DNA from: Syncephalastrum monosporum B8922
Taxonomy: Eukaryota; Mucoromycota; Mucoromycetes; Mucorales; Syncephalastraceae
DNA length: 64,000 bases
Reading direction: 5' to 3'
NCBI GenBank assembly: GCA_000697355.1
Contig: JNEN01000817.1
Location: forward strand, 113,531-177,530
The first letter of the stretch is position 1, and every line of letters begins with the position of its first letter. The notes below the pieces were generated by a model. It ran no database searches and was not told where the DNA came from. It saw nothing but the letters and a program-made list of their open reading frames with translations. The translations under genes were made by a program, and so were the position numbers. Positions 1 through 64,000 of the stretch are shown here, piece by piece.

Positions 1-430
1 AGGAAAGCAGCACGCGATACGGAAGGTGGGGTTCAGATAAGTTTAGATGGATATTTTATCAGCAAGCATGGTTGTAGGCGTGCATAAATTTGAGTTCAGC
101 GGTCGTTGGCATGGCGATGAAACAGCAACAATGGCAGCAGCAGCAACAAGGGAATGGGCCTTTCGTCATTTTTTACGAATGGTGACCTGTACTAAACAAG
201 CAAAAGGAAACGCTTCAGAAAGAATAGAGAGCATATATTACAAAAGAGAAAAGCCATAGAAAGTGAATATATCTAACCACTCAAAAACAACGTCATTTTT
301 TTTATTGCTTTTTCGCGCAACAGAAAGTGTACGCATTTGCTCCTCTCTCTTTTACTCTCGACCCCCCACGCACGCCCCCCTCTTCAACTTTTTTACCCTG
401 GTTCATCATCTCTTTCAAGCAACCAACGCC
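1..430. other. 5' flank of the cyclin gene
   Basis: There is no gene I can support here. The last 150 bases are pyrimidine-rich, which is typical of fungal core promoters and leaders, and they run into the start codon at 431. The short open frame at 47-259 is alanine- and lysine-rich, has no recognisable motif and is probably chance. Confidence 0.5.
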
Positions 431-1498
431 ATGTCTACCGTCCGGTTTGATCTCGCCAAGCATCCAACAAAAGACACGATCACCATGTTGACTTCTCTTC
501 TGGAGAAAGTCACAAAAGCAAATGACCATCCCGCCGATTTGAACAATAGCAGCAACAGCAACAGCAACGGTAGTAATAGTAGTCATCGGGGCCGTTCACG
601 AAGTTTATCGCACCCATCGCCTTATACTTGCTTCCATGCCCGGTCCATCCCGAGTATATCCATCCACGCTTACCTCTCCCGTATCCTTAAATATTGTCCG
701 TGCGCCAACGAATGTTTCCTCGCTTTGCTTGTTTATTTCGACCGTCTCTCGAAATCAAACTACGGACGGCAACCCCTTCGCATCGACTCATTCAACATTC
801 ATCGCCTCATTATCGCTGGTGTTATGATTGCAAGCAAACTCTTTTCCGATGTCTTTTTCACTAATACCCGCTATGCAAAGGTAAAGAGAAAGAAAAAGAG
901 AAAGAGAAAGGCTTAGGGAAAAGAGAAGAGGAATACACATGTGTCTTTGTTGTCCTTTGTATATTTATACCATTATTTTTATATGGATTAGGTGGGCGGT
1001 CTTCCCGTGGCCGAACTGAACGTCCTGGAAGTGGAATTCCTTTCTTTAAACAACTACTCTCTCTTTGTGACCATCGAAGAACTACAGCATTACGGCGACC
1101 AGCTCCTCCTGCACTGGATGCGGGAGCAAAATGGCTATGTCGAGCCACGCGTCCACCCCCGCCAGCTCAGAGACGAGTTCAGAAACGAGCTCATACCCCG
1201 TCTCCCTGACGGCGAAGAAAACGAGTATGCAGCCAGAGTCAGCAAGGCCGCACGTCAGCTTTCCATTGACAAGGGCGACCCAAGAAAAGACATGCATCGG
1301 AAATCAGATGAGATCGACCGCCACCGCACCTTCAAGCGCCCCAGCTTTACCTCCAGCAGTAGAAAGAACAGCCAGGATAGCAGTAGTCAGCATCTGCCAA
1401 CCCCGCCCGAGTCTTCATCACCCGACATCACCTCACGCGATCACCACCACAACCAGCAGCAGCCCTTGTTGCGCACTGAACATTACGTCCCATCGTAG
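431..1498 (+). CDS. PHO80-like (Pcl-type) cyclin
   Basis: Predicted regulatory subunit of a Pho85-type cyclin-dependent kinase, acting in phosphate, nutrient or cell-cycle signalling. Two exons (431-880, 992-1498) encode 318 residues; the intron 881-991 has GTAAAG and AG ends and the joint is in phase 0. The cyclin box covers about residues 60-200. It starts with FHARSIPSISIHAYLSRILK, continues with LLVYFDRLSK and VMIASKLFSD, and crosses the intron into GGLPVAELNVLEVEFL, the helix arrangement typical of PHO80-like cyclins. A serine/asparagine-rich insertion (residues 35-58) precedes the box. The C-terminal 90 residues are Ser/Pro/Glu-rich and probably disordered. The start at 431 was chosen because it follows the pyrimidine-rich leader and leaves a normal N-terminus; an upstream open frame from 263 lacks cyclin character. 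The family is confident; the partner kinase and pathway are inferred. Confidence 0.85.
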
Positions 1499-2369
1499 CT
1501 GGTCTACGTTCGAACATATTGTTCTGCTACCTTTTTCCTTTTCTTTTCTTTCCTTTTCTTTTCTTTACTGTTTTCTCTACTATTACTACTATCCCTTTTT
1601 TTCTCTCTGGTCCCTTGCCTTTTTCTCTTTTTCTCTGATTTGCTTCTCTCTCTCACACACTCGCTCACTCGCTCACATATTGTTTCTTCTCTTCCAACCT
1701 GTCATCTCTTCCTCTTTTTTTTTCTATTCTTTGGATATTCATATCACAGGCAAAAGAAGAAAGTGACAAGTGCAAGCCACCACATTATCTTTCTTTCAAA
1801 CGCTATACGTTATCTCATATATCATTGGATAGTCGCTTTCGACATTATCAATTACTCAACAATGCAGAATCACATCGGTTCGTGCGCTTGCTCCATTATA
1901 TTATATACAATAGCCTATTTTCATTGCTCGTCACGCGTTGTGTAGGATGATGCATGGGTGTGTTACCGCATCAAATGACCCCGCACGGTTGTATTACTTG
2001 ACTTTATCCAGAAAATCGTTTTTCTTGATTTCTGATGTTACGCGTGTGTGTGTCCCCCTCTCAGGGTTCCACTTTTGACGCCATCCGTGGAACCGCTTAC
2101 CGAGATCGGTGCACAGATCTATATCCTCGTTTGGACATATCACGTTAGCAGATCCATAACACAATAGCCATCAAATAAAATAGATCCTTGTCATACTGCC
2201 CCTTCACATGTGCAGCTCAACGTCAAAACTATGAGACACTCGTGAATCCACGTAGCAATACATGACGGGTCATGAAACATGAGAGACAAATGGATTGTAT
2301 GAAGCACGCAAGAGAAACAGTCAAGGCTAAATATGTAAGGATATGCAAAGCGAAAAGGATGGCATGCTG
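1499..2369. other. Convergent intergenic region between cyclin and malic enzyme
   Basis: 3' flanks of two converging genes. Positions 1540-1700 are almost pure C/T tracts on the + strand. AATAAA-like motifs are present (for example ATAAAATAGATC near 2174), which would suit polyadenylation. I see no gene. Confidence 0.5.
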
Positions 2370-4598
2370 TTACGATGCAGGTGTAGTAAGCTCGTATTGA
2401 GGGTATTCAGGATACCACATAAAGTCCCTGACGGCCTGTTCGGCCTCCTCAACTTTGAAAGATATGCGTGCCTCTCCTGTCTCAACTGCTTTGCGCACCA
2501 CTGCCGTCGCTACCCGTGTCGATATCTCACGGGCCTGCTCCACGTCGGGTAGTAAGCTTTTTGTCGGATCCTGGACTTTCACTGCTGCTGAGCATTCGCT
2601 AATCGCGTTCGCCGCCGCAAAGATCATCTCCTCCGTGCAGTGACGCGCTCGGCTCACGATGCAGCCCAGACCAATGCCGGGAAACGCAAACGAATTGTTA
2701 CACTCGCCAATGTCATAAGAAGTGTCTTTGTAATGTACCGGATCAAAGGGTGAGCCCGTCGCTATGAGCGCCTTGCCATCCGTCCAATGAATCAGATCGT
2801 CTGGCTTGGCCTCGTGCAAACGCGTTGGGTTTGAAAGGGGGAAGATAATCGGGTGCTCGCATTGTTCGCCCATAGCGCGCACGATCTCCTCCGAGAACGC
2901 GCCGCCCTTGGTGGAACACCCGATCAGGATCGTCGGCTTGACGGTTTTGACGACATCCAGCAAGCCCAGGCTCTTGTCCGTGTCGCGCCGTGCGTACGTC
3001 ATCTGCTCCTCGGAAATAGGTTGCGTCTTTGATGTGAGCAAACCGGGCTTGTCAATGCACCAAAAGTAGCGCGCTGCATCCTCTTTTGACACCGATGTCG
3101 TGTGCTCAATGTAGCTACGGACCTAATAAAGCCAGACAGCGTTAGTGAATTCATGAGACACCCAGCTCCAGGCCATTCATACCTGGTCCGCAATTCCAAT
3201 GCCGGCCGTGCCTGAGCCAAAAATCACGATGCGTTGGTCGCGAATATCCTGCTTGAGGAGTTTGAGTGCGGCCATGATGGACGCGAGGGTGACCGCACCC
3301 GTACCCTGAATATCATCGTTGAATGTGGCCATCACAGGCTGGTAGCGTGTCAGCAATCGACGCGCGTTCGTGAGACCAAAGTCTTCCCAGTGTAAAAACG
3401 CACTCGGGAAGCGTTTTCGAACGCAATCGACAAATTTAGCCACGAACGCGTCGTACGCTTCACCGCGCACTCTTGCCTCACGCCAGCCCAGATACAAGGG
3501 GTCTTTGCGCAATGTGTCGTTATTTGTGCCCACATCGAGCACCACCGGAAGGACCCGGCCGGGATGGACTCCCGCCAGCAGCGTATACAAACACAACTTG
3601 GCGACCGAGATAGCGACGCCGCCGACGCCTTGGTCACCGATGCCCAGGATTTCCTCGCTGTCCGTGACGACAATCAAATCCACGTCATTCGGATGAACGC
3701 TGCACTGAGTCGCGCCTTCGACCAAGACATGCTCGAGCTGGGAGGGCTCGGCGTAGTTAAGATAGACCCCTCGTCTACAAATGACATCAGCATGACACCT
3801 GGTGGTCGGATTTCGTGACGTACGGGCGCAAAAAAACGTGTGAATAGTCGGCAATATAGTCGCCTTCGGTAGGTGTGTACACGATGGGAAGCACACTCTT
3901 TAGATTTTTGAGCAAGAATCTGAAAAAGAGCACCTCGTTTTGATCATGGATACCTGGTTTGTTTTTAGAAGATAAGGATGAGCAAAGCGGAAGCGTCAAA
4001 GATATCAACTTACTTTGCAAAAACGCGTTTTTATGGATAGGCTGTTTCAAGTCGTCGTACTGCTCTTGAACACGGGCTACCTGCTCGTCGAGCGTATTGA
4101 CAGAGTAAGGCAGCAAACTGCAGATTTCGAATGTATGGCGCTCTTCTTTAGTGAAGGCTGTACCCTTGTTCAGGAGTGGATGGCTCAACAGGATCTGGCC
4201 CGTTAGATAGGTGCGGATCGATTGCACGTTTCCGGGCTTATCTCCATAGGTATGTGTCTTTTTTTTGGAGTGAATGTTTAGAGGGGGATCCATGGTATGT
4301 TTTAAAGGCGTAAGAAAGAAAAAGCGGAAGAAAATGAAAAGATTTGTCTGCATGATTTCTTTTTCTTTTTTTTTTTTTTTTGTGTTGTGTATGAATAGCA
4401 AGGGATAGTCCACCAAGATGACCGACAAATCGGGTCCATAGAAGAAAGAAAGAAAGGCCAGCAACGTGATAACAGCGCTCGATCCTGCTGATATGCGTAG
4501 CGCAGTTACTACGAAAGAATGACAGCAGTTATAAAGAGAAAGCAACCAACCGCCCAGTGCTTGGCACTTACATAGGTTTTAACTTTCGCGTGTGACAT
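2370..4598 (-). CDS. MAE1: NAD-dependent malic enzyme
   Basis: Converts malate to pyruvate and CO2 with reduction of NAD(P). Predicted exons: 4572-4598, 4014-4257, 3824-3953, 3183-3774 and 2370-3122, giving 581 residues, the usual length for eukaryotic malic enzymes. Visible signatures are VLPIVYTPTEGDYI in the N-terminal domain, the block VVTDSEEILGIGDQGVGG characteristic of yeast-type Mae1, LDVGTNND, the FNDDIQGTGAV metal-binding segment, and the Rossmann motif FGSGTAGIGIADQ. All joints keep phase. The first exon (nine codons) is inferred from a good GTAAGT donor. Starting instead at the ATG at 4293 also keeps frame, so the N-terminus is uncertain. I see no clear mitochondrial presequence, so a cytosolic location is possible. 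Product confident, cofactor preference inferred, start uncertain. Confidence 0.9.
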
Positions 4599-4860
4599 TG
4601 GCTTTCAACTCTCGTACCCTCTCGTGCCAGTGTCTCGTACCAGTGATTGATTATTTGTCAACCGCGCCATTGGCCCTTTGACTCAATTATTATTCACCAC
4701 ATTATTGTACTGGATGCATGGATAAGGCTGAGGCACACTAAAAAAGAAAGACTCCGGTCGGTGCAACACAGGCCGTGCGTTTTTTGCCAATCCAATCACT
4801 TGTCTTTCCTTTGCTGCCGTTCCTTTATTGTTCTTCTTCCTCTGCTGCTCTCCTTGGCGA

Positions 4861-6224
4861 ATGGCGAATCCGTTCCTAACGAGCCAACTCGATACACTCA
4901 AGGAAGCCTTTCCTACTCTTGATTCTGATATCATTGAACATGTTCTTGATTCTCACCGTGGTCATGTCGAGCCTGCTTTTGAGACCCTGCTTGGCATGAC
5001 AGACCCCTCCATTTCTACTTCTACTTCTACTTCTGCTTCTACTTCTACTTCTGCTTCTTATTCATCACGGCCGCTGCCACCGCGAAATGCACCGCGTCAT
5101 GGCATTTCAACTTCCAACCTCGCTTCCAGAGCACCCGTATGTTGGTCTTTCTTTCGCTCTTAAATCATTGACTTATTGTACCGTACCATATCACACTATC
5201 CATGATAGCATCCTCCCCTGACTGGACAACGCGCGAACAGTATCGAGAGTGCGACCAATGTAATTTTACAGGAGCTTACTTAACACGGCAGAGACTGAGT
5301 CCTTCCCTTTTCTTTTGCGTAACCATAGCCATTTGTCGATGCTCGGCAAGAATTTGCGCAGTGGCGCCAAGACTTGGCAAAAGAACCTCGCTCCCGCATA
5401 CGTGCAAGAAGACCTGACCCTCCTCGACACGTCTCCACGTCCTCCTCTTCGCCATGTACGTCATGTAACGCTTTTTGTCATTCCTAACTCCTCTTCTTCT
5501 TATAGCTGGGTTTTCCCCAACCATCCCTCAAGACTGGAGAAGTATGTTAAAATCGACCACGATTGAGATTCACCTGACTCACCTGTCTTCGTTGCTCCTA
5601 GACTACCACCGCGACCGATCCGTCATCAAAGACGCGATTGCTACTAGTACAGGTAGCGACTTATATTAAAAGAACTGTCAGAATCTTACCGTCGGTATCT
5701 TATGCAGCGGCTGTCAAAGCGGCCAGCCACCTCGTCAATACCACAACAGCTTACTATCAAAGTAATCGATCACGCCCCAGGTAAGAAAAACATTTTTAAA
5801 GGCCTGATGGAACAGACCATGTTGCTAACAAGGTATACCTTCTAGTGATACTGCAAGCATTCGATCCGTGCCGGCTGATCCTCCATTTCGGGCCTACGCC
5901 TTGACCACCCAAAGCGAGACCACCCTCAGCCAAAACAATACGGGCATCAGCCGTTCACGGCCTTTGCCCCCACGACCTCCCTCTCAACACCATAACTCTT
6001 CGAGAGAACGACCGTTGCCTAATCGACCTGTGCCTTCTGTGCCCTCAGTACGACGTGTTCCTGTACGATCACCCTCCCCTCAGCCATCAGCCAGCTCCAG
6101 TACCAACCCTTTTGATCCCAGTGCCGACGACAGTCCTCCGCCTCCTGCTTATGAATCGCATCATCACGATGCTTATATAGATCCGCAGGACGTTGACCGC
6201 GTGTTGCGCCAGCGGGCCGCTTAA
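4861..6224 (+). CDS. CUE-domain ubiquitin-binding adaptor (Cue5/TOLLIP-like)
   Basis: Predicted ubiquitin-binding adaptor, possibly an autophagy receptor like yeast Cue5. Seven exons (4861-5136, 5209-5259, 5329-5455, 5506-5541, 5602-5652, 5708-5780, 5846-6224) join in frame to 330 residues. Residues 6-48 form a CUE domain: LDTLKEAFPTLDSDIIEHVL followed by a helix containing GHVEPAFETLLGM. A Ser/Thr repeat follows, then EFAQWRQDLAKE, and a helical stretch VIKDAIATSTAAVKAASHLV. The C-terminus is proline-rich, with several RPLPPRP-type SH3 ligands and a PPAY motif (a WW-domain ligand, as used by Rsp5-type ubiquitin ligases). The small middle exons were chosen because only this combination keeps one open frame. 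The CUE domain is confident; the precise role is inferred. Confidence 0.8.
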
Positions 6225-6515
6225 CAGTCCTCATCCGTGTACATCTCTATAAAGCTTCGCTTTATTTGTCTAACTTTTTTTTTTTTTGCAGTAAAAAATT
6301 CTATATCTTACACAATGTCTATGGATGTTCCAAAATTTTACTGCATGCTGCTGTGGAAAGCTTGTCGCCCGTCCAAGATGAGGCCTCAATGCCATATACT
6401 TAATTATACATTCCAAGTCATCGTAGCTTTCTCATCGATGGGCCGGGTATCTGGGAAATAACTATATGACCATTGCGGGGCATTGAATATAGAATAGGCT
6501 ATGTAAGGTTTACTA
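6225..6515. other. Convergent intergenic region
   Basis: Short AT-rich spacer with a 13-base T run near 6276-6288, between the stop codons of the CUE gene and the zinc-finger gene. No gene seen. Confidence 0.5.
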
Positions 6516-7253
6516 TTACGGATGCACACTCCTGATATGCCGATACTTGGAACTTCTGTGCTGGAACAGCTTGTGGCAGATGTGACATTCGTGGCGGCCA
6601 GTATGTGCAGCATGGACTACCGTTTCGTGTCGCTTCAAATCACTAGGACGGTGGAAACGACGATGGCATGTAGTGCACTTCACCTTTCCGTGCCTTTCCT
6701 CATGTTTGGGATTCATCACCTTGGATGGCGACGCTATGCCCTTGGGCCGTTGTACACCCGGATGCATACGCGTAACATGCCGCCGAACGCCTGACATATT
6801 TTCAAATGTCTTGCCGCACGTTTTGCATGCTGCTTCATTTTTGGGTTCCAATTTAGGATGCTTCACCCGGATATGGCGCGCCATGCTGCTAGGCGTGAGT
6901 GTGACATCGCAGTGCGGACAATCCTCGAATTCAGCAGCTTTGCGCGGATGGTGTGCTTTAGCATGCAACGTCCTTATGTGCGCATCGAGAGTCGTTGGCC
7001 GTACAAATCGTTTCCCACACAGTTTGCAAACATGCATCTTCGTCACTACCACATTTTCGTTCGATTGTCTGGTATGGTGGGATTCGCTGGGGCTCTCGGA
7101 AGATTTTTGGTCACTTCACAGTTATTTGCAACACGTGGGCATGCACTCGTGAGGAAAAATATACGGTATAAGTTCTTTGACTTACGGATAATATGGATCA
7201 TCCAACGTAAAGTAAGCCAAAGTATTTGTGAGTGCTCTCCAGAGGAAACTCAT
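6516..7253 (-). CDS. C2H2 zinc-finger protein, five fingers
   Basis: Probable nucleic-acid-binding protein or transcription factor. The first exon (7186-7253) encodes a short hydrophobic/acidic leader beginning MSFLWRALTN. It joins through a GTAAGT...AG intron (7114-7185) to the main exon 6516-7113, total 221 residues. Five zinc fingers follow one another: CKLC-X12-H-X4-H, CPHC-X12-H-X4-H, CKTC-X12-H-X4-H, CTTC-X12-H-X4-H and CHIC-X12-H-X4-H. The last finger ends two residues before the stop, so there is no separate effector domain C-terminal to the fingers. A Ser-rich linker (about residues 24-42) separates leader and fingers. The upstream exon is inferred from the open frame and splice sites; an internal start at 7037 would give fingers only. 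Targets cannot be predicted. Confidence 0.75.
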
Positions 7254-9042
7254 TTTCAAAAGTCGCTCTACGTGATTTTAGGATAGTAAAGAGAAAAGAA
7301 ATAAAAAGCGGGGTATTGAGAAGCGATAGAAAATAACCCCGAGATGTTATAGCCTTACATCTTGTTTGTTGCTTCACTTTATACGCTTAAAAGCGTATAT
7401 TGTGGTCCTTCAAACTCTAGTAAAGGCATGGTGATAGCATTTACTGTGAAAATGTTGTGCACATAGATGGGCCGATGTAAAAATAGTTCTACCTAGTCAT
7501 CCAATAGATCAAACGCTGTGACTCACGACGGTTATTTAATAAAGGATGATTCATAAGAGCTCTTGTACGCTTACCCAAATATCTCCCAGCATGCTGTTTG
7601 AATATCCTTTGACGCAGTGATTTTATTTCTGTGATCCACTTCCATTTGCTGTAAAGTTCATGCGTTTTATTGTTACACAACTTAACGCTGGATCATCGTG
7701 TAACTTATCCCTCGGCTTGTCTGCAACAAACTGCCTTCTATAAATCACTCTGCCACAAATGTAGTGACATGCAGAAGTGCTCAACAGAATAGCCACAAAT
7801 TTCCGTCAAAGCACTTGTCTGATAACCCCGAGCTAGACCATCTGACACTACAGCAAGCTGTACAAGTCTGCGTGTTTTTAATACAATTGAATATCCATAC
7901 TTATGCTTCTTATCATGGTTAACCAACAGACTTTCCTTCTATCCTCTGTGAATACTGTCATGAAGATAACACCACGAGGATTCTAACATGAGGAAGAGCC
8001 AAAGACATTTCCCAATATATACGCGCTACCAAAGAAGAATATGCCAATGGGATTGGGCAGGTATGGAATAAATGTCATATACGAAGGGTTTCGACAGTGA
8101 AAGAAAAACTTTTCAGAACACGAATACGTGTAACATGACATACGTGTAGACGCCCATACAACAAAGGAGAGGCACGTTTGAATACAATTTTCTTTAGGTG
8201 AGTTGTCGAGCAAGTGTGATTCTGCTTCGGTGTGACATACATTAGTTGTCTAGAGCCAGGTTTTTCCAGAAAAAAAATAGACGATAAATCTTACAATATG
8301 TCACACGCTTAGACGTCATGTGTCTACTGGTACAAAACTCCGGATCAATATTCTGTTGACATTACCGTAGGCGTGTGCAAGAATACACTGCTGGAAAGAT
8401 GTCAGAACCACAAGTATGGACCCGTGCAAAAAGTCTGGACCATTGGGTGGCATGGGAGTGACGCATGTTACACAACACTTATGTTGTCACTTGAAGCATT
8501 GTCAGTACAGATAGCAAGTTTGTTCTCATATTTTTATATTCTTCAGTGACGACCCAAGCATCAGAATACATTATGGAGGGCAAGCTCTGTGAGAGCGCGT
8601 TCAGACTGCTTACGAATCTTACAATATGCCTTTGTCTTTGTTTGTTGTCGCAGAAATGCTAAGACCGTAAGTAAGGTAAGGTTATTTCGTGTAACGCATG
8701 TGAAAGCATGATGTTGGGTATTCGTGCATGAATTTTACGTAGAAGATCCTGTCAATGATTGAATGCGTAGGATGTTTGGTTCTATCTGACTTTCTGTACA
8801 GTATCTCATTTTTCCCAATTTATCATGAACTGTATTGCACGTGCCAATCGTTGATCTTATTTTCTTCTGATTGATATTGGCTTAAGAATGAAGTGATAAA
8901 TAACAATGGCCATGGAAGTTACCATAGCTCCGTTAGAGAAAGTCCCAACCCAGCGGTAATGCGATCATGGCGCAGCATGCTGCGCGTTAAACGTAAAAAA
9001 AGGGTATCTTCTCTCTCCATCCACCTCACTCTCTCTTCGATT
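7254..9042. other. Gene-poor region with possible decayed coding sequence
   Basis: About 1.8 kb with no intact gene. On the minus strand, three short open stretches (7983-8213, 7738-7926, 7489-7680) follow each other with interrupting stops and have protein-like composition, for example KWKWITEIKSLRQRIF. They might be the remains of one old coding region, possibly a mobile-element protein, but I cannot assign a family. Positions 8800-9042 form the promoter side of the next gene. Confidence 0.35.
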
Positions 9043-9822
9043 ATGACTGCTCCTAAAGACACCAATCTTTCTGACCCTACCGACACGCCTACAGCCGATT
9101 TGGCAGGCCAAAAACGCGCATCTCCCGCAGACGAGGAGAACTATGAAGACTGCTATGTTGCTGATTCCACTACACGCAAGCGACGTGGAATTTCACAAAA
9201 AATAAACGCTGAATCAGCAAGCTCTGAGGCTGTGCCAGCAGCGGATGCACCTACGATAAATGTGACGGGTCAAAAACGCGACGCGGCTGTTGACGAGGAG
9301 GATCAAGATCATTCCCCACGCAAAAAGGCAAACGTGGCGACTAAGAAACCTGACTGGACACTTATTTTCGGCGCAACTCATGACCTATACGGTGGCTATT
9401 GGCGTGTGGCGCATCTAGATCACTTTGAAGAGCACTGGGATTCCTGGCACACGGAAGGATTTTGGTCTGACCCCTACGAACGTGAAGCAGACGCAGCACA
9501 TACAGCTCCTGAGGAAGATGACGACTCGGAAACGACAATCTCTGACGAAGAAGGCGACTCACAGCATGAGACCCACCCTCCTTTAAGAGACTTGTCTGGC
9601 TACATCTATACACAAGGCATGGCTGTGCGTTTTATAATGGTGACGTCGTCAGGTTTGGATGAAGACGAAGAGGAGCAATGGTACGACGCTGTGGAGGACA
9701 TGTTGTCCGATCGCGATGATGGATCAGACAGCGAGTCTTCGGAAGAGGACCAATGGTACGATGCTGTGGAGGGCAGACTGTCCGACGAACACGGTGGATC
9801 CGACAGCGAGACAGACGCGTAG
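9043..9822 (+). CDS. Acidic protein with internal duplications, unknown function
   Basis: Single-exon gene, 259 residues from the ATG at 9043 (MTAPKDTN). That ATG was preferred over an in-frame upstream ATG at 8905 because it follows a pyrimidine-rich leader. No family is recognised. The N-terminal third has two copies of a basic/acidic element (AGQKRASPADEEN and TGQKRDAAVDEED), each followed by an R/K cluster (TRKRRG, SPRKKAN) that could act as a nuclear localisation signal. The centre (about residues 104-145) is aromatic-rich: DWTLIFGATHDLYGGYWRVA, then HWDSWHTEGFWSDPYE. The C-terminus carries two copies of an EE-Q-WYDAVE unit separated by D/S/E-rich acidic stretches. The composition suggests a nuclear or chromatin-associated acidic protein, but this is inference. 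It sits alone in a gene-poor stretch and may be lineage-specific. Confidence 0.7.
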   Translation: MTAPKDTNLSDPTDTPTADLAGQKRASPADEENYEDCYVADSTTRKRRGISQKINAESASSEAVPAADAPTINVTGQKRDAAVDEEDQDHSPRKKANVATKKPDWTLIFGATHDLYGGYWRVAHLDHFEEHWDSWHTEGFWSDPYEREADAAHTAPEEDDDSETTISDEEGDSQHETHPPLRDLSGYIYTQGMAVRFIMVTSSGLDEDEEEQWYDAVEDMLSDRDDGSDSESSEEDQWYDAVEGRLSDEHGGSDSETDA

Positions 9823-11456
9823 AAAAGGCAATCAAAAAAAGCTGTAGTAAGAAGACACCATGGCAACCAATCGATGGCTCGGATTCCCAGACACTACTGT
9901 TATGTTCGAATCTTGCGAATAGCTGAAGCCGCTCTCCCATAATCACTGCTGCTACGACGACAACCCATCATCATTTCACGGTGCGGTAGGGATTTTTCCA
10001 CTATTTTTCCATTAAACCACCTGTATTCTAATTTCTTCTTTTAAATGACACAGCAGTGGCAGGTACACTACGCTATGCCGCGCCTGGGCTACATCTTCCC
10101 TACAGACTGCACCAACCAAACTGAGAACTGTTTCGCGTAATCAGAAGTCGCGACATCCTTGACAAACAACGTTCTACAGAGGATATCTCAGGAACAACTG
10201 CGTCCAGACGTTTGCTACTTCGCCATTGGGAGCACAAGGATTTCAAGCATTTCTTTCTTTTATCTACCTGGGTAGATTCTTATAGTATAGCGTAGGCCAT
10301 TATTTGGACTGAAAACTATATTAATTAACGCTTCTTAGGAAACTTGATGCCATTGTCCTTGTTCTCTCGACCAATATGATCCGGCTATGGAGTTAGCTCA
10401 TATCTCGTATGAAGCCACGACAGAGACAGCATACTTTGTCACGCCAATCACTCATCCTACTCTTGATTGAAAACGGTGAATCCGAAATAGTATAGACGCG
10501 TGCTCTTGAAGGACAGTCGAAGACAAAATAAAAATTTGGATGGAAGGAGCCAATGCTTTTGGTATCCAACATCCAATTTTGTATCAAAGTGCATCCCTTG
10601 GCGTCACATCAGCTTCAGCTTACAGCAGTCGAAAGTGGACGAATGATCCCACAACTTACTTGAAGGCGTCTATGGACTCCCGCAACTGCTTATACGGTAT
10701 GGTCACCAGAAGGAAGGTAAGAGGTGTTTCGGATTCCGGTTCATACATCGATCAAGTCTTGATAAAGCCCTGGTCTTTTGCACACGATAATCTATGTGTG
10801 TTTTCCACAACCGACCACTGAGCATGACCTATAATATCTCTAGTCTTGCTTCCTCCTCACGGGGCATACGCATTTCCAATCAATCAAGGGATTCTTTTCT
10901 TCCAGTAGCATCTGATCTTGAGCTCTCCTGCCGCACCAGAAGCTGACGAGAAGAACGGGCTCTCAAGTGGTCAGGAACGCTGCCAGTCGAAATCTCAGCA
11001 CATGTCGCCGCTGCCATTGAGACGCGAATGTGCTAGTGAGTAAAGTTGTACTATATGTGTATATTTTATTTTTGATGTTTTATATATGTTTTATATAGTG
11101 ATATATTCAGTAAATGTGCTTCGAAATGTAACACCATATTGTTCCGTTCGCCTTTACATCAGTAATTTTTCCGCTTTTGCGCATAACAAGAGTATTGCTC
11201 TACGTGAACGCAGCGTCTCTTACAGTGCACTGAATCAATATGATTTCCCGTCGGTGGCTTTTATCGCACAAGTTTCTTTTTGTAGACCAGTGAATTTGTC
11301 ATTGCTGAATATAGAGTGGGAGACAGATTGGGCCAACCGTCAGAACTGCTGCGGGCTAATGTTACACTACATAGAGATCTAGACGTATACGTGGACGTCA
11401 TTGCAAGAACAGATTTATGCCACCCCCTGGATGTTTCGGTATTATTTAGTTGTTAT
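9823..11456. other. Gene-poor spacer
   Basis: About 1.6 kb without a supportable gene. Short open frames (for example 10540-10821 on + and 10393-10587 on -) overlap each other and show no domain, codon pattern or splice context that would support them. Confidence 0.45.
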
Positions 11457-11779
11457 TTAACCATAGAACCAATATTGGACTCTCATATCATCATAGACAC
11501 AGATGTTTAAGCGGCCTGGGCGCAGGTCCATGGTGACGGGATCGCCATTTTTAATGATACGATGATGCTTCGGCAGCTGGGTGATTGGGAATGTCTAAGC
11601 GGAGGACATCGTGAGCCCAATGTAATTAACAGGTTGCCACGCTAGCACAGCATACGTACCTCCTTTGTGGGATCCTGAGCGGCAATTTGAGCAGCAGCAG
11701 CTTCGTCTTCGACAAGTATTTTATCAGGTAACTTGGCCCACTTCTGTTTCTCTTCGTCTGTCGGTTTTAACATATCCAT
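11457..11779 (-). CDS. Small I78-type peptidase inhibitor, copy 1
   Basis: Predicted small serine-protease inhibitor of the I78 family (potato inhibitor-like fold). Two exons, 11660-11779 and 11457-11594, encode 85 residues (40 + 45). The second exon contains FPITQLPKHHRII, then DPVTMDLRPGRLNICVYDD. This is the family pattern in which a reactive-site loop is followed by a V-T-x-D-x-R-P-x-R-L-N core and a terminal beta strand. There is no signal peptide, so the protein is probably intracellular, as is usual for fungal protease-B-type inhibitors. The intron (GTACGT...AG, 11595-11659) lies at exactly the same codon as in the paralogue at 12.6 kb. A TATA-like element on the minus strand lies at 11833-11842. 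The family assignment rests on the core motif; the target protease is unknown. Confidence 0.75.
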
Positions 11780-12578
11780 GTTGGAAAAGATGAAAGAACG
11801 TAAAATAGAACGAAAAAGAGCAGAATTGTCTGCTTTTTATATGTTCGCGGCGTTCGGTATTTGTTCCCGGTTTGGATACTTGTACGTCGATGCTAAAAAT
11901 TTATGAGGGCCTTGTGTCGTTTGTCAACCCCGTTACTCGGCTGCGGTACCCAAAAGAGGAATAGCTTTATGGTTTTGCTTACGATAAACCACTTTGCTAA
12001 ATAAATTAATTTAACAGAATAAGTTGCACAGCAGGATGATCAGATGTATGCGAGGCTACATATCTGCGCAAAGTCGCCTCCTTCAGCGCTGTTAAACTAA
12101 GCGATAGACTAAGCACACAAATGTATGTTATGATGGGCTAATTGCATTGCTTCCATGGCCTGCTATATTTACTCTATTGGAAATGTCTGGCGTAGTAAGA
12201 CATATCAAATGAACCACTTGATTGGATAGCTATGCAAGGTTGAAAATAACGGTAAGCCGTTCCTCGCCTCTACAAGGTTCTGATTTGTTAGCCGCTATCA
12301 CAGCATTGGGAGAGCTGGTGACATACATAAACCAGAGTCACAGGTGTTACTAGTGGAGGGAAAGCAATGACGTTGGAAGGTCATTTGTTTGAGCGTGAGT
12401 TAAGAGCAACATGCAATGGTGCAGATAAAGGTTACACCAAAAGTGAAAGCACGAAAATAAGAAAAATAGGTAGTCTGTTTGAGGATATGCATATAAGCCA
12501 AAGAAATAAAAAAAAAAAAGAAGACACTTGTCTATATGATACACGCTGGATTTATTGATATGATATTGTACAGTTCTT
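11780..12578. other. Spacer between the two inhibitor genes
   Basis: Holds the minus-strand promoter of copy 1 (TATA-like at 11833-11842) and the 3' flank of copy 2. Positions 12507-12519 contain an A-rich run. No further gene seen. Confidence 0.45.
11833..11842 (-). promoter_or_regulatory. TATA-like element of inhibitor copy 1
   Basis: Reads ATATAAAAAG on the minus strand, about 54 bases upstream of the start codon at 11779. The position suits a core promoter. Confidence 0.5.
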
Positions 12579-12889
12579 TCAGACATAGTAACAGTCAGTG
12601 ACCTTCTTGTCATCGGTGATGAATACGTTTAGACGGTTGGGCATGTAGTCTCTCGTCATGGGATCGTTTGGCTTTAGGATCCGTCTTGGATGCGGCAGCT
12701 GGCTGATGGGGAAAACCTGCGAGGAACATAGACAGTGAGCGAGTGACAAGATCCTGGTTATATAATCAACAATACCTCTGAGGTGGAGGCCTGAGCAGCT
12801 GCTTCCTCGGTGTCGACAAGTGTTTTGCCGATAAGCTTCTGCTTCCACTGATCGATATCGGCGGGCTTTTCAAATGGTTCGGGAAGCAT
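12579..12889 (-). CDS. Small I78-type peptidase inhibitor, copy 2
   Basis: Paralogue of the gene at 11457-11779. Exons 12776-12889 and 12579-12716 encode 83 residues (38 + 45). The first exon has an acidic and alanine-rich helix (LVDTEEAAAQAS). The second contains VFPISQLPHPRRILKPNDP followed by MTRDYMPNRLNVFITDD, the I78 core ending in a short strand. Both copies have a second exon of exactly 138 bases and an intron at the same codon (after Glu), so they descend from one gene. The proteins have diverged strongly outside the core, including at the presumed reactive-site loop (PHPRRIL here, PKHHRII in copy 1), so they may act on different proteases. No signal peptide. A TATA box lies at 12967-12976. 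Confidence 0.8.
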
Positions 12890-12966
12890 CTCGTATTGAA
12901 AGACAGAGAAAAAAAGGTCGGGATAGAGAACCGAAGGAAAATGAGCAGATGCGTGAATTTGCGGGG

Positions 12967-12976
12967 CCTTTATATA
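12967..12976 (-). promoter_or_regulatory. TATA box of inhibitor copy 2
   Basis: TATATAAAGG on the minus strand, 78 bases upstream of the start codon at 12889. Confidence 0.6.
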
Positions 12977-13101
12977 CGCGCTTGGTCTCTATTTCGGCTT
13001 TTGAACTCTTTATGGACAGCAAACAATACATCGCCCGCAGCAACGGACGAAGAAAAAACTGAATGACGAAACTGTCACCCAATCGCGCTTACTAGTCAGC
13101 A

Positions 13102-13269
13102 ATGTTCGACTTTGTCTCCTTTGAAAGTAGCTATCAGAGCCTTTTGTGGAGCAGTGACTACGTGCCTCGGACCGTTCGAACAGGCATCAACCTGAATAAA
13201 CGCGCGTCGCAGCCTGTCCAGACGAATCACGCCGGGATCATCCCTGTGAGGCTCTTGAGCAAGGCATGA
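13102..13269 (+). CDS. Possible 55-residue small protein
   Basis: Open frame of 56 codons from an ATG at 13102, divergent from inhibitor copy 2. The product begins MFDFVSFESSYQSLLW, continues with YVPRTVRTGINLNKRA and ends in PVRLLSKA. It is uninterrupted and has balanced composition, but I recognise no family and see no clear TATA box. It could be a genuine small gene, an exon of a longer one, or chance. Confidence 0.25.
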   Translation: MFDFVSFESSYQSLLWSSDYVPRTVRTGINLNKRASQPVQTNHAGIIPVRLLSKA

Positions 13270-13621
13270 TTGCGTGACCGACCAAGGTGTGAAGACGCGA
13301 ACAGTTGGCCAGGTATAGTCGTGACCGGTCCGAAGTTCACGTTTTAAGCGCGTGCTTCAACTCAAGGTAAGTCTTGATAAGCGTCTACAAAAGAACTATG
13401 TACAATTTATGGTGCATCCAGTACCATGCAAGCCGTATGCCAGCTAGTTACCATTAATGCTTGGGTGCTTGTTTCTGTTACAGCCGAGCTGAACCAAGCA
13501 CGGAGTTCTGTCAATACACAGACCAGTCTGCTCAGCCCAGCAGAGTACAATGTTGACCACGGGGTACATACAGCGAAAGAGTCATGGTCCACTAGGATAC
13601 AGGATATGAGATACCATAGCT

Positions 13622-13729
13622 CTACATGATTTTGACAAAGTTCTTGGCCCGTGGTGGTCTCTTATAGCCTGCAGCGTGAGCTGAAGCCATGTTGATAGAA
13701 GTTGGATCAGAAGGTATCACGGTAGACAT
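13622..13729 (-). CDS. Possible 35-residue basic peptide
   Basis: A minus-strand open frame of 36 codons. The ATG at 13729 has a good context (CACAATGTC). The product runs MSTVIPSDPTSINM, then AHAAGYKRPPRAKNFVKIM. The basic, proline-containing C-terminal half looks protein-like, but the size is below what can be called reliably, and no homologue is recognised. Confidence 0.25.
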   Translation of the reverse strand: MSTVIPSDPTSINMASAHAAGYKRPPRAKNFVKIM

Positions 13730-14896
13730 TGTGACGAGGAAGTTCAGTGATTTAGCCACCGATTATCCATATTCGTACCTTGTACCGTATCCCTCCATGC
13801 ACAACGGTGGACATCATTCCGCATAATGTTTTTAATAAAAGGACGACAGATTTGATCTGATTCCGACATCGGAATATCCACTGCTCACCCTTTCCCAAAT
13901 TTTTCGTCCATTATAGCATGCCCATGGTCCGCATCCAAAATGGTGTACCCGATGCTTTAATCTGCGACCCATCCTTTCTAAGAGATTGCCATAAGTCTGA
14001 GTGTAATCCACCTCCGATGCCAGTCATTTCCTGTAGAGACTTCAGTCATATGTAGACTCTATTGTGCATAGTTGGTAGGCAAGAGAATATGAACCTCGAG
14101 CATACTTATGTCATACTTTACCGCACTTGTTCATGGTAAAAAAGGAAGCTAGCCTGGCCTACATAAGGTATATCCGCGCTTTCAAGGACCATATGAGACG
14201 TGCGCACAGTGATGCCAACAAATGGAGTGAAGATCACAATGAAAACTACACGCATAAGATTGCATGTCGTAAAATGAAGAGAAGAAGTATTCGTTATCTA
14301 ATGCTCATGCTAGGCTACTGCATCATGTGCATGAGATAGATAAGGGAGCAGCCGTGCTCAGGTTGGAGTAGCGCACATGCATATCTGCGCGCGGCTGCAT
14401 AATCACCAAACTTGTGGGGTAAGCAAACAGAAAGAGCGGCTTCATCCGTACATGTCACGGAACATATATTTATCTTGGAGCTTTCTTATCTTATACTTCG
14501 ATGGTTACCATGGTGACGCGGCTTGTCCGGTATGACACTGTGCGCAGGTATTAAATTGTTCCTGGGTGTATCAGCTGGTGCGTACAAAAGTGAAGTCTCA
14601 ATCCAATGGTCTGGATAGGTTTCCATTTTCGAAGTAATGCTAATTTACATTAAATAGAGTTTACTTTTTGGAGGGAAATTACGATCGCTTCCCAATGACA
14701 ACCTGTGTACCGTGTGAGTAGGTATGTCATGATTCGTATCCTCAACCGCCATATGCGAGTGTCATCGATACATACATACGACCCTATCATGCGTCCTTCT
14801 GAAAAAATGATCGTAAGCTACATACGCTCGGAAGAGAACTAGCGATGTCACACGCGCGCCGCTATTTCTGCCTTCTATTTTTTTTTTCTCGCGGCA

Positions 14897-14922
14897 ACGG
14901 CGGCGGCGGCGGCGGCGGCGGC
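14897..14922. repeat. CGG trinucleotide repeat
   Basis: About nine CGG/GGC units just after a T-run, in the gene-poor stretch. No coding frame around it is supported. Confidence 0.8.
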
Positions 14923-15310
14923 ACGGCGCTCATAAACTCTTAAACTGCTTATTGCTGCGCATGACGATATCTAGCTCTACAGAATTGGTATTAGCCCGAA
15001 CGGAGAACGACTGTTGTCTGTGCGCCGCAGAAGCGGACACAGCAAGAAAGAGCAAAAGGTCATGTGTGTCGCACTCCGTGCATCACTAGGTAACGAGCTG
15101 ACACGCCGCAGTGGACACTCTCTCGGCGGTTATTGGTTACCATGACCAAGGTTGACAATGTCTTCCAAGAATCGGTCCTCTGCATGTCACACGCCATCAT
15201 GGCCACAGACAGCCAAAAAAAAAAAAAAAGAAAGAAAGAAAAAGAGGGGGGGGGCATGGGTGGCTGCGTCTATGACGCTCCGGTGAGAGTCTCCATTTCC
15301 AGCTGTCGGC

Positions 15311-15318
15311 TATATAAA
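15311..15318 (+). promoter_or_regulatory. TATA box of the proline-rich micro-protein gene
   Basis: Perfect TATATAAA, 57 bases upstream of the start codon at 15375, with a pyrimidine-rich leader between. Confidence 0.65.
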
Positions 15319-15374
15319 GATCCCTTGGATGCTCATATTTCTCTATTCTATCCTTACACTTCTTCCTAACAGCT

Positions 15375-15626
15375 ATGACCGGAAATACACACGACGCAGG
15401 GATGCCACCTGCGGAATTCGCTACACCCCATAACGTCGTCAATGTCTACATGAGTCCATCCCCTCCTCCTGGGCCAAAACCGCCACCACCTGGACCACCA
15501 CCTGGACCACCGCCACCACCACCTGGACAACCACCAAATCTTCAAGGAAACCCTAATTGGTGGGCCCCACGCCACCCTGTTGGGGTTGGAAAACCTTTGC
15601 CTGGCGATGAATGCAATATAATGTGA
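15375..15626 (+). CDS. Proline-rich micro-protein
   Basis: Single-exon frame of 83 residues behind a perfect TATA box. The centre (residues 29-54) is an array of PPG/PPPG units (PPPGPKPPPPGPPPGPPPP and so on). It is flanked by a short N-terminal segment MTGNTHDAGMPPAEFATP and a C-terminal segment with NPNWWAPRHPVGVGKP and a terminal DECNIM. There is no signal peptide or membrane segment. Polyproline tracts like this usually bind profilin, SH3 or WW domains, so it may be a small scaffold, but that is inference. The promoter and the fixed non-repetitive ends argue for a real gene; no family is recognised. Confidence 0.5.
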   Translation: MTGNTHDAGMPPAEFATPHNVVNVYMSPSPPPGPKPPPPGPPPGPPPPPPGQPPNLQGNPNWWAPRHPVGVGKPLPGDECNIM

Positions 15627-16281
15627 ACGAACCCCTTCAACGAGAACACTATGCGCAACAAGGTATATGCGGTGCCTGTGGCCAAAACATTTATGTAATC
15701 ACTCCATGTCTCCTTTATCGATGTATCCTTCTGAACTCCCATTTCATGTACCTGAATTATATAATACTATACAACGATAGACTCATATAATGTATCTCAT
15801 GCACAATAAACGTAAGACATAAAACTGTGTATAAAAGCGCGTCCGGAGCTTTAAGCGTGTACGACGTGGTGGACCATTGCACTACATACTACGCAGTGTC
15901 ACAAGGTCCAGGAAAGGATGGATTCTTGGCGAAGGCGAGAATGGGAATTATGCGTCGGCTGCTGAGATCATAATATGGTGGATCATATTCGGCTCCGTTA
16001 GTGAGGAAAAAAGTGAATTAGCTCGTCTGCCGCTCGAGCAGAGAACGAAGGGGCTAAGCAGAGGCATGTGGTATCGCAAATGCATGTTCCACCAAAAAGC
16101 TCTTGGATCCGTGTGTTACTCCCATTCCGAAATTCCTCAAATCCGGAAAGAGGTACCGCCCCGAGATACACACTCGTGAGTCGTGTCCGCAGACCAGTCG
16201 ACACGGAGATTGACCCGTCGATATATACGTGAAGAAATATGAAGACTTTATTAGAAAGGTTACTTATATTGTACAGTGTGA
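15627..16281. other. Spacer upstream of VPS45 stop
   Basis: 3' flanks of the proline-rich gene and of VPS45. Open frames on both strands (15877-16179 on +, 15998-16204 on -) overlap and have no recognisable content. Confidence 0.4.
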
Positions 16282-18303
16282 TTAAGCGCGACTCTGGCGA
16301 GCAAAGGCGAGGTCAGTTTCTTCCAGTTGTTGCATAAAACTAAATATAAAAAATTCCGTTAGCTCAATGGTTTACAAGCGCAGTACACGCTTCTCACCTT
16401 GTGGAGTTGTGGATGCAGGTACCGCCCAGAACAATGCGCGCACCAGGCACGGTGGCATTCAGTTGAGCAATGTACCGCGCCTCTTCAAAAGTCGTGCCAC
16501 CGACCATAAAGACGATGATATCTTGCGGCCTAAATGTAATACAACAAATAGAAAATGAAAACGTAAGCGAACGTAAATTATATCAGCCTGTCTCTCATAC
16601 CTCTCGCGCTGGTATTGACCTCCTTCAACGAATGGGTAGGAAGTGTCCTTGAGCCGTGCCTTGATGAGCAAATCGAGTGTCTCGGCTAGGAGAGGCGTGT
16701 GCTGGGTATAAACATTTTCGACGCCCTTCAAGCCCTTGAGCGCATTACGACCACGTGACAAGAAAGTCTGGTTGGAGAAGAGATCGCCTTGGCGCTGTTG
16801 CGCGCCCGCATAAGCCAGAATCGCTGGCACAAGCTGTCATGCCTGTCATTACACACCCTTTCCATTCTTTTTTTCGCAATTCTTACCGCGCTCTTTTTCT
16901 CAGGGACACCGACGCGATCGAGGAGGCTTATCAGAGACTTGATGGCATTGTTGGGCATGCGCTCATAACGGAGTGCATAGAGAAGCACGAGGCGTACTTT
17001 GGCATCTTCTGAAATTTGAGGGTTTTCGATCATCGTCTGGACATTTTTGAGATCGCTATTATGGTTCTCGTTGCAGGCCAGGCCTTGCTCTTGCTCACTG
17101 ATTTCGAGGAGGTGCTCGCTCGATACACGTCGACTGAGTTCGCTCACCAGTGCGACGTGCTTGGACACATTGCCGGACAGCTTGCGGAATTCAGGGTATT
17201 CCTCGACAAAGCGTTTCATGTCTGCGATGGACTCGATGTTCATGTTGGACTTTGTCTTTGACTGATATTCGTCCACGTATTGCTTGATGGTAGCGCCGAG
17301 ATCACCGAGGTTGAGATACATGGATTTCTTGAAGAAGGGATCTTGGTCTGGGGAAAGGACGATCTCCTTGAGCTCGTTGCGCACATCAGGGACATGCGAC
17401 AGATCGACACGGCCATGATGGATACCGATGAGCTCGTGGACCATGGCCTGATAGGTCCACTGTGTCAAGAGAGGTGTCACGGGATCGTTGCGGCGGTCGA
17501 GGATGAGCAGCACTGGAGGCGTGTCAGGGCGCCGAAAGTCAAAGAGCTGGCCCTCTCTTTGGATGTTTTGCTTTACAAGACAGGTGAGTGCTACCTTGTC
17601 ACGAGGCATCGCGACTGACATACCTGGAGTTCATAGGCTAAACGTTTCGCGACCGTACTGCCTGCTGCATAGCGGATGGCGGGCTTCTTTTTGAGACTGA
17701 GGAGGACAGACGAGAGGCCATGGATGGCTTGTTCGTACGCAGACGAGTCGATGAGGAGGTCTTTCATGCCAAGTGAAAACAAGTCGGGGTTGATGGCCAG
17801 ATAGTCGCCAAAATACTCTTGCACTTCTCGCACCACTTCGTGTTCATCCACTTCTGCGAGGCGTTCCAGGTCTGCTTTGGGCAGCGTGTTGCTAAAGTCT
17901 ACAAGTAAACGGCATGTAAGATAGAGAACATCGCAAGTGTATTTTGATGGTCCAGGCACGTGCATAAATAGTAGTCGCCATATGCAGGATCGCGCAATTC
18001 ATCAATGAGGTAGCGAATGGTTTCGGGGGTCGGTCGAAGGAAACAAAGACACTTGAGGTGCTTCATTTTGTCACGATTTCTGTTGTCTATCCGGTCAATG
18101 AGGTAGCACTCCTTGGTCAGCAGCGATGACTGAGTGGTCACAAGGGACACAACCGGCGTCTACAAAACACTTAGCGGCCTATTCGCGTCAACGTGTGGAG
18201 AAGGAGTATGTACCGTCTCAGTGTCAAGCAAAAGAGCCTTCATGCCGGGCACATCCTGCATCATTTTGTCGACATAATGATGGACAGCTTTGATCACGTC
18301 CAT
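16282..18303 (-). CDS. VPS45: Vps45, Sec1/Munc18-family vesicle-fusion regulator
   Basis: SM protein that binds Tlg2/syntaxin-16-type SNAREs for Golgi-to-endosome traffic. Seven exons (18214-18303, 17964-18159, 17624-17898, 16887-17570, 16601-16833, 16398-16529, 16282-16339) encode 555 residues, close to other Vps45 proteins. The match is clear along the length: N-terminal [116 protein letters not shown] and [11 protein letters not shown]. All other introns are GT-AG. Intron 2 (17899-17963) is best read as GC-AG because this preserves the conserved ...YFSN... segment. The nearest GT donor with a shifted acceptor would keep frame but delete that segment. Confidence 0.93.
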
Positions 18304-18513
18304 GGCTGAGTTCACAATTCCTGAAAGAAGTGTCGCAGAAAGTGGGCAAATTTGGATTTTGGATTCTATCTTTGATATGGAATAAAAAGTAAAAAGTAAC
18401 AATTTTGTTTGCGTATATTACAAGGAAGGCGATGGTAAAAAAAAAGAAAAGAAAAGAAAAAGAAAAAGAAAAAGAAAGAAAGAGAAGAAAAGGCAAGGGC
18501 GTTTGTACAGTGC

Positions 18514-21447
18514 TTAGGAGCTAGAATCGACATGGGTGGTGTCAAAGGTGGTGGTGGTAGAAAGAGACTTGCCCTTTTCATGTGCCTTGGCAGCCAGCTT
18601 GGACTGACCCCAGGCGTTCTCGCTCGACGATTGGCGCAGGGTCTCGGGCAGCTTGACGGGTATCCGGCTGGTCTTCTTGGTGATATATTGCTCCCTCCGA
18701 TCATCCGGTGGAGTGGGTGGCATCTTGGACGGGTCGTCAAAGACGTGCACTGCCTTGCTAAAGCTTCGGGAAGGGGTTGGTATCGCTGACTTTTTGTGTG
18801 TGGGTAACGTGGTGTCGTTGTTCCCAATAGACGCGAGGCCGGCACGCTGCTCTTCTTCACCACTGGGAAGAGGCGTCTTTGCTTCTGCTACTATAGGGCT
18901 TCGACTGTTGTTGCTGCCGCTGCCGCTGCTGTTGCTCGACACGCTGCCCGTCGGTGACGGCTCCTTCGTGAGATCATCCAGCGCGGAAGGCGTGCTCCCC
19001 CGACGATCCGATTTCGCCAGTGGCGTGGGCGACTGCATGTAGGTCTCAGGCGATGTATTGCCACCCGAGCTCTGCAGCGATGTACGCCGTGACGCCGGCA
19101 GGGGCGAGACACGGCCCGCGCGCGTGCTGGATGGGATCGTGGTCAGCTCGCTCTTGGTCTGACGCATGGCCGTGCGTAGGCGCACATCAGGAGACACGCT
19201 ACCCGTCCGTCGTGTACCGGTTGCAGTGGGCGACGCGACCTTGGGCTTCAGTCGATCGCGCGACGTGGTGGGCGAGGGCGTCTGGATGGACAAATTCGAC
19301 GCGAGGCCCTCAGCTGATCGACGGACACGGAGATGCGAAGCAGACGTTGATGGTGAAGGTGTTCCGTCAAAGGCCGTCTTGGCTCGATTGGGAGGCAGAG
19401 GACGCACGGAAGAGGTCGAAGTCGATGTGATGGGCATCGGTGAAGCTTCACTAGTGCGGCTCTTGCCCGCGTAGGAGGCGGGCCGGCTCTTGGTGGTAGG
19501 ACGGCCTTCCTTGGCTTGGTCGAGGAAACCAAAAAAGGTCTGGTTTGCAGCCCGGTCGGCGATCTCGTCGCGCAAGACGTCCAGGTAGCGCTTGCCGTCA
19601 TGGAAGAAGTAACGGCCCAGGGCACGCTCAAATTCAACTACGGCATCCCAAAGAGCATCGTCCAGCGAGAGCAGAGTCGGGAAGCACGTCTTGCGCCAAC
19701 GCTCTTCTTCGTTCAGACGGAAACTCGAACCCTTAAGACGGTTCGGGTCGGACGCTGTCTTTTCAAAATCAATCATCTTTTGGATCAGTTCCTTCCGCTT
19801 GTTCATGAGCCGTGAAACTTTTTTGCTGTACGGCTGCATGCGCTTCAAGAATTCCATATGCTCAGTCACCATGCGTTCCACTTCATCCATCGTGTCTGCT
19901 TTGTCATGGAGTCTCGCCATAAAATCAGCACGTTCCTCTTGTGTCAAGAGAGCCGCGTCCCAGAGGTGCTCTAATTTCTCGCGCGACTGCGTAGGTCGAC
20001 GGGTAAGTACTCAGTGGCCGCTAACCGGTGGTCTTACCTTATCAATGTATTCGTCCGTCATCCTGCTCACGATAACCTTGGCTTTATCAAACTCGTGTTC
20101 CAGCTGCAACTGACATCAGTAAAAGCTAGAAAGAGGTCTATTAGACGCTCCTACCTTTTCCAGATTGGCGTGACGTAAGGATGCATGAATAGTACAGCGG
20201 TGGGAGGGTGGCACCTTTGTGTTCTCCCAAAGATTTTCAATGCTGGCGACATAACGTCGGTAGCGAGCGGTGCGGGTGTCATAGTCTTTTTCAAGTTCGG
20301 CCGCCAAGTCGTGAAGCGCTGTGACGTTCTCGTGGGTGAGTCGTAGGGGCTCTGGCAAGCCCGGACGATAATAGATAAAGGTGTGCTTGCTCGACAGGTG
20401 TTTCGAAGGCTTGGCATCAATGTGTGTCGATGCGGGCGGCAGGTCATCGCACAGTCGAGCCAGCTCGAGCTGCAGCGGTTGGGAAGTGTCGGGTTGTACG
20501 TCGAGGACGGTCCAGAAATAGTGAATGGCGCGAGCGGCCAACTCAAATGCAGCTTGACGGCAAGTCTAAAAGAGTGCAACGTTCGTTTTTGTACTTGACA
20601 TCAAATGAGCTGCCGACTTACGTGCGTCTGGCGCAGATCCCGCAAGGCGCAGCTAATGTCTTGAACGGTGCCCCAACATAGGTCCGAGTCGTATTCCTGT
20701 ACAGAACATGCAAGTGTAAAATGTGAGCAACACGCGATACGCTCTACGAATATAAATATTGCTGCACGTCTACCTTGTAATGGCGGAAACAGTAAGGTTG
20801 GCCGAGTTCGGCCGCCAGCCATTTGATCTGCGAGAGCCACTTCTTGACCAGCTTGCGTCGTTCGCGTACCTCCTGCCATATTCATCCATTCAAATATTGA
20901 ACTGTATGTAAGCATTCCTGCGGCATGATTCTTATTATCAGTATTCTTGTCATGATGCATACATTCAGCAGTCGAGAGTCCAAGGACCTGAGGGCTTTCA
21001 GGCGAGAGAAGGTGGGTACGGGCGGGCAGTTGGCCAGATCGTTGTATTCCTCGCCTCCCGGAAAGAGACCAGAACCAAACATGTTGGCCATCGCCACGCC
21101 CAGGATTCGACATGCCCGTTCGATACTGTTCTGTATTCATCATATAAGACTTGTCTTAGCTAAACGGTCCATGCTGGAGTAGAGTGGGATTATTAGAGCA
21201 CTCGTACCAAAACGTCTTCGATATCAGCGGTCAATATCCGGCGTTCAAATTCTTCGTGGGCTAGGAGTCGGTCCATTTCATACAAAACGTGCTATTGGGT
21301 ATGAGCAAAGGAAATAAAGAATAAACCGGAAGAGGAAGAATTTATATGGATACTGGGCTATACCTTGAGCATGGGAGGCTCGATGGGCATTTCCATGGAG
21401 GCACAGAGGGCATTAAGTTTTGCAATTTTGGAGTGAAGAAGCTCCAT
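18514..21447 (-). CDS. ASE1: Ase1/PRC1/MAP65-family microtubule bundler
   Basis: Predicted antiparallel microtubule cross-linker of the spindle midzone. Eight exons (21364-21447, 21208-21291, 20963-21130, 20774-20872, 20622-20696, 20155-20565, 20038-20109, 18514-19986) join in phase to 821 residues. The N-terminal half is coiled-coil (rod). The microtubule-binding spectrin-like domain begins at about residue 332 with SREKLEHLWDAALLTQEERA. It contains the family block FEKTASDPNRL and later RYFFHDGKRYLDVL, equivalent to the FNGQKF region of PRC1. The remaining 350 residues are Ser/Thr/Pro- and Arg-rich and disordered, with several S/T-P sites suited to CDK control. Length is within the range for fungal Ase1. 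A 3' A/G-rich tract (18438-18484) lies just beyond the stop. Confidence 0.88.
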
Positions 21448-23787
21448 TTGTGATGGATGGACGGAGAGGAAGGATGGAAGAAGGGGGGGGCAAAGCGTAG
21501 GTTGGGTCGGCACCAAAAAGTCAAAAGGGCAACAGCTCAAATGGCGCTGGAAAGACTTCTATTATTATTACAATTAAAGTCGTGACTGCACATATGAGAG
21601 CTCGAACACTATCCTCTTGCCTTACTCTCTCGTTCTCACACACACTCACTCGCACCCTCTGCCTGTGCCTGTGCCTGTGTTCGTGCCTGTGTCCGTGCTC
21701 ATATCTGTACCTGTGTCTATGTCTGTGTCTGTGTTTTTCGGTCTCCTCTACGTTACTCATAAAGGTAGTGCTGTCAACAAATACCTAGTTATAAATACAT
21801 GTTTCACACCATGTCATGCGTCTTATCGCACCATCCTAATCTAATACATGCTACCTCAAAACGTAGAGTCGTGTCACCCAGACCATGTGTCCGTGCTCCC
21901 TTCCACCCCCATTTTACTATTCCCGTTTCTTACAGCGCTTGGACCATCTCTTTTCATTCTTCACTCTACTACAATCAATTTGAGTATCTCTTCTCTCCTT
22001 TCAGTTGTCTTGCCTGTTCTTTTGCTCTTCGAATTTCTTTTTGCTCTTACATCGTACCTGGACCCCGCATAGCCCCCTTAACGTGGACTCGTCTCTATGC
22101 GCATAGTCATTCAATGCGTCCCATTACGCACACAGCATTCGGTTGTATATAAACAAAGCTGCACATCCTTACTTTTGGCGTTTTGGTCTTGTCATTTCTT
22201 TCTGCAAGCAAAATCAGTCATTATCATAGAATGACAGGTCAGGATAGACATACTCCTACTGTAGCCCTGCAAAGCCCCTGTCTCCGTTTGCTTTTTTTTT
22301 TTTTCTTCTTCTTTTTTGGCTCTGACAAGACAAGACCAAGGAAGTAAAAGTAGGCTATTTTACTACGATTGGCTCGCTGTGTGTAGCAAACAACTGCTAG
22401 CATGACCAAGCAGTTGATTTGTTAATACAGGCATTGTCGACATAGGTACGTGTAATTTGTTGTTACAAGTCGAGGTAGATTACTCATATGTGATATCGAA
22501 GGACGCTGATGGTTTCAACGTTGCCGCCATTTTTTTGTTTTCATTTTAAATTTTTTCCAGTTTTTGCAGTCCTTTTGTGTCACAGGACCATGCTCTTCTG
22601 GGTAAGATACAGTACACATCGATTGAGCACCATCAGTCTGATTAAGAAGACAAACTATACAGACAACATATGCCTAGATGATTTATCATTTCATTTGTAA
22701 TTGTTCTGTTACTGAAGGGCTCTATTCCGAGAAAATTCCCCAGTTATGTAGAGTTCCAAATGCTGGCGATTCTGACTTTGTGGAAACAATGCAGTCGTGT
22801 TTACAATACATCGCCTTGTATAGCGGGCTTACATGGAAGGTTGCATTATAAGGATGGTGATATCCTACTGCTTTTCTACCACGCGCCGCTAGATCTCACC
22901 TGTATGAACAGAACGAGTACATGACAGATATATATACACCCCCGTCTAGGCACGCGTACGTCCAACAGGTCAACCAGAGGTTTTAATGATAAAAATGAGG
23001 TGGATTGCCTCTGGTATGAGCAGACAGAGCAGACAGTTCGAGCACAGTCGACGATGCAGGCGGTGATTGAAGATCGAGAAGCTTTCGATACCTGAACAAT
23101 GAAACAAAAGAAACAGAGTTCCTCCAGAATGTGGTCAGGCCAAACGACAAGACGGAAGGATATTTGCGTTCTGACTCGTTACTGGGAAACGTGGGCCTCT
23201 CACTAACATACGAGACCTAACATTGAGCCCCAGAACACTGACCACTCATGTCGTTCTTGCTTTTCTTTTCGAAAGTTCGTATCTAATAATATCTCTCGGC
23301 AATCCTCTTGGATGCAAGCATCATATACATTGCTTGGCATGAATAATGCCACCTTTGACAACACGCCCTGATAGAACAATCTTTATAAACAATTAAGGAA
23401 AATAAATTCTAAGTAGCTTATGCTAAACTAGTGGTGAACAAATGCATGGACATGAGGTTTTTGCATCCTTTACATTGAAACTTAACTCAAATTTACCTGC
23501 GCTGCATAACCTCTGACAACCCATTGCCCAACTACAGTAATATTTTTGTGCGATGACGCTGTGCACCTTCACCTAGTATGAGGGGTTCTGTTTGCTGAAA
23601 ATGTAGATAGTAATAAAATAGCAGAGGCAGACGTGAGTTGTAACAAGAAAACTGATTTATTCTGTTGTAGGGATATTAATATAAAACTGCAAATTTTTTT
23701 TTTTTTGGTTTTCGATTAACTCTGTGCAGTTGATATTCTGTGATTCGCTGTGTCTGTACTGCTATCTGTGCTGTTGTTGCTTGTCAC
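21448..23787. other. Long intergenic region between ASE1 and the RFX gene
   Basis: 2.3 kb with no supportable gene. Positions 21662-21735 carry a degenerate hexamer repeat of the CTGTGC/CTGTGT type. C/T-rich tracts lie at 21870-22060 and T-runs at 22290-22310. Positions 23012-23035 contain a short GAGCAGACA direct repeat. Confidence 0.5.
21662..21735. repeat. Degenerate CTGTGC/CTGTGT hexamer repeat
   Basis: About twelve imperfect hexamer units in the upstream region of ASE1. Likely a simple-sequence tract with no coding role. Confidence 0.7.
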
Positions 23788-26342
23788 CTAATCCAAGTCA
23801 TAGAAGCGATTGCCTGACGAGTCTGGTGGGGTTTCAAGAGCGGAGACGGTTTTGCCGTGGGCTACACCGGGATCAGGCCCTGCCGCTGAGGCCTCGCGTC
23901 TTTCACCATGGCTTTGCTCTGCGAGTGAGACCTTTGCGAGCTTCTGCTCGAGGACCCATTGCATGTAAAGGTCAGTGAAGCGGATCAGATTGCGGAAAGC
24001 TTCTGCATATGATATGAGCATGGCGTTAGACTATAGCAGCATCACAGGTCCCTGGACTTACCCAGGTTCTCGGCCATGGATGACGCAAGCGCATCGAGAA
24101 CAAGAGACGTATAGTACTTCCACTGAAGCATTAGCCTTTGTGTGTTGCGGAAGACGCCGCGCGCATTTGTAGAGTGCTATAAGTGTAGTTCAGCAACGAG
24201 TTTTGAGCCGTCGTTTAGGACACACAATACGTACGCTATTAAAGTCAATATGGACTCTAGCAATGCCTTCGATCCAGGTTTTCCATTGGTTAACACCTCC
24301 GGGTATTCTTAGAAGCTGCAGAACGTCTTGATAAACTATTACAAGCTGTCAATGCTTTCATATGGTTCTAACATGCAAAGACTCACGATGGGAATGGACG
24401 GCGACCATTGGGCATGAAGCGACCCAGAGCGCTTGATCTGTCACGTCTTGCAAATTGGCTTGTTTCCATTCATTCTCCATTTTCGCCAACATATGTGCGT
24501 CTTGCAGATAAGAATCCACGATAACAGTGAGACGGCTCAGATTTAGCTCACGCCGTAGCTTAACCGAGAAAATGCGAGCAGCTGTGCAGTGATCGTTTTA
24601 TGGTTGTGAACGTTAGTAATGAAAATGCCTCAGTAGAGCGTGAAGTTTTTAACTGACCATCTGTCTTTACAGAAACAAGTTGCTGAGGGTAATCATGAAG
24701 TGAACTTCCAATATAACGCTCCAAATGAGTCGCGAGGCTGCTAAGATCGTCGGCAAAAGTGGCTGACGGTTTGCAGGTCGAAACATACTCGAGTATCGCC
24801 TAAATAAGTCATGGTCAGGCTTAATAGAACTTTCTTCCATTGTCTATTTTTCTCGTTTACTCACATCATAGAGAGCACAATCCCACCGCCACAAGCAGTC
24901 TATCACCTCAGGGTAACGGGCAATCATGCTGCGCCGTATTTCGGGTCGCAGACTTTCACCGTAAAAGGTCGATATACATTGATAGATCTATGGTCATGTA
25001 GTCTATAAGCTCTCCGGGTAGCATATTAATACCATATACCTACCGAGGTAACGTTGTGGTGCTTCAAAAGGGACAATACTTCACCACAGTGGTCTTGACA
25101 TGCCACTCTGAGATCGTCAAGCAAGCGGAGTAGGTGTCTTTCATACTCTTGCAGAAGCCTGCCATCCAAGGTCATAGGCGTTTCAAATGTGAACACTCGG
25201 TCGCTCGTGGACGGGTGGGGCGTGACGACAGCTATAGGAAGTATTAGTAAAGTATAACTTCAGGTATAGCACTTGAAATGGATTATGTCCAATGTGATAC
25301 CTTGGTAGTCAAGGGGTCGCTGCGACTGTGGCAATACCATCCCAAGTGAGTGCGCGTAGGTGTCATAGTATGAGCGATGATCCAGCGCCGAGACATTGGG
25401 TGGAGTGACCGTCACTTGTTGATAACTGGGACGCATTCGTTCAGATGAATACGGGCTTGGAAATTGCCTATTATGCGATTGTTAGTATGGTGAGCTATCG
25501 ACCCAGAACAAACAGAAAGAGAGAACGAAGCTTACGATGAAGCATAAAGCATCGGACGGTGCGCCTGTGGTCTTTGCAGCTGGCGCTGTGCACCAGAGTG
25601 AGCGACAGAAGTACCCGATGGGCCTTCTTCAATTGCCAAAGGCTGCTGATTGAGGCGCCGGATTCCGCAGTAATGATATTTGCTTTGACCGCGTGTGCCC
25701 AAGCGCCGTGTGGTGATGTCGGGGAAAACGTGGCGTATGAGCTTGCCAAAGGTCGCCGAGTTCACAGGCTGAATGTTATAGCTTTCACACCACGAGCGGT
25801 AGTGCTCGTACATACCGTTCCGTGGTACGTTGTGGTCGGTCTCGTAATGGTAGTTCTCCCGCACCCTTACGGTGGAAAGTGAGACCTTTTTTATTAGCTC
25901 TACTTGCGACTTTGACTTACCATCGAGTTACCATCTGTCCCGTCTCATTTTCAGCCGCCACCATGCGTGTGCGTCCTCGACCGCGGGTTTGACTTCGTGG
26001 CGCGACGAGTTGTCTCGATCTGGGCACTGATGTCAGCGTGGGAGGAAGTGTCAGCATGGGCCGCGGCTCCTGAACCTCAAGAGTAGGTGGCACTCTGACA
26101 GGGATGGTCAGTTGTTGCTGCTGTGCGTGCTGATGATATGACACAGACATGCTCTCGTGAGAGGTATGTTGTGGCATGAGCCTCGTCGACTTTCTGGGTG
26201 GTGCTAAGGCGCGACTGTCGTCCGGGTTCAGATTGTTGTCTGTCCCACACGCTTGGTTGCTGCTGCCCGCCACTGAGTCGTTGGGTGAGCAAAAGAGGGA
26301 GCCTCGTCTGGACTTTGGGCGGGTCGACTTTACTCTTCCCAT
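23788..26342 (-). CDS. RFX-family transcription factor
   Basis: Winged-helix DNA-binding regulator related to fungal Crt1/Rfx1 and Sak1, known for control of DNA-damage and cell-cycle genes. Ten exons (25921-26342, 25536-25865, 25301-25467, 25044-25231, 24865-24987, 24658-24799, 24387-24581, 24235-24335, 24062-24176, 23788-24002) encode 665 residues, all joints in phase. The RFX domain is formed across intron 1: [14 protein letters not shown], then the diagnostic [20 protein letters not shown], and [16 protein letters not shown] basic N-terminus ([13 protein letters not shown]) precedes it, and a poly-Gln/Pro linker is present. The C-terminal half is helical and matches the extended conserved region of RFX proteins used for dimerisation and repression. 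The class is certain; target genes are not. Confidence 0.92.
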
Positions 26343-27783
26343 TTGGCGTAGATCTGATAGAGGAAAAGGAAAAGCAAGATAAGTTGGAAAGAGAGGCGTA
26401 GAAAAGAAAAGGACACCAGCAGCTCAAGTCATCAGAACTGGTTTGAAACGGGTCGGGTAGCATGCGGAAAAAAAAGAGTGATTAATCATATCTCAAGACG
26501 ATAAACCGCGCAGAAACACAAACGAACAGAGGATGAACTACCAGCTTTCGGTGTATCAGACCTCTAAATACTAGGCGCGCAGCCGATTATAAGTTTGCAT
26601 TCGAGTACAAACATGTCGAACGTAGTGATACCTTTGCATACCCACTTCCACAAAAACAGCGCACTGTGGCATCCGAAATCTCGTTCACCAGTCGAGGGAA
26701 TGTGGTTCCGAGGTTTTAAAACTAATGTAATCGAAAGCATCAGAAACATGATTATTCGTAAAGCCTGTTTTTGAGATCCACAGCAACTGACCTAAACATT
26801 TATACATTGCAATGTCTGCAGATAGTCAACATTAGATGTACGTATTTCTATGTGTTGTATATTGACAGATACCATTACACTCTTCCTCGGTGAGTCGTTT
26901 CGATATCAGTACCTCGCTGTCCGCATCCTTGTTGCGAGGTCCAAGTATAGACTTTCCGTATGTTCGGATCGAGAACTGGTCAGATATTAGCCACATGTGT
27001 ACATCTACATAGGTATATAGAGTAATCAAGTGTCAACAAGCGCGTGATATGATAATCTTTCCAGAAGAAAAATTGTGCAGGCGTCATCCACAAAGCAAAA
27101 AGCGCGTTATGTAAGCAGAACGACTGAGAGACATGGTCCATTCGACTTTATTGATGCTAAATGCAGAGAAGGTATACGGTGTCACACATGTAATCTATAC
27201 TGTAGTCTTCGACGAATAAACTCTTCCAACTACTGTATATCCTTCGATATAGCTGCGTTATTTAAAGCAGATTTTCACAACACCACCTATACATATGACC
27301 ACTGACTTGAATGCAGAAACAACTTCACATCCTTACGTGATGTCAAACATTGATATTGTGACTCGTCTATTCCTTCGCGTCAATCATGATACATACGAAG
27401 CTGATGATATTAGCCGTATGCGTTATTTTACTTGGCTGCACAGGCCAGCGGACTTCTTCGTGCGTTATCATCTCATATGTACTTATTCCGTATTGCATAG
27501 TTAGTGAGTGGTCAAGTCCTTTGATCAGATAGCCCAAGATAGACAAACTGTTGAACGGCTTGGAAAAAGAGTCTCTCACGAATTCTGGCAGAGTCAGTGC
27601 CACTGGATCGACGAGCCGTTGGTGTAACGTATACTCTTCTCGAGCTTCTTTAGGGTTCATTTTCGAAAATAATGTAAATAAGATATTTTTATCATACAAG
27701 TAGCTCATTTTGGTTTCAAACTCCATCATATGGACTAGATGGAAGGGTATGTGTCGTTAGGAAGCTGGAAAGCAACCTTATGA
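26343..27783. other. Intergenic region between RFX and GT2 genes
   Basis: Contains the RFX promoter side and the GT2 3' flank. A minus-strand open frame of 120 codons at 27367-27729 (starting MMEFETKMSYLYDKN) lies only 54 bases downstream of the GT2 stop. It has no recognisable domain and may be chance, so I do not call it as a gene. Confidence 0.4.
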
Positions 27784-29312
27784 CTACAGTTTGCGCACTC
27801 CACTGTTATTCCGGGGATTAAAAGTCGCAGGAGGTGAGCGCATGTCCTGCCGTGTAGAATGATTGCGCTCCATCATAGGGGGATACGGCTGCGCCCTGTG
27901 AGGTAGACTGTCGTGAGTGATTTGGTCGACTTGACCGAAATCCGACAGTTCTATCTTGACGGGATCCATCTCCTTATTTTCGTCTTTGCCAATGTCAGCT
28001 GCCAGCTCGCCACCAATGCCGGCCCGCGTGCCCCAGCCAACCTAAAGGCACAGTGAGCGCTAGCACCTAAGTTCACAGAAAAACTCACCTCGTGGAGCGT
28101 GAATAAAGCATAAATTTTCATAATGGCAAAATAGTAGTTGAACATGAGCCACGCAGGCAAAGCCCAGATATCCAGGGGTCGCTTCAAAAAATGAGGAAAT
28201 AGCTTGACAAAACGAGTTACGAGAAGCCAGCAAATATACGAGACGGCAATATTCCAGCCTGGAAGGCCGTCGTTGGTTGGACCACTGTACATGGTTTGTT
28301 GCACACCAAACACGGTGACCAAGACCGGCCCTGCGAGCAGTGTAATTGGGTTAAAAATCTTATCGACCATCGTGAACGCGACATAAGGATGGCGACGCCA
28401 AATGTAACGCTCGGTAAAAAGCGACCGGAAATCAGATCGCCAGGTGTTGCGCGTCCATCGCAACACTTGCTTGAGAAACCGCCAGTTGTTTTTGAAGGTG
28501 GAATCGAGCTCGGCTTCTTTGCAGATCTGCGCATAGGTATTCCAGCCGTGCGATACCATCCAGCGTGTCAGAAACTTGTCGTCACCTGAGTTGAGCGGGT
28601 ATTTTCCGCGCCATAGATCATTCGTAAAACAGTACTGGAAGGCGGGGTCTTTGAGGATGAGGGTACGATAGGCTGCTGTGCGGCCTGATAAGCAGCAGAT
28701 ACCACCGTCAATGTGTGTGGAGGCCGCAATTTCAATATTGCGACTTGTCAAGCGGTATCCGGCGAGAATCTCCCACACTGTTTGATGGCCGTTCGGATCG
28801 ACTGCGTGCACCTTTTGACTTGTGCCGACGCCACCCATTTTGAGATCCTCGAAGCACGCAAGAATATAGTCCAGCATCGTCGGCTTCCAGATAGCATCGT
28901 CGTCGGCAAACACAAGAATTTCAGTTGTAGTGGCGTTGACTCCCGTTACCATCTGCAGACGCTTGTTGGCTTTGGGCACTGTCAAGACTCGGATCCTTTG
29001 TGGGTCTACTTCGTCCGCAAGCTGCTGTAGTGGGCCAAGCATGTTGGTTTCGGTGATGATTATGATCTCCTTGGGCTTGCATGCCAACCAGCTGCGTGCG
29101 GCGATCTTGAACTCGTCACCGGCGTCGATGGTGGGAACAATGATCGTCACGTCCTGCTCGGAGCGGTATGTCGGATTGGCTTTGGGTTGATGCGGTCGGT
29201 AGACCAGCCAGGCAGCGAGCTTGATGAAGTACCATAGGTAACGATAGAAACCAATGATACCTAATGGTAAGAAGAAGGGTAGCAGCCCTAGATCGTCTGT
29301 CAGGTACAACAT
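27784..29312 (-). CDS. Family-2 glycosyltransferase, Cps1/hyaluronan-synthase-like
   Basis: Membrane-bound processive polysaccharide synthase, probably at the plasma membrane. Two exons (28089-29312 and 27784-28041) give 493 residues. An N-terminal membrane segment (residues 9-38) is followed by the GT-A domain: DVTIIVPT; the nucleotide-sugar/metal site in LVFADDDAIWKP; the acceptor-site GDDKFLTRW; and QVLRWTR, the Q-x-x-R-W motif of chitin, cellulose and hyaluronan synthases. Three or more C-terminal membrane helices follow (LLAGPVLVTVFGV, ISYICWLLVT-like, WLMFNYYFAIMKIYAL). The second exon starts VGWGTRAG, seen in Cps1-like fungal proteins, and ends in a hydrophilic tail. The polymer made cannot be read from sequence; a capsule- or wall-type glycan is inferred. 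Confidence 0.85.
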
Positions 29313-29959
29313 GGTAGAAAGACCTGCACAAATTCAAATCAAGTCTGGCTCTATTGTATAAAAAGATTTCCTGGGACTCAGGCGACACGAGCATCCTGCT
29401 TTTCTTTTTGTCTCACTTGCACACTAAAGGTCCGACAGGAAGCTTGTTCCAGTGGAGCACTTTGTTCTTTTTTCGTTTTTTTTTTCTTTTCTTGTAAACC
29501 TACTTCCTGGATGGTAGCTTACGTTCCGTACCTTCTCCTTACAACCAGGAGATGTAATTCCAGAAAGATAATCACGCGTGCGCGTGCGTATGTGCTTATA
29601 GAATCTCATTTATCCTCAGAACAATCGCATTTGGAGGTAAATACCAACGATAAATAGAGCTAATATAAAGTATAAAGGTTGAGAGAAGCATAGTCACGCA
29701 ACCTTGCAGGGTTATGCATCAAAAGAAACCCATGTGATCACATGCAGCTTGCTCATTCAGGCGCGGTAATGTTTGGCGATCAAGATCGTAAATGCAGGTA
29801 CCAGCAGATCTGTTAGAATTCAGACCAAATTTGAAAATGGGAAACTTTTGGTGTCAAGGGCCAAGGAGAACGAGCGTTTTCATTAGAAAAATGTGAGGGA
29901 CGTTTTGTTTTTACAACTTGCACACTATTAATAAAAAAGTATGGCGTCTAAACATTGGA

Positions 29960-29994
<35 letters not shown>

Positions 29995-30031
29995 TGTGAA
30001 AAAGGGTATATAGTACGGATCATCATTATCA
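29313..30031. other. Intergenic region between GT2 and RAX2 genes
   Basis: Upstream region of the GT2 gene (T-rich near 29462-29490) and 3' flank of RAX2. A GT dinucleotide repeat lies at 29963-29992. No gene seen. Confidence 0.5.
29963..29992. repeat. GT dinucleotide microsatellite
   Basis: About fourteen GT units directly downstream of the RAX2 stop codon. Confidence 0.9.
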
Positions 30032-30685
30032 TCATCGTGGTTCTGACTCTGCCACATAATTGCTTGGGAACAGACCCGAGACAGGGTTGCCTTCACCGTC
30101 ATTCTTGTAGCCCATCCACCACACGTTGTCGGTGATGTCGGTGACGACGACAGGATCGCCGGCTTGGAGATCAAGCTCACCGTGCTCCTTGGCTTCGAAT
30201 GGATATTTGGCATGGAAGAGTCGCGGGTTATCTTCACTGACCGGCTCGTCACGTCTCGCTGCGGCGGCCGCAGCCAACAGCGCAGCAAAGCCTGTGCCTG
30301 CACCTACAGCAGCCGCGGCATCGGCAGCACTGGCACCGGCACCAGCACCAGCAGCACTAGCGGCGCCACTGGGATCAGCGACCGCGTAAGAGGGTTGTGG
30401 TGCAGAAGACGAAGGCGTGGACGCGCCAGCAATGGCAGCTGCTGCACCCGCACCCATGGTGCCTGCTTGGGCAGTATCCAGCATCGAAGCGAGTCCACCG
30501 CGTTCAGACATGTACGGTGGCATGGGTTCAGGCGAATCGGGCGGACCGTTACGCCGTTTCCAAAAGAGTGCCATTAGACCTGCGCCGACGAGTAAAAAGA
30601 TGATACCAAGCGAGATAGCGATTGAAATCAGAATCACGGCAGGAACAGGGAGGTGATCTATGCTTTACGTCAGTTCCTCTATTTT

Positions 30686-30737
<52 letters not shown>

Positions 30738-33700
30738 GGTGTTCCTTAGAACTTACGGATGATTGTGCTGGCTGTACAGCAGTTAGCTTCATGAAAGACC
30801 TGCTGCAACTGGCCCGATGTACCGTCTTTTTGACTTGACAAGACGTACGGGTACCAAGTCGAGCCATCGAAAAGCGCCGCGCTTGCATTGCGGTTGTCGG
30901 GTAAGCGCAGATGTCCGACAGCGAGGAGCATACTCTCTGAGTCGGGTGGGTAGCGTGCGTCGCTTGGCGAGGACGTGATGGGCATGAAGAGCATCTGCCG
31001 GATCGTGCTGTCTGAACCGAGTTGGCTGTTAAGAGACGTAAATTTTTGGCCGTCCCAGGTACCCAGCGTGCCATTGTCGCCCGCAAGGATGGCCTGATTG
31101 TTGGGACCGTCCAATACAGCCGTTGCTGAGCTACCATCGGACATGACATTCCAAGTGGTGTCGCTCGTCTGCATGCGGGCTACATGTGTTTGTGCATTAT
31201 TGACGGTCAGGTTGCCAACCACAATAACTTGGTCGTTGGTCACAACCAAGTCGGCCACTTGGCCACTGACACCTGTGCCAGAAGACAGCTGGTTCCATTG
31301 GCGCGTGGTGGTATCGAGCTTGCATATCGCCGCACAGCTCAATGAGCCTGCGTTCTCAAAGTCACCGCCCACATACACTGCCTGGCCGTCGGGCTGAGGC
31401 CGGATCGCATTGACTGTGCCAGGCACACCATTGGCACCTGGAAAGGAAATACATTTTAGACTAAAGCATCGCGAAGGTATCAGCAACGTACCATATACAC
31501 CAGCTGTTTCTAGGACGGACTGGGCTTTGAGGTCATAGATGGCAAAGTTCTTGGGCTGACTAGTGCCGAGCGATCCATTGAATATGCCGCCGATGTAGAG
31601 AACGTCGTGAATAATGGAAAGCGCGCGAATGTCACCCTGTAGGTTGCCGAGTGGCTTCCAGATGCCGTCTTGATACATGGCTAAATTGGACAAGTTTTGG
31701 AACCGTCCACCCACGATCACGGCCGTGCGATTGCCACCACCGGTGGTGTTGTGCCAAAAGACACCGGCGTTCACAACTGCATCCGAATCAAAGACATAGG
31801 GTGTCCAGGCTCGCTGCGTATCCATAATGGCAGCTGCATCCGCACGGTAACTCTGTGCAGCGCGAATACGACCCGCCCACGCCGTGGTCGAGGCATTGAG
31901 AGACGACACAGAGACGATGCTACCTGCCACAAATGTCTTGCGGTCTGTCCAGCGCTGCAAAGCAGTGTCCCACACGGCGTTGCCAGTCGCCGCCGTATTG
32001 GGCAGAACAGAAGAGAAGTTACCGGAAAAGGTGACAGTCGCATTGTTTTCTAGCAGGATATTTCCAACAGGACCATTGATACCCTGCATGAGTTGCGCCC
32101 AGGCACCTGCGCTGAGGTCATAACGTGCCACGTTATTGAGTGCCTCGGTAGAACCCGCGGATGTGCCGTTGAATGTGCCTCCGACGTAGAGTGCTACAGA
32201 AAAAACGAGAAAAATAAGGGGCGTTACACGTGCAGCTCCGGACGCGCGTCATTTTTTTTGCGGCACTTACACGAGCCAGATACAGCCACGGCCGCAACAG
32301 TGCCGTTGACGCCAATGTCGTTCAAAGGCTTCAACTGGCCGCCCTGGTAATCATAGCTGACGATGCTGCGATAGGTGTTGTTGGGGCTCGAAAAGTCGCC
32401 ACCAATGTAGAGCATTTGGGCGGTGCTTGGATCGATACTCCGTACCGTAGCACCTGCCGGGAGTTGCTCTGCGGCCTGTGTCAGAAATTTTTCTTCTAAG
32501 GGTTTCACGTCACTTACGCGCAAGCGGTCGCCAGGCGGGCAGAATAGCCTGCGAGTAGTTTTGAGGACTGAATTCGAGGATGCTAATGAGCGTGGCGTTG
32601 GTGCCGTTTCGGACAAACTGGAACGAATCGGCCACGATAGAGACCGTGTCTTCGGACGGTGCGGTGGCGTTGGAGGCCGCACGTAGGGTGATAGTGGGCT
32701 GGAATGTTCCAGTGCTGGCAGAAATGAGACCGCTATACACTAGCGTGGTCTGATCCTCAGTAATGGCTTGGTCGAGGATCTGCGTGACGACGGCGCCCGG
32801 AGTGAACTGCATCGTAAGCTCTACTTGAGTGCGCTCGTTGCAGGTGCTGCTGCCGACACAGCCAGGAGTGGTTGCGTACACGGTGTACGGTCCCTGCGCT
32901 GGTATGTACCTACACACGTACAATCATGCATTTCATGTGAGCTCCTTTCCTTGAAAAGGTAGAAAAAGAATAAGGCACGTACGGAGAATAGGTGACAGAT
33001 GCATTCGAGGTGGCAAGTTCGGACGAAGGAAAAGTCGCGGTCAAGAAGTTTTCATAAGTGCCATACACGTATTTCTCCTGCCAGTTGCCAGTTGTGTTGG
33101 TGGTTGAGCCCGTCGTTGGTGCATTGGAGCCGCACTGCGAGCTGCCTGTGCTGATATGCGGATGCACGCCGATATCTACAGGTTAAAGAGGATGAGGATA
33201 GGGCGTGTGGGTAGGATAAGAGAGATCGACATTACCCGACTGAAAAATCTGAACGCCATCTAGACCACCGCCGCTGCCATACCAGTCGTCAATGTTGATA
33301 CGCACGGCGCTAGATTTGATCGAGTTCAGGACAGTGAAGTCCTGCCACTGCAAATTCGTATCATTCGACAACGTACACTCTTCGGAGCAGCTGACAGTCT
33401 GATGCGTCGTCGGATCAACATAAGAAAGTTCGAAATATTCGTTGGATCCAAGTGCAATGATACTGTGTAACTCAATAGGTTAGCAATGGGTGCTGCTTTA
33501 GAGAGACGATATGCTGTGGTCGATAAATACCTGAATGTCTTGGCGCCTTTATCCTGTGAATGTAGATTGGAAATGCGGAATAGCGAGGGCTGGATGGGAT
33601 AACCAAAGGTCGCCTGCCAGTAACCAGGGACGCCGTCTTGCAAATACCACGGATTGCTCTGATTTGCGCCGCAGGCAATGCTGTTTGGATCGCTCCCGTT

Positions 33701-34574
33701 TCCGGACAAGGCACCGTTACCCGATGACACTTGCTGCAAAAACAAAAATAATAATAATAATAAAAAGATAGAGAGAGAGATTCAGTGTGAGAAAGATGCA
33801 TAGCAAAGCATAACAGAAATGCACGAGACGTACTGTAGGCGAATTCATACTGACAGGCTGGCTAGTGTTTGGATTGAAGTAGTGACCATCGCTTGTCGCG
33901 TCGAATCGGCCACCGAAAAAGACATTGCCGTTGCTGGGGTGACGCGTGATGGTGTAGACGGGACCGTTGAGGCCCTGCCACGGCAACGGGGACCAGCTCA
34001 TGTTGGCAAAGTAGTACGCAGCCACATGGCCGCCAAAGGCGGTGTTATTGGTGATGCCGACGGGGGCGGTGAAATCACCACCGACGTAGAGCACGTCGTC
34101 CGTGCAAAGCAGCGACTGAACGGCACCGTCCAGACCTTGGCCGAGGCTTTGGAGGGTGTTGGATGAGGTATTATAAAAGGCGATATGATTGAAAGGGGTA
34201 TTGTTCAGGGCGGTGAAGCTGCCTCCGACGACAAGATTGCCCGAAGCAGCGCAGGAGGCCAGGATGGGTGCGTTGGCGGAAGCAACAAGGCCAAAGGTGT
34301 TGTTGGTTTCCAAAACGAGCGAGGAGAGGGTCGGATCGAGAGACTCAAACTGGGTCGTGTCGACGTAAGCGGATATGCCTGCATAGTTGCCTGCAAAGCC
34401 CAGGTGGCCGATGCTGTCATAACGAATGGCAGGCAAATGGGGTTGATTGTTGTTGTTATTATTATAATTATTATTTTGTTGTTGAGCAGTGATGAGGCGA
34501 GGGAGACAAGGTGAGATCAAGAGGAGGACGAGGAGTAGCAACCCAGGAGAGGCAAATGTGGGCGCACTGGTCAT
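30032..34574 (-). CDS. RAX2: Rax2-like polarity landmark with C-terminal SH3 domain
   Basis: Large type-I membrane glycoprotein marking growth sites. Nine exons (33834-34574, 33531-33733, 33236-33462, 32983-33175, 32518-32909, 32271-32468, 31492-32193, 30757-31437, 30032-30657) encode 1,320 residues. The start ATG at 34574 precedes a signal peptide (leucine-rich core, cleavage near TAQ). The ectodomain consists of repeated kelch/propeller-like units: NLVVGGSFTALNNTPFNHIA, VLYVGGDFT, MLYIGGDFSS, LYVGGTFNGTS, VYVGGDFENAG. It has many N-glycosylation sites. A single membrane helix (about 1118-1145, ILISIAISLGIIFLLVGAGL) is followed by KRR, an Ala-rich linker and an SH3 domain (about 1262-1318): KYPFEAKEHGELDL...WWMGY...GLFPSNYV. 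Yeast Rax2 has only a short cytoplasmic tail, so the SH3 domain is a notable addition. Confidence 0.9.
30688..30736. repeat. 49-base homopolymer T tract inside a RAX2 intron
   Basis: Uninterrupted T run on the + strand, so poly-A in the RAX2 pre-mRNA, between the exon carrying the end of the ectodomain and the exon with the membrane helix (intron 30658-30756). Confidence 0.95.
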
Positions 34575-35264
34575 GGTGTTGCTTCCCCGAGGCGAGACAG
34601 TGACGGGTGCGGTGCGAGGCTTGCCTTCTTGCAAGAGACTATAAAAAGCGAAAGCGAAAACAACGAGGCCAACCCGGGTGGGGCAAAAAGATCATTAAAA
34701 AAAATTGAGTGTGCGTAACCTTCGCGGACGCTCTCACTCCGAGGCAAATGATTAAAAAAGCAAAGGGAAAGAGAAGAAATAGGTGATGAAACAGCAAATG
34801 ATAAACGCAACAATAAAAGATAATTATAACAAAAAAAAAGGAAAACCAAAGCAGGTAGACGAATAGGCAGAGGGGACAGACAGGCTCAAAAGGAGGGCGC
34901 ACCAGAGCACATACTCACGAGCGAGGAGACATGAGTATGTGTAGGGTTCTTTTTTAGGATATGATTAGGGAGGCCCGATTTCATCAAAAAACGAGCAGGG
35001 TGATGATAATTGATGATGATGATTTCAGGCACCGTGTTTGGAATTGCCTGTAGACTGACCCACACAGAAAAAAAAAAAAAAAAAAAGAAAAGAAAAAGCT
35101 AACCACGCGCAGACGCTGATTTAGAAATTCTCTGTTTCACAAGAAATAAACGCGCCGTCATCTGCTGCTGGACTTTGTTGTCCAGTCCGTCTGTCTAACT
35201 AAAAATCCCCCACTCGTTTTAGTTATATATAGAGCCCAGCATAATATATACATATATATATATT
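34575..35264. other. Bidirectional promoter region, RAX2 / RhoGAP
   Basis: 690 bases between two divergent genes that both act in polarised growth. A/G-rich near 34650-34870 and with an A-run at 35068-35085. A TATA-like TATATATA on the + strand at 35224-35231 lies 33 bases before the RhoGAP start. Confidence 0.5.
35224..35231 (+). promoter_or_regulatory. TATA-like element of the RhoGAP gene
   Basis: TATATATA followed by AGAGCCC, 33 bases upstream of the ATG at 35265. Confidence 0.45.
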
Positions 35265-37911
35265 ATGTTCCAGTACCTCATTGCTGTCTGGGACTATACG
35301 GCCGAGGGTGACTTTGAGCTCTCTTTCAAGCAAGGCGATAGAATAAAACTCCTCGAGAAACACAATGACGACTGGTAAGCGACTCCATCACAATTTTTAC
35401 ACTGCATATTACCTTACATACTCACCCATGTCCACCTTGACAACAAATAAAGGTGGGAAGGTACACCTCTGAATGGATACTTTACGCGGACACATTAACT
35501 CATGAACTGACTCAATGAAGGCGAATTGAACGACGAGATTGGTTTCTTCCCTGTGAATCGAATTCGTCTCGAGGAAGAAGCACCGAAACCAGCAGGGCAT
35601 GGTTCTTCTGACGCGAACAGCACGGCATCCGCACCAGCACCTGAAATTGAGCCTGTGTCCGTGGTCTCTTCGTCTGACCCGCCGGGGCCTGCTGCCCTCA
35701 CCCACAAGCACAAGCACAGCGCACCTGCTGCATACGACCTGACCGAAGATACAAAGCACGACTACAATGACAATGGCATTGACATTGACTACGGCAAACC
35801 TCCTCAGTTGCCTCCGAGGAATCTCAAAGATGCACCTCCTTCGAGAAACGATATGCCGGCTGGGTGGCAGCATGCCTATGGTCCGTCTTCCACGTCCAAT
35901 CTGCTTATCGGTAACCCTTCTTCCTATTATATATAGATGATGAAGGTACTATCTATTACTTCAACGAACACACCGGCGAATCACGATGGGACAAGCCGAC
36001 CGAAGAGGATATCGCGCAAACCCTGGATAGCATGAATATTACTTCACCTCCTATGCCTCATAGCGAATCCATCGACTCTGAAGAAATGGCAGAGGGGCTG
36101 ACCACTCTCAACCCCGCTGATATGCAGAAATTGGTACAACCTCCCATACCGACGTCTTTTTCCCTTCTTCTTTTTCTGACTCATTCTGTCAACTAGCAAC
36201 TCGACCAACTCCATCCGTCCTGGATACGCCAGCAGGGCTTTGTACAGATGAAAATGAAGGCAGAAAAGGACGATGGAGGCAAACTGAGCTCATGGAAGCT
36301 CTATTATGCCGTTCTCTCCAAAGGATTCTTACTGCTATACAAGGACAGCTACTCCAAAACAAAGGTGAAGTCTTCTTTGGGTTGCATCATGGAAGAAAGC
36401 TAAAGCACAGCTTATCTAGAAATACGCCAAGCCGCTCCTCCCTGTAGGCAGTTTCGACCTCGACGCCTGCCAAATCGAACCCGCTGGCAAGCACGATACC
36501 AGACGCAAGCATAGCTTCCTCATTACCACCGCAAAGAAGGTCACTATTTATATCCAGACTTCGAGTGAGAAAGAACTCGCCGCCTGGCTTGATGCCATCA
36601 TGCGCGAGCTCGTCGCTCGAAAAGAAAATCCACAAGAGGTAAATTAAGCACGGATCGTCGAAGTATGTCCATACTGAGTTCTATCGTAGGACACCGGCAA
36701 GTCAAACCTTGCTTCTTAAAGGAAGATAACCCAACTAATTTGGATATGTGCAGATATTTTAAGACTGCTCAAAATGCTGACGTCCGACTCGGACCAGATG
36801 AAAGTCAATCGGAAGATCCTAAAGAAGACGGCTCCGACGAAAGGTGAGCGAGACTCACCTCCCGTTGTTTTTTTTTTCTCTTCACTAGGCTGACTTTATA
36901 CCTTACCATGTTGTGTAGACGGCGATGACAAGGATGGCGGAAAGCCAAAAAAACGCGGTCATTGGTTCAACAAACCAGGCAAAGCCGATCCTTTGCCAGC
37001 ACGGCCCATAGCTGGAACTCACAACCAACCTGTCGCTGGTAAACTATACGGGGAAAAAAATGTACCACGCTGGACACTAACATTGATATGCTCATTTAGG
37101 AGACGACAGTCTTTTTGGTGGCTATTTGCATATGGAGTCAGATGGAAGTATACCCCGTGTCGTCCGATTATGTGTTGAAGAAGTCGAGGCAAGAGGTAGG
37201 CATGAGTAAATGCTCGAGCTTGATCCAAATGTACAGAGTGCTTACAATGCGCACGTTTTCTGATAGGCCTGACTTCCGTCGGTATTTATAGACTGTCTGG
37301 ACCAGCATCGACCATACAGAAATACAGGGCCGCCTTCAATCGCAGTAAGTCCTTATTTTGCTTTGCTTGGTATTTTTCTCTGATTTCACCACGGAGCAGA
37401 CGAGAACGTGTCCTTTGCGGATGAAGCAGACATCAATGTCGCCACCGGGCTTCTGAAGCTCTATTTTCGCGAACTCAAAAACCCGCTACTTACACATGAA
37501 TACTATGACTGGTTTATTGATGCAGCACGTGAGTAGAAATGGACAATGAGACTTATCGTCTTCACCTATTGAACAAAATTCGTTCTAGGGATACCCGATT
37601 ATGATGAGCGCATGTTCCGCATCAAGTCCATCATTCATGTCTTGCCCAAACCGAATTTTGTCGTGCTCGAATATCTCGCCCGCCATCTTAATAATGTGAT
37701 GCAGCACAGCGAAACCAACAAGATGGAAGCGTCCAATCTCGCGCTGATCTTTTCGGTAGGCCTTTTACGGGGACCTCAAGAAGATCTGAGCAGTATTATG
37801 CACACCGACCTGCAGAGCAAGGTCATGGAAGCCATTATCCAGCAGGTCGATTGGTTTTTTGAGATGGACGAGGACGAGGAGGAGCGTGAGGAGCTCACAG
37901 CCGAGCAATAA
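35265..37911 (+). CDS. SH3-WW-PH-RhoGAP protein
   Basis: GTPase-activating protein for Rho/Cdc42-type GTPases with the domain order of animal ARHGAP9/12/15/27. Thirteen exons (35265-35374, 35453-35460, 35521-35880, 35937-36133, 36197-36364, 36420-36638, 36690-36696, 36754-36843, 36919-37038, 37100-37195, 37267-37344, 37400-37528, 37589-37911) encode 634 residues. SH3 at residues 1-60 (LIAVWDYTAEGDFELSF...GFFPVNRI); WW near 145-178 (GWQHAYDDEGTIYYFN...RWDKP); PH about 232-355 (GFVQMKMK...WLDAIMRELV); RhoGAP about 430-620 with arginine finger GIYRLSG, LLKLYFRELKNPLL and the N-K-M-E-A-S-N-L-A helix. Two micro-exons (8 and 7 bases) are needed to keep frame, and the intron after the second uses a GC donor. 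Confidence 0.88.
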
Positions 37912-38668
37912 ACAAGGCATCTTGACAAAACAAAGAATTCTGTCGTATCCTTGCTGCCCAGGTGGTTTTTATTTCAGCCGTCCATATAACTTGTTGCCTT
38001 CTGCACTTCTCTTGAGCATTATAGATACAGGTTCTGGTGATGATTATGATAGCATATGAAGACCTATGCACATAAAAGCATACATGGCACACCTAGCACG
38101 ATCAACAGGATGGTGGACAACATACAAATAATGTCAATTCTTCTTGCCTTCACAGATCTATGCATTGTCTTTTCTGGACCTGAGGCGTTCGATCAACATA
38201 GTTGCCTTTCTTGCTCAATATCATTGACCTCAGAAACGTAATACGCTGCACATGTCTTTTATTAATGCAAGAAGACTTCCATAGCATTGGTCACAAAAGT
38301 GGTAATATCAAGCAGCGGGTCCCAGGAGATATACAGCCTAGACAAATTGCATCCGACTTCAATACAAAGCGATGCAAACGCTACAACGCCTTCCTTAACC
38401 ATGAGCTGTAGTGATCGTGATATAGGAGAAATAGGAGAAGAAGCATACACTGTACTGTACAGAAACAGCACATGTCATCCGTGGTAGATGTATATCGGCA
38501 AGTATGAAAGCAAAAAATAAAAAAAAAAGGCTCACCATAGAATCAGAAGATCAAAATACAGGCATTAGATGTGTTGTTGTGTAATAGTGCAACAGGACGA
38601 ATGAGTCACGTCAAATGCTAAGCGAAAATGTACAAAGTATACATAAATATAGATAGATATATAAAGAT
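37912..38668. other. Convergent intergenic region
   Basis: Tail-to-tail spacer between the RhoGAP and nucleotidyltransferase genes. Several AATAAA-like signals (for example near 38513-38520) could serve polyadenylation. No gene seen. Confidence 0.5.
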
Positions 38669-41182
38669 CTATGCCGGCTTTCTAGCCTTCTTCTTTCCTT
38701 TGGATGCCGTATGGTTATTGTTGTGATGGTGCTGATGATGGTTACTGCTATTACTGTTATTGCTGTTCTTGGTGTTGGCATTTCGTCGGTGAGCATTGTT
38801 ATCCTTTTTCCGTGTATCAGTCGACTTTCTGTTGGAAGAGAAGGAGGAAGATGACGAGTTCGCGTGGCTGTCGTTTGTTTTTTTGACAGTCGACCACCTT
38901 CGTCGTCGCTGTTGCTGTTGCTGTTGCTGTTGTTGCTGTTGTTGCTGCTGCTGTTGGTGATGAGATTGGTGAGGCTGATGGTGCTGTGGTAATCTCTGGT
39001 GCTGTTGCTGTGATTGCTGGTGCTGATGCTGGTGTTGAGAAGAGATGGTTGGCCAGTCCGAGGAGGGTCGCCTCCGTACAGAATTTGCCACACTACTCCG
39101 CCTTCGGTCCTGAGGTGTATTGGTATACCTAGCGAAAATGCTATCCACAGTTCGGTTATGTGTTTTCGGACCATAGGAGGGCGGTAGAGCAATGGTGACT
39201 GTGACAGGAGCAGGAGGTGGAGGCAAAGGTTGCGGCGGTGGTGTGCAACACGGCAGTGGCTGGCGAATGCGTAACGGCGCATACACTGCAGTTGAGGTAT
39301 GGCGTGGCGGGATATCGACGTCAGTCTTCTCAGTGTGGTTTGTTGAAGCGGGAGTAGGCGCAGGGGAGGATGCATGTGGATGGATGGGCATAGCGAGGAG
39401 ACTTGAAGGAGCAGGCGAGTAAGAGACAGAAGGGGGAGGAGGAAGGTGAGTGGAAGCTGGAGGAGGCGAAGTAGAGGAAGACGTGGGAACCGGCAGAGGT
39501 GGTATGAATGCCATTGGCGTGGATGCTGTTGGCAGCGATGGTGAAGAAAGAGGAACTGCGGGCGGAGGCAGGAGTTCTTGATGGAAAAAGTGAAAAGGTT
39601 CACAAATGAGGTCAAACGAGGCCTCTTCGAGGAGCAAGCCAAAGGCGCGGCGAAATTCGACTCGCAAACCTTGGACGGATGCCAAATCGGCGGAATTGCC
39701 TAGGTTTCTGGACAGATTAAACGGCTCCTCGACGCACAGACTGAGTCGGTTGCGCCCGAGGTGCCAGCCCTTTTCCTGCTTCGTAAGGTATCGGCCATGC
39801 CGAACGGACACGACCTGGTCTTCATAGTCAAATTCGATGGCATAGCGACGAAAAAAAGCAAAGAGCAAACCACCGAGGGTTTCGTTGTTGGCCTCGCCAA
39901 AGCCCTTGAGTAGCTCGACGTCATCGCAGAAGAGATCAGAGTCATTATCGGGTCGAACGAGTTGATGTAGTACAGGCAGAACGGGGGGTTCCCTCATTTG
40001 TAAAAAGTTGATGATCATGCATGTCCAGGTGTACGTCGACAACGTTCCGCCATTGGCTGCAGGTATGTGCGTTATGCAAAATAAGTAACAGACAAAATAA
40101 AATAGACGAAAGAGTATTCAGCAAACTCACCTGCATCGTTCAGCCGGCGTTGCTTTGTCCAATGCTTGATGGCCATGATGAGGGGGCGTACGCGTGGGTC
40201 AAGCGCGACGTAAGTCTTTATCATCCGGGTGTTTTGCAATGCCAAGGTATTATTCACGTTGATGTCACAGGCGAGTTGGCTAATAAGACGGGGTTAAGTC
40301 GTTTTGGCTTTGTTTTCATTCGGCTGTGGCCCGTGACTTACGACTCTGGGTCAAACAAGCGAACGATTGGCACCTTGGCTCGGGGAACACACACCACATG
40401 CTGCATGCCGCCTGCAAACACAAGGAAATGTAAAGTAAAAGGGAGTAAGTTACCAGACGGGTCTTTCGATCTTTCGATCTATCGATCTATCGGTCTTACA
40501 CTTCTTGAACATCTTTGCTAAGACGCGAACGTTGCGCAGGCCGTTCCAGGGTGTTGTGATGCAAAGATCGACGTCCGACTGTGCGCTGCCTAGGTCGTTG
40601 ACAGAGGAACTTTATATGTGTATACATATACATATAAAGACAGAGATCGATGAAAATAAAAAAAAAATAAAGTGAGTTTAATGATGGGGTTGGAATGTCA
40701 AATAGAAGGTTACCCGAACAAGTGGACGCGGATATCGTGATTGGGCCACTCGGTGTTGAGCAGACGTTCAATCTTTTGCACGAGCCCCAAACGGCGATCG
40801 CTGCTCTCGCGCGTAGGCAACAGTTGCTATACAACATAACACAACACACACCAGAAAGCGTCAAAAGACAGGAGACGTGTCATAAAAAAGGCACTACCTC
40901 ATATAAGGCCAGGAGTTCAAAGCAGAGATGGTGTTCGTAGAGGGGATCCAGGGCAATGGGCCACGACTCGTCGGTTTTGTTAGGCATGTAGGGCGTGGCC
41001 GTGCAAAATGAGTCGCAAGAACGGTCTGAAATGGTGTCTGTGTCGTCGTCCTCGGTGGTATTGTTGTGGTCGTCTTGTTCAGATCGCGGGGATGATGTCG
41101 TGCTCGTCGTGGTGGGGCATCGCAACAAGGTCGCGTCGGTGTCTTTAAGTAAAGGCTGCAGTGGTGGAGAGAGCACCGGCAT
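38669..41182 (-). CDS. Cid1/Trf-type terminal nucleotidyltransferase
   Basis: Non-canonical poly(A)/poly(U) polymerase that tails RNA. Six exons (40898-41182, 40714-40826, 40500-40609, 40342-40411, 40131-40279, 38669-40056) encode 704 residues. The catalytic core is assembled from several exons: LFGSSVNDLGSAQSDVDLC (G-S motif with the two metal-binding aspartates D-V-D), the later VPRAKVPIVRLFDPE, then DINVNNTLALQNTRMI, the central LIMAIKHWTKQRRLNDA, and NGGTLSTYTWTCMIINF. A PAP-associated segment follows (GGLLFAFFRRYAIEFDYE). The last 270 residues are low-complexity: proline-rich, a 16-residue glutamine run, then a basic Lys/Arg-Asn tail ending KGKKKARKPA, which may bind RNA. Whether it adds A or U cannot be decided here. 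Confidence 0.88.
40461..40494. repeat. Short octamer tandem repeat in an intron
   Basis: Four tandem copies of an ATCTTTCG/ATCTATCG unit within the intron between exons 3 and 4 of the nucleotidyltransferase gene. Confidence 0.7.
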
Positions 41183-41811
41183 GGTCTTCTCGCTCGAGAA
41201 AGAAGAAGCAAGAATAGTAAAAGTTTAAAAAGGGAAGCGACGCGGTGGTGGGTATTTAAAAGTATTAAAAGAAAAGGAGAGAAGGAAAAACGAAAGCAAA
41301 AAAAAAAAAAAGCTATTGTATTCTACACTTTAACGCACGCACACACACGACGCACAAAATGCACAACTCTCTTTTTCGCTTGCACTCGCACACAGACACA
41401 CACACGCGCGCACCTTTCTTTTTTTTTTTTTTTTTTCAGGCACACTCACCAAAAATCAAAGCGCAGCTTCAACCTGAACTTGGCTTGTTCTTGTCTCACA
41501 TGCCCTTGCCTTTCATTCTAACCTTTGTATTGTCCATGTAACATGACTCTTGTCTTCTATTTGCTACCAGAAAAAGCAAGCAAGCATGCTTGTCTGCTTA
41601 CATGATATATACGGTGTGTTGCTAGGTAATGTAACGATCTGGTCTGTTCCTTCTTTTTTTATCTGTCTGGATTCAAACCGTTTTTAGCTTGGCTGTGTGT
41701 CGTGTTGGCCCCCAAACTCCCCCCCCCCTACAGTACACAGTAGAAGAATAAAATTAGTTTTGGACAGGTCCGACTCACGCAGGTTTCCATTGCAACCGAA
41801 CAAAGTCAATC
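41183..41811. other. Bidirectional promoter, nucleotidyltransferase / BolA
   Basis: 630 bases between divergent genes, with A-rich (41250-41312), CA-rich (41333-41410) and T-rich (41419-41437) tracts. The short open frames inside have no support. Confidence 0.5.
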
Positions 41812-42237
41812 ATGTTCCGTCTCGCCGCCCAACGGTGCGTCCGTTCGTTCTCCACTTCCGAGGCCTTGCGTCTCTCTGAGGGCGAGAAAGTCATCGCTGA
41901 CAAATTGACCAAGGCTCTCAATCCTCACAAACTGAACGTCGTCGACGTCTCTGGTATGAGATCTATTTTCTTTTTTTTTTTTTTCATTCTTATGCTGATC
42001 CGTCCTGTCCGTCCTGTCCGTCCTGGCTTTCAGGTGGCTGTGGTTCCATGTACGCCATTGACATTGCCTCCAAGGCCTTTGAAGGCTCGACCATTGTAAA
42101 GCAGCACCGCATGGTAAATGAAATTCTCAAGGAAGATATCAAGGGCATGCATGGTCTCCAGGTAAAGCATCAGGAAGATTACTCATGATATCGCTGACAC
42201 ACTTGCACCATCATAGCTCAAGACATCGGCGAAATAA
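41812..42237 (+). CDS. BOL3: Mitochondrial BolA-like protein (BolA3 type)
   Basis: Small assembly factor for [4Fe-4S] cluster delivery in mitochondria, acting with the monothiol glutaredoxin. Three exons (41812-41953, 42034-42161, 42217-42237) encode 96 residues, normal for the family. The N-terminus (MFRLAAQRCVRSFSTSEA) is a basic, hydroxylated presequence. The BolA fold follows: EKVIADKLTKALNPHKLNVV, then the signature SGGCGSMYAIDIASKAFEG, IVKQHRMVNEILKEDI and KGMHGLQ. The conserved Cys of the GGCG loop and the His of the K/R-x-H-R-x-V-N motif expected for cluster ligation are both present. The tiny last exon is inferred: reading through its donor would end the protein ten codons later. Head-to-head with the nucleotidyltransferase gene. 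Confidence 0.93.
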
Positions 42238-42322
42238 AGGGAGTCAAAGTAAAATAAAAGAGAACAAAAACAAAGAGAATGATGGCATATGTGGGTGCAA
42301 TGAAGAGGGTTATATTAGGGTT

Positions 42323-43819
42323 TCAGGGCGAGTTGGTAGTAGTGGCATTGGTATGATGGTGTTGCTGTGGTGATTGCGATGGTTGTGGTTGCTGTTGTTG
42401 CTGCTGTTGTAAGGTATGACGTTTCTCTTTCTGCTTAAGACCCAGCCTTTCAATGTCGGCCACCACCTTTTCGATATTCTGTTCGGTGATCTTTTGCCGC
42501 ATGTCCAGAGGTCCACGAAGCACGCTCGAATGCGATGCATTGTCCGTCCATCGGTACGGTTTAGGCGACAACTGCTGCTGCTGCTGCTGCTGCTGACCAT
42601 TGCTATGCTGGTGCTTCTGGAATGCAGCATGGTTCTTGTGCACTGCGGATATGTTAACATCCCGTTATAACAAACTATTCGTTTTGTGTACCTTTGTAAT
42701 AGAACGACTGAATCTCGGCGGGTCTGAGCAGCTCAATGAGTTTGGATCGTATCTGGGCATCCAGTGTCGTATTGCTGTAGGTATGCGCGGTCCAGATCTG
42801 ATAATTGTCGCACTGTTGCCGAGAAGACACAGATACACCGCAAACGTTGTCTCCGAGCCATTCCTCTACACGCTCACCAATGAGTAGCACCAACATATCA
42901 CGCCAAGCTAAGGGCGAGTGCGCCTTCGGGATCTTGAAGTTATACGATCCACCGTGCTCGTTTTGAGGGTCCTCCCTTTCAGAGCTGTCAGTGAAACAGA
43001 TATACTCTTTCTAAATTACTACTTACCAGATGGGCTTAATGCCTTTACGCATAAAATGTAAATTACTCCGGAACCCAAGCCTGTCCGGCCCATCAATGTT
43101 ATTGTAGACTGACCAGAATTTCTACACTCACAAGGCGCAGTTAGCCAAGGCAGAATTCGCAACAAGTCAGCTTACTTGGACTGTGCCAACGGTGGAGATC
43201 ACCTGAAGATTGGCTTCGTACTCGGCAGCAGAAAGTTTGGGCACGTACCTGAAACAAATTACGGTTACCATCGACACCGCTTATTTTCGGTGATCCTTTG
43301 AGCTTACCTGTCGTACCAGAAAGTCCACTCACTTTGCAGTGTAATCTCGCCCACTTTGAGCAGCTGCTCTTTCTTCTCCTCGTCGAGAATGATGACCTCA
43401 TCCTTATAGACGTAGCCATCCTTGATGTGCAGAGGCTGTACATGGCCACCGGACGACTGATGAGCACGGGCTTGGTTATCGGTAACGACGCGGCGTAGGT
43501 CAAGAACGGGGCCGGATGACTGTGCGATGTCCAGCCCGGGATGACATTCTGCTTTGCCCGTCGTGGACAGCGTCTTCAGCTTGCTGTGCGCGACAGTTAT
43601 GCCAGTCAGGTTTGCTGTCGTCGTCGTCGTCGTGGTAGTGGTCGCAGTGGCGGCGGTTGTTGTCGTGGTAGTTGCGGCAGATAGGTGGTTAGGCCTGAAC
43701 TGGAAGGCTGACACGGCGGGCGACAAGGCCAGAGGGGCACGGTCGGCAGCAGGCGGAGGTGAGGCCTTTGGCTGGCTGAGGCGGGACGAGGTAGCGTCGT
43801 CTTCTTCGGCTGCTGTCAT
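42323..43819 (-). CDS. eIF4E class-2 (4EHP-like) cap-binding protein
   Basis: Predicted mRNA cap-binding protein of the translational-repressor class. Five exons (43308-43819, 43176-43248, 43027-43121, 42692-42975, 42323-42642) encode 427 residues, about twice the family's usual length. The core (about 163-330) shows LQSEWTFWYDRYVPKL, where class-1 eIF4E has W-F. It then has FWSVYNNIDG, RKGIKPIWEDPQNEHGGSYN (second cap-sandwich Trp and the E-D pair), LIGERVEEWLGDNVCGVSVS and YQIWT. The aromatic pattern T-F-W-Y fits human 4EHP better than eIF4E1. The long N-terminus has a threonine-rich stretch encoded by a GTC-type repeat. The C-terminus has two glutamine runs around a helical segment (KITEQNIEKVVADIERL). 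The ATG at 43819 is the first in frame. Confidence 0.88.
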
Positions 43820-46192
43820 GGAAGAAGGGGGATGTGTCCAAAAGAGAAAGCCCACTCACCACCAAACTCGAGCGATTTCGGCGTTTCATTCTTCCTGCAG
43901 GAACCGCCCGTTTTGTGTTCTGCTGTGAGTGTGAGTGTGAGTGTGAGTGTGGGTATGTGTAAGTTACCAAGCACGCGCTTTCTCACCTTTGTTCTCTTTC
44001 CGACGTCTTCTTCTGATCCCGCTCCAGTATCGTACTACCTTTGTATGACACTTTGCTTAATTCTACTCCCCTTCACCGATTGGATCATCTCAACTTAATG
44101 ACAGCTGACGATATCTGCTGTTGGAGCGTACGTATTGTAATGAAAGCCCTATATTACATATGCACAACCAAAAATATTGAGGATGATCTTTGACTGATAA
44201 AGTTAGAGCCGCTCATTATGCTACTGTTGCCTATAGGAGTCGCTGACCCGCCTAATACCTCAGGTGATGTTATTGTTTACAGGAATTGCAGGTTCTTCTT
44301 CATCATTTATTTGCTAGTATGCGTGCCACTCATGTTCTTTTTCTTCCCGTCGGTCGCCGTCCGATTCGTAGACGTATGGATATACTGCGAATTCTGAGAA
44401 ATAAATGGAAATGCCTCCATCCAATTAAATTTCATGCCATATCTTATTACTATTTTACCCACGTGTCACGATATTGGTAGAAGGATGTCTCACATATACT
44501 CCCCCATCATTTACATTGGAATTGGGCTTAGATTTCAGCCACGCTTGGCCTCCAGATGCTGGCCCTGCCACCCCGTCAGGGTTGAAGTAATAAATGAAAG
44601 CTGTCGCTCATTATTGTATGTCCAAACTCTTTCATTAGATTTCGGAAGGCATCTATGAAACGATATCTTGTATGTTGTAAATTGTGGGGCGGCAATCATA
44701 AGGTTGCTAAACCACAATATGAGGTACGCATTCATGTAAAATGCGGGCTAGACCGTAATAGTTCCGTGCTGCATTTGTACGCAAATCTATAAATGACCTT
44801 CCAATCCGTCAAAAAAGATAATGAAGATATCGATATAATTGTAGAACACGATTAGGGAAGAAGATAAGCGCAACGTTGTCGATATAGAATACATGTAGTG
44901 TAGTCGAGCCAAACTATCATCGTATGCTCTGGCAGCTTGAGTCAGCTTCCATGTATATTTACACATATAACTAAGACGTGGCTACACGGCATTATATCCC
45001 ATTAAAATTAGAGTCAATGCTCATCCGTACATAGCGCAACAAGTGTAGTTTAAGCGTTGCTGACACAGGACCGACCCATACCCTCGGTTGCATCGTAGAC
45101 CAAGATCGGATGTAGCCCTTACGAATGGTATGCCTAAATTACATTTCCTCTTGCCGGCTTGGTATTCTTTATCCCATTCGCGGTCAGTAAACTTTAGGAC
45201 ACATCGTGTGCGTGTCTCCTCGCATTGAAAGCTTGATCTCCGCTGAAGACGAAATATAGACGAAATATGTAAAAGATGTTGTGTCACTGCATGCGCAACA
45301 GTACACACATCACTCTATCGTAGAAATAAAAGTGTAAGGTGTGTTTTGAAACAGGATCGCTAAATGAGTGGCGACACAAATTCACTATATCACTAACTAG
45401 CCTACGAAATTTCGTTCCGAAATCAGTTCTCGTGGACTATCCTTCATTTTAATATACATACCGGCGTGGGGTCGTTGATGCGCGCTCACGGCGCGCGGCC
45501 GCCGCCTCACCTGAGCTGAATACCCGTTTGAGTCACAGTGGCGCATTACCCAGTTGCAAAACACTTACCGGTGGGCGGGGAGCAGACATTTGGCGCTAGG
45601 GCGATGTCTATGGAGTTGTTTTCAACGGTGGCCACCATCGCCGGCTAGTGGGTCGCAAGCGGGAAAGAAGAAAGGCAGAGGAGGCGGAGAGGAAGAGACG
45701 CAAAGGAGGAGCGAAAAAGGAGTGGAACTGGAACGTGTGTTAATGTCTCATATTCAATGCATAGACCTGAATCTGTTTCACTTACGGGCAGAGGAAAAAG
45801 CGGAAAAAAAACCTCTGATGCGAGGGCAGCAAGCGGAAGAGAGGAAGAGGCGTGAGCGGAAGCGAAGACAGGAGGAGAGGCGAGCAAGAAGACGGAAAGC
45901 TAAGTATACATTCAGAAGGACGTTAGTGCGGTCCAAGAACCGTGTACTCTTGACGCGACAACTTACTTTCATGCACACCGGTGCAGTTGGGGACGGGCAA
46001 CCGGTGGCAGAGGGACTTGGGGGAAACGCAGTGGTCTATGTTGCACTTCTTATTAGTTTATACTTGTAATCAGAATCCTTTCGTATATACTTGCCAGCAG
46101 GATGACTTGACCAGGGTAAAGAAGAAGAAGAAGAAAAGTAGACGTGAGAAAACGAAAGACCTTTTATGAAAAAGAGCGCGTGTCAATCGATA
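43820..46192. other. Gene-poor region
   Basis: 2.4 kb without a supportable gene. A GTGTGA repeat lies at 43923-43952, probably within the 5' region of the eIF4E-like gene. An open frame at 45554-46069 (+) is a run of Lys/Arg/Glu codons from purine-rich sequence and is not convincing. A GC-rich patch lies at 45480-45512. Confidence 0.45.
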
Positions 46193-46219
46193 TTCATGCA
46201 AGAACTCGGGTGAGCTGTG

Positions 46220-46440
46220 CCAATGGGAAAAGAGAAGTAAAAGATAAGGACCTGACAGATATTGACGTCGAGCCTTTTTCCAAGTTTCATAGGTTCCATT
46301 GGCTAACCAAGCTATCACGCAATCCACGTTTTACCAATGGAAAAAAGAGCGTAAAGATAAGGACGCTGACAGGTGTTGACGTCAGGTATCTTTCGCGTTT
46401 CAGAGGATTCATTGGCCTACTTTACCATCACGCGCTTCAC
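46220..46440. repeat. Two tandem divergent copies of a 114-base block with CCAAT and CRE motifs
   Basis: Copy A (from about 46220) and copy B (from about 46334) align over most of their length: CCAATGG...GTAAA(A)GATAAGGAC..CTGACAG..TTGACGTC...CATTGG...CACGC. Each copy has CCAATGG at its start, TGACGTC in the middle (46263-46269 and 46377-46384) and an inverted CCAAT (CCATTGG or CATTGG) near the end. The spacing is 114 bases. A further TGACGTCA lies at 46480-46487. Likely a duplicated regulatory element or an old tandem duplication; no adjacent gene start is obvious. Confidence 0.65.
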
Positions 46441-46526
46441 ACTTACTGAAGAACACGGGTAAGATACCTTGATGAAGATTGACGTCAGGTGCCGTTCACA
46501 GCTCAAAGTGATCCACTTTGGCAGAC

Positions 46527-46605
46527 GCCCTGCCCGGGAATTGAACCCGGGCCTGCTTACGTAATTAGTTATAAGTCGAGTTAGCGGAGTTAGGCGCACT
46601 AATTA
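46527..46605 (-). other. tRNA-like T-arm with perfect B-box, otherwise no tRNA fold
   Basis: On the minus strand, GGTTCAATTCC sits in a perfect CCCGGG...CCCGGG stem (46533-46551), which is the classic tRNA T-arm and Pol III B-box. Upstream (46552-46605) I cannot fold a cloverleaf or find a good A-box; instead there is an 8-bp stem TAATTAGT/ACTAATTA (46562-46569 with 46598-46605). It could be a tRNA fragment, tRNA-derived SINE or pseudogene. Confidence 0.35.
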
Positions 46606-46615
46606 TATCACTAAT

Positions 46616-46638
46616 ACAGCTACTCCAAAAGTAGCTGT
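46616..46638. other. Perfect 9-bp hairpin
   Basis: ACAGCTACT (46616-46624), loop CCAAA, AGTAGCTGT (46630-46638). Next to the tRNA-like arm. Function unknown. Confidence 0.6.
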
Positions 46639-47317
46639 AAAAAGAAAATAGGAGGTTGTTTATCTACTGATTTAATGTGTTTTATAAACAAGGCAAACCT
46701 CCCGCGACTATTTTTCTTCTCTTTCTTCCTTGCGCTCTACATCCGTCTTCTTTGCCATGAATGCGGCGGCCGTGCCTGCTTCCGAGTCAACTTAGGACGC
46801 TCCTCGGAGGTAGAACTAGCAAAAAAAAAAACACTACCTTCTTCGGCGTGTAAGAAAATCCATTGTTTAGCCTCTGTTGGCACGATCATTCTCAAGCTGT
46901 TGTTCCTGTCCGCAGGGTCTGATATATCCTAAACAACCCCACAGGGCTGCTCAAAAAATTGATGAGACACTTGCTAATATGTGGTCCAGTATATATTGCA
47001 CACATGGATGAGAAAGAGACGCAATTCGCTATATTGTAGCGCTCGACATCATGGGCACAGGGCCTTCGGTAGATAATGTCTCTAACAGCGTTTCAGACCC
47101 ACACATACGAACACCAAACGATGTGCATATCCTAGCCAAGGTATAGTTATCAGGTTATCTGAAAGGAGCGACCCTTGTTGCGCATCGCACCATCAGGTCC
47201 ACACTGCGTTTTACTCGCATACAAGATGAGGATAACGGTGTATCAAGTACAGGTAGAGCGAGGCCCTCCCAGCATGAGTGTATAGAGAGAAAGATAGAGG
47301 CGACTAGTTTAATGCTT
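46639..47317. other. Spacer downstream of the oxysterol-binding protein gene
   Basis: About 680 bases with no convincing gene. The open frame at 46675-46932 is phenylalanine/leucine-rich from a T-rich tract and not supported. Confidence 0.45.
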
Positions 47318-49009
47318 TTACTGTTGGACTGTATGCTTTGCAAAGACAAGCTCTTGAATGCGCTCCTTCGCCTTGGCAGGATCGTTGAAATCGATGCTAT
47401 GAATATATGTGAGCGGACCCTCTTCTTTCTATAAACAAAACGCATGTGCGTTTCTCACCTTGCAAAGCCCTTGATTTTATAATCGTCGTTGGACTGGTCA
47501 AAGAAAAGCGGGCGCCATTCGATACCTTCTTCGTCTCGTGCCCGCGCCTTGGATCTCTGGTCGTCCTCGACGGTCGTCTTTTCGTTGGTGGCCGTGTCCA
47601 TGTCGCGGCTCTTGATCGCTTGTGTTACTTTCTCCCAAAGTCTAAACCACGAGACAAATAGAAATTAGGGTGTTGACAGCATAACGCATGGGCTGCCTTT
47701 CATCCGGAGGTCCTTACCTTCGGGACTCATAAGTGTCCTGTTCCGCTTCGGGCACCACGATCTTTGGACAGATATTTGACGTCTTGACGTCAAACAGGAT
47801 ATCTTTGTTGGATGTCTTGTTTCCATAAAAGTGTTAGCCAAACCCTCTTTTTCCATCCCCAAAAATTAAAAAGCCTACCTTGCAGTTTTTGATATAGAGT
47901 TCGTTGGACCATTGTCCAGAAATTTCACACAGTACTTCCTGTGTGGATTCCTTCTTGATTTTGCCGACGACCGAATTCCATTGACCGGAAAAGAAGCCCT
48001 TCAGGGTTGATGTCAGATGAGGAAAATCAGACCAAAAACAATGTGTATATCTCTACCTTGGTCTTGAAGTCGAGATCGCATGCCAGATCAGAAGTAACGC
48101 ATCTCACTTTGCAGCTGTCGCCGAGCTCCATGGTCATGGTACCGAACCTAAAGGCAAGGAGCAGGATAGGTTAGACATGGTTCTACAAGGGCAGAGCACA
48201 AGATGACTTTACAGGATGCCTCGGCCATAGATGTTGGGCATGGTGATCTCATAGCGTTCATTGTGTCTATTGGTGAGGATGACGTGGGATTCGCCTTGCA
48301 TGATTGTAGCGACGCTGTTGCCGAGGAATTTTGATTTGGGTCGAATATCGCCTTCAATCAGAATATGGTGGTCCGGGCAGCTGTAGAAATAAGACGACAC
48401 AGGCGGATGATGCGACACCTGTTCAGACAGGTAGAATGCTTCCGAGCCGTCTTCGTATTGGTATCGGCACCGAAAGTATTCGCCCAGCACGGGATTGTAT
48501 GGCTTTTTCACGCCCTATTTGAGGAGAGCTTAGCACGCGATGCGATACACACCCAAGCGATTTTTTGATCATTGTACCTTGGGTTTAATATGCCATCCGG
48601 AAAGGAAGTACCGCAGCACGGTGATGAAACGTTCGAGAGGATCTTCGATGGACCCGGCGCTGCGGTGTCAAAAGATAAGGTAAGCTCAGGTTCGGTGGAG
48701 GGTCTCCTCGATGGACTCCTTACTTCAGGATCAAATCGCTGTGGGACATGAAGTCAGTAATGCGCTCTAACATGCTTCTAGGCTCCAGCACAAAGGTGGG
48801 CAGAGTCACGCGATGCTATCGATGCAGGCATGAGCGAAGAGGTTGGGGATGAGTCAGTAGAAAGGAGAAGAGTAAATACAAGGAGCAATGGTTACCAGGT
48901 CCATGCCTTTCGTCAGCTGGGACGCAATGTTCAGAAGGATGCTACGAGAGCCCTCCTCCAGTTCCTCGGTCGAGTTGGGATCACCTGCCGAATTCTTGCT
49001 CGACATCAT
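47318..49009 (-). CDS. Oxysterol-binding protein homologue (Osh6/Osh7-like)
   Basis: Lipid-transfer protein working at membrane contact sites; Osh6/7 members move phosphatidylserine against PI4P. Nine exons, the first at 48896-49009 and the last ending at the TAA 47318-47320, encode about 386 residues. The ligand-binding domain makes up nearly the whole protein, with no PH or ankyrin region, as in short Osh proteins. Motifs in order: TLPTFVLEPRSMLERITDFM, FLSGWHIKPKGVKKPYNPVLGE, the family signature EQVSHHPPVS, KSKFLGNS, PNIYGRGILFG, KGFFSGQWNSV, LCEISGQWS, and SRRLWEKVTQAI. The LPTFVLEPRSMLER and K-P-K-G-V-K-K-P blocks resemble Osh6/7 more than Kes1. The two adjacent in-frame ATGs at 49004-49009 are the first in the leader. 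Confidence 0.9.
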
Positions 49010-49180
49010 CTCTTATGGAAAGAAGTAAAATAGAAAGGCAAAGAGAGAAATAGTATCCCTGGGGGAGGATTTCCTGTCCTGTGAACTGAACGCGCGCGTG
49101 CGGACAGAGCTGGCTGAATCACTTGGAAAGGCAACGTGGTCTGAGTGCGAATTGTGCCTATATAAAAACGATTCTACTCT

Positions 49181-49468
49181 ATGGACAAAATTTTACCGCA
49201 CCCTACCAAGCTCCAGGATCCTTCAGCTACTAACCCAGCTGCTGCGCGTATCATAGCAGTCCAAAATGGTAGGTCTTTACTACCACTACTAAAACCATCC
49301 TTGCTGTAGTCTATGGAAGAATGTGCAGGAATCCTTTCAAAAAGATGTTGGATCTCCGCATCAAATCCGTACCTATACTGTATGGCATTTCGCCTAAAGC
49401 GTCGCAGCGCTATTTTTGACAAACTGCCTGACGTGCAGAACATTCTGCCCGCGAAAAAAATAAAATAA
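49181..49468 (+). CDS. Possible 75-residue protein, two exons
   Basis: Candidate small gene in the spacer between the oxysterol-binding protein and Kre9-like genes. Exon 1 (49181-49268) and exon 2 (49329-49468) join through GTAGGT...CAG in phase. The product begins MDKILPHPTKLQDPSATNP, contains AARIIAVQNG and NPYLYCMAFRLKRRSAIFDK, and ends PAKKIK. A plus-strand TATATAAAAA lies at 49160-49169, rather close to the ATG. No family is recognised. A 158-codon minus-strand open frame covers the same DNA, so strand assignment is uncertain. Confidence 0.3.
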
Positions 49469-49672
49469 AATAAAAATACAGGCCGACCCCGTCGGTTCGG
49501 TGTGACCCAAGAATGCGCACAAATATGTACGGTATACAACAGGCTCCAATGGGTCCATAACTGGGGGGTAGCTATGCAATCACAGCCTATGTTTGTTTGC
49601 TGGTATGTCTTGCTCAAGGTAAAAACACCAGCAAGACCGAGTAAAACCATGTCTCACGTCAAGTTGGACAGA

Positions 49673-49680
49673 TATAAAAA
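49673..49680 (+). promoter_or_regulatory. TATA box of the Kre9/Knh1-like gene
   Basis: TATAAAAA, 43 bases upstream of the initiator ATG at 49724-49726. Confidence 0.55.
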
Positions 49681-49723
49681 AAGCACCATCCTTGACCTAG
49701 GATAGCCATACACAAGACGCACA

Positions 49724-50215
49724 ATGGTACTTTTCAAATCGGTTTTACTGGCTGCATTGAGTCTGGGCGGTCTGGTGCACGCACAGGATGGTAGCGTTTA
49801 TCGCTCTGGTAAAGCTCTTTGGCTGACACGCCCTTGATTGGCATACTCACTCCTGCACAGATATTCTTTATCCCACTGAAGACACTGTATGGCATGTGGG
49901 CGAGCACGTCAATGTCGTAAGTTCACTTCTTTCCTCTGTTATCAAACCGCATCCCGTGCATGCGCTAAGGATGATCCTCTGCAGACTTTCCGGGATGTCA
50001 AAGCATCACCGGACGACACGGTGACGTTGTTCTTTGCAGACGATCGAGGTGACACGCTCGCAGGTGGCCCGCTCTCGGAAAACGTGTTCCACTTTACTGT
50101 ACCTCAGGGCGCCGTCAGCAAAGGGCAGGACGGCAAGTCGCTCCTGCTCGCTGTTCACCGCAACCACTTTTATTTGAGCTCGGTCGATGCTGTCAATGTT
50201 CGCGTCGTTTCGTAG
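49724..50215 (+). CDS. Secreted Kre9/Knh1-like cell-wall protein
   Basis: Small secreted beta-sandwich protein with the N-terminal fold of yeast Kre9/Knh1, a domain common in fungal GPI or wall proteins. Three exons (49724-49808, 49861-49916, 49985-50215) encode 123 residues. Residues 1-20 are a typical signal peptide (hydrophobic LLAALSLGGLVHA, cleavage before QDG). The mature part opens with the family hallmark ILYPTEDTVWHVGEHVNV. Alternating beta strands follow (TVTLFFADDRG, NVFHFTVPQG, SLLLAVHR, FYLSSVDAVNVRVV). There is no Ser/Thr-rich tail or GPI signal, so it is probably soluble in the wall or medium. The family call rests on the V-W-x-V-G-E-x-V-x-V motif and size. Confidence 0.75.
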
Positions 50216-50303
50216 CTACCTACAACTGCATACAAGTTTAAAATAAAATCATCTAGCATCGTTTCTTTTTGTTATCATCTATCCAAACTAGAAAGATTTT
50301 TGC

Positions 50304-51389
50304 ATGGGCGACGCGCTATTGCGACGAGGTACTGCACCATTTCAGACAACTGAACATCTTTCAGTAACATCACTGCAGATCTTGCTCAGGTTTTGATTGA
50401 CTTCTGCAAGTATTCCATTCTACCATGACATTCCTCAACTAATGTCGTACGGTGTGCATTCGATAGTGAAGACATGGATCCATCAAATTTTGTATCAGCG
50501 CGCCGTCTACCCGCCTGGTAAATAAAGTCATTTGTGGGTGGTGCGAACACGTATTTCATTTCATGCTCACGCGTTTTTCGAAGAGATCTTTGAGCCGCGG
50601 AAAAAATACGACGTACCGATCCATGTCGCAGTCTTCCCTGACTTGGTGAACTACATTGACGAGTTTGTCAAGGCAGTGCACGATCCTCTCATCCACGTAA
50701 GTAAATAAAATATCCAGTCAAGAATGAGCGCATTCACTGTTCATAATATATCGTTAGGGCGACTGCAAGATGGTCGCGCTCACTATCCAGACGCAAGAGC
50801 AACGCACACTCGAGCGTTTCGTGTTTGAGATGGATTCACTTCTTCCGACGGCGCAGGTTCCACCAAAGACTGTTTTGGACAGGTAATCGACTCCACCGAG
50901 GCCACGTATTTCTCGGCGTAACCCTTTGCTCTTGCAGTGGATCCACCGTCGGGCTTGCCGACGTAGAGCAATACCTGCGTGCAGCCCTCCTCCGTATCTG
51001 CGCCTCGCCCACCCTGCTTTCCCCTGTCACTCCCTGTTGCACCTTTTATTTATCTATTGAGACGAAACAAGGCCCACCAGCCGACCAAGGCACGGACGCT
51101 CGTGCACCGAGCCAGGTAAAAAGAAAAATATAAGCAGTAGCGTTATTATCTACTAACCCCTCCTCCCCAGAGCCAGATGGGTGATTGGATACCCTCGCCT
51201 GATCAGGCGACCTATGCGAAGTTGATCCCATTGCAGACTATACCAGCTGATGCTTTCAAGGTAAGTCCAGGAACAACTGCATTCTGATATCTAAGCAGAT
51301 ATGTACAGATCAATACATATGTGATGGAGGCTGTGAAGAAAGGCAAGGGCAAGCAGACAGCCGCCACTTCAGCACCACACGAGAGATAA
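50304..51389 (+). CDS. REV7: Rev7/MAD2L2, HORMA-domain subunit of DNA polymerase zeta
   Basis: Adaptor of translesion polymerase zeta; HORMA proteins close a safety belt around a partner peptide such as Rev3. Eight exons (50304-50328, 50379-50405, 50467-50517, 50584-50696, 50758-50882, 50938-51115, 51171-51260, 51309-51389) encode 229 residues, close to human REV7 (211). Recognised blocks: DLAQVLIDFLKTWIHQILYQ then RAVYPPEIFEPRKKYDVPIH, FPDLVNYIDEFVKAV, TLERFVFEMD, VEQYLRAALLRI, CCTFYLSIET, and the C-terminal YAKLIPLQTIPADAFKINTYV safety-belt region. Intron 2 (50406-50466) must begin GC (T|GCAAGT) to give the F-L-K helix; any GT donor breaks the frame. The first exon is short and its start less certain. 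Confidence 0.85.
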
Positions 51390-51653
51390 ATTGCGTACTT
51401 TTTCATTATATAACACTGTGATATTTACAATGCACAAGAGGCTGTGGGGAAGGAAGGAGAGGGGTGTGGTATGGGTGTGTGAATCGAGTATGTGACGAAA
51501 GGGAGGATGATGTTTTAACGTGAGTCCTTGTGTGTGTGTGTATGTGACTCTGTGCGTGTACGGATGATGAAGGATGTTGTGTTTGATATGTATGCTGTTC
51601 TCTCTCTTTTTCGTTTTCGTTTCTAGTCGTTCCGCATTGTGATGGTCTGTTGT
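51390..51653. other. Convergent spacer REV7 / Mdm31-32
   Basis: Contains GT-rich sequence (51470-51560) and TATATAACACTGTGATA after the REV7 stop. No gene seen. Confidence 0.5.
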
Positions 51654-53951
51654 TTACTCGGCAGTGGTGCCGAGATAGCTCCAAAAACCACGCGTGGTGC
51701 CCATCATGTCGTGGATACTAACCAGATTGCGCAGCATTTCACGCAGACTCCAAAAACCGATCCGCTTGAGTCGCCGATTGCGTTCCTGCTGATCCACTGT
51801 CAAGTCCACGAAACCACGACTGAGCTGCTCCGACATGTGATCGATCAATGTTGAATCGTATGCCGTCCAGGAGCCATCAAAGTTGCTCAGATCCATCACG
51901 ACACGGCATTTGATGGGCACAATAGTCTTGTTGCGGTTGATGTAGGCCACAACGGGGCGGACCATGGCGGCCGAGAGATAGCTCAGATCGGGTGTCGTCA
52001 TCGGCACAGACGCTTTGCTGTCCTTGAATCGGAAGTCCACGTCCATGACGAACTTCTTGGGTTCCTCGCGCCGCTCATGACGCGTCTGCTGCTGACCTTG
52101 ACCGCCAACCACGAGAATGTCGTCACTGTTGCCTGCGCCCAGAATCACCGGTTGGGGCAGTTCGATGCTGTCCGTCAGTTCATAAACGAGCTTTCGCAGT
52201 AGCTCACTCGAATCGGCTTCGGAGGCTTCTTGGGGGATATAAATGTCGGCACAGGTGTCAACCGTTCCAGAGGTGATCCAACCCGCAGGCCCTTGTACGC
52301 CGCGGTTAATGTGGTCGATGCTCACACCATCGATCCGCAATCGAGACTGAATGTGTGTCAGTTACGTTTCCATTACGCCACGCCTTCCTTCGCTTACCTT
52401 GCGCTTGTAACCTTGCTTACGCATACCCATATCTGTCAAGACGCCAAATTGTTCCGTCTCACCACCCACAACGACACCATTGGGATCCGGCTTGGCAAAG
52501 GGCGAGTAGTGATAGATATCATGGCTGCGGAACATGCCTTTCTTGGAGTCGATATGGCCCGATTGTGCGAGGACGCTCTTTTCGAGTTGGGGCGTATGCA
52601 CGCTGAAAAGACATTTGTCGAATGCACCGACGATGGAGGTCGCGCAAAGGATATCGTAGAAGAACCTACGCTGAACAGTGAGCGAATGTCACCCTTGACA
52701 CCGCTTCACTTACCATTGCTTTCTAAACTTGTCCAATTGCGCCTGAAAGATGGAGACAGGATAAGGCCGGAAGCCATTGGGCTGGTATACAGTAACGAGC
52801 AGGTCTTCGAGGGTAAATTTGTCCAGTTCAAAGTCGCCGGGCGTGTACTTGTGGCGCGCCGCGACAGGGTCATACGTGCTATTCCACCGCACATGGCGAC
52901 GATCGACGACGCCACGCACGCCCTTCACGTCCGCGCTCTGGACAAGGCCTTTGCCGTCCATCCATCGCATAAGACTGAGCGTGACTTCCACGCGATCGAG
53001 CTTTAAATCAAACCACATGTGCGTCCTGAGCACCTCATTGTCCTTCTCGTCGTCGTCAAGATGCACTCCTGCGAGCGGGTCATCGTCGTTGACGGGTTGC
53101 AGCTCGAGCAGGTCGTCGGCGTCGTTGGTGAGAAGCGCATGGCGTTCAAATTTTTCACGTTCGGAGCGCGGCATGCGGTAAATATGCACGTGATTGAAAC
53201 GGATCTTGCCGTCCTTCCAATTGGGTAAAATGGCCGAGTCGAATACAACGATGGCACCCGTCGCTGAGGTGAGATACCGCCCGACCCTGTATGCGATCCA
53301 TTCCTGGAACTGGAGCGAGTTGGCCGTCCACAGGATCAGGCTGACAAAGCTCGTCGTGCCCACCAAGAGCCACAGGCTCTGTCCGAGAAAGAGCCACGAG
53401 AAAAGGGCGGTGATATCGTTGAGCGTCCACGGGCGCATCTGGCGCATCAGTGGATACTTTATCCGGATCTTCCAGCGCTCGAGGAAGCCACGTGCTTGGG
53501 CCATGAGCTCAGCTTTGCTGGGACGGTGCGGGAGATGCGGCATGGGCTGTTGTTGCGAGCTGTTTGAATGCATGCACCGGCGCTGGACAAGGACTGGCTT
53601 ATAAAAGGCGGGCCGTCGCCGGCGCGGGTCGAGGACGTGGTGCTTCTGCTCAGTCACCCAGTCGCGCATATGCTGCTTAGCAACCGACGCGCGGCCATAC
53701 GCTGCCTCAAACGCTTTGAGATACAGCTCCTCGAGCATATGACGCAGCGTCCGCGGACGAGGGCTCATATGCGTGGGTGCGGCTGAAGAATGGAAGATAG
53801 CGGCTGCTTTGGGAGTCGGTGTCGAACAGCAGAGGGAATCGACGTTGTAAGCGACGAGTGTACTCGGTCCGAGGAGAAACTGACGTCGTGTCTTTGCAAA
53901 CAAGAAGGACTGCTGCCACCTTGGGCCGAGCAGTGCTTTGCGAAGTGTCAT
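51654..53951 (-). CDS. MDM31: Mdm31/Mdm32-family mitochondrial inner-membrane protein
   Basis: Inner-membrane protein needed for mitochondrial shape and lipid homeostasis. Three exons (52714-53951, 52398-52665, 51654-52346) encode 732 residues. The basic N-terminus (LRKALLGPRWQQSFLFAKTRR) is a presequence. A membrane helix (about 190-215, LFLGQSLWLLVGTTSFVSLI) precedes the conserved intermembrane-space domain. That domain includes GAIVVFDSAILPNWKDGKIRF, WFDLKLDRVEVTLSLMRWMDGKG, VKGVRGVVDRRHVRWN, FELDKFTLEDLLVTVYQPNGFRP, FFYDILCATSIVGAFDKCLFSVH, the later IDGVSIDHINRG and GPAGWITSGTVD, and VMDVDFRFKDSKA. The C-terminus is hydrophobic/aromatic. Yeast has two paralogues (Mdm31 and Mdm32) and I cannot say which this is closer to. 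Confidence 0.88.
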
Positions 53952-54482
53952 TCCCTCGACTGATCTGCCAACAGTTGAATGTCAAACAAGATCCGAGAAA
54001 ACACAGACCACCGGCAGAACACCCCCCAGCTTCCTTTTCCAAAGTTCTTCTGTCGGAGTACAAAAATGAGAAAAAAAAGGTCTCGCTTATCGAAAAGGCA
54101 TCACATGACCACATGATAGCCCCACCGTAACCACCTTGTCTACCCCGTTGAACTGGCTTGCTGTCAGATTATTCTACATTCTGCTACTGTACAAGTAAAG
54201 CTGATATGTTGCGTCAGACAGGTTGTATTTCGCATACTTCAAAAGGGCAAGATGGCGTAATGTGCACCAAAACTAGACGCCGACGAATGGACAAGATACG
54301 CCGATAAGTACATCAAAACTTTTTATATTTTAAAGTGTCGAGCATAAAACAGTGACAAGCTCATGTATCTATACACATTGTAATGAAGGTATATGCACGC
54401 AGCAGAGAAAGAATAAATACAGCAGTAGTATTCGTCGGCCGATGGCCACTACTGAAAACGATATGGACGAGGACTCATGACC
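53952..54482. other. Spacer between Mdm31/32 and permease genes
   Basis: 530 bases including the Mdm31/32 promoter side and the permease 3' flank (AATAAA-type signals near 54411-54417). No gene seen. Confidence 0.5.
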
Positions 54483-56636
54483 TTATTCACCATCGATAGT
54501 CTGCAAAGGACCTTTGTATGTCTTGCGCCCAAATGCATACCAAAAGACCGTAGCAAATAGAACAGTGGCACCCAGCATCAGGCAAGACCAGTTCATCGTT
54601 TCTGGAGCGACAGGATTCACGGACGGGAAGCAGAGAATAATGCTGAAGAAGATGATCCATAGCACGGCGACGCAGTTGATGGGAATGCTCCACTTTCCAA
54701 GATTGAAAGGTCCCTTCATATTTTCCAATAGCAATGAGTTGGGGTCAATGTCGACGAGATAAAATGAAGATATACCTTCGCCATGTCATGGCGCTTCCAT
54801 ATCAGGCGGCAGAAATAGGGCATACCGTATGCGATGTTGACGGCGATCACGGCAGTGCTCATAATAGCAGACCAGTAAACAGAACTACCAAAAGACTTGA
54901 AAAACGCGAGCGTTAATACCAAACGCAACAGAAGGGTGTGATTATTAAAGTTACCGGCATAATGACAATGGTACAGATAACGGCCTGAAGGATCAGGATG
55001 CGCAATGGGATCTTGCGGTCGCCGTGCAGCTTGTACCAGAACTTGGCAAAGGGAATACATTCGTCTCTGGCCATGGACCAAATCATTTGGGCTGAAGCAA
55101 GCATTGAGTTACATAGAGAGCCAAACTGGGTCACCATTAAGATGACAAGGAAAAAGGCGGTCAGGGATTGATTGGTGGAACGCAAAAAGAGCGTGGCAAC
55201 TGGCATTGTGGAAGTCTGGAGCTCCTCGACGTCCTGGATCGAAAATAGAGTGGCAATACAAAGAACAATACCCTGCAGAATGGCTCCGAGGACGGATATG
55301 ATAATGCCGCGCGGTCCAGTGACGTCTGCGCGCTTCGTACCCTCGGCAATCTGAGCACTGAGATAAAGTTTGTGAGGGATATATCATAGTCATCTACCGC
55401 CGACATACCCGCATTCATAACCAATAAGGGTCCATCCTGCCTGCAGCAGACCCAAGAGGAAAGCAAGGCCCGAGTTCTGGTAACCAGTGGTGTTGGTAAA
55501 CGCTGTAAACACCCACTTTGCAGAGGGATGCGTCGGCGACATAACTGTTGATATCAGTTGCATGAGTTCACAGACGAACAAATGACATAAATATTGCATC
55601 TCAATACGTACCTGGCATACAGATAACCACAATGATGGTGCCAATGGTGACCCATATTACTGAAAATAAAAGTCATATCAATATATCCATTTGTTGCTCA
55701 AGCTGGATTCGCTTGCGTGTGCCTTCTTACCCATAAATTTGTTGAGGTAAGCTGAAAACTTGAGACCGAGGTAGTTATATGCTACACCAACTATCAGAAA
55801 CAGGATGTAGAGACCGACATTGGCGCCTTGGTTTTCAATTTGGTTCTCGTTCAGAACATTAGCAATAGCTATGCATATCGGATAACGTGTCAGTTTAGCA
55901 TAAAAAAGAAATATGAAGCTAGTATTCTTACCTATGACGTACTCGCCCATGCTGTAGGCAAGGGTCATCGTGGCTGACAACAGACCAGCAACAAAGACAT
56001 AACCACATAACCATGCCATGACTGTGATAGATAGAATTAGATGGAGTTCTTCACAATAAAGAAGCGTGGTTGGCATGCATACCAGGTCCCCATTCTGGAC
56101 TGCTTAGCAAGTAGCACCAGGAATAAACACCTCCATTCACAGGATACGCTAGGGTGTCACATTTCAGTTTACATTATGTCTATAAGGTATTTTACTTTTA
56201 TGAAACCAACCTGAAAATACCTCGGCCATGCCGAGAGCGATACACATGATGAATGGAGAGACGCAAACGAAGCCCCAAAACAGCGACATGGGCCCGCCCG
56301 AAGCCATGGTGCCACCAAATCCGACAAGCCTGTAGGGTGATGGATGAATATTTGCTCACGTAGTAGACAATATAATATGGAAATACCAATTTGGCAAGAC
56401 GGCCATGGTAGAAAACGAAAAACCGGCCTGTACAAACAAGCTGATCTCACGATTGAATTCCTGTTTGTAACCGAGCTCTTGAAGTCGTTGGGCATCATAG
56501 TCTGTTGTCTCCGAATCGGTCGAGTGGGATCCCTTTTCGTCCGCGTACGTTACTGATGCTTTTTCGTCCTATTGAGAATAATCTCATCAGGCATTGCATT
56601 CATCACGAGCATATGTACACTACGGACCTTGGACAT
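54483..56636 (-). CDS. APC-family amino-acid/choline/GABA permease
   Basis: Plasma-membrane or vacuolar transporter of the amino acid-polyamine-choline family, most like the fungal Uga4/Hnm1 group. About eleven exons encode about 513 residues with twelve hydrophobic segments. The first exon is only nine bases (ATG TCC AAG, 56628-56636). It joins exon 2 (56397-56578), which ends in AGFSFSTMAVLPNW, and then GFGGTMASGGPMSLFWGFV, the conserved first helices. Further matches: ALGMAE and AYPVNGGVYSWCYLLSSPEW (the family's MAE-(I/V)-x-S-x-Y-P-x-x-G-G motif), AGWTLIGYECGAQIAEGTKRA, QMIWSMARDECIPFAKFW, and KGPFNLGKWSIPIN near the end. The last ends at TAA 54483-54485. Substrate cannot be fixed; the motif set favours GABA, choline or polyamine over general amino acids. 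Confidence 0.88.
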
Positions 56637-57579
56637 TATCAAAGTCAATATGCTAGAAAGAAGAAAGAAATGAAAGATCAGAGTACGAGAGCGATAGGAA
56701 GGCGCTTTATATGGCAAGACTACTGTCGCATTAATGCGTTGTCGTCCGTCGAGAAAATTAGGGAAAGGTATGGACACCCTATCACACCCTTCTTCGTATC
56801 GTGCGTATTCCTCTTCTTTCCCGATAAAGTACCAGTAGCGTACGGATGTTTTATTTTCCAAAAGATAATAGTGACAGAGTCAAATGAGAGATAAAACGAC
56901 AAAGTGATAAGCATTTTGGTGACTTTGGTGGGTTGCACAAAAAGACCGATATCATTCTTTTCCCTTGCATAACTTATTTATCTCACTTGTCTTTCTCTAA
57001 TCATTATCTTGCACTATTCTTGATGAACCTACCGATAGCCATCTCGAACATAAACAGGGTCTGATTACTATTCTAAAATCTTACTGGGCAGGGGATTAAC
57101 CTTGTTATACATCTTTTTCTTTTTCTCGCGATCGTTTTCGTCATTATTCACTGGCTAAAATGCGGCGTCCACTTCGTTGGTTCGCAACGCAATGTCTTTT
57201 AAAGTTCCTCTATGTATAAGGACTTATCGTAGCCCGGTCTGAGCCGAATGATTAGTTTACTATGTATGAAGGACACAAAGGAACTTACGTTTGTGCTGTG
57301 TCTGCTAGTTTTACGGTGACAATGATCAACTTTGTTTCCAACACAAAAGAGACATATAGGTACGCAGAAGAAGTGCAAGATATGGCACCCGTTTTGCAGG
57401 TACCATATGGATGTTAAGAACGCGATATATATATATGCTAGATATCTTTATACACTTGATTTATTCGCGTATTCGCAGAAATGCAAGAAAAGAAAAAGGT
57501 AGAGCAAAGCGGATTATAGAGCACGCGAGATCAAAGGGTTTGTAATTCTGTACAGCAATGGAGTATATAGGATGTGGCT
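56637..57579. other. Spacer upstream of the permease
   Basis: About 940 bases holding the permease promoter and the 3' flank of the next gene. Open frames seen here on both strands are short and without content. Confidence 0.45.
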
Positions 57580-57640
57580 TCAATGAGCGCCTTGACGTTG
57601 AGGCCTGCGTTGCCACGAACGATTCTGATGTTGTCTATTT

Positions 57641-57672
<32 letters not shown>

Positions 57673-59597
57673 TTGGTGGTGTTGGTGGTGGTTATTTTTC
57701 CCGAGACGGTCATTGATTGAGACAGTGTTTGTGGTTGAACGTTTTTGGATAGGCGATGGTGCCTGTATTTGATGGAGGTTGCTTTTGGCAGCACGGCCTG
57801 CGATCGAGAGTCCATTTTTCTTCTGCTGAGGTGCAAGACGGTTGATAGTATCTCCAGTAGGAGAGATCGGGTTGTTGGGTGCGACAGTGGGTGCTATGCT
57901 CTTGATACCTCGCCCTCGAGAGGAAACCATGCTAGGATCACTCGCGGCGTCTATCAGATGTTTCTGCATAAAGTCAATAGTCCTCCGTCCGGGGGATGCG
58001 GGCATCTGTGTCCTGGCTTGGGCTCCTGCCGCGCCTTTGATGGTGAGGCCCCCGCTGGCTGTGTATGCCGTGCGCTTTACAGGCCGGTCTGGGGCGTTCT
58101 CGATCTCTGCAGAACGCTTATGAGCCACGTTAAGAGATTGCTGTTTCTTTTGCACGACGGGAGGAGATTGTTGTTTCTTTTGGGCAACGGGAGGATGTTG
58201 TTGCGTCTTTCGGGCGACGGAAGGATATTGTTGTTTCCTTTGGGCGACAGGAGGATGTTGTTGCATCTTTTGCGCGACGGAAGTAGATTGCTGATTCTTT
58301 TGCACGACGGGAGGAGATTGTTGTCTGTTTTGCGCTTGTCCCTGCCTCTGCTCAAATGGTCAATCCCAATTCCATGCCGAGTTTAGCGAGTCGGCTTACC
58401 TCTTTGGCAAGGCGACGCTCAGCCATCGACTTCAAAACCTTTTCGCGCATTTCTGCGAGTGTTCGCTCTTCTGCAGCTTTATCTTCCGTGGTTTTATCGG
58501 CCACCGGCTTTGGGCTGGGCGGAGTGGGCTTGCGGTTCTTGTTGTTTCCAGGAGCAGAAACATGGCTATAAAGCAAGGTTAGTAAGTGTACGACGCTATA
58601 TATTTCATTGATTATGCTGCTTCAACTGTTTCCGCTCGAGAAAACGGAGAAGGAGGAAAGGGAGGGCTTTCCAGGTTCCGTTGGATGCCAGAAAGCAAGC
58701 GAACGCAAAGAGCAGAAAAGAAACGGAGGCCAAAAGACCTTCCAGCGGTCTTGAAGGCTAACCCGCGACCGATATCCCATGCGCAAGGGAATGCAGCGTG
58801 CTAAAGGATGACACATACTTTGCGGCAGAGATATCGCTTGAAGGCAGAGCAGTTTTGGGTGGAGAGACCTTGGCTCCTGCTGCTGCTGCTGCTGTGGATG
58901 TGGATGTGGATGTGGATGTGGATGTGGATGTGGATGTGGATGTGGCGGCTGCCATTGGTTTTGCCTGAGGCTGTCTGGCTTGCGGTTGGGCCTTCTTCAG
59001 AGGTGCTGAAGCAGGCTTCTTTGCAGACTGTGATGGTGGAGAGGTCGATTTTACAATAGCATTAGTCGCAGGTTTCGCTGCAGGCGGTGCTTGTGCTTGT
59101 CGTTGTGCTTGCTTGGGTGCGGGTGCGGGTGCGGGTACAGGTGCGGGTGACAGTGTGGTTGTGGATGCAGACTTGGTCGCCTGCTTGGGAGACGGTGTGG
59201 GAACGGGTGGTTTAGAAGCGTGTGTGGAGATTGTGAGTGGTGAGATTGTGGGTGGTGTAGGGGTTGCTGAGGGAGCCTCGGAGGCGGGTAAAGTGGTGGG
59301 TTTTTGTTCGGGTTGAGAAGTGGACGGTGTCGCGTTCGCAGCACCAGAGACAGGTTTGGACGCAGAGCCTTCGTTGTTAGACTCAACTTTTGTGGGTGCT
59401 TGTGCGTCGAGGAGAACACGGTCAAGATCAGCTTCAGGATCTTTCAGAAGGGCGTCCAGCTCTTCTTCAGTTAAATCCGGCAAATTGCCAAGATCGATAG
59501 GTTCTCCGAGACCAAGCTCATCGATGCTGTCACTATCGGCCAGCTCAGGGAAGTCTTTCTTGAATTGTGCAAGCTCTTCAGCGGTAAACGAGGACAT
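57580..59597 (-). CDS. Low-complexity protein with 10-residue Q-rich tandem repeats, unknown function
   Basis: Three exons (58819-59597, 58400-58565, 57580-58347) encode 570 residues. I recognise no family. The N-terminus is an acidic helical segment (SSFTAEELAQFKKDFPELAD, then LTEEELDALLKDPEADLDRV). Next comes a long Pro/Ala/Thr/Ser linker with a Thr-Ser run from a GTGGAT hexamer repeat. A charged helix follows (LAEMREKVLKSMAERRLAKE), then seven tandem decapeptides of the type QxPPVAQKKQ (a 30-base repeat, about 58118-58322). The C-terminus has KRTAYTASGGLTIKG, NGLSIAGRAAKSN and SINDRLG, a His/Gln run, and ends in RSWQRRPQRQGAH. The two G-L-(T/S)-I-x-G motifs and Arg-rich end suggest RNA or chromatin contact, but this is inference. 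Confidence 0.7.
57641..57669. repeat. CTG trinucleotide repeat coding for glutamine
   Basis: About nine CTG units on +, read as CAG (Gln) in the unknown low-complexity protein. Confidence 0.85.
58118..58330. repeat. 30-base tandem repeat, about seven copies
   Basis: Encodes seven 10-residue units on the minus strand (QSPPVVQKNQ, QSTSVAQKMQ, QHPPVAQRKQ, QYPSVARKTQ, QHPPVAQKKQ, QSPPVVQKKQ, QSLNVAHK). Confidence 0.85.
58894..58945. repeat. GTGGAT hexamer repeat
   Basis: About eight units next to a CTG run. Read on the minus strand as alternating Thr and Ser codons in the low-complexity protein. Confidence 0.85.
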
Positions 59598-60681
59598 TAG
59601 AAATGTTGTTGAGGGTGAAAAGAAGCACTGGTCAATCACATTGGTGGCCGCAGCCAAATATCTAATTGAATCCCCGCTCTGCTGCGCAAAAGGTTTGTGT
59701 CGTCAATTTTTGTCTGAGGCATCTTGCAAAAATCTATGGCGCGTAACCTTGCTCTTTGCCACTGCCTAGAATTGTTCCATTGGATGTAGTTCAGGCAAGT
59801 AAGTAGGGAGATACACATACAGTTATATCTTCGATATTCCATATACTTCTTTATGTTTAATGCGTGTGAATGGGTGCATTATCCATGACTACATAGTGAT
59901 ATTTCCCATATATACAGACCTAATTGTGCCGTTCCTTGCTGTTCCTTGAACTGTTTCTTTCTCTGTATGGATATCTGCTTTCTTCAACAAAAGACTGCAT
60001 TCACTCCTCATGATATTAGAAACGGTGCTCCGTGAACTTTAGGATCAATAAATGTTCTGTAACTTCAACAACAGCAGCCGCACACCAGTAGCCTCCGAAC
60101 GTGTGACGGCCTTCTCTGTTCGCTGCTTCTTTCTAGTAACACAGGTGTAGGGGGACTATTGATTGAAGAGTCAGCGACTACGTGCTTTGCACTATGCCGT
60201 GACTCGAAAGAAGCTTGGCTTGGCGTTGATGGGTTACAGAAATACAAACGGAAGAGGCCGAAAGGTCGCAACTCAGCTAAATGAGGAGAAGGGCCTAATT
60301 TGGACACTGCCAATCACATGAACGTGCCAGCATGGATCCATATGGAAGACTGGAATTTCTGCCTTCCTATAAGATAATTGCTATTGGGGTACTTCTTCCT
60401 AAGCGAAAGACGATACTAATTTTTCTTCTGATAGTTAGCCTCAGGCATGGTGCTGGATGGAGGGCGTAAGCAGAATCGGGGCTGTCTCTGCTTTGTGTTC
60501 CACGTTGAGCATTCGCGTTTCTGGGTTGCCAAGCGGCGGGCCATCGACTAAATATTGAAACAGCGCGCCTGAAAGAGAAAGGGAAAGAGCGAGACTGAGA
60601 GGAAAGTAGAAAGAGGGTTCTTTTGTTCCATAGACTACAAGTTTTAGCCTGTCCAAGGTCATCACAGCGATCCTCCCAGCC
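59598..60681. other. Bidirectional promoter region, unknown protein / PMT2
   Basis: 1.1 kb between divergent genes with no gene I can support. An open frame at 60065-60313 (-) lacks recognisable content. Confidence 0.45.
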
Positions 60682-63600
60682 ATGACGAGCAGGCATGCAT
60701 TCCAGACGCCTGCCTCTGTCGCTTCCTCTCCTTCACCGCCCGTCGACCACATCGTGCCTGTCGAGAACTATCCCTCGTCCTACACCTCTGCCACCACCCG
60801 ATCCTCCGACGTCTTCCGCCATCGCGTGAAGCGCCCTGCTGACCTTGAAGAAGACGATGTCGACCTCTCGCTGGACTACGACTCCAAAGTCTTGAAAGCA
60901 CGCCAGCGACGGCAATCGTCCGAAGCCGCCGCACGGAAACGCGACTGGCGCATCACCATTGTCTTGACCTTGTGGGCGAGCTACATTCGACTCTGGAAAA
61001 TTTGGCAGCCGAGCTCGGTTGTGTAAGCTCTTTGTCTTTATTTCGCCATGGAAGCATTATTTATTCATTTATGGGGGTTTGCCTAGTTTTGACGAAGTGC
61101 ACTTTGGCGGATTCGCAAGCAAATATATCAAGACACGTTTTTTCATGGACGTGCATCCACCGGTAATACGCACAGAAGAATGCACAGGAATGTTCTAGTT
61201 TACTGACTGTTCAATAGCTTGCTAAAATGCTGATTGCACTCGTCGCTAAATTGGCCGGATTTGACGGCTCATTTGATTTCAAGGATATTGGAAAGTAAGT
61301 AATTCAGGGACGGACAAGCAGACAAAAAGTAAGAGGTACTGAAGGCGATATAAACAGAGATTACATTGAGAATGGGGTACCGTATGTACCCATCCGTGTC
61401 TTTTGCGCTCTGAATGGAATCGTGACTGTACCCATTGCTTATTGGACCCTGCGTTCGTCGGGTCATTCCGTGGCCTCCGCCGTCGTAGCTGCATTGATGG
61501 TGTGCTATGGTAAGACAAGTACACAACGGTATGCAAATAGTATTAACATGGCGTAGAAAATGGGTTGATTACCAACAATCGACACATTCTGCTCGATCCC
61601 ATTCTTTTGTCCTTCACAGCTGCTACCACCCTGATGTGGATCAATTTCCATAATCAGCAACACAAGCGAGTATCCATGATGCGTATTTTCAGTAGTTCAC
61701 TTACACCTGGACAGGCCTTTCCATTTCTGGTGGTACTTTTGGCTCTTTATGACCGGCCTTGGCTTGGGATTGACCGCAAGCTGCAAGTGGGTCGGCCTCT
61801 TTACGATTGCGACTATTGGCGTCTCGACAATCAAAAACTTGTGGGAGATCTGGGGCGATACACGTGTGGACTTGGTAAGGGGAATATGAGGCGAGAATTG
61901 GATGTCCTGCTTACATAAACATCCGGCATTTCTGTAGCACCTTTTTGCTCGGCATTTCGGTGCACGGGCAGTGTGTTTGATCGCCGTGCCGATCACGGTT
62001 TACATGATCATGTTTGGTATCCACTTCCATTCATTGCCTAATAGTGGAGACGGCAACGGGTTTATGTCGCCCGAGTTTCAGCAGACACTCGCCGGACACA
62101 AGCTGGCAGACACACCCATTGACATTGCCTATGGATCCAAGGTCTATATCAGACATATTGCGACACGCGGCGGCTACCTACACTCGCACCCGCATGATTA
62201 TCCGAGTGGAAGCAAACGTAAGGAACTAATAGAGGGAGGTCGGAAAGGAAAAGCTGAAGCTTATGATACTCTAGAGCAACAGGTGACACTGTACCCACAT
62301 CGTGACAACAATAATTGGTGGACGATCTACAAAAAGGACAGTGAGGAACCGACGGAGATCGAGTACGTCAAGCACGGCGACGTAGTGCGTTTGATGCACC
62401 CGGATTCTAACAAGCGCCTGCACTCGCACGATCACCGACCGCCTATGACCGATTTAGACTACCACAACGAGGTCAGCGCGTATGGCTTTCCGGGTTTTGG
62501 GGGCGATGCCAACGACTATTGGCGCGTGGAGATCGTCGACCATGATAAGCATGACCCCGAGTCCAAGGATCGGCTACGGACCTTGCACTCCAAGTTCCGG
62601 CTCGTGCACGTCCTCCAGAACTGCGCCCTGTTCTCGCACGCAGTCAAGCTGCCCGATTGGGGCTGGGGCCAGCAGGAAGTGACATGTATCAAAAACGGCA
62701 AGCTTCCCAAGACCATGTGGTATATTGAATCCACCGAAAATGAAATGCGCAAGTAGACTCTGACAGAAAAAAGAACGAAGACTTAGACTTATATGTTTCC
62801 TATTTTAGTGCCGCCTGACACTGAGCGTGTTAATTATCGTATGCCTGGGTTCCTGTCAAAATTCGTTGAACTCAACAAGGTCATGTGGGATGTTAACAAA
62901 GGCCTAACGGCTTCCCATCCCTATGACAGTCGCCCTGAGGTAAATCAGAGAAGTTTTTTTTATATTTAATTCGTGTGTGGGCTGACCCCAGGATAATCAA
63001 ATCGTAGTCATGGCCCCTCCTGCGACGCGGCATCAACTTTTGGGGAAAGGACCATCGCCATCTTTACCTGCTTGGCAACCCACTCATTTACTGGCTAAGC
63101 ACACTATCAATTGCCACCTATCTCTGCCTAAAGCTGATCTTTTTGCTGCTGGACAAGCGAGGCATCCGTCTGGAGTTTAGTGGTAAAGGAGCTAAAGGGG
63201 AGAAGAAATGAAAAATCGTCAGACTGATTGTTCCCCGAAAATAGGATTGCGGAGGTTTTATGACGAATCGGCGGGGTTCTTTCTCGTGGGATGGGCGTTG
63301 CACTACTTCCCATTTTACCTGATGGGCCGCCAACTTTTCCTGCACCACTACATGCCAGCCCTCTACTTTGCCATTTTGGTGTTTGGTGTCGGTTTCGATC
63401 TAATCACGGTACGACTGGTTTCGAAAAAGCGGATGGTGCTGGCCACTGTCTTGATCATGTCCTGCGTTGCTGTCTATCGCGAATTCATCCCCATTACCTA
63501 CGGCGAGCCATGGACGAAGAACGCGTGCATGCGACACAAATGGCGCTCAACGTGGGATTTCGATTGCGTGCAGTAAGATGAAAAAGAAGAAAATATTATG

Positions 63601-63846
63601 TGTGAGACTTGCCCCATCGGGCATGTTACTGAATCTCTCTTCCTTTTTCCTTTTTTAAGGTTTCATGATAACCTTTCTGCCTATTATGGTGCCAACATCC
63701 CAGGCAACGTGATAGGCAAAGTCCAAGACGCCGTCAAGAGCTACTTTAAGGACAAGGAAATGCCGCCGGAGGTGGCGGACGTGGCCAATATCGTCTCAGA
63801 TGCGGTGAAGGCACCGGCGGGATCTTCAACCGAAGAGCAAGGGTGA
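60682..63846 (+). CDS. PMT2: Protein O-mannosyltransferase, PMT2 subfamily
   Basis: ER membrane enzyme transferring mannose from dolichyl-phosphate-mannose to Ser/Thr of secreted proteins (GT39). Twelve exons (60682-61022, 61087-61162, 61218-61294, 61358-61509, 61557-61665, 61715-61874, 61938-62217, 62275-62748, 62809-62939, 63008-63182, 63245-63572, 63660-63846) encode 829 residues. The first luminal loop has the acidic motif FDEVHFGGFASKYI and VHPPLAKM. A middle region has NRHILLDPILL and FHNQQHKPFHFWWYF. The luminal MIR region (about 345-545) includes GGYLHSHPHDYPSGSKQQQV, RLHSHDHRPPMTDLDYHNEV and SAYGFPGFGGDANDYWRVEI, diagnostic of PMT2. C-terminal helices and KHDNLSAYYG-like end follow. 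Introns 5 and 8 are predicted as GC-AG, and both are needed for frame. Confidence 0.93.
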
Positions 63847-64000
63847 AGAAAATCTTTATAGAGAGACTAGAGAGAAATTAATCTTCATCGTGTGTAACCT
63901 TATAGCGGAGAACTTTTTTCGTTAATGAACCAGAGAAAATCAAATGCATATCATCCTCCGCGTGGCGGGCAAAAAAAAAAAAAAAAAAAAGAAAAAAAAA
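63847..64000. other. 3' flank of PMT2 ending in poly-A
   Basis: Follows the PMT2 stop codon. The last 28 bases of the window are almost pure A (with one G). No gene seen. Confidence 0.5.

Follow-up and report, generated by a model that had tools for sequence, protein, structure and literature searches.

Five introns in four genes of a 64,000-nt window (contig JNEN01000817.1, 113,531 to 177,530; all positions below are counted within it) appear to begin with GC, and the question they raise is whether these are real GC-AG introns or a product of how the genes were modelled. The donors had been named in a preliminary description of the window, in a VPS45, a RhoGAP, a REV7-like and a protein O-mannosyltransferase (PMT) gene, and direct reading of the sequence found all five where they had been placed, each intron having GC at +1,+2 and AG at its 3′ end. 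The genome assembly comprises 27,528,251 bases in 198 contigs. Judging by protein identity, the organism is a Mucorales fungus near Syncephalastrum racemosum: the hand-spliced GC model of the RhoGAP protein matches S. racemosum P0001 at 87% identity over 100%, another gene product matches a second S. racemosum protein (P0196) at 84% over 100%, and for the mannosyltransferase the identity to Rhizomucor pusillus P0076 is 83%.

We combined all donor dinucleotides with all AG acceptors, kept the joins that were open and in frame, and scored the resulting proteins against homologs (two Mucorales proteins of four tried for PMT, 31 for RhoGAP, and one each for VPS45 and REV7). GC ranked first at all five window sites in this dinucleotide-free test, in agreement with the GC-AG status given to them earlier, and alignment of the joins with homologs showed that every GC intron restores a conserved block, as had been claimed. 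In-frame GT-AG alternatives were available at four of the five sites, each fitting the homologs worse than GC; the best of them ranked 10th of 16 for VPS45, 7th of 32 for RhoGAP, 13th of 14 for REV7 and 13th of 16 for PMT intron 5, while PMT intron 8 had no in-frame GT donor. Two further GC introns, both in one gene outside the window (L002 2668 and 2830), also came out on top; this is a Cdc24-like replication gene, and its GC introns are backed by homologs other than S. racemosum. The PMT, RhoGAP and Cdc24-like genes have 39 model introns, of which 33 served as controls; the other six had flanks that were short or unaligned. The donor of the model ranked first at 22 introns where it was GT and at 4 where it was GC, and another outcome was obtained at 7, some of which probably stem from wrong ab initio exons; there was one false GC call, at RhoGAP intron 11 (142 vs 137 for GT). 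We thus consider it very probable that all five are real GC-AG introns of the major spliceosome with NN//GURAG donors, in which a strong intron-side helix tolerates a T-to-C change at +2, and we would expect them to be spliced in the cell.

The VPS45 gene (Sec1/Munc18 family) occupies 16282..18303 on the minus strand, with limits taken from an ab initio model; one of its ORFs matches Pfam Sec1 at 223 bits, and the GC model matches Chaetomium Vps45 at 644 bits. Its second intron (17963..17899, minus strand, 65 nt, TAT/GCACGT...GTAG, the slash marking the junction; GC rank 1 of 16) scored 209.5 against Chaetomium Vps45, compared to 184.5 for the best GT donor, GTGCCT, which drops a conserved FS. 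The join YGDYYL/YFSNTL agrees with YGEYHLFFSN of the Chaetomium protein, a homolog of solved structure.

The PMT gene lies at 60682..63846 on the plus strand and is recognised by its matches to R. pusillus P0076 and yeast Pmt1. It had been named PMT2, a name to be corrected to PMT1-type since its best yeast match is Pmt1 (633 bits, vs 453 for Pmt2). Intron 5 (61666..61714, plus strand, 49 nt, CAA/GCGAGT...ACAG; GC rank 1 of 16) scored 317, and the best GT alternative, GTGGAT, scored 236 and removes WINFHNQQHK; the join FHNQQH/KPFHFWW agrees with FHNQRSKPF of yeast Pmt2, another homolog of solved structure. At intron 8 (62749..62808, plus strand, 60 nt, TGC/GCAAGT...TTAG; GC rank 1 of 12), the join ESTENEM/LPPDTERVNY agrees with Rhizomucor ESTENELLPPDTERVNY. 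Both PMT reference homologs retain the blocks that the GC introns restore.

The REV7-like gene (50304..51389, plus strand) is supported by MAD2L2 matches, the best at 66.8 bits; its 3′ limit comes from the ab initio model, and its start and intron 1 are tentative, as no GT donor for the intron 1 described earlier connects in frame with the ATG at 50304. Intron 2 of this MAD2L2-like HORMA gene (50406..50466, plus strand, 61 nt, TCT/GCAAGT...ATAG; GC rank 1 of 14) scored 40.5, compared to 23.0 for the best GT donor (GTTTTG). The join VLIDF/LKTWIHQILY agrees with human MAD2L2 VLCEFLEVAVHLILY, again a homolog of solved structure. The ab initio model did not pick this GC donor.

The RhoGAP intron is the least certain of the five, and also requires a 7-nt microexon. 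The gene, of SH3-WW-PH-RhoGAP architecture, spans 35265..37911 on the plus strand according to the ab initio model, and 32 one- and two-intron solutions were ranked. The best two-intron solution consists of a GT-AG intron (36639-36689, plus strand), the microexon GACACCG (36690..36696, plus strand), which was also picked ab initio, and the GC-AG intron 7 (36697..36753, plus strand, 57 nt, CCG/GCAAGT...GCAG; GC rank 1 of 32). It scored 166, compared to 151 for the best GT two-intron solution. The conserved block DTDILRLLKMLTSDSDQ requires the GACACCG exon followed by the GC donor, and was kept in 32 of the 33 homologs matched by a regular expression, out of 63 examined; the sole exception among these 33, S. 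racemosum P0001, reads ARKENSQEMKVNRK in its record, as if its intron spanned from the upstream GT to GACCAG. That this gene alone lacks a GC intron is unlikely, and is the best placed of the alternatives that we weighed. A single GT-AG intron at 36639-36725, ending in GAAG and adding seven residues, is in frame and scored 144; a block-skipping intron like that of P0001 is the other route, the block being skipped in the published S. racemosum protein and missing too from P0006 (Apophysomyces), one of the 30 homologs outside the regular-expression match. However, the GC solution, with the higher score, matches 32 homologs without any insertion, and EDT[DE]ILRLL is found verbatim in P0019, which argues against a reading of this site without GC.

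The effect of leaving GC donors out was seen with an ab initio gene model that we trained with GT donors only on the window plus 73 kb from the same genome, which yielded 293 introns with a median length of 64 nt and the branch site CTNAY. This model placed 128 GT introns in the window, more than the approximately 110 introns modelled previously. As had been predicted for GT-only annotation, the genes were damaged: PMT was terminated at intron 8 and lost ten residues at intron 5, three RhoGAP exons downstream of the PH domain were put in the wrong frame, and YFS of VPS45 was turned into CT. What is missing from the public S. racemosum RhoGAP entry (P0001) is precisely the block for which both the microexon and the GC donor are required; the microexon alone might cause that failure, so that P0001 is no proof of a GC donor in S. 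racemosum. The same model could be taken to mean that nearby GT donors are used throughout, that GC is a modelling choice and that the proteins carry small lineage-specific losses or insertions. It does take GTGCCT in VPS45, where the two ab initio scores barely differ (163.1 vs 163.0), and GTGGAT at PMT intron 5; REV7 (GTTTTG) and RhoGAP also have in-frame GT alternatives, and the RhoGAP path of the GT-only model is a further GT route, one that departs from the conserved frame. Yet every GT alternative loses or changes residues conserved in homologs, PMT intron 8 is left without any GT solution, and the blocks at stake are kept in both PMT references and in most RhoGAP homologs, which makes general use of GT donors very improbable. 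Single-base assembly errors turning GT into GC are scarcely credible, since the identical T-to-C difference recurs at seven independent sites, six of them in RAGT donors although random errors have no preference for strong intron sides, and since the public RhoGAP model of S. racemosum goes wrong at the corresponding place.

Additional donor dinucleotides were then permitted in the ab initio model, one at a time and with a penalty. When no filter was placed on +3 to +6, GC was indistinguishable from the other dinucleotides, with 3 GC picks and 0-4 for others at a penalty of −4.6, and 13 for GC, 17 for AA and 15 for GA at −3.0. When RAGT was required (penalty −2), GC was picked at 7 of 129 available sites, compared to 8 of 1455 when the remaining 14 dinucleotides are taken together (P = 8×10−5, Fisher's test); three of these GC picks were in the window and four outside. 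With an R-N-G-T filter the figures were 14/590 for GC and 24/6591 for the others (P = 8×10−7, Fisher's test), five GC picks falling in the window and nine outside. The filtered model picked four of the five donors noted earlier. Homology supported two of the nine out-of-window picks (L002 2668 and 2830), and we hold most of the out-of-window picks with low confidence. The GC picks of the ab initio model that we did not accept, including two from CCT gene loci beyond these nine, are L003 9579, L004 9057, L005 4072 and 9088, L006 8331 and 8527, L008 5933, L009 TAT/GCAAGT and L010 CCA/GCATGT. The window candidate at 29327 on the minus strand (TGT/GCAGGT) is probably false, because the GT-only model retains an uninterrupted N-terminus there. 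Genome-wide pattern counts were uninformative, as there were too few matches to strict donor-branch-acceptor patterns and the branch sites were not strong enough, and an Rfam scan of the window returned zero matches.

How frequent GC-AG introns are in this genome is a separate matter. In the window, which was selected because of its five GC introns, 5 of approximately 133 introns are GC (3.8%, 95% CI 1.2-8.6%; probability of at least five = 0.02 at a rate of 1.2%). Outside it, 2 of 117 homology-embedded introns are GC (95% CI 0.2-6.0%; probability of at least two = 0.41). These 117 comprise 52 introns from eight CCT chaperonin genes and 65 from random loci, the latter delimited by Pfam ranges (some set by eye where matches were multi-domain) and, for the Cdc24-like gene, by its homolog; the doubtful L010 pick falls within one of these CCT genes and was not scored as GC. 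Pooling gives 7 of 250 (2.8%, CI 1.1-5.7%; P = 0.03 at 1.2%), with the window again included for having five. On average 98.7% of fungal introns are GT-AG, that is, about 1.3% are not, according to a passage of PMC7072748. The earlier statement that GC donors occur here at several times the usual frequency is therefore not established, given the choice of window and the 2/117 found outside, and a raised GC-AG rate in this lineage is possible.

Exact GCAAGT occurs in three of the five window donors and AG at −2,−1 in none, both as originally described. Among the seven homology-supported GC donors, six have RAGT at +3 to +6, compared to 52 of 359 GT introns (P = 8×10−5), an enrichment with some circularity in it, since the two L002 donors had been detected via the R-N-G-T filter. 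Six of the seven likewise have a purine at +3, A at +4 and G at +5; VPS45 has C at +4. Only one of the seven has G at −1, a position that is G in 61% of the 359 GT introns, so that the GC donors combine a strong intron side with a weak exon side. The GT introns themselves show a trade-off between the two sides, −1G being present in 12 of the 41 introns whose +3 to +6 read AAGT, compared to 98 of the 134 that lack +5G (P = 7×10−7). The −1G content of the GC donors differs from that of all GT introns (P = 0.02) and not from that of AAGT GT introns (P = 0.66), suggesting that the missing exon-side AG is normal for intron-strong donors in this genome. The trade-off in the GT introns is the published see-saw between an AG//GUNNN class, associated with U5 loop 1, and an NN//GURAG class, associated with the U6 ACAGA box (passages of PMC9803359 and PMC11732430), and the GC donors probably fit the second, U6-pairing class.

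Such donors would draw on the RAGU found at +3 to +6 of the intron and not on the exon-side AG. RAGU could pair with U1 and afterwards with the ACAGA box of U6, and C at +2 may be tolerated because the remaining intron-side helix is strong; pairing of +3 to +6 with U1 or U6 would then compensate for the +2 C. The preliminary description had attributed the tolerance to strong U1 pairing. Its strong intron side stands, while the choice of U1 is one of two readings, since +3 to +6 pair with both RNAs and sequence alone does not separate them. We rejected an altered U1, the single U1 gene found being ordinary, with the canonical 5′ end AUACUUACCUG. U6 carries ACAGAGA in the one copy read, of four, and the genome contains a METTL16-family match (PF05971, 48 and 24.5 bits, in two pieces). 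U12-type introns have the donor RTATCCTT, which the GC donors do not resemble, and a search for U12 RNA, run with no positive control, gave no match; these GC-AG introns would be processed by the major spliceosome. A further step, which we advance tentatively and rate as somewhat doubtful, is that in this lineage GC donors occur solely within the U6-pairing NN//GURAG class and dispense with −1G, that, unlike at human GC sites, the U6 ACAGA side alone licenses the U-to-C change at +2, and that splicing of the introns would depend specifically on U6 m6A (METTL16). Should GC donors indeed belong to the U6-pairing class alone, they would form a natural set on which to test the two-class model of 5′ splice sites.

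Introns of this kind, and their effect on annotation, have already been reported in ascomycetes; the instance in Mucorales is new. Our search of one open-access literature collection retrieved no paper joining GC-AG introns with Mucorales or Mucoromycota, and none treating GC-AG together with U5, U6 and ACAGA. In this member of the Mucorales, a donor-agnostic test places GC-AG introns in conserved housekeeping genes, at sites where GT-only gene models lose conserved protein. GC-AG introns whose boundaries are misplaced by automated annotation were reported in euascomycetes (Rep et al. 2006, as quoted in PMC8703528), and a passage of a Fusarium study states that Augustus does not recognise GC-AG introns (PMC5677156). 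The quoted euascomycete cases share with ours the GC donor, the AG acceptor and the annotation failure; the host here is a member of the Mucorales. The NN//GURAG class, as characterised in the published excerpts, is alike in its strong +3 to +5/+6, its weak exon side and its see-saw with AG//GUNNN, but has U at +2 where the five sites have C. Like the donors of this fungus, GC 5′ splice sites in human, that of BRCA2 intron 17 being an example, combine C at +2 with +5G; their consensus, as given in the BRCA2 passage of PMC11732430, carries −1G as well as +5G, whereas −1G is found in one of our seven donors, and this weak −1G is a difference worth testing.

Among the GT introns of the window and the fetched loci, a G at −1 (the last exon base) and a G at +5 of the intron stand in a strong see-saw (12/41 against 98/134). 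Two homolog-supported GC-AG introns, GAT|GCAAGT (L002:2668-2721) and AAT|GCAAGT (L002:2830-2881), were found at L002, a locus of the same genome lying outside the window, and both fall within a single gene coding for a Cdc24-like OB-fold protein. At the 5′ end of REV7 (window 50304-50364), a search for a GT donor that would put exon 2 in frame with the ATG at 50304 found none; the in-frame 5′ alternatives are weak GT donors reached from other ATGs, or GC dinucleotides.

The protein O-mannosyltransferase gene at window 60682-63846, which the preliminary description had named PMT2, is instead of the PMT1 type. Its intron 7 (AAC|GTAAGG, window ~62218-62275) reads through with zero in-frame stops, and a naive ORF would therefore retain it as an insertion. 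Among the 120 PMT matches listed, S. racemosum is represented only by P0148, a protein 57% identical, so the nearest equivalent in that species may be absent or have a faulty gene model.

The RhoGAP gene contains a 7-nt microexon, GACACCG (window 36690-36696), flanked by a GT-AG intron on one side and a GC-AG intron on the other. Compared with window 35265-37911, the public S. racemosum RhoGAP protein (P0001) lacks a block of ~17 residues, probably through an annotation error; the block is present in 32 of the 33 regex-matched homologs.
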